Positions 1 through 64,000 of a stretch of 64,000 nucleotides of DNA are shown piece after piece. The DNA comes from Riemerella anatipestifer. Its GTDB lineage: Bacteria; Bacteroidota; Bacteroidia; Flavobacteriales; Weeksellaceae. Below the pieces are notes generated by a model. That model made no database searches, was not told the origin of the DNA, and was given only the letters and a program-made list of their open reading frames with translations. Position numbers and translations under genes: made by a program. Where the stretch lies: assembly GCF_009670965.2 (NCBI RefSeq), contig NZ_CP073239.1:1674001-1738000 (forward strand). The letters are read 5' to 3'. Position 1 is the stretch's first letter; each line of letters begins with the position of its first letter.

Positions 1-1
1 T

Positions 2-352
2 CTGAAAGCACTAGAGTTATTAAAGAAGAAAAAGTATATTCAGTCAGGTAATTACAGAAGTTTTTATGTGGAACTTATAGAGATTAGTAGGACTTTTTTA
101 CAAGAGCAGTACCATATTCCTGCGGAAGTTTTACTAACAGATGATTTATTGGCTTTAATGAAAGAAGACTCTAAAATATCCATAGAAAACGAAAAGATAA
201 TAGAGGAAGTCTTTTTGAGAGGAGATTTAGTGAAGTTTGCTAAAACCATTCCTGATGCCGATTTAATGGAAACCGACTATCAGAAAATAGTGGATTTTGT
301 GAAGCGTTCATATCAAGATATAGAATTTGAAAACTTAAGGAAAGATGTTTAA
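2..352 (+). CDS. Bat-operon protein of unknown function, C-terminal fragment
   Basis: The reading frame is open from the first complete codon of the window, so the start lies outside; about 116 residues remain. The fragment is soluble and alpha-helical in character, with acidic stretches, and has no motif I recognise. Its stop overlaps the batA start by 8 bases (ATGTTTAA), which indicates translational coupling. In Flavobacteriia the gene before batA in the moxR-DUF58-bat cluster is usually a protein of about 300 residues of unknown function, so this is probably its C-terminal third. GTG at 68 is an internal codon, not the start. Confidence 0.7.
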   Translation: MKALELLKKKKYIQSGNYRSFYVELIEISRTFLQEQYHIPAEVLLTDDLLALMKEDSKISIENEKIIEEVFLRGDLVKFAKTIPDADLMETDYQKIVDFVKRSYQDIEFENLRKDV

Positions 353-1337
353 TTTTGAGTTTCATAGTCCTTGGTTTTTATTACTTTTTTTAGGTTTTAT
401 ACCTCTTATTTTTAGGGATTTAAGTCATAAGAAAAGAAAAGGAATTGCTGTATCTTCTACTAAGAATATGCAAGTGATTTCTTATTTTGGAGCGGTATTG
501 TGGTTGCTTAGAATTTCCAAATATATTATTCTTTCAGCTCTTATTTTGGCAATAGCAAGACCTAGGACTTTCAGTATTTCGGAAGATAGAGATGAGACTA
601 AAGGTATGGATATTGTGCTTTCTATAGATGTGTCGTTGAGTATGTTGGCTAAAGATTTAGAACCTGATAGACTAACGGCTCTCAAAGAGATTGCAAGGAC
701 TTTCATTAAGCAAAGAACTACGGATAGGATAGGCTTGGTAGAATATTCTGGAGAGGCGTTGATGAGAGTGCCTTTGACTTCGGATCATAGGGTAGCAGAG
801 GAAGAATTGATGAGTTTTAACCCGATGGATTTGGAAGGTGGAACTAATATCGGCGATGGTTTGGCGGTAGCTGTGAGTCATTTAAGAAAATCTAAAGCAA
901 AGTCAAAAATCATTATTTTGATGACAGATGGTGTAAATACCATAGACAACGCTATGTCTCCACTAACAGCGGCAGAACTGGCACGAAATAATGATATTAA
1001 AGTTTATACCATAGGTATTGGGAGCAATGGTTTGGCATTGATGCCTACACAGCAAGATATTTTTGGTAATTTGGTGTTTACGGAGGAACAGGTGAAAATA
1101 GATGAATATCTTCTGAGAGATGTAGCTCAAATTACAGGAGGTAAGTATTTTAGAGCGACTTCTAATGAGAGTTTAAAGCAGATTTACGAAGAAATAGACA
1201 CTTTAGAAAAATCTAATATTAAAACTTCTAAGATTTACAATTACCAAGAGTATTTTAGATGGTTTTTATGGATAGCATTGGTAACTTTAGTTTTAGATGC
1301 TTTGTTGAGATGGAGGGTGTTTAGAGTATTAAATTAA
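345..1337 (+). CDS. batA: BatA-like von Willebrand factor A domain membrane protein
   Basis: 330 residues. Two hydrophobic segments at the N terminus and one near the C terminus flank a VWA domain. The MIDAS metal site is visible as DVSLS near residue 95, with the downstream MTDG motif near residue 190. BatA proteins of Bacteroidetes are membrane-anchored VWA proteins of the aerotolerance (Bat) operon. Their biochemical role is unsettled; with a MoxR ATPase they are thought to act in envelope protein maturation or stress tolerance. The gene overlaps its upstream neighbour and is followed by batB, batC and batD in the same direction. Confidence 0.93.
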   Translation: MFNFEFHSPWFLLLFLGFIPLIFRDLSHKKRKGIAVSSTKNMQVISYFGAVLWLLRISKYIILSALILAIARPRTFSISEDRDETKGMDIVLSIDVSLSMLAKDLEPDRLTALKEIARTFIKQRTTDRIGLVEYSGEALMRVPLTSDHRVAEEELMSFNPMDLEGGTNIGDGLAVAVSHLRKSKAKSKIIILMTDGVNTIDNAMSPLTAAELARNNDIKVYTIGIGSNGLALMPTQQDIFGNLVFTEEQVKIDEYLLRDVAQITGGKYFRATSNESLKQIYEEIDTLEKSNIKTSKIYNYQEYFRWFLWIALVTLVLDALLRWRVFRVLN

Positions 1338-1361
1338 CAAGAGAAACTTTATGTTATAGTG

Positions 1362-2369
1362 ATGGATTGGTATTTGGGTAATTATTGGTATGCATTATTG
1401 ATGCTTTTGTTACCATTATTGGGGTATCTTTTGTTTCGTTATTTAAAATGGAAAGAAAGGGTTAGAGGCTATTTTGCAGATGAACGCTTTCAGAGTACAC
1501 TATTTGAAAAAACAAAATGGTATCCTAAGTTTTTCTTGGTGATGTATTTTGTGGCGTTTTTGTTTTTAATTTTTGCGATGATGGATTTAATGGGAGGGAA
1601 AGAAGAAATTAAAGTACAACAAAAAATGAATAATGTGATGTTTCTCGTAGATGTTTCTAACTCTATGAATGCTCAAGATGTTGCTCCAGATAGACTTTCG
1701 TTAGCGAAAAATATTGTAATATCATCTATGCAAAAAATGACTAACGATAGGGTAGGTTTGGCTGTTTTTGCAGGAGAGGCTTTTTCGGTAATGCCATTAA
1801 CTACGGATTATTTGGCGGCGGAATCTTTCGTTTCTGGGTTAGAGACTTCGGCAGTGTCTACACAAGGAACAGATTTTTATAAAGCCATGCAGGTAGCGGT
1901 TTCTAAATTTAAGACCGTTTCCAAAGGGTCTGGCAGGATAGTACTGATAAGTGATGGTGAAGATAACGAAGGTAATGAAGCTGCAGCTATAAAAGAAGCT
2001 CAATCTAATGGAATACAAGTTATTACCGTAGGTGTAGGTACAGAGGAAGGTGCTCCAATTCCTGAATATATTTTTGGACAATTGATGGGATATAAGTCTA
2101 GTCTAATGGGGGAAACGGTAATTTCTAAAAGACAAACTCAGGCTTTAATAAATATTTCTGAAAAGACAGGAGGTGTTTATATTGATGGTAATCATATAGA
2201 TAAGGCAGTTAATGGGATTTTAGAAAATCTTAAAAAACAGTCTTCTACAACAGAAAGTTTTGTGAAATCTCAAACGGGGGTACATTACTATCAATACTTT
2301 TTGGCGGTGTCTTTGCTTTTATTTTTTATCATTTATTTAACAAATCCTAAGCGAGATTTTAACATTTAA
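1362..2369 (+). CDS. batB: BatB-like VWA domain membrane protein
   Basis: 335 residues from ATG 1362; a GTG three bases upstream is in frame but less likely. An N-terminal hydrophobic hairpin is followed by a VWA domain with MIDAS motif DVSNS near residue 98 and ISDGEDNEG near residue 190. A transmembrane helix lies at the very C terminus (LLLFFIIYL). It is the second VWA protein of the Bat operon and is paralogous to BatA. It probably forms a membrane complex with BatA and the TPR protein BatC. Confidence 0.92.
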   Translation: MDWYLGNYWYALLMLLLPLLGYLLFRYLKWKERVRGYFADERFQSTLFEKTKWYPKFFLVMYFVAFLFLIFAMMDLMGGKEEIKVQQKMNNVMFLVDVSNSMNAQDVAPDRLSLAKNIVISSMQKMTNDRVGLAVFAGEAFSVMPLTTDYLAAESFVSGLETSAVSTQGTDFYKAMQVAVSKFKTVSKGSGRIVLISDGEDNEGNEAAAIKEAQSNGIQVITVGVGTEEGAPIPEYIFGQLMGYKSSLMGETVISKRQTQALINISEKTGGVYIDGNHIDKAVNGILENLKKQSSTTESFVKSQTGVHYYQYFLAVSLLLFFIIYLTNPKRDFNI

Positions 2370-2391
2370 AATCGTTATTTTTGCATAGTAA

Positions 2392-3153
2392 ATGACTAGG
2401 AATCTATTTATTAGTTTTTGTTTAACTTTCTTTTGTATCTGTATCTTGCAAGGGCAGGGTAGTTACAATGCTTTGTCCTATAAGGGAAATAGAGAATATG
2501 ATTCTAAAAACTATGATAAAGCTTCGTCTTACTTTTTAGAGGCTATTAAAAAGAAGCAAGACTTCGGTGGTCATTATAATTTAGGTAATACTTTGTATAA
2601 GAGAGAAATGTATTCTGAAGCAAAGGCAGAGTACCAGAAAGCTTTATCTCTAGCGAAAACCAAGGAAGATAAAATGGCTGCTCTGTACAACTTAGGCAAT
2701 GCAGAAATGAAGGCTCAAAATTATGATAAGGCAGCTGAGTTCTACAAGAAAGCTTTGCAACAAGACCCTTACAATGAGTCTATAAGAAAGAATTATAATA
2801 TTTCTAAGTTAAAACAAAAGGAGAAGAATCAATCAAAATCGAATAATAAATCTCAAAATCAAAATTCGGAGCAGGATAAACCACAAGATAATCAGCAAAA
2901 AAAATCTGAACAAGAGTCGCCTCAAAATTCAGATAAAAATAAAGATGGTGGAGCTAATGAGAAAGATAAAGGTCAGGGTGCAGGACAGACTCCTAAACCT
3001 AATAATAACAGCTCTGAAAATAAAAGAGGAATGTCTAAGGAAGAAGAAAATAGAATTATGCAACGCTTGGAAAGTAAAGAGCGAGATGCTGCAAGAAGAA
3101 TTCTTAATAAAAATTCATATATAGACCCCAAAAGTAATGAAAAGGATTGGTAG
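2392..3153 (+). CDS. batC: BatC-like tetratricopeptide repeat protein
   Basis: 253 residues with an N-terminal signal peptide (FCLTFFCICILQGQ). Three TPR units occupy roughly residues 35-140; HYNLGNTLYKR and ALYNLGNAEMK are the clearest helices. A low-complexity tail rich in Q, N, K, S and E follows, then a charged C terminus. TPR plus disordered tail is the standard BatC layout. A TATTTTTG box just upstream (about 2370) resembles the Bacteroidetes -7 promoter element and may give an internal promoter. The stop overlaps the region before batD, consistent with coupled translation. Confidence 0.88.
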   Translation: MTRNLFISFCLTFFCICILQGQGSYNALSYKGNREYDSKNYDKASSYFLEAIKKKQDFGGHYNLGNTLYKREMYSEAKAEYQKALSLAKTKEDKMAALYNLGNAEMKAQNYDKAAEFYKKALQQDPYNESIRKNYNISKLKQKEKNQSKSNNKSQNQNSEQDKPQDNQQKKSEQESPQNSDKNKDGGANEKDKGQGAGQTPKPNNNSSENKRGMSKEEENRIMQRLESKERDAARRILNKNSYIDPKSNEKDW

Positions 3154-3158
3154 CCATA

Positions 3159-4847
3159 ATGCGTAAGGAGTTTTGGAGTATATTACTATTCTTATTGTCC
3201 GTAAAATTGTACGGGCAAGTCTCTTTTTATGCAGAAACTAATACCAAAGAAATCAAAGCAAATGAGCCTGTATTATTTACAATAATGCTAGAGCTTAATG
3301 GTAACGAATACAGACAAGAATCTCTCATAAGGTTGCCCGACCTTTCAAAATTTGAAGTTCTAAGCGATGGTTCCTCTAGAAATACCTTCTTAGACCCTGA
3401 TAAAAATATTACGGTAGACCAGATTGTTTATCAAATACTTATAGCACCCAAAAAAACAGGTAAACTAAAGATTGGGAGTGCTTTGGTAACTGTAAATGGG
3501 AAAATATATAAAACAGAGCCGTTTGAAGTATCTGTAACAGGAAGAGAGGCGTTGAGTAATAATAAAATTTCCGATGATATTCAACTAAAATTACAGGTTA
3601 AAAATCACTCTGTTTATCAACATCAAGGAGCGGTGGTAGAGCTTAAAGCGTATGCTAAGAATATAGACTATTTTCAAAGAATCCATGATATTAAACTTCC
3701 AAAAGACGGAACGAATAGATTTTATCTTATATCAGGGAGATCAGACGATATAGAACCGTTAGAGGGGAATATACTTTTGTCTCAAGTGTTGGGAGTTTAT
3801 GTAATGTTTCCTGAAAAATCTGGTCAGTTAGAGCTTCCTAAGATTTCCGCTAAGGTAGCAGGAACGGGGAAAGATGAGGTTATATATGCTAACTCAAAAA
3901 ACTCTATAAGAGTTAAACCATTACCAAAAGAGGCTCCTGTTGGGTTCAAAAATGCAGTTGGGCAGTTTGAAATAGAATCTGATAATGTTGTAAAAGAGGT
4001 GAAAAAGGGAGTGCCGTTTTATTTTACGGTGCGTTTAAAAGGGGTAGGGAATTTGGATAGGTTGCAATTTCCTTCGCTTGTGACTAGTAAAGACTACAAG
4101 GTTTATCCTCCAAAAATCACAAAAAATATAGCCGTTACCCAGCACGGAATGAAGGGGAGTTTAGTGGCTAGATATTTGGTAGTGCCTAATGTACTTGGTG
4201 ATATAAAATTAGAATTGGAGCCTTTGGCTTATTTTGACCCTAAAAAAGAATCTTATCACACATTAGAACTTAATGAAGTGAATATATTGGTGGCTTCCGA
4301 TAGTCTAGATAAAGCAAAAACAAACACTTTGGATAAAGTGATAGATAATACTAACTATGTCTTAGAAACCGTACAACTTCCTAAAATTAAAAATGAAACT
4401 TTTAAAAGTTCTGAAAATACTAGATGGTATCTTCTAGGAGGGTTACTACTGTTAAGTAGCTTTTTAGGTGGTTTTTTATTGAGTAAGAGATTGAAGAAAA
4501 AAGGTAATGCAGCTGATGTAAAATCTGATTTGAAAGTGCAACATTACAGTATAATTGATTTTGAAGATGATTATAGAGTTCTGAGAGAATCTCTAGAGTA
4601 TAAAAACTACCCAATGTTTTTTGATACTTTTGATAAAATGAAGATAAAAGTTCAGCACTATTTTAATTCAAATAGTATCAATATTCAATCTGTAATAGAA
4701 GAGAAGAAGGGCTATTTTATAGCTGAAGAATACAGGCAATTAGTTTCTAATATAGAAATAGAAAAGTACGCTCCTGTTAAAGATGCTGAACAATTAAACG
4801 AATTATATTATAAAATCATCAATTTGCATAATAAGATGGTGGTGTAA
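3159..4847 (+). CDS. batD: BatD family protein
   Basis: About 562 residues from ATG 3159, which is directly followed by a signal peptide (FWSILLFLLSVKLYG); a TTG start 12 bases upstream inside batC is less likely. A large periplasmic beta-rich region (oxygen-tolerance/BatD family) is followed by a single transmembrane helix around residue 430 (LLLLSSFLGGFLL) and a cytoplasmic helical tail. BatD is the last gene of the Bat operon and is thought to work with BatA/B at the membrane. Confidence 0.9.
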   Translation: MRKEFWSILLFLLSVKLYGQVSFYAETNTKEIKANEPVLFTIMLELNGNEYRQESLIRLPDLSKFEVLSDGSSRNTFLDPDKNITVDQIVYQILIAPKKTGKLKIGSALVTVNGKIYKTEPFEVSVTGREALSNNKISDDIQLKLQVKNHSVYQHQGAVVELKAYAKNIDYFQRIHDIKLPKDGTNRFYLISGRSDDIEPLEGNILLSQVLGVYVMFPEKSGQLELPKISAKVAGTGKDEVIYANSKNSIRVKPLPKEAPVGFKNAVGQFEIESDNVVKEVKKGVPFYFTVRLKGVGNLDRLQFPSLVTSKDYKVYPPKITKNIAVTQHGMKGSLVARYLVVPNVLGDIKLELEPLAYFDPKKESYHTLELNEVNILVASDSLDKAKTNTLDKVIDNTNYVLETVQLPKIKNETFKSSENTRWYLLGGLLLLSSFLGGFLLSKRLKKKGNAADVKSDLKVQHYSIIDFEDDYRVLRESLEYKNYPMFFDTFDKMKIKVQHYFNSNSINIQSVIEEKKGYFIAEEYRQLVSNIEIEKYAPVKDAEQLNELYYKIINLHNKMVV

Positions 4848-4892
4848 TCATTTTTTATTCCTATTTTTGCCCCCAAAAACATAATAATAAAG

Positions 4893-5495
4893 ATGGGATT
4901 TTTAGAAGAATTTTCGCTTAAAGAGTCAATGACGAGTTTCATGGTATTGTTTGCCGTAATAGATATTATCGGTTCTATTCCAGTGATTGTGTCGTTAAGG
5001 AAAAGATTCGGACATATAGAGTCAGAAAAGGCTTCTATAGTATCGGGTATTCTAATGATTTCTTTTCTTTTTATTGGAGATAAAATTTTGCAGTTTATTG
5101 GGGTAGATGTTAACTCATTCGCAATAGCAGGGGCTTTAGTTATCTTTGTAATTGCTTTAGAAATGATTTTAGGAATTGAAATCCATAAGGCAGGAGAGGT
5201 TAATGCTGCTTCTATAGTTCCTATTGCGTTTCCTTTGGTTGCAGGAGCAGGTACGCTAACTACTACTCTTTCGTTAAGAGCAGAATATCATATTGTAAAT
5301 ATTATTATAGGTATATTACTCAATATTTTAGTGATTTACCTTGTGCTTAAATCTGCTAACTGGCTAGAGAAAAAACTTGGAGATGCTACACTTATGATTT
5401 TCCAAAAGGTATTTGGGATTATATTACTAGCCATTTCTATAAAACTATTTACAGCTAATTTTGCACAACTAATAGCAAACTATATCAATATCTAA
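4893..5495 (+). CDS. MarC family integral membrane protein
   Basis: 200 residues with about six hydrophobic helices. The FAVIDIIGSIPV segment near the N terminus and the IVPIAFPLVAGAGTLTT segment mid-protein are hallmarks of the MarC/UPF0056 family. The transported substrate of this family is not established; the old link to multiple antibiotic resistance was withdrawn for E. coli MarC. A TATTTTTG box at about 4862 may be its promoter. The small membrane gene at 5509 follows 13 bases later and is probably co-transcribed. Confidence 0.88.
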   Translation: MGFLEEFSLKESMTSFMVLFAVIDIIGSIPVIVSLRKRFGHIESEKASIVSGILMISFLFIGDKILQFIGVDVNSFAIAGALVIFVIALEMILGIEIHKAGEVNAASIVPIAFPLVAGAGTLTTTLSLRAEYHIVNIIIGILLNILVIYLVLKSANWLEKKLGDATLMIFQKVFGIILLAISIKLFTANFAQLIANYINI

Positions 5496-5508
5496 AAAAG
5501 TTACGAGT

Positions 5509-5703
5509 ATGAAACTAGTATATAAAATATTTTTAGTGTTATTCGTTGTATTTATAGGTCTTAACCTTTATGCAATAGATTGGGAATTAGGATTTATGGA
5601 TAATGAGAATACTAAATTTGTGTTTTCTATTTCTGCAGCGTTGTTGGGAGTGCTTTTAGTTTTTGTACTCAATACATGGAGTAAACTGTCTCCTAAAAAA
5701 TAA
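5509..5703 (+). CDS. small two-helix membrane protein
   Basis: 64 residues, two transmembrane helices (residues 5-22 and about 36-55) joined by an acidic loop containing DWELGF. Function unknown. It lies 13 bases behind the MarC-family gene on the same strand and just before a strong terminator, so it most likely ends that transcription unit. Confidence 0.7.
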   Translation: MKLVYKIFLVLFVVFIGLNLYAIDWELGFMDNENTKFVFSISAALLGVLLVFVLNTWSKLSPKK

Positions 5704-5708
5704 AATTG

Positions 5709-5745
5709 AAAGAGGTCTTTTCAAACTGAAAAGACCTCTTTTTTA
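5709..5745. terminator. bidirectional intrinsic terminator
   Basis: A perfect 12-bp stem (AGAGGTCTTTTC with GAAAAGACCTCT), a 5-base loop, and T-runs on both sides lie between the convergent ends of the small membrane gene and aroB. Confidence 0.93.
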
Positions 5746-5746
5746 T

Positions 5747-6790
5747 TTACTTCTCTAAGTTTCTGTAGTAATCAAGTGCAGAAATTACTTGTTTTTCATC
5801 CACTTTATAATCAAATAAGCAACTACCTATCCCATTGATGAGTGCGAAATTAACAATACCATTTTGGTTTTTCTTGTCATTTTTCATTAGGGTTATAATG
5901 TTTTCGTTAGAAAGCTCTTTTATAGAAATATAAGGGTAAAAACGAAGCAACTGTTTCTCTATATTATGATAAGTTTCGTTATCTATAAGACCTTCTGTAA
6001 GAGCAAGGTAGCTTTCTGTAATCATACCTAGAGCTACGGCTTCACCGTGAGGAATAGGCTTTTCTAGTGCCATAAAAAGGCTTTCTACGGCGTGTCCAAT
6101 AGTATGTCCAAAATTGAGTGTCTTCCTTACATTTTGTTCTTTAAAGTCTCTATTTACGACCTCTTGTTTTATTTTCATAGAAGTTTCTATAAAAGGAGCA
6201 ATGCTTTCTGGTGTGAGTTCGGTAATGGAGCTTAGAGTACTCCAATGTTGCCTATCAGCTATTAGACCATGCTTTAGCATTTCTGCAAAGCCACTTCTTA
6301 ATTCAATGAAGGGTAATGTTTTTAAAAAATCCGTATAAACAAATATCTGTTCAGGAAGAGCAAAAGTCCCTACGATATTTTTAAGGTATTGGTGGTCTAT
6401 TCCTGTTTTTCCGCCTATGGAAGCATCACACATAGAGAGGAGCGTGGTTGGGAGGTTAATAAAACTAAAACCTCGTTTGTAGGTAGAAGCGATAAAGCCA
6501 CCTAAATCGCTAATAACACCGCCACCAAGGTTGATAAGTAATGATTTTCTATCTACTTTGAAGTCTGAAAGTATCTCCCAAATTTGTATGGCTGTACTGA
6601 TGTTTTTATTTTCCTCACCAGCTTCTATTTCTACAATTTCAAAATGAATATCGGTTTGTAAATTTCCTAGAAGAGTGGGGAGACAATATTCGTGAGTGTT
6701 TTCATCTACCAAGATGATGATTTGGCTTGGCTTGGTCTTTTCTAAAAACTGATTAAGACTGCTAAAATCGGAATCTAAACGACTAATCAT
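5747..6790 (-). CDS. aroB: 3-dehydroquinate synthase
   Basis: 347 residues, the normal AroB length. It converts DAHP to 3-dehydroquinate, the second step of the shikimate pathway, using NAD and a divalent metal. Visible family motifs are the NAD-binding GGGVISDLGGF, then LPTTLLSMCDASIGGKTG with active-site lysine and aspartate, and the metal-binding FGHTIGHAVE. It stands alone on the minus strand. Confidence 0.96.
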   Translation of the reverse strand: MISRLDSDFSSLNQFLEKTKPSQIIILVDENTHEYCLPTLLGNLQTDIHFEIVEIEAGEENKNISTAIQIWEILSDFKVDRKSLLINLGGGVISDLGGFIASTYKRGFSFINLPTTLLSMCDASIGGKTGIDHQYLKNIVGTFALPEQIFVYTDFLKTLPFIELRSGFAEMLKHGLIADRQHWSTLSSITELTPESIAPFIETSMKIKQEVVNRDFKEQNVRKTLNFGHTIGHAVESLFMALEKPIPHGEAVALGMITESYLALTEGLIDNETYHNIEKQLLRFYPYISIKELSNENIITLMKNDKKNQNGIVNFALINGIGSCLFDYKVDEKQVISALDYYRNLEK

Positions 6791-6851
6791 AAGTGCTAAA
6801 TTTCAGCAAAGATAACTATATTTTTGGAGTAGATATTTTAAGATAGAGCTT

Positions 6852-7331
6852 TTAAAAAGATGATACTATCAAGTTGAAAATTCTAAAAATACCGTAGTCC
6901 ATAAAATTCATACTCCAAAGGATAACTAAAAATACTAATAGAACAGTGGTTTGCTGTTTCTTATCAAATTTCCTCCAATACGAAGTAAAGGTGTAATATA
7001 ACAGAAGGGTATTGATTAGAAAGTTAATAGCTCTAAATATAGAGCTTTGTTGAATACTCTTATCACAATGAAGGCTAAACGCGTCAATTATATTAAAAGT
7101 TGATAAGCTTAATACTACAATAATAATTGATATTATTGGGATATTATCAAAGAATAATTTATGCACAACTAACAGTAAAACAGAACAGAGAAACGGTACA
7201 ACCCAAACTTGTACGGCAGCTAAGCTATAGATACGGATATAAAAATCAAGAATTCCTATTCCCCAAATAATAAAAGAAGAGAGAATTAAATTTTTAATAA
7301 AATGATAAATAAAAATGGGTTTGATTTGCAT
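6852..7331 (-). CDS. hypothetical membrane protein
   Basis: 159 residues with four or five hydrophobic helices and few charges between them; no motif recognised. It lies between aroB and another small membrane gene on the same strand, with gaps of 61 and 83 bases. The sequence is very AT-rich. Confidence 0.6.
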   Translation of the reverse strand: MQIKPIFIYHFIKNLILSSFIIWGIGILDFYIRIYSLAAVQVWVVPFLCSVLLLVVHKLFFDNIPIISIIIVVLSLSTFNIIDAFSLHCDKSIQQSSIFRAINFLINTLLLYYTFTSYWRKFDKKQQTTVLLVFLVILWSMNFMDYGIFRIFNLIVSSF

Positions 7332-7414
7332 TTAATACGCTGGTAGTTTTTTGAAAAGTAGAATGGGCTTGAGCCTTAAAATTAATTTAGTCTTAACAAT
7401 ATTTTTTGATGCTA

Positions 7415-7642
7415 CTAATTAGGCGGTCTCATTCGTCTTGTTCTATTTTTTTCATATTCTGGTATTTGTGGATCTCTGCCACGTTCCCAACCTGTTATAA
7501 AAATGTATGTAATACCGATTAGAAAAAATAAGATAATAAAGATTATAATTGATAATTTTTCTGTTTTTGTTAATATTGAACTCCTCAGTACCCAAAAAAT
7601 CAAAAACAATATAAGTATTAAAGAAAGAATTAAAATGCCCAT
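7415..7642 (-). CDS. hypothetical small membrane protein
   Basis: 75 residues. Two transmembrane helices fill the first 50 residues, followed by a charged, proline- and arginine-rich tail (EYEKNRTRRMRPPN). Function unknown. Probably in one unit with the minus-strand gene downstream. Confidence 0.6.
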   Translation of the reverse strand: MGILILSLILILFLIFWVLRSSILTKTEKLSIIIFIILFFLIGITYIFITGWERGRDPQIPEYEKNRTRRMRPPN

Positions 7643-7831
7643 ATAGTTGAGTTTTTTTTAATTATAGCTAATAATATCTCATAATCACAGCAAAGTCATT
7701 TTCATCACAGCTAAATTAGAAAAATAAATTAAACTCTGTTGGTTTATTTGGAGCATTTGCTATTGTCAACGATTATTTGAAAAGGAACTAAATTTTAATA
7801 AAGAAATTAGTTTTAAATCGGATAAATTAGA

Positions 7832-7839
7832 TAAATTTG
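7832..7839 (+). promoter_or_regulatory. TAnnTTTG -7 promoter box
   Basis: TAAATTTG stands 24 bases before the proline dehydrogenase ATG and matches the -7 element of the Bacteroidetes primary sigma factor. The -33 TTG element is not clear here. Confidence 0.5.
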
Positions 7840-7863
7840 CCGTCATATAAAAAACAACTAATA

Positions 7864-9036
7864 ATGAGCCTTTTTAACGATACCAAAGTCGCTTTTGCAG
7901 ATAAAACAACAGAACAACTAGAGAAAGCAAAGTGGATGTTTACTATGATTAAGTTTCCACAATTGACTAATGTGGGGATAAACCTACTTAACTTTAGTAT
8001 TAAAAATAATTTCCCTTTTGTGGAGGGGATTGTTGAAAAAACATTATTCCAGCAGTTTTGTGGTGGCGTTACTAGAGAGCAAAGCCAGAAAGTAGTTAAT
8101 GAGATGTATCAGCGTCATATAGGCAGTATCTTTGATTATGCTATAGAAGGTAAAGAAGAAGAACAAGCCTTTGACCATACTTGCGAAGAAATAAAACAAA
8201 ATATTCTGTACGCCGCAGGGAATCCAGCCATTCCTTTTGTGGTTTTTAAACCAACAGGATTTGGAAGGTTAGATTTATATGCAGAAGTTCAGGCGAAAAA
8301 AGAGCTAACAAGTTCAGAAAAAGAAGAGTGGAGCAGGGTAGTGAAACGCTACGAAGAAGTTTGTCAGTTGGCATACGACAAAGGCGTTATAGTAATGGTA
8401 GATGCCGAAGAGTCTTGGATACAAACAGCTGTAGATGATTTGGTAAACGAAATGAAATCTCGTTATAATAAAGAGAGAGCCATCGTGTGGAATACCATTC
8501 AGATGTATAGAACAGGAAGATTGGAGTATCTAGCCGAAGACTTAGAGAGAGCTAAGTCTAAAGGTTACTACTTAGGCTACAAGTTTGTGAGAGGGGCTTA
8601 TATGGAGAAAGAAAGAGAGAGAGCAGAAAAAATGGGCTATCCATCACCTATCCAGCCAACAAAACAGGCATCTGATGACAATTATAATGCAGGGATAGAT
8701 TTTGTAATGGCTAATTTAGATAAGGTTTCGGCGTTCTTTGGGACTCATAATGAGAAATCTACGGAGCTGGTGATGGATAGAATGAAAGAAAAAGGTCTGC
8801 CGAATGATTTCCAACAAATCCATTTTGGACAACTTTATGGAATGAGTGATAACATCACTTACTACCTAGGAAACAAAAAATACAATGCGTGTAAATATCT
8901 GCCTTATGGTCCAGTGAAAGATGTAGTGCCATACCTTACAAGAAGAGCCCAAGAGAATACTTCTGTGGCGGGGCAAACAGGTAGAGAGCTATCTCTAATA
9001 GAAAGAGAACTTAAAAGAAGAAAAACAGAAAGATAA
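7864..9036 (+). CDS. proline dehydrogenase
   Basis: 390 residues from ATG 7864; an in-frame TTG 27 bases upstream overlaps the promoter box and was rejected. A stand-alone FAD-dependent proline dehydrogenase that oxidises proline to pyrroline-5-carboxylate. Family signatures include KFVRGAYMEKERE and FGTHNEKS in the barrel and the C-terminal YLTRRAQENTSV arginine motif that binds the proline carboxylate. No delta-1-pyrroline-5-carboxylate dehydrogenase domain is fused and none lies next to it. Confidence 0.93.
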   Translation: MSLFNDTKVAFADKTTEQLEKAKWMFTMIKFPQLTNVGINLLNFSIKNNFPFVEGIVEKTLFQQFCGGVTREQSQKVVNEMYQRHIGSIFDYAIEGKEEEQAFDHTCEEIKQNILYAAGNPAIPFVVFKPTGFGRLDLYAEVQAKKELTSSEKEEWSRVVKRYEEVCQLAYDKGVIVMVDAEESWIQTAVDDLVNEMKSRYNKERAIVWNTIQMYRTGRLEYLAEDLERAKSKGYYLGYKFVRGAYMEKERERAEKMGYPSPIQPTKQASDDNYNAGIDFVMANLDKVSAFFGTHNEKSTELVMDRMKEKGLPNDFQQIHFGQLYGMSDNITYYLGNKKYNACKYLPYGPVKDVVPYLTRRAQENTSVAGQTGRELSLIERELKRRKTER

Positions 9037-9060
9037 AATCTATCTAAGATATACAAAAAA

Positions 9061-9095
9061 AAAGCCAAAGTAAAGCCTTTTACTTTGGCTTTTTT
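9061..9095 (+). terminator. intrinsic terminator
   Basis: AAGCCAAAGTAAA pairs with TTTACTTTGGCTT around a short loop and is followed by a T-run. It ends the proline dehydrogenase transcript. Confidence 0.9.
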
Positions 9096-9153
9096 ATTTT
9101 AGGGCAGGATTATTAGGCCAAAGTTGCACTTGTGTCAAAAAAAGTTTTGTTTC

Positions 9154-9186
9154 TTTTGGATATTCAAAACCTAAGGTCTATATTTG
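9154..9186 (+). promoter_or_regulatory. promoter of the methionine operon
   Basis: TTTTG (9154-9158) and TATATTTG (9179-9186), 20 bases apart, match the TTG / TAnnTTTG promoter pattern of Bacteroidetes. The predicted transcript starts shortly before the SAM riboswitch. Confidence 0.65.
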
Positions 9187-9218
9187 TGTTGTATTTGTAC
9201 CTTAACATCATCGGAAAT

Positions 9219-9317
9219 GTTATCAAGAAAGGCGGAGGGACTAGACCCTGTGAAGCCTTAGCAACCCTTTCATCAAGAAAGAAGGTGCTACATTCTACCT
9301 ATTTGGGGATAGATAAC
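9219..9317 (+). ncRNA. SAM-I (S-box) riboswitch
   Basis: The P1 stem is GTTATC (9219-9224) with GATAAC (9312-9317). Between them are the S-box core elements in order: AAGA-AAGGCGGAGGGACT, CCCTGTGAAGCC, TAGCAACC and GAAGGTGCTACATTC. SAM-I riboswitches bind S-adenosylmethionine and switch off downstream methionine genes, here metH and metF. A 62-residue frame crossing this element is not a gene. Confidence 0.93.
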
Positions 9318-9386
9318 TAAAAGATTTCTACTTTACCTTTTGAGCTTTCTTTTTAACATTTCAATGATTTTTTAAACTTTATTGAA

Positions 9387-10400
9387 ATGGAAATTAGCAT
9401 ATTTAATCAGCTCGATGCCTTGCTCCAAAAGAGGATACTTATTTTGGACGGTGCGATGGGCACTATGATACAACGGTATAACTTTACCGAAGAAGATTAT
9501 CGTGGCGAACGCTTTAAAGACTGGGAACACCCTGTTAAAGGGAATAATGACTTGCTATCCCTCACACAGCCACAAGCCATAGAAGAGATACACCGCCTAT
9601 ATTTGGACGCAGGGGCAGATATTATAGAAACCAACACCTTTTCTAGCACTACCATTGCAATGGCAGACTACGCTATGGAGTCTTTGGTGGAAGAGCTCAA
9701 CTATGAATCGGCTAGAATCGCTAAGAAACTTTGTGAAGTTTACACCGAAAACAATCCTGATAAACCTCGTTTTGTGGCAGGAGCAATGGGACCTACTAAC
9801 AGAACGGCATCGTTGTCTCCAGATGTTAATGATCCAGGGTATAGGGCAATTACCTTTGAAGATTTAAGAAAAGCCTATAAGCAACAGGCAAAAGCATTAT
9901 TAGAAGGTGGTGCTGATATTTTACTCGTTGAAACCATCTTTGATACGCTTAACGCCAAAGCCGCTTTGTTTGCCATTGATGAACTAGCAGAGGAGAGAAA
10001 TACCAAAATCCCCATTATGGTATCAGGTACAATTACCGATGCATCTGGGAGAACTCTTAGCGGACAAACAGCGGAGGCTTTTCTTATTTCGGTTTCTCAT
10101 TTAGACTTGCTGAGTGTAGGGCTTAATTGTGCTTTGGGAGCTAAGCAGCTCACGCCTTATTTACAGGCTTTGTCAGAACATTCCAACTTTTACATTTCGG
10201 TGTATCCTAACGCGGGGTTGCCTAATGCTTTTGGAGCATACGATGAAACGGCAGAACAAACGGCAGAGCAAGTTAAAGAGTATTTAGACAAACAGTTAGT
10301 TAATATCATTGGGGGCTGTTGTGGTACAACGCCAGAGCATATCCGTGCCATTGCCGAATTGGTAAAACATTATGAACCTAGAAAACTTAATCTCGTATGA
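9387..10400 (+). CDS. metH: methionine synthase, homocysteine-binding (N-terminal) subunit
   Basis: 337 residues, equal to the first module of B12-dependent methionine synthase. It binds zinc and activates homocysteine. The zinc ligands are visible as the cysteine of [10 protein letters not shown] and the pair in [24 protein letters not shown] near the N terminus is also typical. In E. coli these domains form one 1227-residue chain; here the chain is split, with the second gene overlapping by 4 bases (ATGA). Both lie behind the SAM-I riboswitch. Confidence 0.95.
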
Positions 10401-13087
10401 AAGGAAATCATCATCAGTTAGAACTTCCTGCGAGACCACTTAAATTATCAGGATTAGAGCCGCTTATCATCACTCCCGAATCTAACTTTGTGAATGTTGG
10501 GGAGAGAACCAATGTTGCAGGGTCTAAACGATTTTTAAGGTTGGTAAAAGAAGGCAACTATTCCGAAGCATTAGATATTGCAAGGCATCAGGTAGAAGGT
10601 GGAGCTCAGATTTTAGATGTCAATATGGACGATGGACTTATTGACGGTAAAGAAGCCATGGTAAAGTTCTTAAACCTCATTGCTTCCGAACCTGATATTG
10701 CTCGTATTCCGATTATGATAGACTCATCTAAGTGGGAGATTTTAGAGGCTGGGTTACAGGTAGTGCAGGGTAAAGCGGTGGTCAATTCCATTAGCCTTAA
10801 AGGTGGCGAAGAAGAATTCATCAATCAAGCTAAAAAAATAAAAAGATACGGTGCGGCAGTTATTGTTATGGCTTTTGATGAGGTGGGACAAGCCGATACT
10901 TACGATAGAAGGATAGAAATCGCGGAGCGGTCTTATCGCCTTTTGGTGGATAAAGTCAACTTTGCTCCAGAGGATATTATTTTTGACCTTAATATATTTC
11001 CTGTGGCTACGGGAATGGAAGAACATAGACGAAACGCCATAGATTTTATTGAAGCGACGAGATGGGTAAGACAAAATTTACCGTATGCTTCGGTAAGTGG
11101 GGGCGTGAGTAATGTGTCGTTTTCTTTTAGAGGTAATGATACCGTGAGGGAAGCTATGCACTCGGTGTTTTTGTACCACGCCATACAAGCAGGAATGAAT
11201 ATGGGGATTGTAAATCCTACTATGTTAGAGGTGTATGACGAAATTCCTAAAGAACTTCTAACCCTAGTAGAAGATGTTATATTAGACCGAAAAGATGATG
11301 CTACAGAACGCCTATTAGAATATTCAGAAACGCATAAATCTACCAAAAAGGAAAAGGTAGAAGACTTATCGTGGAGAGAACAATCTTTACAAGAACGAAT
11401 TACCTACTCATTAGTAAAAGGGATTGACCGCTTCGTGGAGGAAGATATGGACGCCGCTCTTAAAGTGAGTGAAAAGCCTTTAGATATTATAGAAAATAAT
11501 CTTATGACAGGTATGGGCGTAGTGGGCGATTTGTTTGGAAGTGGGAAAATGTTTCTGCCTCAAGTGGTAAAATCGGCTAGAGTGATGAAAAAAGCCGTGG
11601 CTTACCTTCAGCCTTTCATAGAGCGTGAAAAAGATGCTACACGACCGTCCAATGGTAAAATTTTAATGGCAACCGTAAAGGGAGATGTGCATGATATTGG
11701 TAAAAATATTGTGAGTGTAGTATTGGGTTGCAACAATTACGATATTGTAGATTTGGGCGTAATGGTACCTGCTGAAAAGATAATCCAAACAGCGATAGAC
11801 GAAAAGGTAGATGTTATAGGGCTTAGTGGACTAATTACTCCGAGTTTGGACGAGATGGTACACATTGCTTCTGAATTAGAGAGGCAAAATCTAGAATTTC
11901 CTTTAATGATAGGAGGTGCTACAACTTCAAAAGCTCATACAGCGGTTAAAATTGCTCCTCAGTATCGCAATACGGTAGTTCATGTTAATGATGCTTCTAG
12001 GGCGGTAAATGTGGTGAGTTCTCTACTTAATAAAGAGAAATCTAATGCTTATGCTCTTAATTTGAGAGAGGAATATGATGAGTTTAGAGAGAAATTTCTT
12101 GGGAGAAAAATAGATAAAGAATATGTCTCAATAGAAGAGGCAAGACAAGAACGCTTTAAAATTGATTGGGAGAAAGAAACTATTTCCAAGCCTAATAGTT
12201 TAGGAATAAAGGCGATTGAAAATCAAGATTTGGAAGCGTTGTTACCTTATATAGATTGGTCGCCGTTTTTTAGAAGTTGGGATTTACACGGTAAATATCC
12301 ACAGATTTTAGAAGATGAGGTCGTTGGTATTCAGTCTCAAGAATTGTATCATGATGCTCAAAAAATGCTCAAAAAAATCTTGAAAGAAAAAACACTTACA
12401 GCGAAAGCCGTTTTTGGGATTTTCCCTGCTCAATCTAATGATAAAGACGATATTATCATCAATAAAAATGAGGAAAAAATAGCCTTTAGAACATTAAGGC
12501 AACAGCTTAAAAAATCCAAAGGAAAGCCTTACTATGCCTTATCGGATTTTATTGCTCCAGAAACTTCGGGTAAGCAAGATTATTTGGGATTGTTTTGTGT
12601 AACGGCTGGTTTTGGTACGGAAGAATTAGCTAAATCCTACGAAGCTCAAAATGATGACTATAACGCCATTATGGTAAAGGCTCTTGCGGATAGGTTTGCA
12701 GAAGCTTTTGCAGAATATCTGCACCGTGAGGTAAGATTAAAATATTGGGGATATGCCCAAGATGAAAGTTTAGATAACGAAGCGCTTATTGCCGAAAAAT
12801 ATAGAGGGATTCGTCCAGCTCCAGGGTATCCTGCATGTCCAGACCATTTGGAAAAAGAAACCATTTGGGAAGTACTCAAAGTAGAGGAAGAAATAGGGGT
12901 TTACCTCACCGAAAGTTTAGCGATGTTTCCTACGGCATCGGTGTCGGGTTATTATTTTGGAAGTCCTCATGCTAAATATTTTGGTGTAGGCAGAATTACA
13001 GAAGACCAATTAGAAGATTACGCTAATAGAAAAAACATCAGTATAGAAAAAGCAAGAAAATGGCTTACTCCTAACTTATCAGAGTAG
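10397..13087 (+). CDS. metH: methionine synthase, methyltetrahydrofolate/cobalamin/SAM-activation subunit
   Basis: 896 residues. In order: pterin-binding (methyltetrahydrofolate) barrel starting with [11 protein letters not shown] near residue 35; helical cap; cobalamin-binding domain with GDVHDIGKN (the DxHxxG motif whose histidine ligates cobalt) near residue 435; reactivation domain with [12 protein letters not shown] near residue 810, which binds SAM. Together with the preceding gene it makes a full-length MetH of about 1230 residues. The product transfers a methyl group from 5-methyl-THF to homocysteine. Confidence 0.96.
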
Positions 13088-13120
13088 TTTAGTTTTTGTG
13101 TAAAATATTAAAATTTGATT

Positions 13121-14077
13121 ATGAAAGTAACAGAACATATAAAAAAATCAGAAGGTAAAACTTTATTTTCGTTTGAGATATTACCTCCATTAAAAGGTCA
13201 AAACATACAATGTATTTTTGATGCCATAGACCCTCTTATTGAGTTTAATCCTAGCTTTATAGATGTTACCTACCATAGAGAAGAGTATGAGTATGTAGAG
13301 GTAAGAGATGGCTTGTTAGAAAAAAGAGTGGTAAGAAAACGCCCTGGTACAGTGGGGATTTGTGCTGCGGTACAGAATAAGTATAAGGTAGATGCCATTC
13401 CGCATATCCTTTGTGGGGGCTTTAATAGAGAGGATACTGAGAATTTTTTAATTGATTTAGATTTTTTGGGGATAGATAATGTGGTGGCATTGAGGGGAGA
13501 TGCAGTAAAGTCCGAAATTTATTTTAAACCAGAGAAAAATGGTCATATCTATGCTTCAGATTTGGTAAAGCAGATACAGGATATGAATAAAGGAATTTAC
13601 TTAGATACTAGTTTGGAGAAAGCGGCTCCAACTAATTTTTCTGTAGGTGTGGCAGGATATCCAGAAAAACATATGGAAGCTGCTAGTTTTTCTCAAGACA
13701 TAGGTCATCTTAAGAAAAAAGTGGAGGCAGGTGCAGATTATATCGTGACCCAAATGTTTTTTGATAATCAAAAATACTTTGATTTTGTAGATAGATGTCG
13801 TTCTGAAGGGATAGAAGTCCCAATTATACCAGGACTTAAGCCTATTGCTACTAAAGCTCAGTTGAGTCTTATTCCGCATAGATTTAAGGTAGATTTGCCA
13901 GATGATTTGGTGACAGCTATTACTAAAGCCAATAACAATAATGAAGCTAAAGAAATCGGTGTAGAATGGTGCATAGAGCAAAGTAAGGATTTAATGAAAA
14001 ACGGAGTGCCTATTCTCCATTATTACTCTATGGGCAGAAGCGAAAGTGTGAGAAAAATAGCAGAAGTTATATTTTAA
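13121..14077 (+). CDS. metF: methylenetetrahydrofolate reductase
   Basis: 318 residues from ATG 13121 (an in-frame TTG six bases earlier is unlikely). FAD-dependent reduction of 5,10-methylene-THF to 5-methyl-THF, the methyl donor for MetH. Family features are SFEILPP near the N terminus, the VALRGD motif and the GADYIVTQMFFDN segment. Last gene of the riboswitch-controlled metH-metF unit. Confidence 0.95.
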   Translation: MKVTEHIKKSEGKTLFSFEILPPLKGQNIQCIFDAIDPLIEFNPSFIDVTYHREEYEYVEVRDGLLEKRVVRKRPGTVGICAAVQNKYKVDAIPHILCGGFNREDTENFLIDLDFLGIDNVVALRGDAVKSEIYFKPEKNGHIYASDLVKQIQDMNKGIYLDTSLEKAAPTNFSVGVAGYPEKHMEAASFSQDIGHLKKKVEAGADYIVTQMFFDNQKYFDFVDRCRSEGIEVPIIPGLKPIATKAQLSLIPHRFKVDLPDDLVTAITKANNNNEAKEIGVEWCIEQSKDLMKNGVPILHYYSMGRSESVRKIAEVIF

Positions 14078-14092
14078 GATTGATATTGATTT

Positions 14093-14118
14093 AGGCTATC
14101 TTACGATAGCCTGAACGT
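14093..14118 (+). terminator. intrinsic terminator
   Basis: AGGCTATC pairs with GATAGCCT around TTAC and is followed by a T-rich stretch between convergent metF and the ketoacyl synthase gene. Confidence 0.7.
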
Positions 14119-14123
14119 TTTTA

Positions 14124-15308
14124 TTAGTCAATTTCTTTTGAAATCAATAGGCTTACAGCATTTCCTCCAAATCCAACAGCATTTACTAGTATATTATTGA
14201 TTTTCTTTTCTTTGGTTATGTTTTGTTTTTCAATAAAAGGAACTTCAATGAGTTGTTGGTGCTCTAACATTAGCAAAGCCAATTCTAAACTCAAAATTCC
14301 AGAAGCTCCAAAGGTGTGCCCTATTTTCCATTTATTAGTGGTAAAGAAAGGAATGTTATGAGGTGTAAAAACATCTTCTATGGCAAATTTTTCGGAGGTA
14401 TCACCTTTAATAGTTCCAGGAGAATGCATCACGATGGCATCTACTTTAGACTTGTCAATATTTCGAGTTGCTATTTCCATCGTCATTCTAAGGCATTCAG
14501 CCCTTTCGGAAATAGAAATGTTATGGGTTAAAGACTCCGAAGCAACGCCTATTCCTGTAATATAAGCGAATGGTGGTCTTTCGCTTGTGAGTTTACCAAT
14601 CGCCATAGCACCAGCACCTTCGCCTAAGACCATCGTATTTTCTGTTTTAGAAATATCTCCAGCAAGGCAAGGATAATTTTTGTCTAGGCGATGAGAATAG
14701 ATTTTAAGGGCTTTCATTTGAGCGATACTAAACGGCGTTAAAGAAGCCTCGGCACCACCTACTAAAAACTGATTGGTAAATCCTGCTTTTATCCACGCAA
14801 TGCCGTTGACTACAGAATGTAAAGCCGTAGAGCAAGTAATGGAATGAGAAAAGTCTGGACCTGTAATGCCTAAATCCTGAAGCACCCAAGTTGAAATATT
14901 ACCCAAAGTGGTAAGCGGAGAGGTTAGGGTAGGCGTTTTTCCTGTTTCTAAAAAGGTTTGGTAGAATTTTTCAAAACTTTCAGTAGCACCTCTGGAGGAG
15001 CCTAAATTTACCCCAATATTATCGTTAGTATCCCATTGAGCTTCTTTAAAAGCCATTCTTGAAGCAAGTATACCGTACAGTACAGAAGGGTCTAGCTTTT
15101 TGTAAGAAGGGTGTTCCTCTTTTAAAGCATTCAGATGAGGTATTATGCTATCGTGCAGTTTTCCCATTAAAGTAATCTCTCCGTTGGAAAGTTCTTTTTT
15201 TAAGTAAGATTTGTCATCACAATAGGCATTCCAAATATCTGTTTTGTTCATGCCTAGAGCAGATACACTGCCAAATCCGTAAATACCAATAGCCTCGTCT
15301 AGCTTCAT
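14124..15308 (-). CDS. beta-ketoacyl-ACP synthase family protein
   Basis: 394 residues with the thiolase-fold condensing enzyme triad: Cys in SITCSTALHS, His in VMHSPGTIKGD, and His in KWKIGHTFGASG. It resembles FabF but is shorter and diverged. It reads away from bioF with a shared 107-bp control region. Its placement next to the biotin genes suggests a role in acyl-chain or pimeloyl supply, but that is inference; a secondary KAS in lipid or flexirubin-type pigment synthesis is an alternative. Confidence 0.85.
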   Translation of the reverse strand: MKLDEAIGIYGFGSVSALGMNKTDIWNAYCDDKSYLKKELSNGEITLMGKLHDSIIPHLNALKEEHPSYKKLDPSVLYGILASRMAFKEAQWDTNDNIGVNLGSSRGATESFEKFYQTFLETGKTPTLTSPLTTLGNISTWVLQDLGITGPDFSHSITCSTALHSVVNGIAWIKAGFTNQFLVGGAEASLTPFSIAQMKALKIYSHRLDKNYPCLAGDISKTENTMVLGEGAGAMAIGKLTSERPPFAYITGIGVASESLTHNISISERAECLRMTMEIATRNIDKSKVDAIVMHSPGTIKGDTSEKFAIEDVFTPHNIPFFTTNKWKIGHTFGASGILSLELALLMLEHQQLIEVPFIEKQNITKEKKINNILVNAVGFGGNAVSLLISKEID

Positions 15309-15377
15309 CTGTCTAAATCTGTGTTAAGAAAGAGCAAAGATAAAAATATGAGATGGACTGAATCTACTTTTTAGCGA

Positions 15378-15385
15378 TATTTTTG
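15378..15385 (+). promoter_or_regulatory. TAnnTTTG -7 box before bioF
   Basis: TATTTTTG lies 30 bases upstream of the bioF ATG in the divergent intergenic region and fits the Bacteroidetes -7 element. No biotin operator was recognised. Confidence 0.5.
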
Positions 15386-15415
15386 TACTTTAGCCCCAGA
15401 ATTATTCCCTTTGAA

Positions 15416-16573
15416 ATGAATATTCCCAAAAGATTGTTAGATAAAATTTCCGAACGAAAAGAAAAAAATGCGTGGCGAGTGTTAACGGAATACACAGGCG
15501 AATATGTAGATTTTTTTTCTAATGATTATCTAGGTTTTTCTAAAGAAGTTGTGTTAGAAGATGATAAAGTTGCTTCGTATCCAAAGGCATTGGGAGGCTC
15601 TACGGGGTCTAGACTATTGTCTGGTAATCTGTCTATTTTCAGAGAAGCGGAAGAGGTTATCAAAGACTTTCATCAGTCGGAAGCAGCTCTTATTTTCAAT
15701 TCGGGATATAATGCTAATTTAGGCGTGCTTAGTGCTTTACCTCAAAGGAATGATTGGGTATTGTATGATGAACTTTCTCACGCTTCCATACGAGATGGCA
15801 TTCGGTTGTCTTACGCACAATCTAAAAAGTTTAAACATAACGATTTAGAAGATTTAGAAAATTTACTTAAAACCAAAAAAGAAACATCAGTTACAGGAGA
15901 GATTTACATCGTTACAGAATCTGTTTTCTCTATGGACGGCGATGCTCCTGATATTGAAGCCCTGCTCAATCTTGCTCAACGCTATGGAGCTTATGTTATC
16001 ATAGACGAGGCTCACGCTTTGGGTGTTTTTGGGGAGTATGGGAGCGGGCTAAGCCAAGTATGGTGTCAGCATTCGGCTTTGCTTTGTAGGGTGGTTACTT
16101 TTGGTAAAGGTCTAGGGTGTCACGGTGCGGCGGTGCTTTGTTCGGAATTGTTGAGAGAATATCTTATCAACTTTGCGAGGAGTTTTATTTATACTACGGC
16201 TTTGGATAGGTATTCGGTGTACTCTATTTTAAAGGGATATAAAGCACTTAAAACTCAAACCCACCAAAGAGAAAAATTACTCGCGAATATTACTTTTTTT
16301 AAAAGAGAAGTAGAACGCCTAGGGCTTAGTGATTACTTTATTCCTAGTGTTGCACCTATACAAGGTATGCTGGTACAGGGCAATAGTCAAGCTAAACTAT
16401 TGTCTAAAACTTTGGAAGAAAACGGCTACATTGCCAAAGCGATACTCTCGCCTACCGTTCCCGAAGGTAAGGAACGATTGAGATTTTGCATACACGCTTA
16501 CAACACACCTTCGGAGATAACGGGAGCTTTAGAAATTGCCCACGATTTTATCATTTCTAATGTAAAGAAATAA
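15416..16573 (+). CDS. bioF: 8-amino-7-oxononanoate synthase
   Basis: 385 residues from ATG 15416. PLP-dependent enzyme that condenses pimeloyl-ACP/CoA with alanine in biotin synthesis. Visible: FFSNDYLGFS and GSTGSRLLSGN near the N terminus, VIIDEAHALGVFGEYG with the PLP-binding aspartate, and TFGKGLGCHGAA with the PLP lysine. An upstream in-frame TTG at 15383 overlaps the promoter box and was rejected. First gene of a bioF-bioD-bioA operon; bioD follows after 4 bases. Confidence 0.95.
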   Translation: MNIPKRLLDKISERKEKNAWRVLTEYTGEYVDFFSNDYLGFSKEVVLEDDKVASYPKALGGSTGSRLLSGNLSIFREAEEVIKDFHQSEAALIFNSGYNANLGVLSALPQRNDWVLYDELSHASIRDGIRLSYAQSKKFKHNDLEDLENLLKTKKETSVTGEIYIVTESVFSMDGDAPDIEALLNLAQRYGAYVIIDEAHALGVFGEYGSGLSQVWCQHSALLCRVVTFGKGLGCHGAAVLCSELLREYLINFARSFIYTTALDRYSVYSILKGYKALKTQTHQREKLLANITFFKREVERLGLSDYFIPSVAPIQGMLVQGNSQAKLLSKTLEENGYIAKAILSPTVPEGKERLRFCIHAYNTPSEITGALEIAHDFIISNVKK

Positions 16574-16577
16574 ACTT

Positions 16578-17195
16578 ATGAAACTATTTGTTACAGGCAT
16601 AGGTACAGAGGTTGGCAAAACTATGATTTCTGCCATATTGGTAGAGGCTTTAGGAGCTGATTATTGGAAACCTATACAAGCAGGAGATTTAGACTTTTCG
16701 GATACAGATAAAGTGAAAAATTTAGTTACTCGTACAGATGTATCGTTTCACCCAAATGCTTATACCCTTAATACACCTGCTAGTCCGCATTATTCAGCAG
16801 AATTAGATGGTATATCTATCAATCTTGAATCTATGATAGAACCTCTTACCGATAACGATTTGGTGATAGAAGGTGCAGGTGGTGTGATGGTTCCCATAAA
16901 TGATAAGGATACTTTTTTAGATTTTATTAAGGAAGATTATAAGGTGGTTTTAGTTTCTAGAAACTATTTAGGAAGTATCAACCATACTTTAATGACTTAC
17001 GAAGTGCTTAAAAATAAAGGCGTTGATTTTTTAGGTATTGTATTTAATGGAGAAGCTAATCCTTCCACAGAACAGATTATCATCTCTAAAACTCAACTAG
17101 AAGTAATAGGTAGGGTGGCGGAAGAACCAATATGGAATAAAGAAACAGTACGAAAATACGCTTCTATTTTTAATGCTAATTTTTTCAAAAAATGA
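16578..17195 (+). CDS. bioD: dethiobiotin synthetase
   Basis: 205 residues. ATP-dependent ring closure of diaminopelargonate to dethiobiotin. The N-terminal P-loop GIGTEVGKTMIS and the VIEGAGGVMVPI motif are diagnostic. Overlaps bioA by 4 bases. Confidence 0.95.
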   Translation: MKLFVTGIGTEVGKTMISAILVEALGADYWKPIQAGDLDFSDTDKVKNLVTRTDVSFHPNAYTLNTPASPHYSAELDGISINLESMIEPLTDNDLVIEGAGGVMVPINDKDTFLDFIKEDYKVVLVSRNYLGSINHTLMTYEVLKNKGVDFLGIVFNGEANPSTEQIIISKTQLEVIGRVAEEPIWNKETVRKYASIFNANFFKK

Positions 17196-18472
17196 ATTGG
17201 AGCGAAAAAGACTTAGAATACAATTGGCACCCTTACACACAACATAAAGGGCTAAAAGAACTCCCTGTGATTGTGAAGGGCAAAGGTGAGTTTTTATGGG
17301 ATACTAATGGTAAATGCTATATAGACGGCATTGCCAGCTGGTGGGTTAATCCGTTTGGGCATAGTAATCCTGTTTTGGCGGAAGCGATTTATAACCAGCT
17401 TAATACTTTAGAACATGTGTTGTTTGGAGGTTTTACGCATACCAAAGCAATTGAACTTTCGGAGCGGTTACTAGGTTTATTGCCCTCTAATCAAAAAAAG
17501 GTATTTTACTCGGATAATGGTTCTACGGCGGTGGAAATAGCTATCAAGGCTGCTCTCCAATTTTTTTATAATAAAGGTTTAAAAAAAACAAAGATTATTG
17601 CTTTTGAAAATGCTTTTCACGGAGATACCTTTGGGGCAATGGCGGCTAGTGGGATTTCATTTTTTACTGAAGCCTTTAAAAACTCTCTTATAGAAGTAGA
17701 AAGAATTCCTGTACCTACCAAAGGAAACGAGGTAAGATGCATTAAACAATTTGAAACTTTGGTAAAAACAGATGGGTTTGCGTGTTTTATTTTTGAACCA
17801 TTAGTGCTTGGTGCGGCAGGAATGCAAATGTACGATGCAGAGCCTCTCAACCAATTGATTACTATTGCTAAACAAAACGAAGTGTTTACCATAGCCGATG
17901 AGGTTATGACGGGTTTTGGTAAAACGGGCAAAACTTTTGCTAGTGAATATCTTTCTCAGCAGCCAGATATGATGTGCCTCTCTAAAGCTCTAACGGGAGG
18001 AACTATACCTATGGCGGTTACTAGCTTTTCGGAGGCGGTATTTCAAGGGTTTTATGATGATGATGTTAATAAAGCCTTATTTCATGGGCATACTTTCACG
18101 GCTAATCCTACGGGCTGTGCGGCGGCTTTAGCAACGATAAATCTCTTGCTTACAGACGAAATGCAAGGGCATATTAAACGGGTTCATCAGTCTCACCTTA
18201 AATTTTTGAAACAACTAGAAGGAAAAAAAGTTGCTAATATTAGAGTGCTAGGTGTTATTTTAGCATTTGAGTTAGAGGTAGATGGTAAGCACGATTATTA
18301 TGGAGATTTAAGAAATAGACTATATCAGTTTTTTATAGAGCAAGGGGTAATTCTTCGTCCAGTAGGTAATACGATTTATGTGTTACCGCCTTATACTATT
18401 TCTGATGAAAGTCTCAATATCATTTACCAAAAAATATTGGAGGGTGTAGATAAATTTGGAGAGGTTTTATGA
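17192..18472 (+). CDS. bioA: adenosylmethionine-8-amino-7-oxononanoate aminotransferase
   Basis: 426 residues, class III PLP aminotransferase using SAM as amino donor. Motifs: WHPYTQHK at the N terminus, FYSDNGSTAVEIA, the Asp region IADEVMTGFGKTG, and the PLP lysine in LSKALTGGTIPMA. Overlaps bioD by 4 bases, so translation is probably coupled. bioB is not in the window. Confidence 0.96.
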   Translation: MNWSEKDLEYNWHPYTQHKGLKELPVIVKGKGEFLWDTNGKCYIDGIASWWVNPFGHSNPVLAEAIYNQLNTLEHVLFGGFTHTKAIELSERLLGLLPSNQKKVFYSDNGSTAVEIAIKAALQFFYNKGLKKTKIIAFENAFHGDTFGAMAASGISFFTEAFKNSLIEVERIPVPTKGNEVRCIKQFETLVKTDGFACFIFEPLVLGAAGMQMYDAEPLNQLITIAKQNEVFTIADEVMTGFGKTGKTFASEYLSQQPDMMCLSKALTGGTIPMAVTSFSEAVFQGFYDDDVNKALFHGHTFTANPTGCAAALATINLLLTDEMQGHIKRVHQSHLKFLKQLEGKKVANIRVLGVILAFELEVDGKHDYYGDLRNRLYQFFIEQGVILRPVGNTIYVLPPYTISDESLNIIYQKILEGVDKFGEVL

Positions 18473-18523
18473 TGAGAATTATAAAGAATAATTACCTGTT
18501 TCAATAAAAAATAATTTAAAGAT

Positions 18524-19092
18524 ATGATACATCAGTATAAAAAAATAGGTTATTCCTTTTTAATAATAGTAATGACTTCGCTAGTGGCGTGTAAAGAGGG
18601 TAAATCTAATCCTAACCCTTTACCAAAAGAAGATGATAAATCGGTAGTAATTCAAAAAACAAAAGAGGTTAAAGGTCTTGCCAATTTTCTTATACACGAA
18701 GTAGTGAACAAACTATCTGCATCTGATACTCTTCACATTGCGGTGGAAAAGCAGTATTCCATTTGTGGGAACGATGAGCGTTTAATGGTATAATGGCTCC
18801 TACTACTGAAGTAAAAGAAATTGTTATAAACTCCACAGAGGCTTATGAAGCACTTTATAAAGTTAAAAATACAACAGTAGTAACGGGTGGTCTTGTAGAT
18901 GGGGATTATTTTAATGCTGATTCAACGGAGTTTAGTAGCTTTAACCTTTCAGAAGAAAAAAAGCCAGTCTATTTATTAGATTTTGTTTCAATTAAAAACG
19001 ATAAGGTAGAAGTAGTGATAAAGCATAATGATAAAGAAAAAGCTCGTATCACTGTAGTTTTTAAGAATAATCAGTGGGTGGTTTTAGATTAA
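18524..19092 (+). pseudogene. lipoprotein broken by a one-base frameshift
   Basis: The first frame (18524-18793, 89 residues) begins with a signal peptide and lipobox LVAC and ends abruptly. The second frame (18793-19092, 99 residues) overlaps by one base and has no signal. Adding one T to the TTT at about 18781-18783 joins them into one lipoprotein of about 189 residues with the junction NDERFNGIMAPTTEV, so a single-base deletion is the simplest reading. Two coupled genes remain possible. No function recognised. It follows bioA by 51 bases. Confidence 0.6.
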
Positions 19093-19144
19093 AACTATAT
19101 ACTTGACTTAATGGTTAGAAATAAATCTCTCTAGTGAATTTCAA

Positions 19145-19224
19145 CAGCGTGTCTGTTCTTACCGTAACAGACACTCCGTTAGCCTAAGGACAGACACCCT
19201 GTTACGGTAAGGACGGATACGCTG
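19145..19224. repeat. large intergenic palindrome
   Basis: CAGCGTGTCTGTTCTTACC at the left edge pairs, with a few mismatches, with GGTAAGGACGGATACGCTG at the right edge. Nested inside are CCGTAACAG/CTGTTACGG and GTGTCTGT/ACAGACAC. It lies between the broken lipoprotein and the restriction-modification genes and could be a terminator or a dispersed repeat. Confidence 0.6.
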
Positions 19225-19277
19225 TAGCGAAGCATACCAAATATAAAATTTGTAAATTTGCTGAAACTAAATTATAG

Positions 19278-20204
19278 ATGGCTGTAGTAAGTAAACAACA
19301 TTTAAAAAAAATCAAATCTCCTCTTAATTATATCGGTGGTAAAACTAAGATTTTAGACCAAATTTTACCGTTATTTCCGAGAGATATTGATACCTTTATT
19401 GATTTGTTTGCTGGTGGTTGTAATGTTGGTATAAATGTAACAGCCAATAAGGTTTATTTCAACGATAATCTAACTTATCTAATAGAAATGTATAAAGCGT
19501 TTCAAAAAAATGAGTTAGACAAAACGATTGCTCATATTGAAGGAAGAATAAACGAATTTCAGCTTTCTTTAACAAACGAAGAAGGGTACAAGTGTATGCG
19601 AGAAACATACAATAAGCAAAAGCATCCATTAGATTTATTTGTCCTCATCGCTTTTTCTTTTAATCACCAAATTCGCTTTAATAATAACCACGAGTTTAAT
19701 AATCCTTTTGGGAGAGATAGAAGTAGCTTTAACCCTTCTATGAAACATAATTTGGAAAGGTTTATTATTAGTTTAAAAGAAACAGAAGCTTATTTTACTC
19801 ATTTCTGCTTCAATAACTTTGATTTTAGTTCTCTCACAAGCAGGGATTTTGTTTACTGTGACCCTCCTTATCTCATTACAACTGGAACCTATAATGATGG
19901 GAAGAGAGGTTTTAAGGGTTGGACAGAAAAAGAGGAAAAACAACTTTTAGGATTGTTAGATAATTTAGATAAAAGGAATGTGAAATTTGGCTTATCTAAT
20001 GTACTGGAGCATAAAGGAAAATCAAATAATATTCTAAAAAAATGGATAGAAAACAACCCTAGCTATTACGTCAATTACATTAGCACTCACTATTCTAATT
20101 CAAACTATCAAACAAGAAATAAGCAGGCAAGCATTGAAGTTCTGATAACAAACTACCAACCACAGATGCAACAAAAAGAAAAAACGCTTTTTGACGACTT
20201 CTAA
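19278..20204 (+). CDS. D12-class DNA adenine methyltransferase (Dam-like)
   Basis: 308 residues. N-terminal SPLNYIGGKTKIL and FIDLFAGGCNVG (SAM-binding motifs X and I) and the catalytic motif IV CDPPYL around residue 195 identify a D12-class N6-adenine methyltransferase. It is followed by a second methyltransferase and a nuclease-like gene, so it most likely protects one strand of the site of a type II restriction system. Confidence 0.92.
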   Translation: MAVVSKQHLKKIKSPLNYIGGKTKILDQILPLFPRDIDTFIDLFAGGCNVGINVTANKVYFNDNLTYLIEMYKAFQKNELDKTIAHIEGRINEFQLSLTNEEGYKCMRETYNKQKHPLDLFVLIAFSFNHQIRFNNNHEFNNPFGRDRSSFNPSMKHNLERFIISLKETEAYFTHFCFNNFDFSSLTSRDFVYCDPPYLITTGTYNDGKRGFKGWTEKEEKQLLGLLDNLDKRNVKFGLSNVLEHKGKSNNILKKWIENNPSYYVNYISTHYSNSNYQTRNKQASIEVLITNYQPQMQQKEKTLFDDF

Positions 20205-20216
20205 CATATAGCATCT

Positions 20217-21281
20217 ATGAGATATATTGGAAATAAAGAAAACTTACTAGATAAGATCTATCAAGTAATTCGTTCAAAACATATTCAAGGAAATTCCTTT
20301 TTTGATTTTTTTGCTGGCACAACAAGTGTAGGTAAATTTTTTAAGAAAATGGGGTATCAAGTGTACTCCTGTGATTTAATGTATTTTTCCTATGTTTTAC
20401 AGCAAGCATATATTTCAAATAATCAGGAACTAAAGTTTGAAAAATTATTAACTCACTTAAATTTTCAGAGTGCCTCACTTTTTACCTCTCCTTTAAATAC
20501 TATTTTGGAGTATTTGAATCATATTGAACCTATAGAAGGTTTTATTTCAAAAAATTATACTCCATTAGGTACTTCCCACCTACAAACTCCGCGAATGTAT
20601 TATTCAAATGAAAACGGAAAAATAATAGATTCTGTTAGACAAAAAATTGAGACTTGGAAAACAGAGGGTTTGATAGACAAGAACGAATATTTTGTCTTAC
20701 TAGCGTGCTTAATAGAGACAGTGCCCTATTACGCAAACATTACGGGAGTTTACGCTGCTTTTAGAAAAAAATGGGATCCAAGGGCGACAAAAAAAATGAT
20801 TTTAAGACCTATTGAATTTATTGTAAACAATAAGGAAAACTTTGCCTATAATCAAAACTCTATTGAATTATTAGACCAAGTAGAAGCAGATATTTTTTAT
20901 CTCGATCCGCCTTACAATCAAAGACAATATGCCCCTAATTACCATTTATTAGAAACCATTGCAAAATATGATAATCCTACCATTAGAGGCGTAGCTGGAT
21001 TAAGGGATTATCAAAATCAAAAATCAAAATTTTGCAATGCTACTACTGCTGTTAAAGAACTTGAAATAATTGCTCAAAAGGGAAAGTATAAAACTTTGAT
21101 ATTAAGTTATAATACGGAAGGAATTATGAAACAAGAAAACATAATTGCTACATTAGAAAAATTTGGGAAAGTAGAACTTATAGAGTTTGAATATCTGAGA
21201 TATAAAAGTAACAATAACGGGGAAAGTAAAACAAAAAAATTTATTAAAGAACAATTATATATACTGCGAAAAAATGTCTAA
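20217..21281 (+). CDS. second D12-class DNA adenine methyltransferase
   Basis: 354 residues, different from its neighbour. MRYIGNKENLL and SFFDFFAGTTSVG near the N terminus and FYLDPPYNQRQY near residue 225 give motifs X, I and IV. It overlaps the following gene by 8 bases. A pair of adenine methyltransferases beside one nuclease is usual for asymmetric (type IIS-like) sites, where each enzyme marks one strand; this is inference. Confidence 0.9.
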   Translation: MRYIGNKENLLDKIYQVIRSKHIQGNSFFDFFAGTTSVGKFFKKMGYQVYSCDLMYFSYVLQQAYISNNQELKFEKLLTHLNFQSASLFTSPLNTILEYLNHIEPIEGFISKNYTPLGTSHLQTPRMYYSNENGKIIDSVRQKIETWKTEGLIDKNEYFVLLACLIETVPYYANITGVYAAFRKKWDPRATKKMILRPIEFIVNNKENFAYNQNSIELLDQVEADIFYLDPPYNQRQYAPNYHLLETIAKYDNPTIRGVAGLRDYQNQKSKFCNATTAVKELEIIAQKGKYKTLILSYNTEGIMKQENIIATLEKFGKVELIEFEYLRYKSNNNGESKTKKFIKEQLYILRKNV

Positions 21282-22662
21282 AAATCTTTGGCTTTTAACA
21301 GAAGAACGACCTAAAAAAACGGTTTTGCAAACTATTTTTCAAAAGTTTGCAAAAGACCATAATTTTGCCGTTTTTGTTGATACAATTCGTATTCTTCCAA
21401 TCCTAAAAGACAATAAGTTTACTTTTACTTACGAAGTAACGGGGTTTCGTTGTAACAAAGTTGATAAAGTTTATATAAAAACTGTTTCGGGAAACTCAAG
21501 CTTTACTGACTTTTTGATTTTTTACCAAAAGGACGAACCAACATTGGGAGATGAACCAATTTACGCAATAGAAGAAACTAAAACAGATGATAAGGAAAGT
21601 AGAAATACTGGAGTTTATCAACGATGTAGCAAGTTTGTATTTATTGAAAGTTATTATCCCAATACCAAAAAGATAATGCTTTATAATCTTCAGATTAGTC
21701 AAAAAGAAAAGCCAACAGAAACCTATATTTTTGGTACAAGATTACTTTTAACCTTAGGTGTTGAAATTTTAGGAAAAGAACTTGATAGCAAATTATTTAT
21801 TCCTTTCAACTCTATTGATGAAATTGTAGAAGCAAAAGCAAAAATGAGAAAAGCACCTAAGGGGAATATTCCGATATTATTAACAAAATCGAAAGATAAA
21901 ATTGAAATTTCTGGGAGACTTTTTAAAAATAACGGACTCTCTTACGACCCTAATATAGGAGCTTTAAGTATCATTAGTGCTGTTTTGCGAAAATTAGGTT
22001 GGGTGAAAAATATCGTTATCACCCAACACGGTTTGGAACAAAAACATATTGGAAAAAGAAATAAATTTATACAAATCGCAAATAAAATAGGAATAGAGTT
22101 GGAGGGGTTGAAAATCCCTAAGGTAGAAATGCATAAAGATTATTGGAAATATGACAAAGATGGAGAAAAGTTGGGGACAATTTTTATACATCTAGTCGTT
22201 GAAGAGTTTACGCAAGGATATTCAATATTTGAAAATCATGCGGGCTCCGAAAAGGGTTATTTTTTTCCTCTAGACGGTACTCCTATTCCATTAAAAAAGT
22301 ATAAGGATAGAGAAAAATATAAATCGGGCGACAAAAAACAAATCATAGAAATACCAGACCTTATTTTACTAGATTCAAATGAAAATGAAATAATAAATAT
22401 TGAAGGTGAGAAGTATGTAAATAGGGGTAATGGAATACAACAAATAAAAACTTTTGACTTTATAGAAAAAGCTTATATCAAGCCACACTATCCTAAATAC
22501 AAAATTATTAGAACCGTTGTCCTTTTTGGGAGCGAAGAAACTTCTATTGTAGAAATAGAAGTTGGGTTCCTACTTAACAAAAACGGACAGTTGGTTTTAA
22601 GTGTAACATCTCCTAAATTATTTCAAAAAGCTATACAAAATCTATTAGATTTTTGGAATTAA
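21274..22662 (+). CDS. probable type II restriction endonuclease
   Basis: 462 residues with no close family recalled by name. Position immediately behind two adenine methyltransferases, with an 8-base overlap, argues for the restriction enzyme. A PD-(D/E)xK-like arrangement can be read: Asp 79 in SFTDFLIFY, then Glu 101-Thr-Lys 103 in AIEETKTDD. The remainder is a mix of strands and lysine-rich helices. The recognition site cannot be predicted from the sequence. Confidence 0.75.
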   Translation: MSKNLWLLTEERPKKTVLQTIFQKFAKDHNFAVFVDTIRILPILKDNKFTFTYEVTGFRCNKVDKVYIKTVSGNSSFTDFLIFYQKDEPTLGDEPIYAIEETKTDDKESRNTGVYQRCSKFVFIESYYPNTKKIMLYNLQISQKEKPTETYIFGTRLLLTLGVEILGKELDSKLFIPFNSIDEIVEAKAKMRKAPKGNIPILLTKSKDKIEISGRLFKNNGLSYDPNIGALSIISAVLRKLGWVKNIVITQHGLEQKHIGKRNKFIQIANKIGIELEGLKIPKVEMHKDYWKYDKDGEKLGTIFIHLVVEEFTQGYSIFENHAGSEKGYFFPLDGTPIPLKKYKDREKYKSGDKKQIIEIPDLILLDSNENEIINIEGEKYVNRGNGIQQIKTFDFIEKAYIKPHYPKYKIIRTVVLFGSEETSIVEIEVGFLLNKNGQLVLSVTSPKLFQKAIQNLLDFWN

Positions 22663-22684
22663 ATAAATATTACATCAACAAAAT

Positions 22685-22715
22685 AGGCTACTCATCTAAT
22701 GAGTAGCCTTAGTTT
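22685..22715 (+). terminator. terminator of the restriction-modification operon
   Basis: AGGCTACTCAT pairs perfectly with ATGAGTAGCCT around CTA, followed by a T-rich tail. It separates the convergent gene at 22733. Confidence 0.88.
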
Positions 22716-22732
22716 TATTAAAATACTTTTTA

Positions 22733-23452
22733 CTAGACAATAACCACGGGATTAGGCAGTCGTTCTGTTCTTGGTTCCTTTAGTAAGACGGAACCAGTGC
22801 TGCTTTGTGTGGTAATACTTAGCTCATAGTTACCCGCTTCTAAATCCGAAGGCACGAGAATGAGTAACCTTGATGGCTCGTTAAGCACAATATTGTCTTT
22901 GGTTAGCTTTACCTCGTTTTGGGTGTCTAGGTTTTTAAAGACGATGCCATTTTTAGGATTGTCGCCGTCTATTTTAATATAAGTGCCTTTGATTTCCGCA
23001 TTCTTGCCTTTGGTAAGGGTGCCGTCTGCTTTGCCAGTAGCTTTATCGGTGATGCTGAACACACTCATTGGGCTGGATTGCTCGCCGAGGATTTCTATTT
23101 TGGTATCGTTGGCAGCTTTTCTTAGGTCGGTGCCTTGATTGACATTTACATACACCGAGTGCTTCTCTTTATCCCAAGTTTTGTCGTAAAACACACCTTT
23201 GATGGCAGGACGCATATACACTAATCCAGTATTTACGCTGTACCCATTGAGCACCAACTCCGAAGCCTTACGGTTAAAACGAGTGATAATATCTACTGCG
23301 GTCTCGGTTTGTATCTCCATACCCTCTTTTTTGAGGGCATCTATGATTTCTGTAATGCCAAGGCTACCACCTAAGAGAGGCACGGCTACAAAATCGTTAG
23401 GGTCATCTTTGGTGAGTAGGTTGGGACGCAACCACGCTTTTAAAGTATTCAT
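22733..23452 (-). CDS. HU-like DNA-binding plus DUF4469 (Ig-like) domain protein
   Basis: 239 residues. The first ~120 residues (WLRPNLLTKDDPNDF, then ITEIIDALKKEGMEI) match the Bacteroidetes-specific HU-like DNA-binding domain. The C-terminal half is an immunoglobulin-like beta domain of the DUF4469 type. Such proteins are common in Bacteroidetes, but their role is unknown. It lies 37 bases downstream of two secreted proteins on the same strand. Confidence 0.8.
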   Translation of the reverse strand: MNTLKAWLRPNLLTKDDPNDFVAVPLLGGSLGITEIIDALKKEGMEIQTETAVDIITRFNRKASELVLNGYSVNTGLVYMRPAIKGVFYDKTWDKEKHSVYVNVNQGTDLRKAANDTKIEILGEQSSPMSVFSITDKATGKADGTLTKGKNAEIKGTYIKIDGDNPKNGIVFKNLDTQNEVKLTKDNIVLNEPSRLLILVPSDLEAGNYELSITTQSSTGSVLLKEPRTERLPNPVVIV

Positions 23453-23489
23453 AAGTGTGAAATTTTAATGTTAGATATTTATATGATAA

Positions 23490-24554
23490 TTATTGTACAA
23501 AATGTAAACGAAAGTTTCGCTCACCTGTTCCAGGTTTCATTGTATATCTTGTATACTGATGTATGTAATAATTTGTGCTTTGTTTTAAATAAATAAATGC
23601 CCCATTACCGATATTAGTTGAAAAAAAAGTATTTATAACTTTTCTATCTTCATAAAAAAGACTACCCACATCCATTGAAGGAGTGTTTACATCAGATACT
23701 TGTATCCATGCTGATGCAGAGCCATCATCTGCATTTCCGCCATTATTCGGATTAGGATTCTGCGTATAAAACCATCTGGAAACTAAAGTGTACCAGCCTG
23801 TTTTAGGAACAGTATAGGGACCGTAAACTACCACACCTTGCGAGTCTATTTCGTTTGGTTTTCCATCAGCACCCCACCAAACATCAGGAGCAGCATAGTT
23901 AGGAGCTTTCAGAGCAGTACTTGTCCAAGTAGCTTTTCCTTCAGCATCACTTGTTAAAACTTTTCCTTCGCCTTGGGTGCCGTCTGCTATCTTTACTCCT
24001 CCAATTATATCTAGCTTAGTAGTTGGGGCATCAGTACCAACCCCTATATTCCCAGTTCCCTTAAACACTAAGTTATTAGACCCTAGAGTTACTGTTCTAT
24101 TACCTGCTAGAGTACCATCTGCAGTGTAGAGGTTAGTAGATACCCCACCGTCACTACTCAATCTTACCCATTCCCCATTGGCAACACTGCCTGTAGGAAA
24201 AGTTTGGTTAGGGTTTTTAAAATAGTAGAACCCTGGGCTTACACTCACTTGTTTGCCACCTTTACTGGTATTAGATACTGTAAGACCTGTCCCCGAGTTA
24301 TACACCACCATACCATCAAAGTAATTAGAAAATTTACCTGGGTTAATATTACTTGTTTTAAACTCCCAAGTAGTTAGATTAGTAGTAGGAAAGTATAAGC
24401 CTTTCCCCACATTATTATTAGATGTTCTATAACCTGAAGCATCTATAAAAGGATTTTCTTGTGATATCGAAGCATTAGGGGCAGACTGTAAATTAACTTG
24501 AGCGGAAGTAAAAACAACTCCCCATAACCCTATTAAAGTAAATATTTTTTTCAT
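23490..24554 (-). CDS. secreted surface protein, tail-fibre-like
   Basis: 354 residues with a signal peptide (IGLWGVVFTSAQ). The body is rich in G, N, T and S and contains GNIGVGTDAPTTKLDI, a motif typical of Bacteroidetes secreted adhesin-like and phage tail-fibre-like proteins. The C-terminal ~130 residues form a separate beta-rich domain. Function unknown; cell-surface display is inferred. It shares composition and signal type with the gene just upstream. Confidence 0.7.
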   Translation of the reverse strand: MKKIFTLIGLWGVVFTSAQVNLQSAPNASISQENPFIDASGYRTSNNNVGKGLYFPTTNLTTWEFKTSNINPGKFSNYFDGMVVYNSGTGLTVSNTSKGGKQVSVSPGFYYFKNPNQTFPTGSVANGEWVRLSSDGGVSTNLYTADGTLAGNRTVTLGSNNLVFKGTGNIGVGTDAPTTKLDIIGGVKIADGTQGEGKVLTSDAEGKATWTSTALKAPNYAAPDVWWGADGKPNEIDSQGVVVYGPYTVPKTGWYTLVSRWFYTQNPNPNNGGNADDGSASAWIQVSDVNTPSMDVGSLFYEDRKVINTFFSTNIGNGAFIYLKQSTNYYIHQYTRYTMKPGTGERNFRLHFVQ

Positions 24555-24571
24555 GACTTTATGATTTAGTA

Positions 24572-25234
24572 TTAGTAGCTTCCTCCTATAACATACCAGT
24601 TAGCCCCGTCAGACATTAGTATATGCCCCTTACCTGCATCTATAGTAGAATTATTTGCTGGAGAATTAGTCCCTGAGTAATCCAGTTTTGTTCCTGCTTG
24701 ATTATTCACCGCTATAATTTTATTGGTGTAGCCCGAAGGATTAGGAAGGTTAATAGTAGCCGTTGTAGTTTGTACCAAACAAAATGTACCAGGCACAGCC
24801 CATTCTGTAGAGTTGGCTTGGTCTACCACTCTAATTCCTCCTGTAATAGATTGTAGTGTCGTTCCTCCTGTAGTACTACTAGCTCCTGCTCCCAATTTTA
24901 CCCAAACGCCTCCTTTAAAGAAGTAAAAACCCGTAGCATCTACATTAGCCGTGGTTCCCGAAGCAGTACCGTCTGCCACTGAGCTAATGTAAAGCAAAGT
25001 AGATTCTGCTACACCCGACCCCATGTTGGCAGCCCTCAAACGGCTGACCCTAGGAATTAGCACCCCTTCTACAGTAGAAGCTGTACTTAGACTGTTAGCG
25101 GTATTCGGTTTTATTTCTAAAGTGGCTTGGGGGTGAGATTCATTGATGCCTACTTTACCGTCATACTGCCCATAAGCCATTAAACCTAGACCTAAAAAGG
25201 CACATACACTTAGTTTGGTTGTTTTTGTTTTCAT
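24572..25234 (-). CDS. secreted surface protein, tail-fibre-like
   Basis: 220 residues with signal peptide (FLGLGLMAYGQ) followed by KVGINESHPQATLEI, the same 'instance of a base structure' pattern as its neighbour. It ends in a small beta domain (ILMSDGANWYVIGGSY). Probably the first gene of a three-gene minus-strand unit whose upstream region holds a long (TG)n tract. Confidence 0.7.
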   Translation of the reverse strand: MKTKTTKLSVCAFLGLGLMAYGQYDGKVGINESHPQATLEIKPNTANSLSTASTVEGVLIPRVSRLRAANMGSGVAESTLLYISSVADGTASGTTANVDATGFYFFKGGVWVKLGAGASSTTGGTTLQSITGGIRVVDQANSTEWAVPGTFCLVQTTTATINLPNPSGYTNKIIAVNNQAGTKLDYSGTNSPANNSTIDAGKGHILMSDGANWYVIGGSY

Positions 25235-25284
25235 AACATTTAATTTTAGAATTGTTGATATTTAATTGTTTAAGATTATAGAAG

Positions 25285-25554
25285 TTAGATATTGGATTTT
25301 AGATTTTGTAGGTTCGGTTTAAGGGTTGATGAGGCTGTACTAAGTTCTAACCTCTCACATCTCACCTCTACCCTAAAAAAATGCCTCCCCCCTCTCAACA
25401 CACACAAAACGAGGAGGAAGGCTAAAACAGAAAGAGCATTACACTCCCCCTGAGCACTAAAAGCACCCAACAAGAACGACCATGTTATGAGACAAAACAA
25501 TGGTGCTTTTAGTAAGTATTGATGAAAGCTAAATTTAGAATAGGATAAATACAA
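25285..25554 (-). CDS. possible small hydrophobic protein
   Basis: 89 residues with a hydrophobic middle (FLLVLCVLRGGRHFF). Similar short frames recur before surface-protein genes in this bacterial group, but coding status is doubtful: there is no clear ribosome binding site and the tail is low-complexity. Confidence 0.3.
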   Translation of the reverse strand: MYLSYSKFSFHQYLLKAPLFCLITWSFLLGAFSAQGECNALSVLAFLLVLCVLRGGRHFFRVEVRCERLELSTASSTLKPNLQNLKSNI

Positions 25555-25649
25555 AATGCCCCCAACGAAAGTTGGCGGAACCGTATTTGGGTTTAACGAT
25601 AAAAGTTTAAGTAAATTTCTATATAATACAACGCATACCCACGAAACTA

Positions 25650-25692
<43 letters not shown>

Positions 25693-25856
25693 ACGAAATT
25701 ATTTGAGCTAGCCAAATAATTTTGCAATTTTTTTACACTTAGTTGTATGTTATTGATATAGTGTGTTATAAAAACTATGACAAACATATTACCTTTTGCG
25801 GAAGTATGCAAGTTTTTTTTGATAAATTAGAAACTCTAGGTGTTTTTAAAACTAAA

Positions 25857-25890
25857 AAAGGTCGTTTAAACTTGTTTTAAACGACCTTAT
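25857..25890. terminator. intrinsic terminator
   Basis: AAGGTCGTTTAAA with TTTAAACGACCTT around a short loop, just past the stop of the minus-strand RsmB-like gene. Confidence 0.8.
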
Positions 25891-25902
25891 AATGCTTTAC
25901 TG

Positions 25903-27111
25903 TTAATCTTCCAATCTTTCTATAAGAGCCATGTAGAAACCATCGTAGCCCTCGCTAGGGAGGAGGCTTTGGTCTTTGATAAGTCTAAAGTTAGGGTTTG
26001 TAGCCAAGAATGTTTTTACCTGATTTTGGTTTTCTGATGGTAGGATAGAGCAGGTAGCATACACCATCTTACCTCCTTTTTTTAGGATTTTAGAATAATC
26101 TTGGAGGATTTGTTGCTGCTCTTTCTTTATTCTTTCTATAAAATCGGTATCTATTTTCCATTTAGAATCGGGGTTTCTTTTTAGAACGCCCAATCCAGAA
26201 CAAGGTACATCTAGTAGAAGGCGGTCAGCTTTTTCGTGTAGCCTTTTAATAACTTTGTTGTCCTCTATAAATCTAGTTTCTATGTTGTGAGCTCCCGCTC
26301 TTTTAGCTCGGCGTTTTAGTTCGGCAAGTTTCCACTCAAAAATATCTAAAGCAATAATTTGCCCTTTGTTTTTCATCAGGGCAGCGATGTGAAGTGTCTT
26401 GCCGCCTGCACCTGCACAAGCATCTACCACTCTCATACCTTCTTTAACCTCTAAGAAATGAGCAATTTTTTGAGACCCTGCATCTTGTACTTCAAACAAT
26501 CCGTCTTTAAAAGCAGAGATAAGGAAAACATTTTTCTTTTCCTTTAGCTCTATGGCTTCAGGGTAGTTTTTGAGGTTGTGGCATTCCACGCCCTCGTCGT
26601 TTAAGTCTGCTACCAACTCCTTTGGCGTTGTCTTGAGTGTGTTGGCTCTTAGTACAGTAGCTGCTTGTTGGTTAAGGGCTATCATTTCTTTTTCCCATGC
26701 TTCGCCAAGTTCTTTTTCTAGTGTTTCCGCGAGCCATTCAGGGATAGAATGTTCTATGGCTTTGGTAGGGACGGTATTTTTTTTCAGTTTGGTGATGATG
26801 TCGGCTATTTTAATTCCGTCAAATTCTTCAAACTTTTTATAATGCGTTTCGCTCCAAAGCAAATAAGCGAGGATAAGCCTATAGATATTGTTGGGCTTTA
26901 CGCCTTCGCCCATATAGTATTCTAGGCGTTTTTTCCAACGGATAATGTTATAAAATATCTCTGAAACCACCGCTCTATCTTGGCTCCCCCATTTTTTGTT
27001 GGCTTTTAGCAGTCGTTCTATGACCTTGTCGGCGTATTTGTTTTTCTCAAAAAAGGTTTCTCTAAGTGCGTCGTGTATGCCAATAAGTAGGTTGCGGTGT
27101 ATAAGTTGCAT
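25903..27111 (-). CDS. RsmB/NOP-family RNA (cytosine-5) methyltransferase
   Basis: 402 residues. An N-terminal NusB-like helical region (DALRETFFEKNKYADK) is followed by a Rossmann methyltransferase domain with DACAGAGGKTLHIA (SAM binding), LLDVPCSGLGVLKRNPD and MVYATCSILPSENQ. The last two carry the two catalytic cysteines of the NOP2/Sun family. The expected substrate is 16S rRNA, by analogy with RsmB. Confidence 0.9.
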   Translation of the reverse strand: MQLIHRNLLIGIHDALRETFFEKNKYADKVIERLLKANKKWGSQDRAVVSEIFYNIIRWKKRLEYYMGEGVKPNNIYRLILAYLLWSETHYKKFEEFDGIKIADIITKLKKNTVPTKAIEHSIPEWLAETLEKELGEAWEKEMIALNQQAATVLRANTLKTTPKELVADLNDEGVECHNLKNYPEAIELKEKKNVFLISAFKDGLFEVQDAGSQKIAHFLEVKEGMRVVDACAGAGGKTLHIAALMKNKGQIIALDIFEWKLAELKRRAKRAGAHNIETRFIEDNKVIKRLHEKADRLLLDVPCSGLGVLKRNPDSKWKIDTDFIERIKKEQQQILQDYSKILKKGGKMVYATCSILPSENQNQVKTFLATNPNFRLIKDQSLLPSEGYDGFYMALIERLED

Positions 27112-27389
27112 AAGTGTTTTATTGTTTTTAATTCTAAAATGAATGGAAGTAAGTCAATACTCATGATAAAGGCATTGACTTATCCTCTGCAAAAGTACTA
27201 AAATGAAACCATAACTCCATACAGAAACGGATATTAAAGCGTAAAGGATAGAGGCGGTATCCTTTTTTGAGGAGGAACGACGAGAAAAAGATAAAGCCGA
27301 AAGCCTGACCCTAGCGGTAGGGAATGCTTCGGCGAGGGGTACGCCCTAATTATTGGGAGCAAAAGGGTGGGGGTTTGTTTTCTCTTTTT
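27112..27389. other. intergenic region with short hairpins
   Basis: No gene found. It contains GCCGAAAGC with a facing GCTTCGGC (about 27285-27338) around ACCCTAGCGGTAGGG, itself a small hairpin, in a stretch more GC-rich than its surroundings. Possibly a dispersed intergenic repeat or 5' leader. Confidence 0.4.
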
Positions 27390-27397
27390 TATCTTTG
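27390..27397 (+). promoter_or_regulatory. TAnnTTTG -7 box
   Basis: TATCTTTG 34 bases before the start codon of the CCA-enzyme-like gene. Confidence 0.45.
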
Positions 27398-27430
27398 CAG
27401 GGTTAAATAGCTAGTTGGTTCTTAGAATTC

Positions 27431-28861
27431 ATGGAAAAATATATCAATCTTAATCAGAATAGAAATCTTAAACTGTTTAAAACTATCTCTAAAGTAGCGG
27501 AGGAGAGAGGGCAGACGGCGTATATTGTGGGAGGTTATGTGAGGGATTTGCTTATGAAAAGACAAGTGCCTACGGATATAGATTTTGTAACGGAGCAAAG
27601 TGGGATAGAGTTGGCACAAGCGGTGGCAAAGGAGCTGGATTCTAATCTGAAAGTATCGGTATTCAAGACCTATGGGACTGCTATGATAAAGTGGAAAGGG
27701 CTAGAATTGGAATTCGTAGGTGCGAGAAAAGAAAGCTATTCGGAAGATAGCCGAAAGCCTGCTGTGGAGCAAGGAAGCCTAGAAGATGACCAAAAACGCC
27801 GCGATTTTACCATCAATGCGATGGCAATCTCTCTAGGAAAGGAAGATTTTGGACGTTTGGTGGACCCTTTTGGTGGAGTACAGGATTTAGAGTTAAAAAC
27901 TCTGAAAACTCCGCTAGAGCCTCTGCAAACTTATTCTGATGACCCTCTTAGAATGATGAGAGCGATTAGATTTGCTTCTACGCTTAATTTTAAGGTGGAA
28001 CAAAATTCTCTAGATGCGATAAAACAGGAAGCCAACAGGATAAAGATAGTCTCAATGGAGCGTATTATGGTAGAGTTTAACAAAATAATGCTTTCCGAAA
28101 AACCATCTATAGGCTTGAAACTCTTAGATGATACAGGACTTTTGGAGAAGATTATCCCCGAACTTACCGCTCTTAAAGGTATAGAAGAAATAGAAGGACA
28201 AACGCATAAAGACAATTTTTACCATACACTAGAAGTAGTAGATAACATCTCTAAACATACGGATAAACTTTGGTTGCGATGGTCGGCACTATTGCACGAT
28301 ATTGGGAAAGCACCTACCAAGAAATTTGTAGATGGTACTGGGTGGACTTTCCACGGACACGAGTTTTTAGGTTCTAAGATGGCTAAACCTCTTTTTCAGC
28401 GATTGAAGTTGCCTCTAGGGGCAGACTTAAAGTATGTGCAGAAAATGGTAAAACTTTCATCTAGGCCTATTGCTCTGGTAACAGATGATACTTCTGATGC
28501 GGCTCTTAGACGCTTGTTGTTTGATGCAGGGGAAGATTTGGAAGACTTGTTCACGCTATGTAAGGCTGATATTACTACTAAAAACACCAAAAAACAAGAA
28601 CGCTTTAGAAAGAACTTTGAGTATGTTGCTCAAAAAATAAAAGAGGTAGAGGAGAAAGACCAAATAAGAAATTTCCAGCCGCCTATTTCTGGGGAGGAAA
28701 TAATGGCTTTGTTCCAACTACAACCAGGTAGAGAAATTGGGATTTTAAAGGAAAAAGTAAAAGAAGCAATTTTGGAAGGTGAAATTTCTAACACTCCCGA
28801 AGAAGCTAAAGATTTCGTAATAAAAGAAGCGGAAAAAATAGGATTGAAACTTAGTGTTTAA
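27431..28861 (+). CDS. CCA-adding enzyme/poly(A) polymerase family nucleotidyltransferase with HD domain
   Basis: 476 residues. The N-terminal nucleotidyltransferase has VGGYVRDLL and the catalytic DIDF pair, then the RRDFTINAMAI motif of class II tRNA nucleotidyltransferases. A central HD domain shows LLHDIGKAPTKK. The likely activity is addition or repair of the tRNA 3' CCA end. Confidence 0.92.
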   Translation: MEKYINLNQNRNLKLFKTISKVAEERGQTAYIVGGYVRDLLMKRQVPTDIDFVTEQSGIELAQAVAKELDSNLKVSVFKTYGTAMIKWKGLELEFVGARKESYSEDSRKPAVEQGSLEDDQKRRDFTINAMAISLGKEDFGRLVDPFGGVQDLELKTLKTPLEPLQTYSDDPLRMMRAIRFASTLNFKVEQNSLDAIKQEANRIKIVSMERIMVEFNKIMLSEKPSIGLKLLDDTGLLEKIIPELTALKGIEEIEGQTHKDNFYHTLEVVDNISKHTDKLWLRWSALLHDIGKAPTKKFVDGTGWTFHGHEFLGSKMAKPLFQRLKLPLGADLKYVQKMVKLSSRPIALVTDDTSDAALRRLLFDAGEDLEDLFTLCKADITTKNTKKQERFRKNFEYVAQKIKEVEEKDQIRNFQPPISGEEIMALFQLQPGREIGILKEKVKEAILEGEISNTPEEAKDFVIKEAEKIGLKLSV

Positions 28862-28870
28862 GATGATAAT

Positions 28871-28905
28871 AAAAAAAAAGCAGAGCCATTGGCTCTGCTT
28901 TTTTA
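28871..28905. terminator. bidirectional intrinsic terminator
   Basis: AAGCAGAGCC with GGCTCTGCTT, flanked by an A-run and a T-run, between the converging nucleotidyltransferase and aconitase genes. Confidence 0.93.
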
Positions 28906-28921
28906 CTATACAGATTATAAA

Positions 28922-31189
28922 TTATTTCTGTTGCTGTTGCTTAATCAAGTTCAATGCAGAACCAGCTCTAAACCAACCTATTTGTCCATCGTTATAAGTG
29001 TGGTTAGCTAAGATAGTATCTTTAGAACCATCTGTGTGTACTAACTCAATAGTAACAGGCTTACCTGGAGCGAATTCAGCTAAATCTACAAAGTTGAAAG
29101 TATCTCCTTCTTTGATTTTGTCATAATCAGCTTCGTTTGCAAAAGTAAGAGCTAACATACCTTGTTTTTTAAGGTTAGTTTCGTGGATACGAGCGAAAGA
29201 TTTTACTAGAACCGCCATAGCTCCTAAATGTCTAGGTTGCATTGCAGCGTGCTCACGAGAAGAACCTTCGCCGTAGTTGTTGTCCCCAACGATAACCGTT
29301 TTAATACCAGCTGCTTTGTAAGCTCTCGCTGATGCAGGAACTTCCATATATTCGCCAGTAAGTTCGTTTTTAACCTTGTTGGTTTCCATATTGAATGCGT
29401 TTACAGCACCAATAAGAGTATTGTTAGCGATATTATCTAGGTGTCCTCTGTATTTTAACCAAGGTCCAGCCATAGAAATGTGGTCTGTAGTACATTTACC
29501 AAAGGCTTTAATTAACAATTTAGCACCCATTACATTTTCTCCGTTCCAAGCAGGGAAAGCGTCTAGTAATTGTAGTCTGTCAGACTCTGGAGCTACTTTT
29601 ACTTGAACTTGAGAACCATCTTCTGCTGGAGCAATATAGCCTGCGTCTTCAACATCAAATCCTCTTGGAGGAAGTTCAAACCCTTGAGGTTCGTCTAATA
29701 AAACTTCTTCTCCGTTTTGGTTAGTTAATTTGTCTTTTCTAGGGTCAAAAGTTAAATCTCCTGCAATAGCTAACGCCGTTACTAATTCTGGAGAAGCTAC
29801 GAAAGCATAAGTGTTAGGGTTACCATCTGCTCTCTTAGAGAAGTTTCTGTTGAACGAGTGTACAATCGTATTTTTTTCTTGTTTTTCAGCACCTTCTCTA
29901 GCCCATTGTCCAATACAAGGTCCACAAGCGTTAGCAAATACTTTACCTCCGATTTTATCAAAAGTATCTAAATAGCCATCTCTTTCTACAGTAAATCTTA
30001 CTTGTTCAGAACCTGGTGTAATAGTGTATTCTGCAGCTACTTTTAAGTTTTTCTCTTGAGCTTGTTTCGCTACGGAAGCGGCACGAGAAATATCTTCGTA
30101 AGAAGAGTTGGTACAAGAACCAATTAATCCTACTTCAACCTTAGTAGGCCAACCGTTTTTCTCTGCCTCCTCTTTCATTTTTGAAATAGGTGTTGCAATA
30201 TCTGGAGAGAAAGGTCCGTTTAAGTGTGGTTCTAATTCAGAAAGGTTGATTTCAATAACTTGGTCGTAGTATTTTTCAGGATTAGCGTAAACTTCCTCAT
30301 CTGCACGAAGTACATTTTTGATAGCGTCGGCAGCTTCAGCTAAATCTTCTCTGCCTGTAGAACGAAGATACTCCCCCATGTTATTATCGTAAGCGAAAAT
30401 AGAAGTAGTAGCACCTATCTCTGCACCCATATTACAGATAGTACCTTTACCTGTACAAGATAAAGCTTCAGCACCTTCACCAAAGTATTCTACAATAGCA
30501 CCAGTACCTCCTTTTACGGTAAGGATACCTGCTACTTTTAGAATAACATCTTTAGCAGAAGTCCAACCATTAAGTTTACCTGTAAGTTTGATACCTATCA
30601 TTTTTGGGAATTTAAGTTCCCACGGCATTCCTGCCATTACATCTACAGCATCAGCACCACCTACACCTATGGCTACCATACCCAAACCACCTGCGTTAGG
30701 TGTGTGTGAGTCGGTACCAATCATCATACCACCAGGGAATGCATAATTTTCCAACACTACTTGGTGGATAATCCCAGCTCCTGGCTTCCAGAATCCAATA
30801 CCATATTTGTTAGATACCGATTGAAGGAATTGATAAACTTCGTTATTTTTATTTTCAGCTTCTTGTAAATCTTTATCTGCTCCTACACGAGCTTGTATAA
30901 GGTGGTCTGCGTGTACTGTAGAAGGTACTGCCACTTTAGCCTTACCTGCTTGCATAAACTGTAAAAGAGCCATCTGTGCCGTAGCATCTTGCATTGCTAC
31001 TCTATCTGGAGCAAAGTCTACATAAGATTCTCCTCTCTTGAAAGCTTCTGGTTTCTGTTCAGAGAAAAGGTGAGCACAAAGGATTTTTTCAGAATAGGTA
31101 AGAGGTCTTCCCATAAACTCTCTCGCAGCGTTTACTCTGTTCTCAAAATCAGAGTAAACTTTCTTAATCATATCAAAGTCAAAAGTCAT
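28922..31189 (-). CDS. aconitate hydratase (mitochondrial type)
   Basis: 755 residues, typical of the mitochondrial-type aconitase found in Bacteroidetes rather than E. coli AcnA or AcnB. The iron-sulfur cysteines are in GSCTNSS and [24 protein letters not shown] and the swivel-domain [15 protein letters not shown] are also present. It isomerises citrate to isocitrate in the TCA cycle. Confidence 0.97.
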
Positions 31190-31231
31190 ATTATTAAATG
31201 ATTTATTTTTCGTATTAAAGTTTAATATCTA

Positions 31232-31239
31232 CAAAAATA
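31232..31239 (-). promoter_or_regulatory. TAnnTTTG -7 box of aconitase
   Basis: The minus strand reads TATTTTTG here, about 43 bases upstream of the aconitase start. Confidence 0.5.
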
Positions 31240-31306
31240 CGAATTTTATATGGAATAGTTATTTTAAGGAGTTTAGATTGATTATAAATAAGAAGGTGAA
31301 ATAGGT

Positions 31307-32167
31307 TTACTCTATCCAATCTTGCTCTATGAAACTATTTTCTCGTTTCATCTTTTCTTTAGCACTTTTTTCCATCTTTTTTATGAGTTCGCTTTGAGAA
31401 ACTTCTTTTCCGTTGATAGAGGCTTTTAATATTACATTACCTCCCATCATCCTAAGGGATTTAGTAGGGTCTGAACGGTTTTCCTGAAATGCTTTCTTGA
31501 ATTGTTTTCTATCTATTTTAACTAAATTTATTAGTTTGTCGGTAAGGTTCACTTCTTGAGTATTGTTTATTTTTTGGCTACCAACGAGTTCAAATGAAAA
31601 CATTTTTTGGTGATCTTCCATTTTTACAATTAACCCTGGTAGGCCGTGAAACTTGTATGGTCCGTCTGGAATAGGAATATCTGTGGTAAACCACGCTGTC
31701 CATTTTCTACCTGCAAATTCAGTGGTAGCTTTTTGAACTTTCCAATTCTTAAAGGTTTCGTGTTCTGGAATGATTTTCCATTGCATTTTTCTTTCATCAC
31801 GTACGGCATAATCATCAAAACCTATTTTGGTATAAAGCTCTACTTCATAATTTGGATAAGTTTTTAGTACCCAATCTTTAACCTTGGCTCTTTTCATATC
31901 TTTCAGATGACCAAGGTTAATGTTACCAGAAGAAATTTGACTTTGTTTTTTAAATTCTTGATTGATTATAGAATCATTTTCTTGTTTTATTTTACTATAG
32001 AATACCGATTTTTCCTTATAAATATCTAAATTCATAATTTCTGAAATTAGAGAGTCTTTTTTAGTAGAATCCACAGTAAATTTGTACTCATAAGTGAATC
32101 TTTGGTTTTGACTCAAGCCCCAGTTCATTACGAATAAGCAGAGGGTTGATAGAATAAAATGTTTCAT
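31307..32167 (-). CDS. GLPGL family secreted protein
   Basis: 286 residues with signal peptide (LCLFVMNWGLSQ). It carries the family signature KFHGLPGLIV preceded by RKWTAWFTTDIPIPDGPY. The GLPGL family is restricted to Bacteroidetes and has no assigned function; members are exported. Two further paralogues sit inside the cassette array at 48254 and 56720; this one is outside it. Confidence 0.9.
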   Translation of the reverse strand: MKHFILSTLCLFVMNWGLSQNQRFTYEYKFTVDSTKKDSLISEIMNLDIYKEKSVFYSKIKQENDSIINQEFKKQSQISSGNINLGHLKDMKRAKVKDWVLKTYPNYEVELYTKIGFDDYAVRDERKMQWKIIPEHETFKNWKVQKATTEFAGRKWTAWFTTDIPIPDGPYKFHGLPGLIVKMEDHQKMFSFELVGSQKINNTQEVNLTDKLINLVKIDRKQFKKAFQENRSDPTKSLRMMGGNVILKASINGKEVSQSELIKKMEKSAKEKMKRENSFIEQDWIE

Positions 32168-32248
32168 AGCAAATATTTTTCTGTGAAAATAGAAAAATAT
32201 TTTACATCAAGTATTGGTTTTGTGTGTTAAAAAAAGTTAAATAAAAAA

Positions 32249-33724
32249 TTATCGTTTCAATTTTTTTAATAGAGGGGCAATGAGTTGTTGGGTTGGGTAA
32301 ATTTTGAAGATATAATTGCCTAAAAGAATAATACTAAGTGCAAGTGCAGGACGATAAATAAAGTCTATTATTGCCCAAGTTGAAGCAGGTAGATTGTATG
32401 TCAGTAGTATTGTTCCACCACATAATAAAGACATATATAGCATCTTTAAAGAAAGTGGAAATACCCCAAAATATATTCGGTTGAATATAATTTTAATAAT
32501 GTTAAAAGTGGTGAGAGAAATAGCGGTTGCTAAGGCTATTCCCATAATTCCTAAATTGGTATAGCGTAAAAATACGAGATTAAGCCCTATTGTAGCAAAT
32601 GCTAAAAACAGCATAACTACTATGTTGAATTTGAAGTATTTGGACATTGAAATAATATGCCCATTGAAACCTGTGGCTAAATCAAAAAGAATGGCAGGTC
32701 CTAGTATCCATAGTAGATATTGGTGGTCTAATAGTTCGTTTCCGTTTTTAATCATCTGTCCTAAAAATGGAAATCCAGCCAAAAGACAGGTGTAAAGAAT
32801 AATCCCTATACAGAAAAGGTTAAGAGAAGTTTTTTGATGAGAGGTTTGGAGTTTAGCCATGTCGTTTTCTTCAAAACACTGGTTTATCAGTGGAGCGTAG
32901 ATGGTGTAAAGTCCCATAGCAGGTACGGCAATAAGTTGTAAGATAGAGTAAATGTTGGAGTAAACACCATTGAGGGTAAAGTTGAGAAATTCGCTTATCA
33001 TTACATTATCTATTTTGATAGCGATATAGTTGCCTATGTTTCCTAAAAATCCATAAAAACTGTACTCTAAAAATTTTTTCCAAGTGTTATTAGCTCTAAA
33101 AAATTGTGTAGAAAAATCCCATTTAAACCCAGTTAATTTTTTATTATACCAAAAATATCCTGCCAAAGACAATACAAATATTCCTAGAAAAAAAGCCAAA
33201 GCACCGTATTCTGGAATTCCTAGAAAGAAAAACAACGAAAATGCTCCTATATTAGCGATTTTAGGGAATAAGTTTTCAAAAATGTTAGGTATTGCTATTC
33301 TTTTGTAATTTGAAATGTATTTGTTGAGGACTGAGGAAATGGAAAGTAGAAAAAGTAATGGTAATATGAGGTATTTCATATTCCAAAACTGAGTTTCTTT
33401 AAGACTAGGAAATAGGAAACAAGCAAGAAAGAACGCTCCAGAAAATACTATGAAATTAAAAACTACAGCTAGCAGAGAGAGAGAGAGCATACTTGGGTTG
33501 AGCCCTTGTTTTTCTGCGGAAAAAAAGAATTTTACATTAGAAAAAGAAATTCCAAAGACAATAATAGGTAAAAATGTCTCTGCCATAGGAAGAATATACC
33601 TTAGTTTTCCATAAAATTCATAATCATTTGGAAATAGAAATATAGAGGATAGAGTGCCTATTATAAAGCCTAAATAACCTATGATAGAGTACTTTATTCC
33701 TTGTCTTGCAATAACATTCATCAA
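32249..33724 (-). CDS. oligosaccharide flippase family (MATE-like) membrane protein
   Basis: 491 residues with about 12-14 hydrophobic helices and no large soluble domain, the layout of polysaccharide/lipid-linked oligosaccharide flippases (MVF/MATE superfamily). It may move lipid-linked sugars for capsule or O-antigen. No sugar-transferase genes adjoin it, so the substrate is unknown. Confidence 0.82.
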   Translation of the reverse strand: MMNVIARQGIKYSIIGYLGFIIGTLSSIFLFPNDYEFYGKLRYILPMAETFLPIIVFGISFSNVKFFFSAEKQGLNPSMLSLSLLAVVFNFIVFSGAFFLACFLFPSLKETQFWNMKYLILPLLFLLSISSVLNKYISNYKRIAIPNIFENLFPKIANIGAFSLFFFLGIPEYGALAFFLGIFVLSLAGYFWYNKKLTGFKWDFSTQFFRANNTWKKFLEYSFYGFLGNIGNYIAIKIDNVMISEFLNFTLNGVYSNIYSILQLIAVPAMGLYTIYAPLINQCFEENDMAKLQTSHQKTSLNLFCIGIILYTCLLAGFPFLGQMIKNGNELLDHQYLLWILGPAILFDLATGFNGHIISMSKYFKFNIVVMLFLAFATIGLNLVFLRYTNLGIMGIALATAISLTTFNIIKIIFNRIYFGVFPLSLKMLYMSLLCGGTILLTYNLPASTWAIIDFIYRPALALSIILLGNYIFKIYPTQQLIAPLLKKLKR

Positions 33725-33941
33725 TCAAACAATGAACTGCAAAATTAACAAAATAATTAACATTTGTTTTAAAATTCTTAATCTATACTAATTGGTATTT
33801 ATACAAGATAAGTGTCTTTTTGTAATAGAATGAAAAAAAATTACTTAAAAAGAAACAGAACAAAAAATTGTTGATGTCTTATCTAATTTATTGATTAAAA
33901 TTTCTTAACTTACATCAATGATACTGTTACGATATAAAGAG

Positions 33942-33949
33942 TATTTTTG
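33942..33949 (+). promoter_or_regulatory. TAnnTTTG -7 box
   Basis: TATTTTTG 18 bases upstream of the FMN reductase ATG. The rest of 33725-33966 shows no gene. Confidence 0.5.
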
Positions 33950-33966
33950 TTAAAATAATTAAGATA

Positions 33967-34455
33967 ATGAAATATATAAGTATAGCAGGAAGTAATAGTA
34001 GTACTTCTATTAACCAAAAATTGATTGGGTATCTTTCGCAAAAATTAGGCTTTGGAGAAGTGTTTCTTACACAATACGAAATCCCCATATATAGCATAGA
34101 CGAGGAACAAAAGGGTTTTCCAAAAGATTTGGAGGTTTTGTATAATGTAATATTTGATGCAGAGGTAGTTATGATTTCTGTGGCAGAGCATAATGGTAAT
34201 CTAACGGCGTTTTTTAAAAATATTATAGACTGGCTATCTCGTTATAAAAGAAATTTTTTAGAAAATAAAAAAGTGGTGCTCCTAAGTGCTTCTCCTGGGA
34301 AAATGGGAGCGAAGTCTGCTTTGGAAATAACTAAGAATATGTTGCCTCGTTTTGGAGGAAAAATAATCTATGCTAAAAGTATTGCTAATTTTAATGGTAA
34401 TTTTTCAGGAGAGGAATTTAGAGAATTGGTACAAGATATTAGAAGTCTTTTGTAA
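33967..34455 (+). CDS. NAD(P)H-dependent FMN reductase family protein
   Basis: 162 residues with a flavodoxin-like fold. IAGSNSSTSINQKL at the N terminus binds FMN phosphate, and SVAEHNGNLTAFFKNIIDWLSR is the family signature. It is likely a flavin or quinone reductase. It is the last ordinary chromosomal gene before the cassette array, which begins 204 bases after its stop. Confidence 0.88.
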   Translation: MKYISIAGSNSSTSINQKLIGYLSQKLGFGEVFLTQYEIPIYSIDEEQKGFPKDLEVLYNVIFDAEVVMISVAEHNGNLTAFFKNIIDWLSRYKRNFLENKKVVLLSASPGKMGAKSALEITKNMLPRFGGKIIYAKSIANFNGNFSGEEFRELVQDIRSLL

Positions 34456-34647
34456 TGTTAAAAAAAATGATCTCTAAATAATTATGCGTATTAGGTGTTT
34501 ATTTTGTTCTCTAAATTAGGGTTCATTCTTATAAAAATAATATAAAACACGCAATAATTATTTTTATTTATATATTTAGTTATCAATAATTTAATTGATT
34601 TCTTTTTAAGAAATTAGCTAAATTTATTTCTGATTGGAAATATTTCG
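34456..34647. other. left boundary of the cassette array with an imperfect palindrome
   Basis: No gene. An inverted repeat pairs AAATAATTATGCGT (about 34475-34488) with ACGCAATAATTATTT (about 34548-34562) around an AT-rich loop. It could be the terminator of the FMN reductase gene or a primary recombination site (attI-like). No integrase gene is present on either side. Confidence 0.4.
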
Positions 34648-34655
34648 TATATTTG
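34648..34655 (+). promoter_or_regulatory. possible array promoter
   Basis: TATATTTG, a perfect TAnnTTTG -7 element, ends 4 bases before the first cassette boundary (GTT at 34659). Placement is that expected of a cassette promoter (Pc) reading into the array. The -33 element is not obvious. Confidence 0.5.
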
Positions 34656-34674
34656 TGTGTTAGCAGATATATTT

Positions 34675-35913
34675 ATGAAACAACCGTTAATAACACGAAT
34701 ATTTAAAATATTAAAGATTGTAACCATTACAATAATTTCTTCTATTATTATTTTTTTATTAGTTTTCGGGATTAATATAGAATATCAAGATGGGACACAT
34801 TCCACTTGGTCAGGCTTGAGAGTTTTATTTGAAGATAGAGACTTTGAACTTTGTTACAAAAAGAAACATATTGTAAAACTAAATGGTTTTGACGGTCCTT
34901 ATATTATTGGCTCAACAATGTATTATGTAGATTCTTTAAATATTTTAAGAACAACGAGATATAAAAAAAATGACTCTATTTTAGTTAGGGTAAATAATAA
35001 AGATTTAGATAAATTTTACTTCTTAAAAAAAGCAATAATTCAAAAAACTGCTGATTCTTATGCAATGCCACAAAAGTTAATTGCAATTTCAGATATTGAA
35101 GGAAATTTTGATGCTTTTTCAAGTTTTCTCATAAACAATAAAGTAGTAGATACTAATTATAACTGGATTTTTGGTAATGGACATTTAGTCCTTACGGGGG
35201 ATTTTGTAGACAGAGGTACAGATGTAACCGCAGTACTTTGGCTAATTTATAAATTGGAAGAACAGTCTGAAAAACAAGGTGGAAAAGTACATTATATATT
35301 AGGTAACCACGAGATAATAAATTTTCAAGGACGATTTAAATATAATAACGAAAAATATATTAAGGTTGCTAGTTTAATTAGTAAAACAGAGGATTGGAAA
35401 AAAGCAACTCAATATATATTTTCTGAAAAAACAGAATTAGGAAAATGGTTGCGTTCAAAAAATGGAATAGAAAAAATAGGAAATTACATTTTTGTTCATG
35501 CGGGATTGAGTCCAAATATTTTAAAGTATAATTTATCAATTTCAGATATTAACAGTCTTTCTCAACAAAACTGGTCAAAAGATTTATACAACGAACCAGG
35601 AAGTAATGAAAAAGCCAATTTTTTAATTGGTAGAGAAGGCATATTTTGGTATAGAGGCTTAGCAATTGATTATAAACACTACAACAAAATATCTGAAACC
35701 GAATTAAACAAAGTCTTGAATTTTTATCAAGCAAAAAAAATAGTATTTGGTCATACAATTAGCGACAATATCAAAAAAGAATATAATGGAAAATTAATAA
35801 ATATTGATGTTGCTCACGGACAAGAAAAGAACTCTGACAAAACCAAAGGTTTGTTAATTGAAAACGGTAATGAATATATAATTGATGGAAATGGAAGAAA
35901 AACAAAACTATAA
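34675..35913 (+). CDS. membrane-anchored metallophosphoesterase (cassette 1)
   Basis: About 412 residues from ATG 34675; the in-frame GTG at 34657 straddles the cassette boundary and was rejected. An N-terminal transmembrane anchor (IVTITIISSIIIFLLVFG) is followed by a calcineurin-like phosphoesterase domain: AISDIEGNFDAF, LTGDFVDRG, YILGNHEI, FVHAGL and VFGHT supply the metal ligands. Substrate unknown; Shewanella- and PPP-type phosphatases share this motif order. The cassette starts GTTAGCAGAT (34659) and ends ATCTGCTAAC (35921). Confidence 0.85.
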   Translation: MKQPLITRIFKILKIVTITIISSIIIFLLVFGINIEYQDGTHSTWSGLRVLFEDRDFELCYKKKHIVKLNGFDGPYIIGSTMYYVDSLNILRTTRYKKNDSILVRVNNKDLDKFYFLKKAIIQKTADSYAMPQKLIAISDIEGNFDAFSSFLINNKVVDTNYNWIFGNGHLVLTGDFVDRGTDVTAVLWLIYKLEEQSEKQGGKVHYILGNHEIINFQGRFKYNNEKYIKVASLISKTEDWKKATQYIFSEKTELGKWLRSKNGIEKIGNYIFVHAGLSPNILKYNLSISDINSLSQQNWSKDLYNEPGSNEKANFLIGREGIFWYRGLAIDYKHYNKISETELNKVLNFYQAKKIVFGHTISDNIKKEYNGKLINIDVAHGQEKNSDKTKGLLIENGNEYIIDGNGRKTKL

Positions 35914-35920
35914 AAAATAC

Positions 35921-36112
35921 ATCTGCTAACATAGTATTTGCAAAAGGCGGAGATATGGTGTTAAATTGAAAAGCTGAACATTTATTCCGCATATGCTTTT
36001 CAATTCAACTATTTTGAGTAATTTAGCTTCATCGAAAAAGCATATGCTACGGTTGGTCGAAATTGAACTTTTCGTTCAATTTAGCCCGCCCTTCGCAAAT
36101 ACTTTTTCCGTT
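35921..36112 (+). repeat. attC-like site 1 (long class)
   Basis: Left core ATCTGCTAAC (35921) complements the start of cassette 1. Arms ATAGTATTTGCAAAAGGCGG and CCGCCCTTCGCAAATAC pair across about 140 bp that contain further hairpins. Right core GTT at 36110. Confidence 0.85.
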
Positions 36113-36131
36113 AGCTGTAATTTTACCAAAA

Positions 36132-36614
36132 ATGCGTACAAATATGACTTTTAAAACTGGTGTGTTAATTTTTATTTTGATTTTTGTTTCTAAAATTAAT
36201 GCTCAACAATTTCCTGTGAATTTCGATATTGACAGTCTTAAATCGGCAAAAATTAATCCTGAAAAATGGAATGGAAAATTAATTTCTGTACAATGTGCTA
36301 TTAAGAACATTGAAAAAGGACCGAAGAAAAAACCTTATTACAAATGTAACATTGATAACGATAATTTCATTTGGATAGGTTCATTGATGAACGACAAAGA
36401 CAGGCTAAAATTAGAAGAGAATGTTAGAGTTTTAGGATATTTTTCATTGATAGAAAATCAAGACAAAATTTCTACAAAATACAATACAGATAAATTCCAT
36501 TTATTAACTTTTGCTGTAATAAATCTTACAATGAAAAAAGCATATCATTTACCAGGAGCGGAAACCCAATTTGAAGAATGGAAGAACGGAATTATTCAAC
36601 AGACTGATAATTAA
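36132..36614 (+). CDS. secreted protein of unknown function (cassette 2)
   Basis: About 160 residues with a signal peptide (GVLIFILIFVSKINAQ). ATG 36132 lies 22 bases inside the cassette; ATG 36144 is an alternative start. The mature part contains VQCAIKNIEKGPKKKPYYKC and a small beta domain (FIWIGSLMNDKDRL), vaguely like an OB-fold. No family recognised. Cassette ends GTTAGCTGTA / TACAGCTAAC. Confidence 0.7.
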   Translation: MRTNMTFKTGVLIFILIFVSKINAQQFPVNFDIDSLKSAKINPEKWNGKLISVQCAIKNIEKGPKKKPYYKCNIDNDNFIWIGSLMNDKDRLKLEENVRVLGYFSLIENQDKISTKYNTDKFHLLTFAVINLTMKKAYHLPGAETQFEEWKNGIIQQTDN

Positions 36615-36616
36615 AC

Positions 36617-36810
36617 TACAGCTAACATAGTATTTGCAAAAGGCGGAGTTTAGGGGGTAATAGAAAAATTAGTAATATTTACTCGCAAAATGCTTTTCAT
36701 TACCACAATTTTGTTTAATTTAGTGGCATTGAAAAAGCATTTGCTACGGTTGGACTGAATTGAACTATAGGTTCATTTCAGTTCCGCCCTTCGCAAATAC
36801 CTTTTCCGTT
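36617..36810 (+). repeat. attC-like site 2 (long class)
   Basis: Left core TACAGCTAAC complements the start of cassette 2 (GTTAGCTGTA at 36110). Right core GTT at 36808. Long-class arms. Confidence 0.85.
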
Positions 36811-37268
36811 ACCAGCTATACACTCCAAACATTTCGCTAAGGACTTGAAACGATTAAAAAACGCTCTAAATTGTGAATAATAAGAAACTGAATTCAGACC
36901 CAACCGAGCAGTGCGTGTTAGGGGTCTAAATTCATTTTCTACCACGGACGACTTAAAAGCATATTTTGAATGAGCCGACTCCTAAAAAATGTTGGAGAGT
37001 ACAGCTGATAACTTTTAACGCTCGACAGAATGTTGGACTTTTAAAACCTAAAAAAAGAGGAAAAATCCCAAAGGAAAGAACCTCAAACTGACGAAAAGCG
37101 AAAAAACGAATGGATTTCGGAGCTGAAAACGAGTAACCCAAAAACTACGGAACTGACTTAAAGGCTGAAAAATTAAACGGTCAAATTGTGGACTTGAACG
37201 CTGAAAATGTGAAAAACGTGCGGACTGAAAACTATGCGGAAAAGACACCACGCAGAAAAAAATAGTAC
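36811..37268 (+). repeat. ORF-less ~460-bp cassette, copy 1
   Basis: Body of a cassette beginning GTTACCAGCT (36808) and closed by AGCTGGTAAC (37269). The same sequence recurs at 53383 and 56083. No frame is conserved among copies, since they differ by frame-changing indels. A hairpin at 36890-36933 (GAATTCAGACCC with GGGTCTAAATTC) is preserved. The plus strand is purine-rich in its second half. Likely a non-coding RNA or a decayed gene. Confidence 0.75.
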
Positions 37269-37398
37269 AGCTGGTAACAAGGTATTGCCGCAAGCGGGGG
37301 ATATTTGCATTTTAGAAAATTTTGTTTACTTTTGAAGTATGGTATTTTGTTTGAAGTTAGGTGCTATAAGCCCCGCCTTCGGCAATACCCGGACCGTT
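37269..37398 (+). repeat. attC-like site 3 (short class)
   Basis: Left core AGCTGGTAAC; arms AAGGTATTGCCGCAAGCGG and CCGCCTTCGGCAATACC; right core GTT at 37396. About 130 bp. Confidence 0.85.
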
Positions 37399-37410
37399 AG
37401 CCGTAATTTT

Positions 37411-38076
37411 ATGAGAGATACCCTTACAAAACGAGAAGTTGAAGATTTTTTAAGGTCATTTAGAATAATGATTCAAGAGTTAATAAATTGCACTTCAAAT
37501 GTTGAAAAAATAGTAGAAGAAAATAAAAATAATTACAAACAGATTAATTTTATTAGACCTTTTCTAAACCATTATGTAAATTTATGTTACACACAAAGCG
37601 TAATAACAATTTCAAAACTTTTTGCGGAATCCGAAAAAAGAAGTTTTAACAAGTTATTAAATAAACTTGAAAATTTTACTTATGATGATGAATTAAAAGC
37701 AGTTTTAAACCAAAATAAAGAAAAATTTGAAGAAGGAGATGTTGGTGAATATGACTATTTATTTAAGAACAAACAAGAAATCAAAATAGAAATATCAAGG
37801 ATAAGACTTGAAATTTCTAAAGTTGAAGAAATTTTAAACAAAATAAAAAGTCGTAGAGATTCATATTACGCACATCTTGACCCATCAAAACAAAATGAAA
37901 TTGAAGTTGAAACTCTTTCGGATTTGAAAATCTGTCTTAACCTTGCAGAAGAAATATTTAATAAATTTTTCGTAAGTCTATTAAATACAACATTCATTTT
38001 TAATATTTGTGGAATAGACGATATAATTGACTTAGCAAAAGAAAGTTATATTGAATCAATAGAAAATTTTAAATAA
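37411..38076 (+). CDS. HEPN (AbiU2-like) domain protein (cassette 4)
   Basis: 221 residues, all alpha-helical in character. ATG 37411 is 15 bases inside the cassette. A C-terminal segment LNKIKSRRDSYYAHLDP resembles the RDxxxAH motif of AbiU2-type HEPN proteins, where R and H form a ribonuclease site. HEPN proteins often act in abortive infection or as toxins. No partner antitoxin lies in this one-gene cassette. The family call is from the motif only. Confidence 0.6.
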   Translation: MRDTLTKREVEDFLRSFRIMIQELINCTSNVEKIVEENKNNYKQINFIRPFLNHYVNLCYTQSVITISKLFAESEKRSFNKLLNKLENFTYDDELKAVLNQNKEKFEEGDVGEYDYLFKNKQEIKIEISRIRLEISKVEEILNKIKSRRDSYYAHLDPSKQNEIEVETLSDLKICLNLAEEIFNKFFVSLLNTTFIFNICGIDDIIDLAKESYIESIENFK

Positions 38077-38082
38077 AAAAAC

Positions 38083-38274
38083 TACGGCTAACATAGTATT
38101 TGCAAAAAGCGGGAGTCAAATTCAAGTTGAACTTTTTGTAAAATTTAGCCGCAACTTGCTTTTCGTTACATATTTTTTTGTAATTTCGTTCCACGAAAAA
38201 GCAATTTGCTTCGGTTGGTTGAAATTGAACCTTTCAGTTAAATTTAGTCCGCCTTTCGCAAATACTCAACCGTT
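38083..38274 (+). repeat. attC-like site 4 (long class)
   Basis: Left core TACGGCTAAC complements cassette start GTTAGCCGTA (37396). Right core GTT at 38272, immediately before the tet(X) cassette. Confidence 0.85.
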
Positions 38275-38289
38275 ATGTGCCATTTTTGA

Positions 38290-39456
<1,167 letters not shown>

Positions 39457-39469
39457 AATGGAATAAAAC

Positions 39470-39601
39470 GGCACATAACAAACAAATTGGCAATAGAGCC
39501 GGTGAAGTACTTCTATTGAACTTTTGTGCAATGTTGAAGATTAGTAATTCTATTCAACATTTGTGCTAAAAGTCGGCTCCATCGCCAATTTGCCAAACGT
39601 T
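39470..39601 (+). repeat. attC-like site 5 (short, diverged)
   Basis: Left core GGCACATAAC complements the tet(X) cassette start. Arms AAATTGGCAATAGAGCCGG and CGGCTCCATCGCCAATTTG pair. Right core GTT at 39599. The arm sequence differs from the main classes. Confidence 0.82.
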
Positions 39602-39647
39602 AGCGGGCATTGTGAAAGATACCAGCATAACAGTTAAACATTGATAA

Positions 39648-40562
39648 ATGAAAAAAAAACTACTTTGGATATTAATTTTAGGACTGATAATAATCAGTTG
39701 CAAACAAAGGAAAACAGAAATGAAAGAGAAAATAATTAAAACAAACGGCATTGAACTCTGTACGGAAAGTTTTGGAAATAAGAAAAATCCAGCAATCCTT
39801 TTGGTAGCAGGTGCAACCGTATCAATGCTGTATTGGGACACTGAATTTTGCCAACAATTATCTGAAAAAGGATTTTTTGTTATTCGTTACGACAACAGAG
39901 ATGTAGGAAAATCCACTAATTATGAACCAGGTTCTACTCCATACGATATTGTTGACTTAACTAATGACGCTATTTCAATATTGGATGGCTACAAGATTGA
40001 CAAAGCACATTTTGTGGGGATTTCTTTGGGCGGACTAATTTCTCAAATAGCATCAATAAAGTTTGCCGACAGAGTTAACTCCTTAACTCTTATGTCATCA
40101 GGCCCTTGGGGAGACTCAGACCCAACTATACCTGAAATGGACACGAGTATTTTAGATTTCCATAGTAAAGCAGGTACAGTCAATTGGACAAATGAAGACA
40201 GTGTGGTAAACTATTTAATTCAGGGTGCAGAATTAATGAGTGGCAAGAAACAATTTGACAAACAAAGAAGTGAAAAACTGATAAGAGCTGAGTTCAATAG
40301 AGCCAACAATTATATAAGTATGTTCAATCACGCTGCATTGCAAGGTGGTGAAGAATATTGGAACAGATTAAACGAAATCAAACAACCCACCTTAATTATC
40401 CACGGAACAGACGACAAAATTTGGCATTATAAGAATGCAGGTTTTTTACTAGAAAAAATAAAAGGTTCAAATCTAATCACCCTTGAAGGTACAGGACACG
40501 AATTACACGTTGATGATTGGAAATCAATTATTGATGGAATAGAAAAACACATAAATGACTGA
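39648..40562 (+). CDS. alpha/beta hydrolase lipoprotein, EstT-like (cassette 6)
   Basis: 304 residues. The N-terminal signal has lipobox IISC, and the remainder is a complete alpha/beta-hydrolase. Nucleophile Ser126 lies in GISLGG, the acid Asp at 255/256 in IHGTDDKIW, and His284 in GTGHELH. The sequence from IKTNGIELCTESFG onward resembles, from memory, EstT, the serine macrolide esterase found next to tet(X) in related bacteria. Macrolide activity here is inference. Own cassette: GTTAGCGGG (39599) to CCCGCTAAC (40579). Confidence 0.75.
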   Translation: MKKKLLWILILGLIIISCKQRKTEMKEKIIKTNGIELCTESFGNKKNPAILLVAGATVSMLYWDTEFCQQLSEKGFFVIRYDNRDVGKSTNYEPGSTPYDIVDLTNDAISILDGYKIDKAHFVGISLGGLISQIASIKFADRVNSLTLMSSGPWGDSDPTIPEMDTSILDFHSKAGTVNWTNEDSVVNYLIQGAELMSGKKQFDKQRSEKLIRAEFNRANNYISMFNHAALQGGEEYWNRLNEIKQPTLIIHGTDDKIWHYKNAGFLLEKIKGSNLITLEGTGHELHVDDWKSIIDGIEKHIND

Positions 40563-40578
40563 TAAACAAAAACAACGA

Positions 40579-40707
40579 CCCGCTAACAATGTATATAAAA
40601 AATAGGCGAAACAGTAGTAAATTCAAGGCTTTTGGCTCGTATTATACTTTGTGCTTAACCGAAAATTTGGCACTTCGAAATCGCCTACTTTTCATATACT
40701 AACCGTT
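40579..40707 (+). repeat. attC-like site 6 (short, diverged)
   Basis: Left core CCCGCTAAC complements the start of the hydrolase cassette. Arms AATGTATATAAAAAATAGGCG and CGCCTACTTTTCATATACT pair. Right core GTT at 40705. Confidence 0.8.
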
Positions 40708-40755
40708 ATGCGACATTTTATCCAATCACATTAAATTGACAAAATATTAAATAAA

Positions 40756-41205
40756 ATGCTAAAACTTTACAAAGAAATTAATGGAGTTCTTCATTATTGG
40801 GAAACTTGGGATGAAGATGACAAAACAGGTCTTGTTCATTGGGGAACTGTTGGAGAAAATGGAGAGCAAAAAAAAGTAAAATCCACACTTTTAAAAAATT
40901 TTCATAAAATAATTCAACAGGAAATTAATGAGAAGATTAATGAAGGTTATGAGCAAATAGACGAAGATGATTTAAAATTTCTAATAATTGAATATAAACT
41001 AAATTCTGACTTTGGAAATGAAGAAGACTTGGAAAAACGGCACAGACTTGAAGCCAAAATGAATGAAGATTTGGGATGGAACCTATCATTGGGTAATTGG
41101 TTATTTTCTCACGGAAGAAGAGGCCAGGGGAACACAGGTTCACGATGCAGTAATTCCAAATCCCCGCATGGTGTTCATTTCACCTACAATTTACAAAGTA
41201 CTTCC
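40756..41205 (+). pseudogene. WGR-domain protein, truncated (cassette 7)
   Basis: The first ~120 residues read as a WGR domain (MLKLYKEINGVLHYWETWD, GLVHWGTVGENGEQKKV) plus a helical part. After about 41120 the sequence becomes unlike either part (GNTGSRCSNSKSPHGVH) and runs in frame into a dihydrofolate reductase, giving a 317-residue chimeric frame. The natural C-terminus of the WGR protein and the closing palindrome of this cassette (expected complement of GTTATGCGAC) are missing. An insertion with deletion is the simplest explanation. Confidence 0.7.
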
Positions 41206-41709
41206 ATGAAAGTAGCATTGATTGTTGCTGTTGATCAGCAATTCGGTATTGGAAAGAACAATGATTTGATGTGGCATTTGCCTGCAGATATGAAATTTTT
41301 CAAAGAAACAACCACGGGACATATTGTGGTTACAGGTAGAAAAAACTACGATTCCATTCCGGAACGTTTTCGGCCGTTGCCCAACCGCGAGAATGCGGTC
41401 TTAACACGCAATACCGAATATCATGCTCCTGGAGCAGTTGTTTTTTCTTCCTTGGAATCCTGTTTGGATCATTATAAAAATGAAGTGGAACGAACCGTTT
41501 TCATAATTGGAGGCGGACAAATTTACCGAGAAGCTTTAGCGCTTGATTGTGTTCAAGAGATGTTTATTACCCATGTGCAGGGCGAATTTGGTGCAGATAC
41601 CTTCTTCCCGAAATTCGAAGCTGTCGCTTGGAATGTTGAAACGGTAGCAACCCAAGTAGTGGATGAGAAAAATGCCTATGCGTTTGAAGTGAAAAGGTAT
41701 TGGAGGTAA
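41206..41709 (+). CDS. dihydrofolate reductase
   Basis: 167 residues from ATG 41206. Reduces dihydrofolate to tetrahydrofolate with NADPH. Motifs: LIVAVDQQFGIGKNNDLMWHLPADMKFF with the catalytic acid, VVTGRKNYDSIP, and FIIGGGQIYREAL. Codon use and GC content are higher than in the neighbours. It is fused in frame behind a broken WGR cassette and lacks its own cassette ends. Whether it is a displaced housekeeping folA or a trimethoprim-insensitive dfr cannot be told from sequence alone. Confidence 0.9.
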   Translation: MKVALIVAVDQQFGIGKNNDLMWHLPADMKFFKETTTGHIVVTGRKNYDSIPERFRPLPNRENAVLTRNTEYHAPGAVVFSSLESCLDHYKNEVERTVFIIGGGQIYREALALDCVQEMFITHVQGEFGADTFFPKFEAVAWNVETVATQVVDEKNAYAFEVKRYWR

Positions 41710-41843
41710 CGTGATTACTTGATGAGAAATAAGAAATCATTGTCTACCTACTTTCGTTATATTTGATCAAATAAAGAAACAAACCTGCACAAAAACATCA
41801 AGTATTATGCTGTTTTGTACAGAAAAGCCGTATCAATAAATAA
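41710..41843 (+). other. non-cassette junction after dihydrofolate reductase
   Basis: No gene and no palindrome of the array type. It ends exactly at the GTT (41844) that opens the aadS cassette, so foreign DNA is joined at a cassette boundary. Confidence 0.6.
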
Positions 41844-41876
41844 GTTGTACGACATAGTAAAACCGAACCAAACAAA

Positions 41877-42740
41877 ATGAAAGTCAGAGAAGAAAAGTTA
41901 AGAACAATTATAGAATGGTCGGAGAAAAACGAAGATGTAAGAGTTCTTCTTCTGACAAGTTCACTTGTAAATCCTTTAGCACTTGTTGACGAATTTAGTG
42001 ATTTAGACATTGAATTTGTTTTTGAGGATAATACAAATTACATTTCAGACAAAAGCTGGACGCTTAAATTCGGAAATCCAATTGCTATGATTGAAGAAGA
42101 CGAAAGTTGTTTTAACCATAAACACGCAATGAAAATGCTACTTTATGAAGACGGTGTGAAAGTAGATTTTAAACTTTACAGCAAATCAAAATTTATAAAG
42201 GAAACGCAAGAGAAAGAATTACCAGAAGATTGGGATATTGGTTATAAAATTTTAATTGATAAAGATGGTATTACAAAGCAAATGCTGAAACCAACTTATC
42301 AAATTTCCATTATCAAAAAACCGTCTGAAAAAGAGTTTCAAAATCTAATAAACGATTTTTGGTGGGACACAACTTACGTGGCAAAGTGTCTTGTGAGAGA
42401 TGAAATATTCTATGCGAAATTTATGTCGGAAACCGTTATTCGCACAGAATATTTAATTCCTTTAATTGAATGGCACATTGCAAGTGAACACAATTGGAAC
42501 ATAACGACCAATAAATATGGACGACTTTTCAAAAAGTATCTTAACCAGGAAATGTGGGCTAAAACAGAACAAACATTTTCAGGGAGCAATATAAAGGAAA
42601 ATTGGACTGCTCTATTTTCAATGACTGATTTAGTTTCAGAAATAGGAACTGAATTGTCAAAAAAATTAGAGTACAAATACCCGGATAAATTAGAAAATGA
42701 CATACGAAAATATTTAGCTGGACTAAAACCCAAAACATAA
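41877..42740 (+). CDS. aadS: aminoglycoside 6-adenylyltransferase AadS (cassette 8)
   Basis: 287 residues, the length of AadS. As recalled, it is nearly identical to the Bacteroides transposon enzyme. MKVREEKLRTIIEWSE at the start, LLLTSSLVNP, and the nucleotidyltransferase aspartates in DEFSDLDIEFVFED are present. It adenylylates streptomycin-type aminoglycosides. The cassette runs from GTTGTACGAC (41844) to GTCGTACAAC (42745). tet(X) and aadS are also close together on Bacteroides elements Tn4351/CTnDOT. Confidence 0.93.
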   Translation: MKVREEKLRTIIEWSEKNEDVRVLLLTSSLVNPLALVDEFSDLDIEFVFEDNTNYISDKSWTLKFGNPIAMIEEDESCFNHKHAMKMLLYEDGVKVDFKLYSKSKFIKETQEKELPEDWDIGYKILIDKDGITKQMLKPTYQISIIKKPSEKEFQNLINDFWWDTTYVAKCLVRDEIFYAKFMSETVIRTEYLIPLIEWHIASEHNWNITTNKYGRLFKKYLNQEMWAKTEQTFSGSNIKENWTALFSMTDLVSEIGTELSKKLEYKYPDKLENDIRKYLAGLKPKT

Positions 42741-42744
42741 CTAC

Positions 42745-42872
42745 GTCGTACAACATCGTATTGGCAATAGGCGGGCTGAACGGCTTCGTATCAACGGAAG
42801 TGCAAAATTCAATTTCTGTTCTTCGATTAAAGTTCAGTGCTAAAAATCCCGCCCATCGCCAATACGCGGCAC
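42745..42872 (+). repeat. attC-like site 8 (short, diverged)
   Basis: Left core GTCGTACAAC complements the aadS cassette start. Arms ATCGTATTGGCAATAGGCGG and CCGCCCATCGCCAATACGC. The right end meets mini-cassette 1 instead of GTT. Confidence 0.85.
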
Positions 42873-43032
42873 GATGTAGCGAAATCCGCTTCGCTCCTTT
42901 CGCTACATCGGCTCGGCGGCTTACACCGCCTGATGAGCTCGTCGCTTCGCGAACTTCGCACATCAAGCGGTTTTGCAAAATTCCCTCTCGGAAGCAGAGC
43001 TTCCAGAGGAAACTTCGCAAAGCCGCCGAGCC
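42873..43032 (+). repeat. 160-bp mini-cassette, copy 1
   Basis: Starts GATGTAGCGAAA, whose complement TTTCGCTACATC follows at 42898. Arms GGCTCGGCGGCT and AGCCGCCGAGCC then pair at the far end. Ends directly before GTT (43033). GC-rich, open in several frames on both strands, but no credible gene. Confidence 0.88.
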
Positions 43033-43067
43033 GTTATCTGCTATTTTATAAAAATCTCGCAAATTAA

Positions 43068-43883
43068 ATGAAAATCAAAATTTTTATTCTTTTTTTATTA
43101 ACATTTATAAATCTGAGTTCACAAATCATTAATGGGAAAATAGTTTCTGCCGATACAAAATTACCAATTCCTTTCGCAAGAATTGGAATTGAAAAAAGCG
43201 AATATGGAATAAATTCGGACGAAAATGGAAACTTTTCAATTGACTTGTCAAATAAAGACAAAAATCAGAAAATAAAAATTGAAGTTGGAGGTTATGAGCC
43301 ATACTCAAATTCCATTGAAAAATTCTTGCTTGAAAACAATAAGACTTTTTTTCTTTCCGAGAAAGTTGTAAACATAGAGCAAGTTGTGATTACACCTAAA
43401 AAATTTATTGCAAAAAATTGGGGAATTAATGCCAAAACAAAAAAAATTCAATTTAGTTATAATCCTGAGAAAAATCAGCAAGATATTTCAAAGGAACTTG
43501 CTTTGCCGTTTGAAACAAAAAAACGAGCGACAATTGAAAAAATTAACATTAACATTGCTTATTTTGAAGCAGACCGCCCCGTTTTTGTAAGATATAATGT
43601 TTATGATGAAAATTGGAATTCAATTTTAGGTGAAGATATTTCTATTTTAATGAATCCAAAAGACATAAAAGACAGTGAATTTTCATTAGATGTATCTGAC
43701 AAAAATATTTGGGTAAAAAATAAGTTTTATGTTTCTTTCCAAATATTAAATTCTTTCAAAGGATCCATAGCTTTGAGCGGAACTGTTTTCAAACCTGCAT
43801 TTTACAGAAAAAATCTTGGACTATGGGAAAAGACACCAACAGTTTGTCCTGCTCTAAATATAGACGTGAAAGTTGAGAAATAA
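43068..43883 (+). CDS. secreted carboxypeptidase-regulatory-like domain protein (cassette 9)
   Basis: 271 residues with signal peptide (FILFLLTFINLSSQ). Residues 20-95 form a CarboxypepD_reg-like beta domain (INGKIVSADTKLPIPFARIG, YGINSDENGNFSIDL) as seen in TonB-dependent systems. A beta-rich C-terminal domain of unknown function follows. Cassette ends GTTATCTGC / GCAGATAAC. Confidence 0.75.
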   Translation: MKIKIFILFLLTFINLSSQIINGKIVSADTKLPIPFARIGIEKSEYGINSDENGNFSIDLSNKDKNQKIKIEVGGYEPYSNSIEKFLLENNKTFFLSEKVVNIEQVVITPKKFIAKNWGINAKTKKIQFSYNPEKNQQDISKELALPFETKKRATIEKININIAYFEADRPVFVRYNVYDENWNSILGEDISILMNPKDIKDSEFSLDVSDKNIWVKNKFYVSFQILNSFKGSIALSGTVFKPAFYRKNLGLWEKTPTVCPALNIDVKVEK

Positions 43884-43890
43884 AAAAACG

Positions 43891-44082
43891 GCAGATAACA
43901 TCGTATTGCTAAAATGCGGGACTGAAGGCTCTTGCGTTGAAAGTTTTGTGAAATTTAGTTGCAAAAAATGTTTCCGCTTCCATTTTTTTATTAATTTAGT
44001 CAGCGGAAAACATTTTTTGCTTCGTGCAGGTTTTAATAGAAATTTTAGGTGTAAAAGCCCGCACTTCAGCAATACTTTTTCC
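43891..44082 (+). repeat. attC-like site 9 (long class)
   Basis: Left core GCAGATAAC complements cassette start GTTATCTGC (43033). Right arm ends at ...TTTTTCC followed by mini-cassette 2. Confidence 0.85.
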
Positions 44083-44242
44083 GATGTAGCGAAATCCGCT
44101 TCGCTCCTTTCGCTACATCGGCTCGGCGGCTTACACCGCCTGATGAGCTCGTCGCTTCGCGAACTTCGCACATCAAGCGGTTTTGCAAAATTCCCTCTCG
44201 GAAGCAGAGCTTCCAGAGGAAACTTCGCAAAGCCGCCGAGCC
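44083..44242 (+). repeat. 160-bp mini-cassette, copy 2
   Basis: Same 160-bp sequence as copy 1 (GATGTAGCG...GCCGAGCC), inserted between the palindrome end and GTT at 44243. Confidence 0.9.
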
Positions 44243-44275
44243 GTTACCTACAATTTTACCCAAAAATCGCCAATA

Positions 44276-44929
44276 ATGACTGAATATGAGAATAAATCAA
44301 TTTTTCAAGGCTCAAAAGAGTATCTTGAAAAAAGTTTTTTAGAAGAATTAAATTATAAGATTTGGTCAACAAAAGGTGCCAGATTTGAAGCAGATAAAAG
44401 GTTGACAATCGTTTCGAAAACTTCCAGCATAACTTTATCAATATTCTCCGCTTATTTGATAATATCGGGGTTGATTTCCGTGTATAATATTAATTCCGAC
44501 ATAAAAATTGATGTAATAAATTATGTTGTTACTGCCTTAAGTATTTTACTTTTAGTGTTATCACAATATGAAAATTCGCAGAATTATAATTTGAGGGCGA
44601 ATAATTATCATAATTGTGGTTTGGAATTAAGCAAACTTTATAACGAATTACGAAACTTTAAAACATTACACGAAAACCCTTCCGAATATACAAAAAGAGA
44701 ATTCGCGTTAAAACTTTCTCAAGAGTATCAAAATATATTATCAAAATATGAAAATCATTTGACTATTGATTATCAAAATTTCAAGATAAGCCACCGTGAA
44801 TATTTTACAGAAATTCAACAAAAAGATATTAATAAGATAAAGCGTATAAATTTTTGGATTAGATACGGTTGGTATACATTAATTTTAATTTTAACGCCAA
44901 TACTTATATTTATTATTTGTTTAATTTAA
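44276..44929 (+). CDS. SLATT-domain membrane protein (cassette 10)
   Basis: 217 residues from ATG 44276. Two central transmembrane helices (SITLSIFSAYLIISGLI and VVTALSILLLVLSQYENS), a long helical region with NYNLRANNYHNCGLELSKLY, and a C-terminal helix. This matches the SLATT family, two-helix effectors proposed to form pores in nucleotide-signalling defence systems. No SMODS synthase or sensor gene lies beside it. Cassette ends GTTACCTACA / TGTAGGTAAC. Confidence 0.72.
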   Translation: MTEYENKSIFQGSKEYLEKSFLEELNYKIWSTKGARFEADKRLTIVSKTSSITLSIFSAYLIISGLISVYNINSDIKIDVINYVVTALSILLLVLSQYENSQNYNLRANNYHNCGLELSKLYNELRNFKTLHENPSEYTKREFALKLSQEYQNILSKYENHLTIDYQNFKISHREYFTEIQQKDINKIKRINFWIRYGWYTLILILTPILIFIICLI

Positions 44930-44933
44930 AAAA

Positions 44934-45126
44934 CTGTAGGTAACATAGTATTTGCAAAAGGCGGGGAGAAGTGTTGAATTGAAAAGCGGAAATATTTAGT
45001 CGCATATGCTTTTCAATTCAACTTTTTTTTAATAATTTAGTTTCATTGAAAAAGCATCTGCTTTGGTTTGTCGAAATTGAACTTTTCGTTCAATTTAGTC
45101 CGCCCTTCGCAAATACTTTTTCCGTT
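44934..45126 (+). repeat. attC-like site 10 (long class)
   Basis: Left core TGTAGGTAAC complements cassette start at 44243. Arms of the long class. Right core GTT at 45124. Confidence 0.85.
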
Positions 45127-45161
45127 AGCTGTAACTTTTCCCAAGCATACGCATAAATTTG

Positions 45162-45671
45162 ATGAAGCATAAATTTGAACATAAACCTACTAATACACAA
45201 CTTTTAATACAGAGCTTTGTATTTACACTAATTTGGTTCGGATATATGGCTTTCATCTTTCCTAACGCCTTTATAACAATTGGAGAATGTGAAGGAACTC
45301 CTGGGGTGGACAACTCTTTGGCAATTATTATCTTGCCTTTGTATTTGCTAATTTTTGGTGGAATATTTTTGTATTTTATACGAAGTTTGAAACAATGGTC
45401 TATCAAAATAGTTTCAACAATATTTTTCATTATACTCTTTCCAGCAATATTGTTCATTGGTTCTTTCATTTTTTTGAGCATCGATAATATTTGTGACGTA
45501 GCGAATAAACTTGACATATGGAGTTATATTTACTATTACGGATGTTATAATGATATTGAAGTACACGAAATTCCTGTTTTACTTATTTCATCTATACTCC
45601 TTCTTTTTTTCTCGTTTTTATTTTTCAAATCCATCAATCAAAAAACATCAAAAATAAATGACAAAACTTAA
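45162..45671 (+). CDS. hypothetical membrane protein (cassette 11, gene 1)
   Basis: 169 residues from ATG 45162 with four predicted transmembrane helices; no family recognised. It overlaps the next gene by 14 bases, so the two form a two-gene cassette. Confidence 0.6.
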   Translation: MKHKFEHKPTNTQLLIQSFVFTLIWFGYMAFIFPNAFITIGECEGTPGVDNSLAIIILPLYLLIFGGIFLYFIRSLKQWSIKIVSTIFFIILFPAILFIGSFIFLSIDNICDVANKLDIWSYIYYYGCYNDIEVHEIPVLLISSILLLFFSFLFFKSINQKTSKINDKT

Positions 45672-46224
45672 CAATAAACTATTGACACTTTTTCTTATTA
45701 TGGGAACTATATTTTTTATAGCAATTATTTACACATTCGTTACCAAAGAATTGTTGCCTGAAACTACAAACCATAAAGTCAGTTTTGACGGTATTACATT
45801 TGTGAAAAATGATTACGCTGACTTGACAATCATTGAACAAGAAGAAAACTATGAAGATGAGCATTCTGAAAATTTTCAAGAAAATAGAAACACTCAAAGT
45901 TGCCATATATCTATAGTAAATCTAACAGACAATCTTCCGTATGCCAAAACGGATGATTTCAGTCTAAAAGCAATTAGAAAAACTCCCGAAAAAATTTCTG
46001 TTCAAAATCTAAATGAGATAACTCTACCAAGTTCCTCATTAAAGGAGAATTATAAATTAAAAATTATCTGTGAAAATCAAACAATAGAAGAGTTTCATCT
46101 TGGAAAAATTGACGAAATTTTAAACCTGAAAGATAAGAGAAATGCAGACACTGAAAAAAAGGATATAAAACTAATCTCGAAAGATAAGAAGCTGATAATA
46201 TTTGTAAACTTTACAATTGACTAA
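45658..46224 (+). CDS. hypothetical membrane-anchored protein (cassette 11, gene 2)
   Basis: 188 residues. One N-terminal transmembrane helix (LLTLFLIMGTIFFIAIIYTFV) and a charged extracytoplasmic region. No family recognised. The cassette spans GTTAGCTGTA (45124) to TACAGCTAAC (46231). Confidence 0.6.
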   Translation: MTKLNNKLLTLFLIMGTIFFIAIIYTFVTKELLPETTNHKVSFDGITFVKNDYADLTIIEQEENYEDEHSENFQENRNTQSCHISIVNLTDNLPYAKTDDFSLKAIRKTPEKISVQNLNEITLPSSSLKENYKLKIICENQTIEEFHLGKIDEILNLKDKRNADTEKKDIKLISKDKKLIIFVNFTID

Positions 46225-46230
46225 AAAAGC

Positions 46231-46420
46231 TACAGCTAACATAGTATTTGCAAAAGGCGGGGTAAAGGTGTCGAATTGAAAATTTGGTTACATTTATCCG
46301 CTCCTGTTTTTCCGTATTACTTTTTTTCTTAAATTAGCAATACGGAAAAAGCATCCGCTTCGGTTGGTTGAAATTGAACGAATAGTCCAATTTAGCCCGC
46401 CCTTCGCAAATACTTTTTCC
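46231..46420 (+). repeat. attC-like site 11 (long class)
   Basis: Left core TACAGCTAAC complements cassette start GTTAGCTGTA (45124). Right arm meets mini-cassette 3. Confidence 0.85.
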
Positions 46421-46580
46421 GATGTAGCGAAATCCGCTTCGCTCCTTTCGCTACATCGGCTCGGCGGCTTACACCGCCTGATGAGCTCGTCGCTTCGCGA
46501 ACTTCGCACATCAAGCGGTTTTGCAAAATTCCCTCTCGGAAGCAGAGCTTCCAGAGGAAACTTCGCAAAGCCGCCGAGCC
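46421..46580 (+). repeat. 160-bp mini-cassette, copy 3
   Basis: Identical layout to copies 1 and 2; GTT of the next cassette follows at 46581. Confidence 0.9.
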
Positions 46581-46650
46581 GTTAGTGGCAACCTTTGAAG
46601 AACCGTACAAACAAAGAGACTATTGAATAACTGAAATAATTATTTAAAAG

Positions 46651-47171
46651 ATGTACTTTTCAAGGCAACTAAAAAACTAAAAATATCTGACGACTCTGGA
46701 TTTTTAGCAATCGTAAATTCCGAAACTTACAAATCATTCGTTGACGAAGATTGGCAACTAACTCAACTTATGCAACATTTTGTTCACGAAATGAACAATA
46801 AGAATATTATTTTTTGGGCTACAGGAACACAAAGCAATTGGACAGTTTCGTTTGTTGACAAACCTTCCAATAAAAATGCTTTTCGTGAATTTACATCAAC
46901 CATACACGTAACGAACGAAAAACTTTATCTTACGAATTATGATGACCTAACAATGTCTGCACAATTTGAAGACACAAAAATTCCATCTAAACACAATTCC
47001 GACCTCATAATAAAATTGGAAAATGGACTTTATAATTTAACTATTCGACAGTTTTTTGACCCAGAAGATTACGATTATGAGGCAGATGGAAAAGTAAATT
47101 TTGAAATTGTAATGCAGAAAACTGAGAAAGAAACTAAAAAAATTGACAAAATATATTGGTGGACAGAATAA
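46651..47171 (+). pseudogene. hypothetical protein with a probable 5' frameshift (cassette 12)
   Basis: The main frame is open from 46635 to the stop at 47171, but its only ATG is at 46770, well inside coding-like sequence (SGFLAIVNSETYKSFVDED upstream). ATG 46651 lies in another frame; adding one T to the TTTT run at about 46657-46660 joins it to the main frame as MYFFKATKKLKI. A soluble protein of about 173 residues, no family recognised. Cassette ends GTTAGTGGC / GCCACTAAC. Confidence 0.55.
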
Positions 47172-47175
47172 GGCA

Positions 47176-47305
47176 GCCACTAACAAGGTATTACCGAAAG
47201 CGGGGGGTAATTGCTTTTTTAGAAAATTTTGTTTACTTTTGAAGAGTGGTATTTTAGTTGAAGTTGGGTGCTAATAAGCCCCGCCTTCGGCAATACCCCG
47301 CCGTT
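47176..47305 (+). repeat. attC-like site 12 (short class)
   Basis: Left core GCCACTAAC complements cassette start GTTAGTGGC (46581). Arms GGTATTACCGAAAGCGG and CCGCCTTCGGCAATACC. Right core GTT at 47303. Confidence 0.85.
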
Positions 47306-47317
47306 AGCTGCAAGTTT

Positions 47318-48025
47318 ATGAAAGATACCGTTGAAAAATTATTAAAATTTTTACCATTATTATCAATAATAATTTTATTGAGTAGCATATTAAAAAATTA
47401 TATTTATTTTTCAAATTTTAGCGTAAATATAAATGAATATATAGACCTTTCTGAATTCCCTTTGCTTTTTATAAATGATGTTCTATTTTATTTTTTATTC
47501 ATAATATCATTTATAATATATTTACCTTTTATATATGCCAGAACATATTTTAGAAATAAGTATGGATCAGAAAACTTCAGCTTCAAATATTCAAATAAGT
47601 TCACAAACTTTGCAATACCTGCTGTTATAATTTTAACAATCTATACTTGTTTTGATAATTCACCTTTGGATATAAAGTTGATAAAAATAATGATCTATCT
47701 AACTTTAATATTCGCTTTTATACTTCTATACTTAGATAAAGACATAGAATTTTCTAAGAATTATTGCTTAGTATTTAGTATATTCTTCATGTTTCTTTTC
47801 TCTGTATTTAACGCATTTTCAGATATATACAAAATAGAAAACGGAAAAGCTAAACAAGAGGTATCTTTTGAAATCAATGATGAACTTATTAAAACTGATA
47901 AATTGAATAATATTTTTTTTGGGAAATCAAGAAATTTTATTTTTATATACAATAAGAAAACTAAAGAAACTGAAGTATATAAATTTGACGAACTGAAGAA
48001 TTTTAAAATAAAAACCTGCAGCTAA
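47318..48025 (+). CDS. hypothetical membrane protein (cassette 13)
   Basis: 235 residues from ATG 47318, 15 bases inside the cassette. About five transmembrane helices and a C-terminal cytoplasmic or periplasmic domain of ~70 residues. No family recognised. The stop codon TAA (48023-48025) lies within the left core TGCAGCTAAC of the following palindrome, so gene and site overlap. Confidence 0.65.
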   Translation: MKDTVEKLLKFLPLLSIIILLSSILKNYIYFSNFSVNINEYIDLSEFPLLFINDVLFYFLFIISFIIYLPFIYARTYFRNKYGSENFSFKYSNKFTNFAIPAVIILTIYTCFDNSPLDIKLIKIMIYLTLIFAFILLYLDKDIEFSKNYCLVFSIFFMFLFSVFNAFSDIYKIENGKAKQEVSFEINDELIKTDKLNNIFFGKSRNFIFIYNKKTKETEVYKFDELKNFKIKTCS

Positions 48026-48213
48026 CATAGTATTGCCAAAAAAGCGGGGTTGAAGAAATTCTTTGAGCATTTAGTGAAAATAGTCGCAAAAAATTTTCCC
48101 TTTTCCAAAGAAATTTGGAAGTTTGAAAAAGGGAAAAATTTTTGCTTCGGGAAGTGTTTCTTTTGAAATCTCAGTTATAAAAAGCCCGCTTCTTCGGCAA
48201 TACTTTTCCCGTT
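48017..48213 (+). repeat. attC-like site 13 (long class, variant loop)
   Basis: Left core TGCAGCTAAC complements start GTTAGCTGCA (47303). Arms ATAGTATTGCCAAAAAAGCGGG and CCCGCTTCTTCGGCAATAC. Right core GTT at 48211. Confidence 0.85.
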
Positions 48214-48253
48214 GTAGGCAATGCTATCAAAATAACCGTTTAACAAAAAGATT

Positions 48254-49069
48254 ATGAAAAAAATCGGATTAATCATTTCTTTTCTAATTCATATCATTAC
48301 TTTTTCTCAAACTTATAGATTTATCTATCAACTTGATATGAAACTTGATGATAAAGTTGAAAAATTTAATATGGTTCTTGATATAGACAAAGATTTCGTG
48401 AAATTTTATGATTACAAGTTCCTCGAAATGGATTCTATTAGTAAAAAAACAGGTGAAAATTGGCAGACAAATACAATGACAGACCAACTTGTGTTAAGAA
48501 AAATAAACTCTAATGAGAATACAACTTTTCACGACAATGATTTTGATTATTTCGCATTGCATTCGACTGACAAAATAAATTGGAAAATTGAAAAAGAAAT
48601 AAAAAATCTTCATAATTACAAACTTCAGAAAGCAACAACTAGTTTTGGAGGAAGAAACTGGACTGCTTGGTTTTCAGAAGAAATACCTTTTCAAGAAGGA
48701 CCATATAAATTTCGCGGACTTCCTGGGCTAATCTTTGAATTGAGTGATGAAACAAATGACTTTAAGTATTCTTTAATTAAAAGTTTAAATTTGTCAGTAA
48801 CCTTTGATACGAAAAATTTTTTAGAAACACACTATGGAGTAAAGCCTATTTCCATAACTTTAAAACAGTATCATAAAATAAAAATTGACAGTTATAATGA
48901 TCCAGTTGCAGAGGTAAGGAAAACTTTGAAAAATGGAGGAGTTGTAAATATCAATGGTCAAAATATTACTTCTTTAGAAGAGCTTGATCAAAAACGAAAG
49001 TTTTTACAGGAAATGATAAAAAAATATTATAAACCTATAGAAAAAAACAAAGCGATTCCCTACCCATAA
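48254..49069 (+). CDS. GLPGL family secreted protein (cassette 14)
   Basis: 271 residues with signal peptide (LIISFLIHIITFSQ). The family signature FRGLPGLIFEL follows RNWTAWFSEEIPFQEGPY, as in the paralogue at 31307. Function of the family is unknown. Cassette ends GTTGTAGGCA / TGCCTACAAC; the same pair bounds the toxin cassette at 58733. Confidence 0.88.
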   Translation: MKKIGLIISFLIHIITFSQTYRFIYQLDMKLDDKVEKFNMVLDIDKDFVKFYDYKFLEMDSISKKTGENWQTNTMTDQLVLRKINSNENTTFHDNDFDYFALHSTDKINWKIEKEIKNLHNYKLQKATTSFGGRNWTAWFSEEIPFQEGPYKFRGLPGLIFELSDETNDFKYSLIKSLNLSVTFDTKNFLETHYGVKPISITLKQYHKIKIDSYNDPVAEVRKTLKNGGVVNINGQNITSLEELDQKRKFLQEMIKKYYKPIEKNKAIPYP

Positions 49070-49082
49070 AAATAAAAAGCAC

Positions 49083-49274
49083 TGCCTACAACATAGTATT
49101 TGCAAAAGGCGGGGTTAAGGTGTTGAATTGAAAAGCTGAAATATTTAGCCGCATATGCTTTTCAATTCAACTATTTTAAGTAATTTAGTTTCATTGAAAA
49201 AGCATCTGCTTCGGCTGGTCGAAATTGAACTATCCATTCAATTTAGCCCGCCCTTCGCAAATACTTTTTCCGTT
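49083..49274 (+). repeat. attC-like site 14 (long class)
   Basis: Left core TGCCTACAAC complements start GTTGTAGGCA (48211). Right core GTT at 49272. Confidence 0.85.
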
Positions 49275-49305
49275 ACCTGCAAGTTTAACCAAATATACCG
49301 ACTTA

Positions 49306-51150
49306 ATGAAGAACACAACTGAAGAGCGAATTGAAAATGCTAAAAAAGTTTCAACTGAAAATTTAATTGAAATTATTAAAAATAATTATCCTGAAAGATT
49401 TGACCAAATGTTGATTGACGAAGAAGAGAGAAAAATCTACTATTATGTCAAATACAAATCAATTGCATTTAAAAGAGAACCTTTTGTATTGAAATTCCCC
49501 CTTTTCACTTCTTGGAAAAAGGATTTTGATGATAACATAAATTATTACGGTGAACCAACAGTCTTAAATGATTCATTGTTTTTAGAAAGTATTCTATCCA
49601 ATGGATTTTCTCCAAATCTCAATGAGAAATATATAGATGAAAAAATTCCTTTCAATAATTTAGACTTCAAAACTGAAAATGGTGAGATTTCTTTTCAACA
49701 ACCATTCTATTACATACCAACAGAGAGCGAAAAACATACTTGCAACAATTGTAATGGAGAAAAATATACAGTTTGTACAGAAAGTGAATGTCAAGGACAA
49801 CATATTTATGACTGTAACAATTGCAACGCTACAGGAAAAGTAGATTGTACAAATTGCGGTAGTTCGGGTTGGATTGATTGCAGAAAATGTAATAAAAGAG
49901 GAGAATATACTTGCTCTAGTTGTAATGGAAAAGGTGAAAAGAAGTGCTATTCTTGTTATGGAAAAGGTAGAAATAGTAATGGTGAAAAATGTGGGAAATG
50001 TTCTGGACGAGGTTATGAAAAATGTTCTAAATGTAGAAATGGAATGATACGTTGTGAGAAATGTGCAGGTAAAGGCGAGTATAGATGTGGTGATTGTTCG
50101 GGACGTGGAGAAATAACTTGTAAAAAATGTGACGGTAAAAAAAGAATCACATGTACAGTTTGTTATGGTGACCATTTAGATAATCGTTACGGTAAAGTGG
50201 ATTGTGAAAAGTGTCAAACTGCTGGTGAACTTGCTCAAATTTCTTATGTAGAAACTACATTGTATTCCAATAATGATGAATTGTTTTTCACAGACAAAAC
50301 TGAAATAAATGCACCAAATTTTGGTTTAGAAAAAATTAGATCTTTTGCTAATACAAATTTGAAATTGGAAACTATCTATAGAAATTACAATAATGAAAAT
50401 TTTGAAAACTATGACGAACATAGTCTTTTTTGTTCCACTAAAGCATTAGATAATTTTGGTATTAGTAAGAATAATTATCCAAAACTTCTACAGGAGAATA
50501 TTTATTATGAAGCAATTCCTTGCGTTACCTTTACGTATACTCATATACTTTCTGCTACACAACATAAAGTATCCATATTAAGTATTGATGAACAAAGAGA
50601 AGTTTTATTTCATAGTAATCCTGCTGAAATTGCAGAAGAAAAAGATAGTTTCAAAGACAGATACCTTGAACTATTAAATAAAGCATTTTCAACAAAAAAA
50701 TATCTTGACAAAATTGATAGAAAACATGAAATGTTTTTGATGTTGCATGTGGCAAAAGCAGACGGAAAAATTGAAGAAGAGGAAAAAAGATTTTTATCTC
50801 AAACCATAACTGGCTTGAAAGGTTTTACAAAAAAAGAAAAACAAGAATTGTTTGGATTAATGACATCAAATACATTACCTCCATTATTACCATCAAATGC
50901 TTATTTTTCTTCAGTTGAGCGTTCTGAAGATGCAAAAAGAAAAATTGTGGAATTAGTTGCCAAACTTGATGGTGAATATGAGGAAAATGAGAAACAAAAA
51001 TTAAACGAAATTAATTCCTTAATAGAGCAAGGACATTCAATAAAGCCTTCTAAAATTGCAAATTTTTTCAAGACTTGGCAAGTAAGTTTTCCAATAATTT
51101 TGTTAATATTTCTCATAATTATATTTCTAATTTACACTAATATCAGATAA
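49306..51150 (+). CDS. DnaJ-type zinc-ribbon plus TerB-like protein (cassette 15, gene 1)
   Basis: 614 residues from ATG 49306. Roughly residues 143-300 carry about ten CxxCxGxG-type repeats (CNNCNGEK, CSSCNGKGEK, CGKCSGRGYE, CEKCAGKGEY and others), an expanded DnaJ-like zinc finger without a J domain. A TerB-like helical domain follows near residue 480 (LMLHVAKADGKIEEEEKRFL), and a transmembrane helix ends the protein. It could be a membrane-tethered nucleic-acid- or protein-binding scaffold. The next gene, a GIY-YIG-like nuclease, starts right after its stop codon. Confidence 0.72.
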   Translation: MKNTTEERIENAKKVSTENLIEIIKNNYPERFDQMLIDEEERKIYYYVKYKSIAFKREPFVLKFPLFTSWKKDFDDNINYYGEPTVLNDSLFLESILSNGFSPNLNEKYIDEKIPFNNLDFKTENGEISFQQPFYYIPTESEKHTCNNCNGEKYTVCTESECQGQHIYDCNNCNATGKVDCTNCGSSGWIDCRKCNKRGEYTCSSCNGKGEKKCYSCYGKGRNSNGEKCGKCSGRGYEKCSKCRNGMIRCEKCAGKGEYRCGDCSGRGEITCKKCDGKKRITCTVCYGDHLDNRYGKVDCEKCQTAGELAQISYVETTLYSNNDELFFTDKTEINAPNFGLEKIRSFANTNLKLETIYRNYNNENFENYDEHSLFCSTKALDNFGISKNNYPKLLQENIYYEAIPCVTFTYTHILSATQHKVSILSIDEQREVLFHSNPAEIAEEKDSFKDRYLELLNKAFSTKKYLDKIDRKHEMFLMLHVAKADGKIEEEEKRFLSQTITGLKGFTKKEKQELFGLMTSNTLPPLLPSNAYFSSVERSEDAKRKIVELVAKLDGEYEENEKQKLNEINSLIEQGHSIKPSKIANFFKTWQVSFPIILLIFLIIIFLIYTNIR

Positions 51151-51693
51151 ATGGAAGCATTGCAAAGTATAAATCTTAAATTAGATCAAATAAAAATTGA
51201 ATTAGAAAATTTCGTTGAAAATTTAGAACTTACTGAAATTTGTAATTTCAATATGGAAAATTGTGGTGATATTCCGTGGGATCTGATAAAATTTCAAGGA
51301 ATTTATTTCATCGAAATTCAAATAAGAAATAAGGAATTAACATTCGACGAATGGTTACAAAATTTTAAAAATGATTGGGAAGATGAACGCTATAAAAGAA
51401 AATTTGTCCCAAATATCAAATTGAAGAGAATTAGAAAACATAAAGAATTAGATGAGTGGATACCTTTATATTTAGGAAAATCTAAAAATATAAGTAGTAG
51501 GATATTTCAACACATTTATAAAGACATTAACAAAACGACATTTGCTCTAAAATTAAGGGCAAGAGAAAATATTTGGAAAGAAAATTTTCGACTGAGTGTA
51601 ATAGAAGTTAATTCAGATAGTTATGATTGGGTTGTTCCAGTTATAGAAAGAAAATTGAGGGACAAATTAAATCCAATTTTAGGAAAACAATAA
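51151..51693 (+). CDS. GIY-YIG-like nuclease (cassette 15, gene 2)
   Basis: 180 residues. FQGIYFIEI and PLYLGKSKNISSRIFQHI resemble the GIY and YIG strands with the following Arg and His. VIERKLRDKLNPILGKQ gives the conserved Glu and the C-terminal NP of UvrC/GIY-YIG domains. The ATG abuts the upstream stop, so the two are coupled. Nuclease activity is inferred from motif spacing only. Cassette ends GTTACCTGCA (49272) / TGCAGGTAAC (51702). Confidence 0.65.
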   Translation: MEALQSINLKLDQIKIELENFVENLELTEICNFNMENCGDIPWDLIKFQGIYFIEIQIRNKELTFDEWLQNFKNDWEDERYKRKFVPNIKLKRIRKHKELDEWIPLYLGKSKNISSRIFQHIYKDINKTTFALKLRARENIWKENFRLSVIEVNSDSYDWVVPVIERKLRDKLNPILGKQ

Positions 51694-51701
51694 AAAAAAC
51701 C

Positions 51702-51896
51702 TGCAGGTAACATCGGTTTTGCAAAAGCGAGGGTGAAGTTCCCTTGCGGTGAAAGTTTTGTAATTTCTATCCGCAAAAAACTTTTCCATTTTTTATTTTT
51801 TTGTAATTTTAAAAATGGAAAAAGTTTTTGCTCAGGTTCGTGTTTATAGAAAGTTTCGAACTTCTTAGCCCCGCCTTCGCAAAGCCGTTTCCCGTT
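51702..51896 (+). repeat. attC-like site 15 (long class, variant)
   Basis: Left core TGCAGGTAAC complements start GTTACCTGCA (49272). Arms ATCGGTTTTGCAAAAGCG and CGCCTTCGCAAAGCCG. Right core GTT at 51894. Confidence 0.84.
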
Positions 51897-51903
51897 ATCT
51901 GCA

Positions 51904-52503
51904 ATGAAATTAAAGCAAGCCGTAAACATGAAATTTTTGATTTTCATATTCTTGACAATTCCTATGTGGTTTTTATGTCAAGAGACAAGTAAGGTGAAAT
52001 TTACGATTGAAAAGGGAAGATTTATTTTTGACAAAGAAAGTTACCTGCTCCATAAAAAGCAGTCTGAAGAAATAGCTGAAAGCCAAAGAAAGGCGGACAG
52101 CATCTCTAAAGCAGATCCAAAAGTTCACATTAATTTTATAGATGACAGAATTCTTGAATATCCAAGATTTGACTCTGCTACTGTAGCATTCAGAAATAAA
52201 ATACTTGAGAACATAAAACTTGATAATGTAAAATTTGGTCAAAATATAATGTCCATTGTTATCGACAAATACGGAAAAGTAAAAAAAATTAAATGTCTGA
52301 AAATAGCGGACAGAAAAATTTGCGATCAAATAAATAAAATGGTCGTTAAAAAAGATCTTGACAAATGGAAACCTGCAATTTTTTATGGAACAATTGTAGA
52401 ATATGATTTTAGATTTTCTATTATTATTGATTCTAACCTTGCAAATTATGACTTGAAAAACAAATGGTCTCAGGAAAGTAATTTGCAGGATTTCATAAAA
52501 TAA
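51904..52503 (+). CDS. secreted TonB-C-terminal-like protein (cassette 16)
   Basis: 199 residues with N-terminal signal (FLIFIFLTIPMWFLC); ATG 51928 is an alternative start. The second half (MSIVIDKYGKVKKIKCLK, LDKWKPAIFYGTIVEYDF) resembles the small TonB C-terminal fold of Bacteroidetes secreted proteins. Function unknown. Cassette ends GTTATCTGCA / TGCAGATAAC. Confidence 0.65.
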   Translation: MKLKQAVNMKFLIFIFLTIPMWFLCQETSKVKFTIEKGRFIFDKESYLLHKKQSEEIAESQRKADSISKADPKVHINFIDDRILEYPRFDSATVAFRNKILENIKLDNVKFGQNIMSIVIDKYGKVKKIKCLKIADRKICDQINKMVVKKDLDKWKPAIFYGTIVEYDFRFSIIIDSNLANYDLKNKWSQESNLQDFIK

Positions 52504-52511
52504 AAAGTCAC

Positions 52512-52704
52512 TGCAGATAACAGTGTATTTGCAAAAAACGGGGTTGAATTTTTCCTTTGAGAATTAATTTTTTTATATCCGCAAAAATGCTTTTCATCTT
52601 TCAATTTTTAGTAATTTAGAAATCTGAAAAAGCATTTTGCTCCGCGGGGTTTTTCCTTATCACTTTTGGTTTGCAGTAGCCCGTTCTTCGCAAATACTTT
52701 TTCC
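52512..52704 (+). repeat. attC-like site 16 (long class, variant)
   Basis: Left core TGCAGATAAC complements start at 51894. Right arm ...TTCGCAAATACTTTTTCC meets mini-cassette 4. Confidence 0.85.
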
Positions 52705-52864
52705 GATGTAGCGAAATCCGCTTCGCTCCTTTCGCTACATCGGCTCGGCGGCTTACACCGCCTGATGAGCTCGTCGCTTCGCGAACTTCGCACATCAAGC
52801 GGTTTTGCAAAATTCCCTCTCGGAAGCAGAGCTTCCAGAGGAAACTTCGCAAAGCCGCCGAGCC
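52705..52864 (+). repeat. 160-bp mini-cassette, copy 4
   Basis: Same sequence as copies 1-3; GTT of the next cassette at 52865. Confidence 0.9.
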
Positions 52865-53253
52865 GTTGCACGCCACACTACTGAAAATCACTCAGCTGAA
52901 ATAAAGTTAAATTTTTGAGTTATAAAAGAAACTGAATCCAAACCGAACAAAGAGAATGTAGAAAGGTTTGAATTCATTTTCTGTTTTTGTATCACGGAAT
53001 AGAATTGACTTTTCCTCGGAGTGAATTTTCAATAGTATAGCGTATAACGAAGCAGACTCTGAATTGACTTTACTAACTTAGTGACTATAATTCCTATGAA
53101 AAGCTGAATTGAAAATAGAGAAGAATTGAATTTGAAAAACAGGAATTGATTTTAGGAAACCGAAATTGACTGAAAAATCTTGGAAAATTGAATTTTAACT
53201 TGTGTGAATATACCATATTGTGAATACTAACTAACAACTGAAACGAAAGTCCA
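52865..53253 (+). other. ORF-less cassette with conserved hairpin
   Basis: Cassette from GTTGCACGC (52865) to GCGTGCAAC (53254) with no credible frame. A hairpin GAATCCAAACC (52934) with GGTTTGAATTC (52965) is flanked by AAACT and ATTTTCT. It corresponds to the hairpin in the 460-bp ORF-less cassettes but uses different paired bases, which suggests conserved RNA structure. Confidence 0.6.
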
Positions 53254-53382
53254 GCGTGCAACACGGGTTTTGCAAAAAAGCGGGAGCGGTTTTATTTGGA
53301 CATAATGAAATTTTTATTACCTTTGTGTAATTGGGGGAAGGTTAGCGGTTTTTAGCCCGCTTCTTCGCAAAGCCCCACCATT
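53254..53382 (+). repeat. attC-like site 17 (short, diverged)
   Basis: Left core GCGTGCAAC complements start at 52865. Arms CGGGTTTTGCAAAAAAGCGGG and CCCGCTTCTTCGCAAAGCCC. The right core reads ATT (53380) instead of GTT. Confidence 0.8.
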
Positions 53383-53841
53383 ACCAGCTATACACTCCAA
53401 ACATTTCGCTAAGGAACCGAAACGATTCAAAATGCTCTAAATTGTGAATAGGAAGAAACTGAATTCAGACCCAGCCGAGCAGAACGTGTTAAAGGGTCTA
53501 AATTCATTTTCTACTACGGACGACTTAAAAAGCATATTTTTGAATGAGCCGACTCTTAAAAAATATTGGAGAGTACAGCTGGCAACTCATAACACTCGAC
53601 TGAATGTTGGACTTTTAAAACTTGAAATAGAGAATAAAACCCAAAGGAAAGAACCTCAAACTGACGAAAATCGGAAAAACGAATGGATTTCGGAACTGAA
53701 AACGAGTAACCCAAAAACTACGGAACTGACTTAAAGGCTGAAAAACTAAACTGTCAAATTGTGGACTTGAACGCTGAAAATGTGAAAAACGTGCGGACTG
53801 AAAACTATGCGGAAAAGACACCACGCAGAAAAATATAGTAC
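53383..53841 (+). repeat. ORF-less ~460-bp cassette, copy 2
   Basis: About 90% similar by eye to copy 1 (36811), with frame-changing indels. Hairpin at 53461-53505. A 96-residue plus-strand frame (53444-53734) is present here but is interrupted in the other copies, so it is not annotated as a gene. Start ATTACCAGCT, end AGCTGGTAAC. Confidence 0.75.
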
Positions 53842-53973
53842 AGCTGGTAACAAGGTATTGCCGCAAGCGGGGCTGATTTTGCATTTTAGAAAATTTTGTT
53901 TACTTTTGAAGAGTGGTATTTTAGTTGAAGTTAGGTGCTAAGAGGCCCCGCCTTCGGCAATACCCGGACCGTT
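53842..53973 (+). repeat. attC-like site 18 (short class)
   Basis: Left core AGCTGGTAAC; short-class arms AAGGTATTGCCGCAAGCGG and CCGCCTTCGGCAATACC; right core GTT at 53971. Confidence 0.85.
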
Positions 53974-53999
53974 GTGTGCAATTCTCCCAGCAAAATGTC

Positions 54000-54362
54000 A
54001 TGATACATAAGTGGATCAAAGAATATAAAGATAAAAGAGACCTTAAAAAATCTAACTGGGGAAGAGAATATGGTTGGTATATTGAATATAATGGTGAAAT
54101 TATAGGAGAGCTGGTAGATTGTAAATGGAAGGATGTGTTTTGGGATACATATATATTAAAATCTGTGCATGAAAAATGGAATCAGATATTGACAGACTCT
54201 AAATCTTGGGAAGACTTTAAATATAAAAATCAACATTATAATCAATATGCAATTAATGCTTTTCATGGAGCAGGATATGAATGCAAGATTAAACTTAATG
54301 AAAGAATAAGTATGAGAAGTTTATATTTGACCGAAATAGAACCTGAAAATATTACTAATTGA
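54000..54362 (+). CDS. hypothetical protein (cassette 19, gene 1)
   Basis: 120 residues from ATG 54000. Soluble, tryptophan- and tyrosine-rich (WGREYGWYIEYNGEIIGEL). No family recognised. A 100-base gap separates it from the next gene of the same cassette. Confidence 0.6.
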   Translation: MIHKWIKEYKDKRDLKKSNWGREYGWYIEYNGEIIGELVDCKWKDVFWDTYILKSVHEKWNQILTDSKSWEDFKYKNQHYNQYAINAFHGAGYECKIKLNERISMRSLYLTEIEPENITN

Positions 54363-54462
54363 TTTTTTCATCTATTAAAATTAATCGCAAAAAACAAAAT
54401 TTAGTTATCTTTATAAGATAATTACTAAAATCAACGTAATGATTTGTTTGTTAACATTTTGA

Positions 54463-55020
54463 ATGCCGTGGAAATTCTTGAATATGACAGATGTAAATTT
54501 TGAAATAAAAATTTTAAGACAGCATTGGATTAAAGATGATGGATTTGATGATAAATCAGATTTATGTTCACATGGAGAGCTTTATCTTAGGATAGGAAAT
54601 GAAATATTATCAGATGTTGACTCTGGTTCTTGGTGTTTAAGTGCAACAGGGCTTTATTTACTTCGTACCATAAAGCAAGACCATTGTGTTGGAGATTTTG
54701 ATAATTATTTAGTTCCTTGTTGTGGACATTTTATGATTCCTAATGAAAAAACGAATTGTGTTATGATTTATGGTTGTAATACAGGGATTGATTGGAATAT
54801 TAAGCATGAAAAAGGAATGGTTGAGTTGACTACCGAAAATGGTAACAGGGTAGTAATAACGTTTGATTATTATGTAGCTCAAGTAATAGAATTTACAGAT
54901 GAGATAGAAAAATTTTATGGGGACCCAAGTAAAAAGGAGCTTCCTAACGATAATTTTGAACAAGAGGGGTTTCGCCAATTTTGGATAGAATGGAAAAAAT
55001 TGAGGCAGGATTTAATATAA
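54463..55020 (+). CDS. hypothetical protein (cassette 19, gene 2)
   Basis: 185 residues; ATG 54484 is an equally good start. Soluble, with SHGELYLRIGNEILSD and a cysteine-containing middle (VPCCGHFMIP, YGCNTGIDWNIKHE). It resembles unnamed conserved proteins of cassette arrays and polymorphic-toxin immunity sets, but no family is assigned. Stop lies 2 bases before the left core TGCACACAAC. Confidence 0.6.
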   Translation: MPWKFLNMTDVNFEIKILRQHWIKDDGFDDKSDLCSHGELYLRIGNEILSDVDSGSWCLSATGLYLLRTIKQDHCVGDFDNYLVPCCGHFMIPNEKTNCVMIYGCNTGIDWNIKHEKGMVELTTENGNRVVITFDYYVAQVIEFTDEIEKFYGDPSKKELPNDNFEQEGFRQFWIEWKKLRQDLI

Positions 55021-55021
55021 C

Positions 55022-55152
55022 TGCACACAACAAGGTATTGCCGCAAGCGGGGGATATTTGCATTTTAGAAAAATTTGTTTATCTTTGAAGTATTGCATTT
55101 TGTTTGAAGTTGGGTGCTGAGGAGTCCCGCCTTCGGCAATACCTGGACCGTT
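55022..55152 (+). repeat. attC-like site 19 (short class)
   Basis: Left core TGCACACAAC complements start GTTGTGTGCA (53971). Right core GTT at 55150. Confidence 0.85.
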
Positions 55153-55203
55153 GTGCGAAATGCTAAATCAACATTCGCTAAAGATAAATTAATAGAAAAA
55201 TAA

Positions 55204-55935
55204 ATGAGGACAATCTTAATATTATTTGTAATTTTTCCTTTATTGGCATCTTGCCAGTCAAGTTTAGAAGATGGAAATCTTGACTTTGAAAAACTGAATT
55301 TTGATACATTCAACACAAGAAAATATTACTCAAAATCTTTGAAAGCAGAATGGGCAGATTATCATAAAATGAGGAAGAGTAATCAAAAAGAAATTTATTT
55401 CTTTCAATCTGAGTCAGATACAATTGATATTGATGGAAATGATTTTAGAATTGTTGAACCATATGCAATCATTTATAGTCAAACAGGTATAGGCAGAAGC
55501 AATTGGAATAAAGATTACTGTGTTGGTTTTTTAAAAAATTTAAAATTCGATGAAGTAAATGCAATAACAGATTTAAAAAACAATCTGCTTATGATTTTAG
55601 GTGAAACCGGCAGTATAAGGACTGAAGATATAGAAAAATTCTCAATGGAACTAACCAAATTATATGGTAATCCAACTTTAACAAATGTTTCATTTGGAAT
55701 GTCATCTTATGATATAAAAAAATGGAATTTCGAAGATAAAATAATTTCTCTAGTCTCATTCGGTAAAATAGATTATCAAAATGTTATCTTAGACGAGAAT
55801 CAAAAAAAATATATCAAGGAAATTGAAAGTAGAAATCATACTTTTGCCACATTATTCATTTGCAGAAGTGGATATTATGATGTTTTTAGAAAAATGAATA
55901 CGAGAAAAGGGTTTATGGTAAGATTCGAAAAATAA
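55204..55935 (+). CDS. lipoprotein of unknown function (cassette 20)
   Basis: 243 residues with lipobox LASC at residue ~16. The mature part is soluble with no recognised domain. Cassette ends GTTGTGCGA (55150) / TCGCACAAC (55952). Confidence 0.68.
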   Translation: MRTILILFVIFPLLASCQSSLEDGNLDFEKLNFDTFNTRKYYSKSLKAEWADYHKMRKSNQKEIYFFQSESDTIDIDGNDFRIVEPYAIIYSQTGIGRSNWNKDYCVGFLKNLKFDEVNAITDLKNNLLMILGETGSIRTEDIEKFSMELTKLYGNPTLTNVSFGMSSYDIKKWNFEDKIISLVSFGKIDYQNVILDENQKKYIKEIESRNHTFATLFICRSGYYDVFRKMNTRKGFMVRFEK

Positions 55936-55951
55936 AATTTGAGAAGCACAA

Positions 55952-56082
55952 TCGCACAACAAGGTATTGCCGCAAGCGGGGGTAATTGTTTTTTTAGAAA
56001 ATTTTGTTTACTTTTGAAGTATGGTATTTTAGTTGAAGTAAGGTGCTGGGAAGTCCCCGCCTTCGGCAATACCCTGACCGTT
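55952..56082 (+). repeat. attC-like site 20 (short class)
   Basis: Left core TCGCACAAC complements start at 55150. Right core GTT at 56080. Confidence 0.85.
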
Positions 56083-56554
56083 ACCAGCTATACTCTCCAA
56101 ACATTTCGCTAAGGACTTGAAACGATTAAAAAAACGCTCTAAATTGTGAATAATAAGAAACTGAATTTAGACCCTGCCGAACAGTACGTGTTATGGGTCT
56201 AAATTCATTTTCTACTACGGACGATTGAAAAGTATTTTGAATGAGCCGACTCTTAAAAAATGTTGGAGAGTACAGCTAGTAACTTTTAACGCTTGACTGA
56301 ATGTTAGATTTTAAAACCTAAGAAGAAAGGAAAAGCCTAGAAGGAAGGGAATTCAAATTGACGAAAAGCGAAAAAGCAACTGAATTTCGGAACTGAAAAA
56401 TGAAAAAGAATAACTAAAAACTATACGAAACTGACTAAAATCGGAGAAACTAAAAAGACCGAAATGAATAGATTGCGGGCTTGAACGCTGAAAACGTCTA
56501 AAACGTACGGATTTAAAAATTATACGGAAAGACACCACACCGAAAAAATAGTAC
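56083..56554 (+). repeat. ORF-less ~460-bp cassette, copy 3
   Basis: Third, more diverged copy of the sequence at 36811. The hairpin at 56163-56206 is perfectly paired here (GAATTTAGACCC with GGGTCTAAATTC). Start GTTACCAGCT (56080), end AGCTGGTAAC (56555). Confidence 0.75.
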
Positions 56555-56685
56555 AGCTGGTAACAAGGTATTGCCGCAAGCGGGGTTTATTTCTTTTTTA
56601 GAAACTTTTGTCTATCTTTGGAGTATGGTATTTTAGTTGAAGTTAGGTGCTAAGAATCCCCGCCTTCGGCAATACTCTTCCCGTT
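56555..56685 (+). repeat. attC-like site 21 (short class)
   Basis: Left core AGCTGGTAAC; short-class arms; right core GTT at 56683. Confidence 0.85.
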
Positions 56686-56719
56686 ATCTGTAATTTTTAA
56701 TCAAAATCAACAATTTGAA

Positions 56720-57586
56720 ATGAACGCAAAAGTTTTAAAATTAATTTTCATCCTAATAACATCCTATATGTTTTCTCAAAATAATAGGTTTGTGTATGAA
56801 TATACCTTTAAATTAGATTCATTACATAGAAATGTAGATGAAAAAGAATTCATGTATTTGGACATTTTAAAAGATAAATCTAATTTTTATAGTAAAAACA
56901 TGTTTGATTACGACTCTTTAGTTAGTAAAAGAATTGATAATGGAGTTGCTATCTCAGGCAGTAACATAATTATCCCCCGAAATAACACCAATCCGATTTT
57001 ACGGTTCAGGCTAGAGAAAAGATATCCTAGTTATGAAATTGTATTGCACACACAAATAAGTGGTCAAGCATATTCAATAACTGAAAATAGTAAAATCAAT
57101 TGGAAAATCATACCAGAAACAAAAATAATCGAAGGAATGAAGGTACAAAAGGCTATAACAAGTTTTATAGGAAGAGAATGGACAGCATGGTTTACCGAAG
57201 ACTATCCATTTAATGACGGTCCTTACAAGTTTCATGGTTTACCAGGTTTAATTATTGAATTACATGATTCTAAGGATGATCACCATTTTAGATTCATTGG
57301 GAACAAAAAACTAAATTACACTCCCCAATCAATCAATATTTCAAGAACTCAAGAATTAAATATTAGTCCAAAAAAGTTTAAAAAAGCTTGGTATAATTAT
57401 CTTGCTGATCCTGTAGGAAAAATGCGAAATTTATTAAATGATGGTGAAGCAAAAATAACTATTAAAGATGTAGCAACAGGTAGAGATAAACCTATAAGTG
57501 AATTTATTCGTGAAAAAGAGCAGGCAGCCAAAAATATTAAAGAAAAAACAAATAACTATTTAGATTTGGAATTATATAGAAATTAA
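56720..57586 (+). CDS. GLPGL family secreted protein (cassette 22)
   Basis: 288 residues with signal peptide (KLIFILITSYMFSQ). It has REWTAWFTEDYPFNDGPY and FHGLPGLIIEL. It is more like the chromosomal paralogue at 31307 in length and order than like the one at 48254. Cassette ends GTTATCTGTA / TACAGATAAC. Confidence 0.88.
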   Translation: MNAKVLKLIFILITSYMFSQNNRFVYEYTFKLDSLHRNVDEKEFMYLDILKDKSNFYSKNMFDYDSLVSKRIDNGVAISGSNIIIPRNNTNPILRFRLEKRYPSYEIVLHTQISGQAYSITENSKINWKIIPETKIIEGMKVQKAITSFIGREWTAWFTEDYPFNDGPYKFHGLPGLIIELHDSKDDHHFRFIGNKKLNYTPQSINISRTQELNISPKKFKKAWYNYLADPVGKMRNLLNDGEAKITIKDVATGRDKPISEFIREKEQAAKNIKEKTNNYLDLELYRN

Positions 57587-57591
57587 AAAAC

Positions 57592-57779
57592 TACAGATAA
57601 CATAGTATTTGCGCAAGGCGGGGAGGAGTAATGAGTTGAAAAGTAGAAATATTTATCCGCATCTGCTTTTCCGTATTACTTTTTTGAGTAAATTAGCAAT
57701 ACGGAAAAAGCATCCGCTTCGGTTGGTCGAAATTGAACGAAAGGTTCAATTTAGTCCGCCCTTCGCAAATACTTTTCCC
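57592..57779 (+). repeat. attC-like site 22 (long class)
   Basis: Left core TACAGATAAC complements start at 56683. Right arm ...CTTCGCAAATACTTTTCCC meets mini-cassette 5. Confidence 0.85.
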
Positions 57780-57939
57780 GATGTAGCGAAATCCGCTTCG
57801 CTCCTTTCGCTACATCGGCTCGGCGGCTTACACCGCCTGATGAGCTCGTCGCTTCGCGAACTTCGCACATCAAGCGGTTTTGCAAAATTCCCTCACGGAA
57901 GCAGAGCTTCCAGAGGAAACTTCGCAAAGCCGCCGAGCC
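57780..57939 (+). repeat. 160-bp mini-cassette, copy 5
   Basis: Same as copies 1-4 except CCCTCACGG for CCCTCTCGG. GTT of the next cassette at 57940. Confidence 0.9.
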
Positions 57940-57999
57940 GTTGTCTGCAATAATTTACCAATTATTACGCTGAATCCAATTTTATTAAAAATTTGTACG

Positions 58000-58013
58000 T
58001 ATATTTGTACAAA
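58000..58013 (+). promoter_or_regulatory. promoter/operator of the Phd-YoeB cassette
   Basis: TATATTTG (-7 box) at 58000-58007 overlaps the palindrome TTTGTACAAA (58004-58013), with a second TTTGTAC ten bases upstream. TGTACA is the known core of YefM-YoeB operators, so autoregulation by the antitoxin is likely. Confidence 0.65.
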
Positions 58014-58023
58014 ATATTAAATC

Positions 58024-58278
58024 ATGTTTGTAGCAAGTGTATCAGATTTTAGGAAAGACATTAAAAGTTATTTCGACCGAGTGACGAAAAACTTTGAAAC
58101 CTTAATCATCAATCGAGGAAAGGATTCAGGTATTGTCGTGATGTCTTTAGACGAGTATAATTCTTTAATGGCAACGAATCATGAACTCTCATCAAAGAAA
58201 AACGAAATGAGACTTGATACTGCTATTGAAAAACTTAAAAAAGGTTCTTCTTTTCAAAAAGAATTAATTGAAGAGTGA
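58024..58278 (+). CDS. Phd/YefM family antitoxin (cassette 23, gene 1)
   Basis: 84 residues. The N-terminal fold FRKDIKSYFDRVTKNFETLIINRGKDSG with VVMSLDEYNSL is the Phd/YefM DNA-binding signature. The C-terminal tail would neutralise the toxin. Stop overlaps the toxin ATG (TGATG). It has its own promoter, unlike most cassettes here. Confidence 0.88.
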   Translation: MFVASVSDFRKDIKSYFDRVTKNFETLIINRGKDSGIVVMSLDEYNSLMATNHELSSKKNEMRLDTAIEKLKKGSSFQKELIEE

Positions 58279-58535
58279 TGAAATATGTTTTTGTAGACGA
58301 ATCTTGGGAGGATTATTTATACTGGCAAAAAATTGATAAAAAGAAACTAAAGAGAATTAATGATCTACTCAAAGACATTTCAAGAAATCCATTTGAGGGC
58401 ATTGGCAAGCCTGAACCTCTAAAGCATAAATATTCCGGTTTTTGGTCAAGAAGAATTGATGATGAGCATAGACTGATTTATAAATTTGAGGACGACCAAA
58501 TATTAATAGCAAAGTGCAGATTTCATTATGATTGA
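58278..58535 (+). CDS. YoeB/Txe family mRNA interferase toxin (cassette 23, gene 2)
   Basis: 85 residues from ATG 58278, the usual YoeB length. DESWEDYLYWQKIDKKKLKRI, PFEGIGKPEPLKH, SGFWSRRIDDEHRLIY and the C-terminal CRFHYD with catalytic histidine are all present. It cleaves mRNA at the ribosome. Cassette ends GTTGTCTGCA (57940) / TGCAGACAAC (58543). Confidence 0.92.
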   Translation: MKYVFVDESWEDYLYWQKIDKKKLKRINDLLKDISRNPFEGIGKPEPLKHKYSGFWSRRIDDEHRLIYKFEDDQILIAKCRFHYD

Positions 58536-58542
58536 GAATTAC

Positions 58543-58735
58543 TGCAGACAACATAGTATTTGCAAAAGGCTGGGTTAAGTTCAGGGTTGAAAGTTTGGGA
58601 ATATTTATCCGCTCCTGCTTTTCCGTATTACTTTTTTTCTTAGTTTAGCAATACGGAAAAAGCATCCGCTTCGGTTTGGTCGAAATTGAACTATTGGTTC
58701 AATTTAGTCCGCCCTTCGCAAATACTTTTCCCGTT
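58543..58735 (+). repeat. attC-like site 23 (long class)
   Basis: Left core TGCAGACAAC complements start at 57940. Right core GTT at 58733. Confidence 0.85.
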
Positions 58736-58783
58736 GTAGGCAATGCTTCCAGAACACGTAAAACATCAAAAAAAATAATTTTA

Positions 58784-58791
58784 TAAATTTG
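58784..58791 (+). promoter_or_regulatory. TAnnTTTG -7 box of the VapBC-like cassette
   Basis: TAAATTTG 18 bases before the antitoxin ATG at 58810; a second toxin-antitoxin cassette with its own promoter. Confidence 0.55.
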
Positions 58792-58809
58792 ACAGTAAAT
58801 AATAAAAAA

Positions 58810-59049
58810 ATGACATACGCAGAAAGACATATAGTTGAAACATATTCAGGTATTTTTGAAAGGTTAAGTTCTGTGAGTAAACTTGAACTAATTGAAAGAC
58901 TTGCCAAATCCATCAGAAAAGAATCTAAATCAAAGGATGAGGAATTTTTTAAATCATTTGGAGCGTTTGTTTCAAACAAATCAGCAGAAGATATCGCTCG
59001 AGAAATAAAGGAAAGTAGAAAGTTTAGAAAGAAAGATTTGAAATTTTAG
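58810..59049 (+). CDS. putative antitoxin (cassette 24, gene 1)
   Basis: 79 residues from ATG 58810; an in-frame TTG at 58789 overlaps the promoter box. Small, charged, helical, ending in FRKKDLKF. No named DNA-binding fold is obvious, but the position 5 bases before a PIN toxin gene marks it as the antitoxin. Confidence 0.75.
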   Translation: MTYAERHIVETYSGIFERLSSVSKLELIERLAKSIRKESKSKDEEFFKSFGAFVSNKSAEDIAREIKESRKFRKKDLKF

Positions 59050-59054
59050 CGATT

Positions 59055-59459
59055 ATGCAATATTTGCTTGACACTAATATCTGCGTATTTTTTCTGCGTG
59101 GACAACTTAATTTAAATGAAATCATCAGGGAAAAGGGAGTTGAAAATTGCTTCATATCCGAACTGACTATATTTGAATTAAAGTTTGGTGCAGAAAATAG
59201 CGACAACCCGAAAAAATCCCACGAAGCAGTTGATAAATTCATAAACGGATTAAATATAATTCCAATTTTGGGCTCTGTTAAAGAATATGCTGAAACTAAA
59301 GTTTATCTAAGGAAAAACGGAACACCAATGCACGATGAATTTGATTTGATAATTGGCGTGACTGCTCTTGCAAACGAATTGATTTTGGTAACTGACAACG
59401 AAAAGGATTTTAGACACATTAAGAACCTAAAAATCGAAAATTGGTTTGAAAGAAAATAG
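59055..59459 (+). CDS. vapC: VapC-like PIN domain toxin (cassette 24, gene 2)
   Basis: 134 residues. PIN acidic residues lie in order: YLLDTNICVFFL, SELTIFELKFG, DEFDLIIGVTAL and LVTDNEKDF. VapC toxins are Mg-dependent RNases that cut tRNA or rRNA. Cassette ends GTTGTAGGCA (58733) / TGCCTACAAC (59463). Confidence 0.93.
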   Translation: MQYLLDTNICVFFLRGQLNLNEIIREKGVENCFISELTIFELKFGAENSDNPKKSHEAVDKFINGLNIIPILGSVKEYAETKVYLRKNGTPMHDEFDLIIGVTALANELILVTDNEKDFRHIKNLKIENWFERK

Positions 59460-59462
59460 CAC

Positions 59463-59590
59463 TGCCTACAACAAGGTATTGCCGCAAGCGGGGTTAATTG
59501 TTTTTTTAGAAACTTTTGTTTATCTTTGAAGTATGGTATTTCAGTTGGAGTTAGGTGCTAATAAGCCCCGCCTTCGGCAATACCCGGACC
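59463..59590 (+). repeat. attC-like site 24 (short class)
   Basis: Left core TGCCTACAAC complements start at 58733. Short-class arms. Right end meets mini-cassette 6. Confidence 0.85.
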
Positions 59591-59750
59591 GATGTAGCGA
59601 AAGGAGCGAAGCGGATTTCGCTACATCGGCTCGGCGGCTTACACCGCCTGATGAGCTCGTCGCTTCGCGAACTTCGCACATCAAGCGGTTTTGCAAAATT
59701 CCCTCACGGAAGCAGAGCTTCCAGAGGAAACTTCGCAAAGCCGCCGAGCC
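59591..59750 (+). repeat. 160-bp mini-cassette, copy 6 (hairpin inverted)
   Basis: Same element, but the first 37 bp are in reverse orientation: between GATGTAGCGAAA and TTTCGCTACATC the spacer reads GGAGCGAAGCGGA instead of TCCGCTTCGCTCC. It shares the CCCTCACGG variant with copy 5. GTT of the next cassette at 59751. Confidence 0.9.
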
Positions 59751-59765
59751 GTTACCTGCAAGTTT

Positions 59766-60377
59766 ATGAGAGAACCGCATCAAATCATAGTTTCTGAAAA
59801 ATATGTCATTGAATTATTTAACTTAAACTATTCTGATAATTATGGTGATTTTAAAATTATTTATGCCAATCTTGAAACTCAATCTAACCTTATTGGTATA
59901 AAAATTTTTGAAAATAATAAAGAAATTAATTCTTGCATTATTGGTTCTGAAGGTGGTTCAACAGCAATTCATAACAACTCTAACCTTTTAAGTTATGATG
60001 GAATTGTTTTTTGTTGTGGAAATTCAATAATCAAACTTACAGTTCCAACTCTTAAGTTAGAATGGAAAACAATATCTGACACAATGACTTGCTTTGAAAT
60101 TTTTTATCTTGAAAATGATTATTTAATTCACGGTGAACTTGAAATTACAAGAATGGACAGAAATGGAAAAATCGTATGGCAAAATGGTGGAAAAGATATT
60201 TTCACTACACCAGAAGGAAAAAAAGATTTTTACTTTACAGAAAATGAAATAATTGCTATGGATTGGAATTATGAAAAATACATATTTGACTATAGCGGAA
60301 ATTTAAAATCAATAACTAAATCAGAAAATATAAATCTAGCCAAAAAGGAAAAAAATAAGTGGAAATTTTGGAAATAG
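59766..60377 (+). CDS. hypothetical protein (cassette 25)
   Basis: 203 residues from ATG 59766, 15 bases inside the cassette. Soluble; repeated short strands (ITRMDRNGKIVWQNGGKD, YIFDYSGNLKSI) suggest a partial beta-propeller. No family assigned. Cassette ends GTTACCTGCA / TGCAGGTAAC. Confidence 0.62.
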   Translation: MREPHQIIVSEKYVIELFNLNYSDNYGDFKIIYANLETQSNLIGIKIFENNKEINSCIIGSEGGSTAIHNNSNLLSYDGIVFCCGNSIIKLTVPTLKLEWKTISDTMTCFEIFYLENDYLIHGELEITRMDRNGKIVWQNGGKDIFTTPEGKKDFYFTENEIIAMDWNYEKYIFDYSGNLKSITKSENINLAKKEKNKWKFWK

Positions 60378-60386
60378 AGAAAAACC

Positions 60387-60578
60387 TGCAGGTAACATAG
60401 TATTTGCAAAAGGCGGGTTAAGTGCAGGGTTGAAAATTTGGTAATATTTATCCGCTTCTGCTTTTCCGTATTACTTTTTTTCTTAGTTTAGCAATACGGA
60501 AAAAGCATCCGCTTCGGTTGTGCTGAATTGAACTTGTTGTCCAATTCAGTCCTGCCCTTCGCAAATACTTTTCCCGTT
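60387..60578 (+). repeat. attC-like site 25 (long class), last in array
   Basis: Left core TGCAGGTAAC complements start at 59751. Right core GTT at 60576. Confidence 0.85.
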
Positions 60579-60643
60579 GTACGCAATTTTAGAAAAACAT
60601 ACGCATAAAATTGAAATACGATAATGTCTAAATTTATACAATT

Positions 60644-60814
60644 ATGAGAAAAATTCTGTTAACTTTTGCTCTAATTTGTCTATTTATTTCTTGTAGCAGG
60701 GACGAGAACAATACTGCTCTCAACGGAACGTTTTCCGAAATCACACCTATTGGAAACAGGACAAAGATGAATTTTAAATCACAGAATATACTTTCCATAA
60801 TCAAACCCGTATAA
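60644..60814 (+). pseudogene. lipoprotein fragment in a truncated last cassette
   Basis: 56 residues: signal with lipobox FISC, then SRDENNTALNGTFSEIT and an early stop. The cassette opens with GTTGTACGCA (60576), but the expected closing TGCGTACAAC and palindrome are absent. The 3' part was probably removed when the phage-like segment arrived. Too short for the track used on other genes; coding of the fragment is likely but its function is lost. Confidence 0.6.
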
Positions 60815-60878
60815 TCGGCAAAACGAAATGTACAAAAATTTAATTTGAAATGTACATTTTTTGACACAAAAAGAGGGC
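60815..60878. other. junction between array and phage-like segment
   Basis: Contains the inverted repeat AAATGTACA / TGTACATTT (about 60826-60859) and AAAAAGAGGG / CCCTTTTTT, which can act as terminator for the minus-strand genes. Confidence 0.5.
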
Positions 60879-61536
60879 TTATTCAGTCCCTTTTTTATAG
60901 TGATACATCAAATCTATATAGCTAGATTTACTAGTAATTTGGTTGTTCACTGCGGTGCATGTTGCTCCCTTGAATGGATTAGCATTATCTACCGTTCGAG
61001 TTTCCAACCATTGGCAAAGTTCAATTATCTGCGACTTGTTACTCGTAAAGTAGAAGTAATTAGCACCCTGCAAGGTCTCTAGCACTTCCAAATAATCCGT
61101 TAGGTGCCAGTAACTGTCATTCTTGTAAGTAGCGGTATCTGTCGATAAGTACGGAGGGTCAACCAAAAATACCACATTATCTATATCTTTCCATTTTGCA
61201 AATAAGTGCTTGTAATCCTCTGAAACCACCTCTATACCTGCGAGGCAATCGTTCAAAATAAGTAGGATAACTATTTACGAGGATTGGTCCACAATAGTCC
61301 CACCAGTCTATGCCTACCTCCTTGTATTTTTCTGTGAGCCTTTCGCCTTTCTGAAACAACTCTAATTCACTTTTTAGTTTCAGCCTTGCAATACCGTGCC
61401 CCTCAAATATCTCCAATAAATCGGCAGGTTTGAGCTTAAGCTGTTGGTCTAGTAGATATTTAATTTTACCCTTTTTATTTTCTTGTACCTTACCTTTGGT
61501 AAGTATTTTTTGCAATATTTCGTGATATTTATTCAT
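60879..61536 (-). pseudogene. phage-type DNA adenine methylase, frameshifted
   Basis: Two overlapping frames. The upstream one (61536-61177) gives the N-terminal 100 residues ending GPILVNSYPTYFER. The downstream one (61256-60879) continues NDCLAGIEVVSEDYKHL and holds the catalytic LVDPPYLSTDT. Adding one T to the TTTT run (read on the minus strand) near 61250 joins them as YFLNDCLAG. The joined protein would be about 218 residues, a typical phage Dam. Confidence 0.75.
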
Positions 61537-61569
61537 AGTTATTTATTGATTATTCTTATATTAGTGCCT

Positions 61570-61655
61570 CTGACCACATAACTAAAAACCCAACAGGTAC
61601 AGAAGACTTATTGTCCTCCATAGCCTGTTAGGTTCTTGTTTTTAAAAGTGGTCAG
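61570..61655 (-). ncRNA. structured intergenic element
   Basis: CTGACCAC (61570) pairs with GTGGTCAG (61648), and inside it AACCCAACAGG (61587) pairs with CCTGTTAGGTT (61624) with one mismatch. No gene in 61537-61778. It may be a leader or terminator of the minus-strand phage genes; strand assignment is uncertain. Confidence 0.45.
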
Positions 61656-61778
61656 ATATTTTTAAAAAGCGGAGAACATTTTTTAATCCTCCTATTTTTT
61701 TCACTTGCAGAGTTAAGGCTACTGCTTAACTGGACAAGGGCGATTTGAAGGCTCGTTTCCCAACCTGTTTATTTATCT

Positions 61779-62354
61779 TTAAATCTTTTTTAAACGGCTT
61801 TTAAACCACCTAAAAAGACCTGCTTGTTCGCATATCCATATAACAGCTATTAGCAATAGCAACCAAAGTGCATACTTGAAATTATTAGCAAGTTTATTAC
61901 CTTCCACTCGTATCTGTTCTTGTTCTCGCTTTAGTTGTTTTATTCGCAACTCTTGTTTTTCTGAAAGCTCTTTTAATTGTGTGTATCGGCTCTCGAAATC
62001 CGTTACCTTTTTATTTTCTGTACTATCACTTATCGCTTTGCCTTCCGTGTAGGTGGCGTTTTTGACCTCTAAAGTTCTAAAAGGCTTTCCTTCTCGGTAT
62101 TCTGTGAGCCGTGCAGGTTGGGTAGTGTCTTGACTTTTCAGCGTGAAATTATAGTTAAACAGTTCCACTTTCTTAATAGCCTCTTGAACACTTTCGGAGT
62201 GGTTCTGTACCTGCTCCAAACTCTCGAGCTTTTCCGTTTTGGTTACTTGGACACTTTCCGTTTTAGTGTCTATAGTTACTTTCTTTGTCTTACAACTTAC
62301 CGCTAATAAGGCGATAAGTAGTGTAAATAATAATCTTTTATGCATTTCTATCAT
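61779..62354 (-). CDS. spanin-like phage lipoprotein
   Basis: 191 residues (a second start three codons in, MHKRLL, is possible). N-terminal lipobox AVSC, a long coiled-coil (TQLKELSEKQELRIKQLKRE), then a C-terminal transmembrane helix (ALWLLLLIAVIWICE). A lipoprotein with coiled-coil and inner-membrane anchor next to an amidase suggests a unimolecular spanin for host lysis. Overlaps the amidase gene by 17 bases. Confidence 0.65.
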   Translation of the reverse strand: MIEMHKRLLFTLLIALLAVSCKTKKVTIDTKTESVQVTKTEKLESLEQVQNHSESVQEAIKKVELFNYNFTLKSQDTTQPARLTEYREGKPFRTLEVKNATYTEGKAISDSTENKKVTDFESRYTQLKELSEKQELRIKQLKREQEQIRVEGNKLANNFKYALWLLLLIAVIWICEQAGLFRWFKSRLKKI

Positions 62355-62892
62355 ATTTGATTAATAATTGAACTAAAAATTCCGCAATATGCTCTTTATT
62401 CGTAATAAACTTTTGCATATCTGATTTGTTCGTGATAAAGCAAAACTCTATTAAAATCGCCGTGCCTCGTAGGTTCAAAATACCAATTCTATTATGTTGA
62501 CTTTGCCCTTCTGTCTTCACTCCTCGATTTGTAATGCCCATAATCTTAGCCAACCCGTTCGCAGCTTCTTGTGCCATTGCACGGCTGTCAGCTCCTGCAT
62601 TACGACTTATGAATACTTCGACACCAGTGGCTGTTGGAGGACCTACATTCAGATGCATGTCCATTACCACATCACCAGTTCTTAGCTCTCTCCTAATTCT
62701 ACCTTGGTATTGTCGGTTATTCTCGCTATTGTCGTCTGTATTAAATGGGTGTCCTTTTCCTCTCAACTTCGCAACTATCATATTGCGAAGTTTATCCATT
62801 TCGTCTCTCTCAATGTAGCCATTGGCTACCGCTCCAGGGTCGGCTGAATGATGCCCAGCCGAAGGGAATACTTTAGTATTTATTTGTATCAT
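62338..62892 (-). CDS. N-acetylmuramoyl-L-alanine amidase (phage endolysin)
   Basis: 184 residues, Amidase_3 fold. Zinc ligands: His in SAGHHSADPGAV, Glu in GYIERDEMDKL, His in VVMDMHLNVG, and catalytic Glu in ILIEFCFITNK. No signal peptide, as expected for a lysin released through a holin. Flanked by membrane proteins in a lysis-module order. Confidence 0.9.
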   Translation of the reverse strand: MIQINTKVFPSAGHHSADPGAVANGYIERDEMDKLRNMIVAKLRGKGHPFNTDDNSENNRQYQGRIRRELRTGDVVMDMHLNVGPPTATGVEVFISRNAGADSRAMAQEAANGLAKIMGITNRGVKTEGQSQHNRIGILNLRGTAILIEFCFITNKSDMQKFITNKEHIAEFLVQLLIKYDRNA

Positions 62893-63269
62893 TTTCCGTA
62901 TGCTTTTCGTGAGTGATTTCTTTCAATTAAAAACAAGAATAGGTTCAGAATCGCTCCTGTTCTGGACATCGTCATTTCTTGGTCTTGTTGACCTAAATCG
63001 GCGGATAATGTGCGATTGCTGACGCCTATTTTAGCTCCCTCTTTGGTTTTTAGTGTAGCGTTCCAAAGGGTTCGGTACTCCGAACATAGATAAACATCTT
63101 TTCGGAGAGCGGATTCTTTAAAGTAGTTTGAAATACCTATGAGTGCGTTTTTAAACCCTCTTTTATTCCAATCTTTTGCAAAGACAATAATTACATTGAT
63201 GGGCATAAGTAATATTTCTAATACTGGAGCTATCAAAAACAATAGTAAGTTTATGATAAAATTTTTCAT
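62889..63269 (-). CDS. holin-like or unknown membrane protein
   Basis: 126 residues with an N-terminal hydrophobic hairpin (INLLLFLIAPVLEILLMPINVIIVF) and a charged C-terminal half. It overlaps the amidase gene by 4 bases. Position suggests a lysis role, but the second half does not look like a classical holin. Confidence 0.55.
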   Translation of the reverse strand: MKNFIINLLLFLIAPVLEILLMPINVIIVFAKDWNKRGFKNALIGISNYFKESALRKDVYLCSEYRTLWNATLKTKEGAKIGVSNRTLSADLGQQDQEMTMSRTGAILNLFLFLIERNHSRKAYGK

Positions 63270-63280
63270 AGTCTTGTTTT

Positions 63281-63772
63281 TTAGTCTCTAACAATTTCCC
63301 AATCATTTATACTCTCACAACCATACCATTTTAAATCTTTATTCTCAATTTCATCTTTGGTAATTAAGTATAAACCTTGTCTAAATGCTTCTATAATAGC
63401 TTCATCTAAATCTATTTGTTTAATTTGAGTTTTTGATTGTAATAATTGAACTAATTGTTTTGTCTGTTCATAAGTTTGTATAGAAAATCTAACATTAGGA
63501 GTACCTAATATTTTTGTAACTTTTTGTTTTCTAGTTTCAAAAGTTACTTTATTTTGATTTTCTTCACTAAAATCTGTATGGTCAAAATTATCTGGATATA
63601 TAGGAACTTGTATTTCTTCTTCAACTTCCTTAGTACAAGTATCTACAATTCTTAGTTCATATTTTTCTTCTTTTGGTTTATTTTGAATTAAATCCACATC
63701 TATAGTTATATATCCTTTATGGAATGGTGGAAAATTTAATTCCTTTGTACTTCTTAATTGTATTTTAGCCAT
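63281..63772 (-). CDS. hypothetical phage-region protein
   Basis: 163 residues, soluble, with beta-rich first half and a helical region (LVQLLQSKTQIKQIDLDEAI). No family recognised. 11 bases upstream of the membrane-protein gene. Confidence 0.6.
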   Translation of the reverse strand: MAKIQLRSTKELNFPPFHKGYITIDVDLIQNKPKEEKYELRIVDTCTKEVEEEIQVPIYPDNFDHTDFSEENQNKVTFETRKQKVTKILGTPNVRFSIQTYEQTKQLVQLLQSKTQIKQIDLDEAIIEAFRQGLYLITKDEIENKDLKWYGCESINDWEIVRD

Positions 63773-63784
63773 TTTGTCTTATTT

Positions 63785-63997
63785 TTAAATTGTTATTTCT
63801 TCAACTTCTATAAATGTACCTCTACCTAATGTTATAAAATAATCAGTACTATTATTATTCTGTACTTTTAAATTATTTTTTATTATAGTATCCACATTAG
63901 TTTCTAATAAAAATTCATACACAAAAGACTGTGCATTTACTGTGGGGGGATTTAGAGAATAATTATCAGGAGTGTTAAATATAGAGAACTGTCTCAT
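63785..63997 (-). CDS. hypothetical phage-region protein, possibly complete
   Basis: 70 residues beginning with ATG at the window edge (63997). SLNPPTVNAQSFVYEFLLETNVDTII suggests a small virion or head-tail protein. The upstream side is outside the window, so it may be longer. Confidence 0.5.
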   Translation of the reverse strand: MRQFSIFNTPDNYSLNPPTVNAQSFVYEFLLETNVDTIIKNNLKVQNNNSTDYFITLGRGTFIEVEEITI

Positions 63998-64000
63998 ATT

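What the first reader, a model, noticed from the sequence alone, without database searches (positions are those of the whole stretch)
34659..60814. A 26-kb integron-like cassette array with non-classical recombination sites and no integrase
Seen directly: 26 larger units plus six mini-units, one orientation, separated by 24 palindromes of ~130 or ~190 bp with conserved arms and variable loops. Topology equals a chromosomal integron, but the core is GTTRNNN (for example GTTAGCT, GTTGTAG, GTTATCT), not GTTRRRY, and no tyrosine recombinase is in the window. Either an integrase elsewhere acts in trans or this is a separate recombination system of Flavobacteriia. Programs tuned to classical attC sites would probably miss it.
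Basis: partly seen in the sequence, partly recalled or inferred. Interest (0 to 1): 0.95.

Follow-up and report, generated by a model that had tools for sequence, protein, structure and literature searches.

The report
Bacteroidota integron with a non-IntI integrase
A bacterium close to the duck pathogen Riemerella carries 24 gene cassettes, several with drug-resistance genes, lined up behind one conserved attachment site; they were likely gathered by a Bacteroidota kind of integron whose predicted integrase is not the classical one, and the mobile tigecycline-resistance gene tet(X) likely escaped from such an array.

Summary
In detail: 24 palindromic sites, 24 one-directional cassette intervals and six 160-nt mini-units (34,659-60,585). 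Each cassette's first 10 nt pair with its own last 10 nt (161/168 matches at positions 4-10; facing arms of one site 81/168, i.e. chance), as expected if cassettes circularise and insert at G|TT. Relatives carry some of the same cassettes with edges at G|TT. The first cassette follows a conserved attI, 'TTTCGTATATTTGTGT|GTT'. Candidate integrase: a 358-aa tyrosine recombinase at a fixed locus in three array-rich genomes of the genus. Of 80 named contigs with orthologs, 40 show such sites beside the gene (22 of the 80 two or more) and 52 an attI-like motif 128-252 nt from its start codon. It forms a clade apart from IntI, lacks the IntI-specific insert, and occurs in 68/320 genomes of the family, 66 of which have the sites. 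tet(X), estT, aadS, ere(D), erm(F), catB and blaOXA-347 are bounded as cassettes. The 'xerD' before tet(X3) in Acinetobacter is a truncated relative; an E. coli tet(X4)-estT module keeps an attI-like end. Recombination itself was not tested here.

The parts
34609..34661 (+). attI-like site; core 'TTTCTGATTGGAAATATTTCGTATATTTGTGT|GTT', with a TATATTTG promoter-like box (Bacteroidetes -7 consensus TAnnTTTG is recalled)
   Evidence: same sequence precedes different first cassettes in window, G001 and G005; same motif beside the integrase in other Bacteroidota
34659..35930 (+). cassette 1 (ORF 34675-35913, phosphatase-like)
   Evidence: start GTTAGCAGAT pairs with own end ATCTGCTAAC; NF001204 38 bits, below its cut-off 176
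35921..36119 (+). attC-like site 1
36617..36817 (+). attC-like site 2
37269..37405 (+). attC-like site 3
37396..38092 (+). cassette 4, AbiU2/HEPN-like ORF (listed as 37339-38076)
   Evidence: own-end pairing; PF18734 30.3 bits, cut-off 26.8
38083..38281 (+). attC-like site 4
38272..39479 (+). cassette 5: tet(X), ORF 38290-39456
   Evidence: NF033111 876.6 bits against cut-off 750; own ends 7/7
39470..39608 (+). attC-like site 5 (between tet(X) and estT; also between them in the Proteus plasmid L198)
39599..40587 (+). cassette 6: estT macrolide hydrolase, ORF 39648-40562
   Evidence: NF041759 531.4 bits against cut-off 450; 99% copy in G001, left edge 1 nt before G|TT start
40578..40714 (+). 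attC-like site 6
40705..42754 (+). interval 7, fusion of two cassettes: ORF 40756-41709 (C-terminal DHFR domain, about 41206-41709) and aadS (41877-42740; own start GTTGTACGACATA at 41844)
   Evidence: NF033868 250.9 bits, below its cut-off 360; NF033387 518.3 bits, above 450; L195 start
42745..43042 (+). attC-like site 7, interrupted by a mini-unit
42873..43032 (+). mini-unit 1
43890..44252 (+). attC-like site 8, interrupted by a mini-unit
44083..44242 (+). mini-unit 2
44243..44944 (+). cassette 9
   Evidence: 99.9% copy in G002, edges -2 and +3 from G|TT
44935..45133 (+). attC-like site 9
46231..46590 (+). attC-like site 10, interrupted by a mini-unit
46421..46580 (+). mini-unit 3; folds as two hairpins, z -8.8
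47175..47312 (+). attC-like site 11
48017..48220 (+). attC-like site 12
49083..49281 (+). attC-like site 13
51702..51903 (+). attC-like site 14
52512..52874 (+). attC-like site 15, interrupted by a mini-unit
52705..52864 (+). mini-unit 4
53253..53389 (+). attC-like site 16; its core is ATTACCA (G to A)
53842..53980 (+). attC-like site 17
55022..55159 (+). attC-like site 18
55951..56089 (+). attC-like site 19
56555..56692 (+). attC-like site 20
57592..57949 (+). attC-like site 21, interrupted by a mini-unit
57780..57939 (+). mini-unit 5
57940..58552 (+). cassette 22: YefM/YoeB toxin-antitoxin pair (58024-58278, 58275-58535)
   Evidence: TIGR02116 above, NF008499 below its cut-off; 97% copies in G001 and G005, edges -2 and +9, -2 and +3 from G|TT
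58543..58742 (+). attC-like site 22
59463..59760 (+). attC-like site 23, interrupted by a mini-unit
59591..59750 (+). mini-unit 6; its inner 13 nt are inverted relative to the other five
60387..60585 (+). attC-like site 24 (last)

Best explanation
This is an array of 24 gene cassettes behind a conserved attI site, most likely built by an integron-type system whose predicted integrase is a tyrosine recombinase of a clade apart from IntI and would act in trans from elsewhere in the chromosome. Shown by sequence: each cassette carries self-complementary ends split at G|TT; relatives hold some of the same cassettes, cut at that point and among other neighbours; attI is conserved in front of different first cassettes; in many other Bacteroidota the recombinase gene, the same attI motif and sites of the same kind lie together. 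Inferred: one strand of a cassette's site folds into a hairpin, the recombinase cuts it at G|TT and joins it to attI (insertion) or to another site (excision and shuffling), and replication resolves the product; a promoter inside attI expresses the first cassettes. Because the enzyme lacks the IntI-specific insert and the own-end arms are about 10-13 bp (7 in classical attC, recalled), I infer that it reads the folded hairpin more as a Xer-like enzyme reads a double-stranded core site. Resistance genes (tet(X), estT, aadS and others) ride as cassettes, and pieces of such arrays were probably later picked up by ISCR2 and carried into Acinetobacter and E. coli.
For: Own-end pairing 161/168 against 81/168 within a site, 20,000 permutations at most 115, own start best or tied best in 24/24. 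Repeated in integrase-adjacent arrays: 59 cassettes, own >=6/7 in 50, same-site >=6/7 in 2. Cassette edges in relatives at G|TT: cassette 9 (-2, +3), cassette 22 (-2, +9 and -2, +3), cassette 6 (left edge -1 in 3 of 4 hits). attI conserved across window, G001 and G005 with three different first cassettes. Integrase: 358 aa with the catalytic residues kept. Of 80 named contigs with orthologs, 40 have sites beside the gene, 31 divergent and 9 co-directional; 25 of those 31 and all 9 also have an attI-like motif on that side; 52 of 80 have it 128-252 nt from the start codon on the divergent side, while shuffles reach the threshold in 2 of 158. Co-occurrence in the family 66/68 against 125/252, Fisher p 5e-15, not corrected for kinship. 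Independent experiment in print: PMC13148043 (section 11 read) saw aph(3')-IVb enter R. anatipestifer ATCC 11845 by natural transformation with 27 bp before and 140 bp after the gene, without flanking homology, the 140 bp folding like attC, mechanism left open.
Against: No recombination was observed here. The window's own assembly is not held, so its integrase gene is inferred from G001, G002 and G005 (G002 and G005 proteins 97% and 96% identical to that of G001). 125 of 252 family genomes without the integrase (E<=1e-80) still have at least one site, G006 of the same genus among them (5 sites), so arrays can persist, or be served by a more distant recombinase. In the genus the integrase is not next to the array (about 25 kb past its end in G001) and has no CGTATATTTG motif in the stretches around it. 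40 of 80 ortholog loci show no such site beside the gene, some because the contig ends there; 18 of the other 40 show only one. Outside the family clear orthologs are rare: 3 of 296 phylum genomes score above 550 bits, one of them G001 itself. In classical integrons the I2 helix is held to be what allowed single-strand recombination (PMC7790495, abstract and passages); this enzyme lacks that insert. The attI weight matrix was trained on 17 sequences of the same set. Of three sites folded, one did not fold clearly better than shuffles (z -1.0 and -1.7).
Confidence: 0.92

Rival explanations
1. A classical integron relic (CALIN): cassettes captured by an ordinary IntI that has since been lost, with degenerate sites.
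For: No integrase found in the window; CALIN elements are described in the literature (PMC8618304, passages). Canonical IntI is over cut-off in 84 of 296 genomes sampled from the phylum.
Against: GTTRRRY 0/25. No IntI above the TIGR02249 cut-off in any of 40 relatives; 85 of the 86 phylum genomes with a strong TIGR02249 match are outside this class, although at least 57 of the 296 belong to the class. The same site type and attI motif lie beside the non-IntI recombinase.
Confidence: 0.03
2. The arrays are worked by XerC/XerD of the host, as Acinetobacter pdif modules are (recalled), and the 358-aa recombinase is an unrelated neighbour.
For: XerC/XerD-like matches are in 39 of 40 relatives; 125 genomes without the 358-aa enzyme still hold sites; the enzyme lacks the IntI insert, as Xer does.
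Against: Sites are hairpins with own-end pairing and a variable core, not fixed dif sites; the attI motif lies 128-252 nt from this integrase's start codon in 52 of 80 loci; co-occurrence; clade separate from Xer, Xer 100/99 and 100/100.
Confidence: 0.04
3. Dispersed intergenic palindromes (REP/MITE-like) that accumulate between genes without cassette movement; shared edges reflect homologous recombination.
For: Sites are repeated and similar; several shared edges run into neighbouring similar sites; the mini-units do behave like a small mobile element.
Against: The two arms of one site do not match each other beyond chance whereas the two ends of one gene unit do, also in other arrays; clean G|TT edges for cassettes 9 and 22; attI conservation.
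Confidence: 0.01

Closest known systems
Chromosomal integrons (e.g. Vibrio superintegrons, recalled) with IntI, attI, attC
   Same: one-directional cassette array; attI at the head; G|TT exchange point; self-complementary cassette ends; integrase usually divergent from the array; toxin-antitoxin and resistance cassettes
   Different: integrase is not in the IntI clade and lacks the IntI-specific insert (KG-to-HxxR spacing 64-66 against 106-109 aa); core GTTRNNN instead of GTTRRRY; own-end arms about 10-13 bp with an A/C mismatch at position 11 in 22 of 24; different attI
CALIN (cluster of attC lacking an integrase)
   Same: in the window the array has no adjacent integrase
   Different: a candidate integrase of the system lies elsewhere in the three closest array-rich genomes, and attI is kept
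Xer/dif systems, XerA and archaeal Xer (PDB 4a8e)
   Different: associated with hairpin cassettes and attI; extra N-terminal part of about 80 residues; separate clade
attC-like tail of aph(3')-IVb in Riemerella anatipestifer (PMC13148043, 2026)
   Same: 140-bp 3' tail folding like attC, insertion without homology in R. anatipestifer
   Different: section 11 of that paper, which I read, names no integrase, attI or array, and reports that VRprofile2 found no mobile element at the insertion region

Membership tests
integron (classical, IntI-based) | integrase with the IntI-specific additional domain | tested here: not met
   spacing from the KG motif to HxxR: 64 in 21 and 66 in 2 of 25 rows (2 misread) and 64 in 14 of 14; IntI 106 in 10 of 10, 106-109 in 5 of 10 (the other 5 not measurable); IntI4 positions 209-247 have no counterpart
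integron (classical, IntI-based) | integrase above the TIGR02249 integron integrase cut-off | tested here: not met
   187.0, 184.6 and 181.6 bits against 265
integron (classical, IntI-based) | falls in the IntI clade | tested here: not met
   own clade 100/100 and 100/98; IntI separate
integron (classical, IntI-based) | attC core GTTRRRY / RYYYAAC | tested here: not met
   0 of 25
integron (broad sense: platform that captures cassettes at attI) | cassettes with ends complementary across the circular junction | tested here: met
   24/24 own start best or tied best; 50/59 at 6/7 or more elsewhere
integron (broad sense: platform that captures cassettes at attI) | conserved attI next to the integrase gene | tested here: met
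   in other Bacteroidota; in this genus attI is kept but the integrase lies elsewhere
integron (broad sense: platform that captures cassettes at attI) | cassette gain and loss between strains at G|TT | tested here: met
   8 of 24 cassettes have a counterpart, clean edges for 9 and 22, mixed for others
integron (broad sense: platform that captures cassettes at attI) | cassette promoter Pc | tested here: inconclusive
   TATATTTG motif inside attI only; no expression data
integron (broad sense: platform that captures cassettes at attI) | recombination of a folded single strand by the integrase | not testable with these tools
   needs an assay; three sites folded, both strands, z -1.0 to -5.5
integron (broad sense: platform that captures cassettes at attI) | SOS control of the integrase | not tested
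   -
tyrosine recombinase | catalytic R, K, HxxR, H/W, Y | tested here: met
   R215, H304, R307, H330 and Y339 invariant in 52 sequences, K240 in at least 90%
CALIN | attC cluster without nearby integrase | tested here: met
   no integrase among 30 scanned window ORFs; the attC meant in the definition is the classical one

The most novel reading that the evidence does not exclude
A second kind of integron, which recruited single-strand hairpin recombination without the IntI I2 helix, is a major gene-capture system of the family Weeksellaceae and is scattered through the Bacteroidota; it has been overlooked because both integrase and site models are tuned to IntI and GTTRRRY, and it is the cradle from which tet(X) and a set of Bacteroidota resistance genes were launched into Acinetobacter and Enterobacteriaceae.
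Probability: 0.7. Interest if true: 0.96.

Novelty: new variant of a known kind. Interest (0 to 1): 0.93.

Why it matters
IntegronFinder 2.0 reported only In0 elements, then one complete integron (Salinibacter), in Bacteroidetes (PMC9024848, passages). Reviews do list the phylum among hosts of integrons (PMC8618304, PMC9668308, passages), and canonical IntI is common in other classes of it. In this one family, however, a different kind shows: sites in 191 of 320 genomes and the integrase in 68. It offers a mechanism for the homology-free uptake of resistance genes in Riemerella that a 2026 paper left open (PMC13148043). It may fill a gap in the tet(X) story: a 2020 study found no alignment between tet(X) surroundings in Flavobacteriaceae and those in Acinetobacter or Enterobacteriaceae (PMC7494873, section 9 read). 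The shared elements would be the cassette, its site, attI and, in Acinetobacter, a truncated integrase known as 'xerD'. And it makes the role of the I2 helix testable, since an enzyme without that insert appears to serve hairpin sites.

Tried and rejected
Considered and rejected: ordinary dispersed repeats, classical CALIN, host XerCD (see rivals). Rfam gathering scan of the window gives only a SAM riboswitch. The N-terminal 80 residues of the integrase are not covered by the structural matches (rows span 78-340) and were not searched alone. IntegronFinder or HattCI models were not available. A first pass had four R' starts off by 1-2 nt and gave poor scores for those cassettes; one search uses corrected positions. 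One search used 110 of the 117 matches (left out: 4 cut off by contig ends, L092, L095, L119, L146; 3 opposite-strand echoes, L087, L094, L111); sites missed in between lower its own-end scores. The co-occurrence tables were typed; one search scored at most 7 candidates a genome. Tree 74 used 24 of 71 recovered orthologs plus P0001; tree 101 used 14 members. In one search, 13 of 15 plasmid intervals reach 6/7 or more with the previous start; the other two give 1/7 (L194 ending 8493, where the end looks misread, and L192 ending 17399, a real mismatch). The site model finds no site at E<=0.5 in the E. coli L199 and Acinetobacter L233 stretches and only a 13.9-bit match in E. coli L193: their sites are cut short. 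The paper searches that bear on whether this is in print were made, of an open-access library without preprints; in the listings and passages that I saw, none describes this integrase or attI.


Full report
WHAT IS THERE. Between 34,659 and 60,585 the window holds 24 palindromic sites in one orientation. From AAC to GTT they measure 123-125 nt (9), 185-190 nt (9), or 284-349 nt where a 160-nt mini-unit is inserted (6). Many intervals carry ORFs reading the same way; some (36808-37278 and its kin) have no clear ORF. Cassette genes recognised: tet(X) (876.6 bits, cut-off 750), estT, aadS, a DfrA36-like dihydrofolate reductase domain (below that model's cut-off), a YoeB toxin with a YefM-like partner (the latter below cut-off), a PIN protein, a TerB protein, an AbiU2/HEPN protein. 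A covariance model built from the 18 uninterrupted sites finds nothing at E<=0.1 in the window before 35.9 kb and nothing at E<=0.5 in a class 1 integron record (L197).

THE KEY TEST. If these are cassettes that circularise and insert at G|TT, the first bases of a cassette must pair with the last bases of the same cassette, not with the facing arm of the site in which they lie. In 24 of 24 intervals the own start is the best, or tied best, partner of the own end among 25 starts. At positions 4-10 there are 161 of 168 matches, against 81 of 168 for the two arms of one site; 20,000 permutations gave mean 86.2, sd 6.5, maximum 115. As a rule the pairing runs 10 nt, is broken at position 11 (A against C in 22 of 24), and goes on for 2-4 nt. 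GTTRRRY fits 0 of 25 cores.

STRAIN COMPARISON. The left flank of the array is the same chromosomal place in window, G001 and G005. Eight of the 24 cassettes have a counterpart covering more than 85% in the stretches compared. Edges at G|TT are clean for cassette 9 (99.9%, -2 and +3) and cassette 22 (97%, -2 and +9, -2 and +3); cassette 6 has its left edge at -1 in 3 of 4 hits, two of which end 4 nt before its own R'' end and one 8 nt past the next core. Cassettes 3, 5, 16, 17 and 20 give mixed edges: some fall at G|TT, others run into similar neighbouring sites or, for 16-17 and for tet(X)-estT in Proteus, through a shared pair.

attI. Window, G001 and G005 share 'TTTCTGATTGGAAATATTTCGTATATTTGTGT|GTT' in front of three different first cassettes. 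TATATTTG inside it looks like the Bacteroidetes -7 promoter box (consensus recalled); expression was not tested.

THE INTEGRASE. TIGR02249 found no IntI above cut-off in 40 relatives. In G001, G002 and G005 the best match was a 358-aa tyrosine recombinase at a fixed chromosomal locus. It scores 187 bits or less against the cut-off of 265. Orthologs (E<1e-110) are in 10 of 40 relatives; within the genus they are in G001, G002 and G005 and not in G003, G004 and G006. G003 and G004 have no site-model match, G006 has five. A scan of named genome contigs kept 80 of 312 relatives, from Weeksellaceae to Paludibacter, Chitinophagales, Cytophagales and Kapaibacteria. The site model matched 117 times in these 80 loci; 110 matches in 41 loci were used. 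In 40 loci the sites lie as in an integron: in 31 upstream and divergent from the integrase, in 9 downstream and co-directional; the exception is R. anatipestifer L082 with a lone site. 22 of the 41 loci have two or more sites, 19 have one; many contigs end near the integrase. Searching for the partner of the first site's end showed attI-like starts close to the gene in most of these loci. A weight matrix made from 17 of them scores 8 or more in 53 of 80 loci on the divergent side and in 14 of 80 downstream, 4 in both and 17 in neither; shuffles reach 8 in 2 of 158. 52 of the 53 lie 128-252 nt from the start codon, with a common form TT[GT]CGTATATTTGAG[AT]|GTT, much like the window's. 25 of 31 loci with divergent sites and 9 of 9 with co-directional sites have the motif on that side. 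Own-end pairing in these arrays: 59 cassettes, own 6/7 or more in 50, same-site in 2.

DISTRIBUTION. In the family, sites occur in 191 of 320 genomes (at most 7 candidates scored each) and the integrase (E<=1e-80) in 68 of 320; 66 genomes have both (Fisher p 5e-15, not corrected for kinship). 125 genomes have sites without the integrase. In 296 genomes across the phylum canonical IntI is over cut-off in 84; 85 of the 86 genomes with a match at E<=1e-45 lie outside this class, although at least 57 of the 296 are of the class. The new integrase's profile at E<=1e-70 reaches 82 of 296, but only G001, G356 and G522 score above 550 bits and the next has 390. So clear orthologs are frequent in this family and thin elsewhere in this sample, and classical integrons are common in other classes of the phylum.

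RESISTANCE GENES. The site model matches beside resistance genes on plasmids of Riemerella, Sphingobacterium, Bacteroides, Myroides, Proteus and one Acinetobacter. Own-end pairing of 6-7 of 7 bounds cassettes with catB, estT, ere(D), erm(F), tet(X2), blaOXA-347 and aadS; 13 of 15 intervals reach 6/7, two give 1/7. A Proteus plasmid holds tet(X), the site and estT in the window's order. In an E. coli tet(X4) plasmid (L199) the estT cassette start is preceded by 'TTTCGTATATATATAA|GTT', attI-like; estT and tet(X4) abut without a site, and the tet(X4) cassette breaks off after 'GGCACATAA', upstream of ISVsa3. In an Acinetobacter tet(X3) plasmid the annotated 175-aa recombinase upstream is 54-61% identical to members of the new clade, but also 54-57% to the second group, against 41% to Xer and 30% to IntI; so it belongs to this wider group, not surely to the clade itself. 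tet(X3) begins at its cassette start behind 'TGGCGTATAGCCACTT|GTT'; its 3' end differs from the own start. I infer that ISCR2-borne tet(X3) and tet(X4) modules are chopped pieces of such integrons.

MINI-UNITS. Six copies of 160 nt lie exactly at C|GTT of a site; one was folded and forms two hairpins (z -8.8). They have own-end complementarity (GATGTAGCGAAA / TTTCGCTACATC) but core G|AT. One copy has its inner 13 nt inverted.

LITERATURE. Read as whole sections: PMC13148043 section 11, PMC7494873 section 9. Passages only: PMC9024848, PMC8618304, PMC9668308, PMC7790495, PMC7722449, PMC8352920. Others were seen in search listings only. No preprints are held.

Noticed in passing
window 41844-41856: The aadS cassette's own start (GTTGTACGACATA, as in L195) lies inside interval 7 without a site before it: two cassettes fused, with loss of the intervening site.
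   Followed up: partly
window 42873-43032, 44083-44242, 46421-46580, 52705-52864, 57780-57939, 59591-59750: Mini-units of 160 nt with own-end complementarity but core G|AT; a different mini-unit of similar build sits in the site between estT and tet(X) of an Acinetobacter plasmid (L234, about 2870-3000).
   Followed up: partly
window 36808-37278, 53380-53851, 56080-56564: A cassette family without a clear ORF is present three times here and repeatedly in G001, G002 and G005; one copy is the first cassette in G005.
   Followed up: no
L233 2802-3329: The recombinase known as xerD before tet(X3) in Acinetobacter is an N-terminally short relative of the new integrase clade or of its second group.
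   Followed up: yes
L200 7998-16703: A Chryseobacterium plasmid carries a second-group recombinase with four sites downstream, and an IS110 element and a group II intron in the same stretch.
   Followed up: partly
window 9217-9319: SAM riboswitch (Rfam RF00162, 79.6 bits).
   Followed up: no
G005 C1, both ends: The two ends of the G005 contig hold the same array stretch (L043 and L045 matches repeat with a constant offset), probably an assembly overlap.
   Followed up: no
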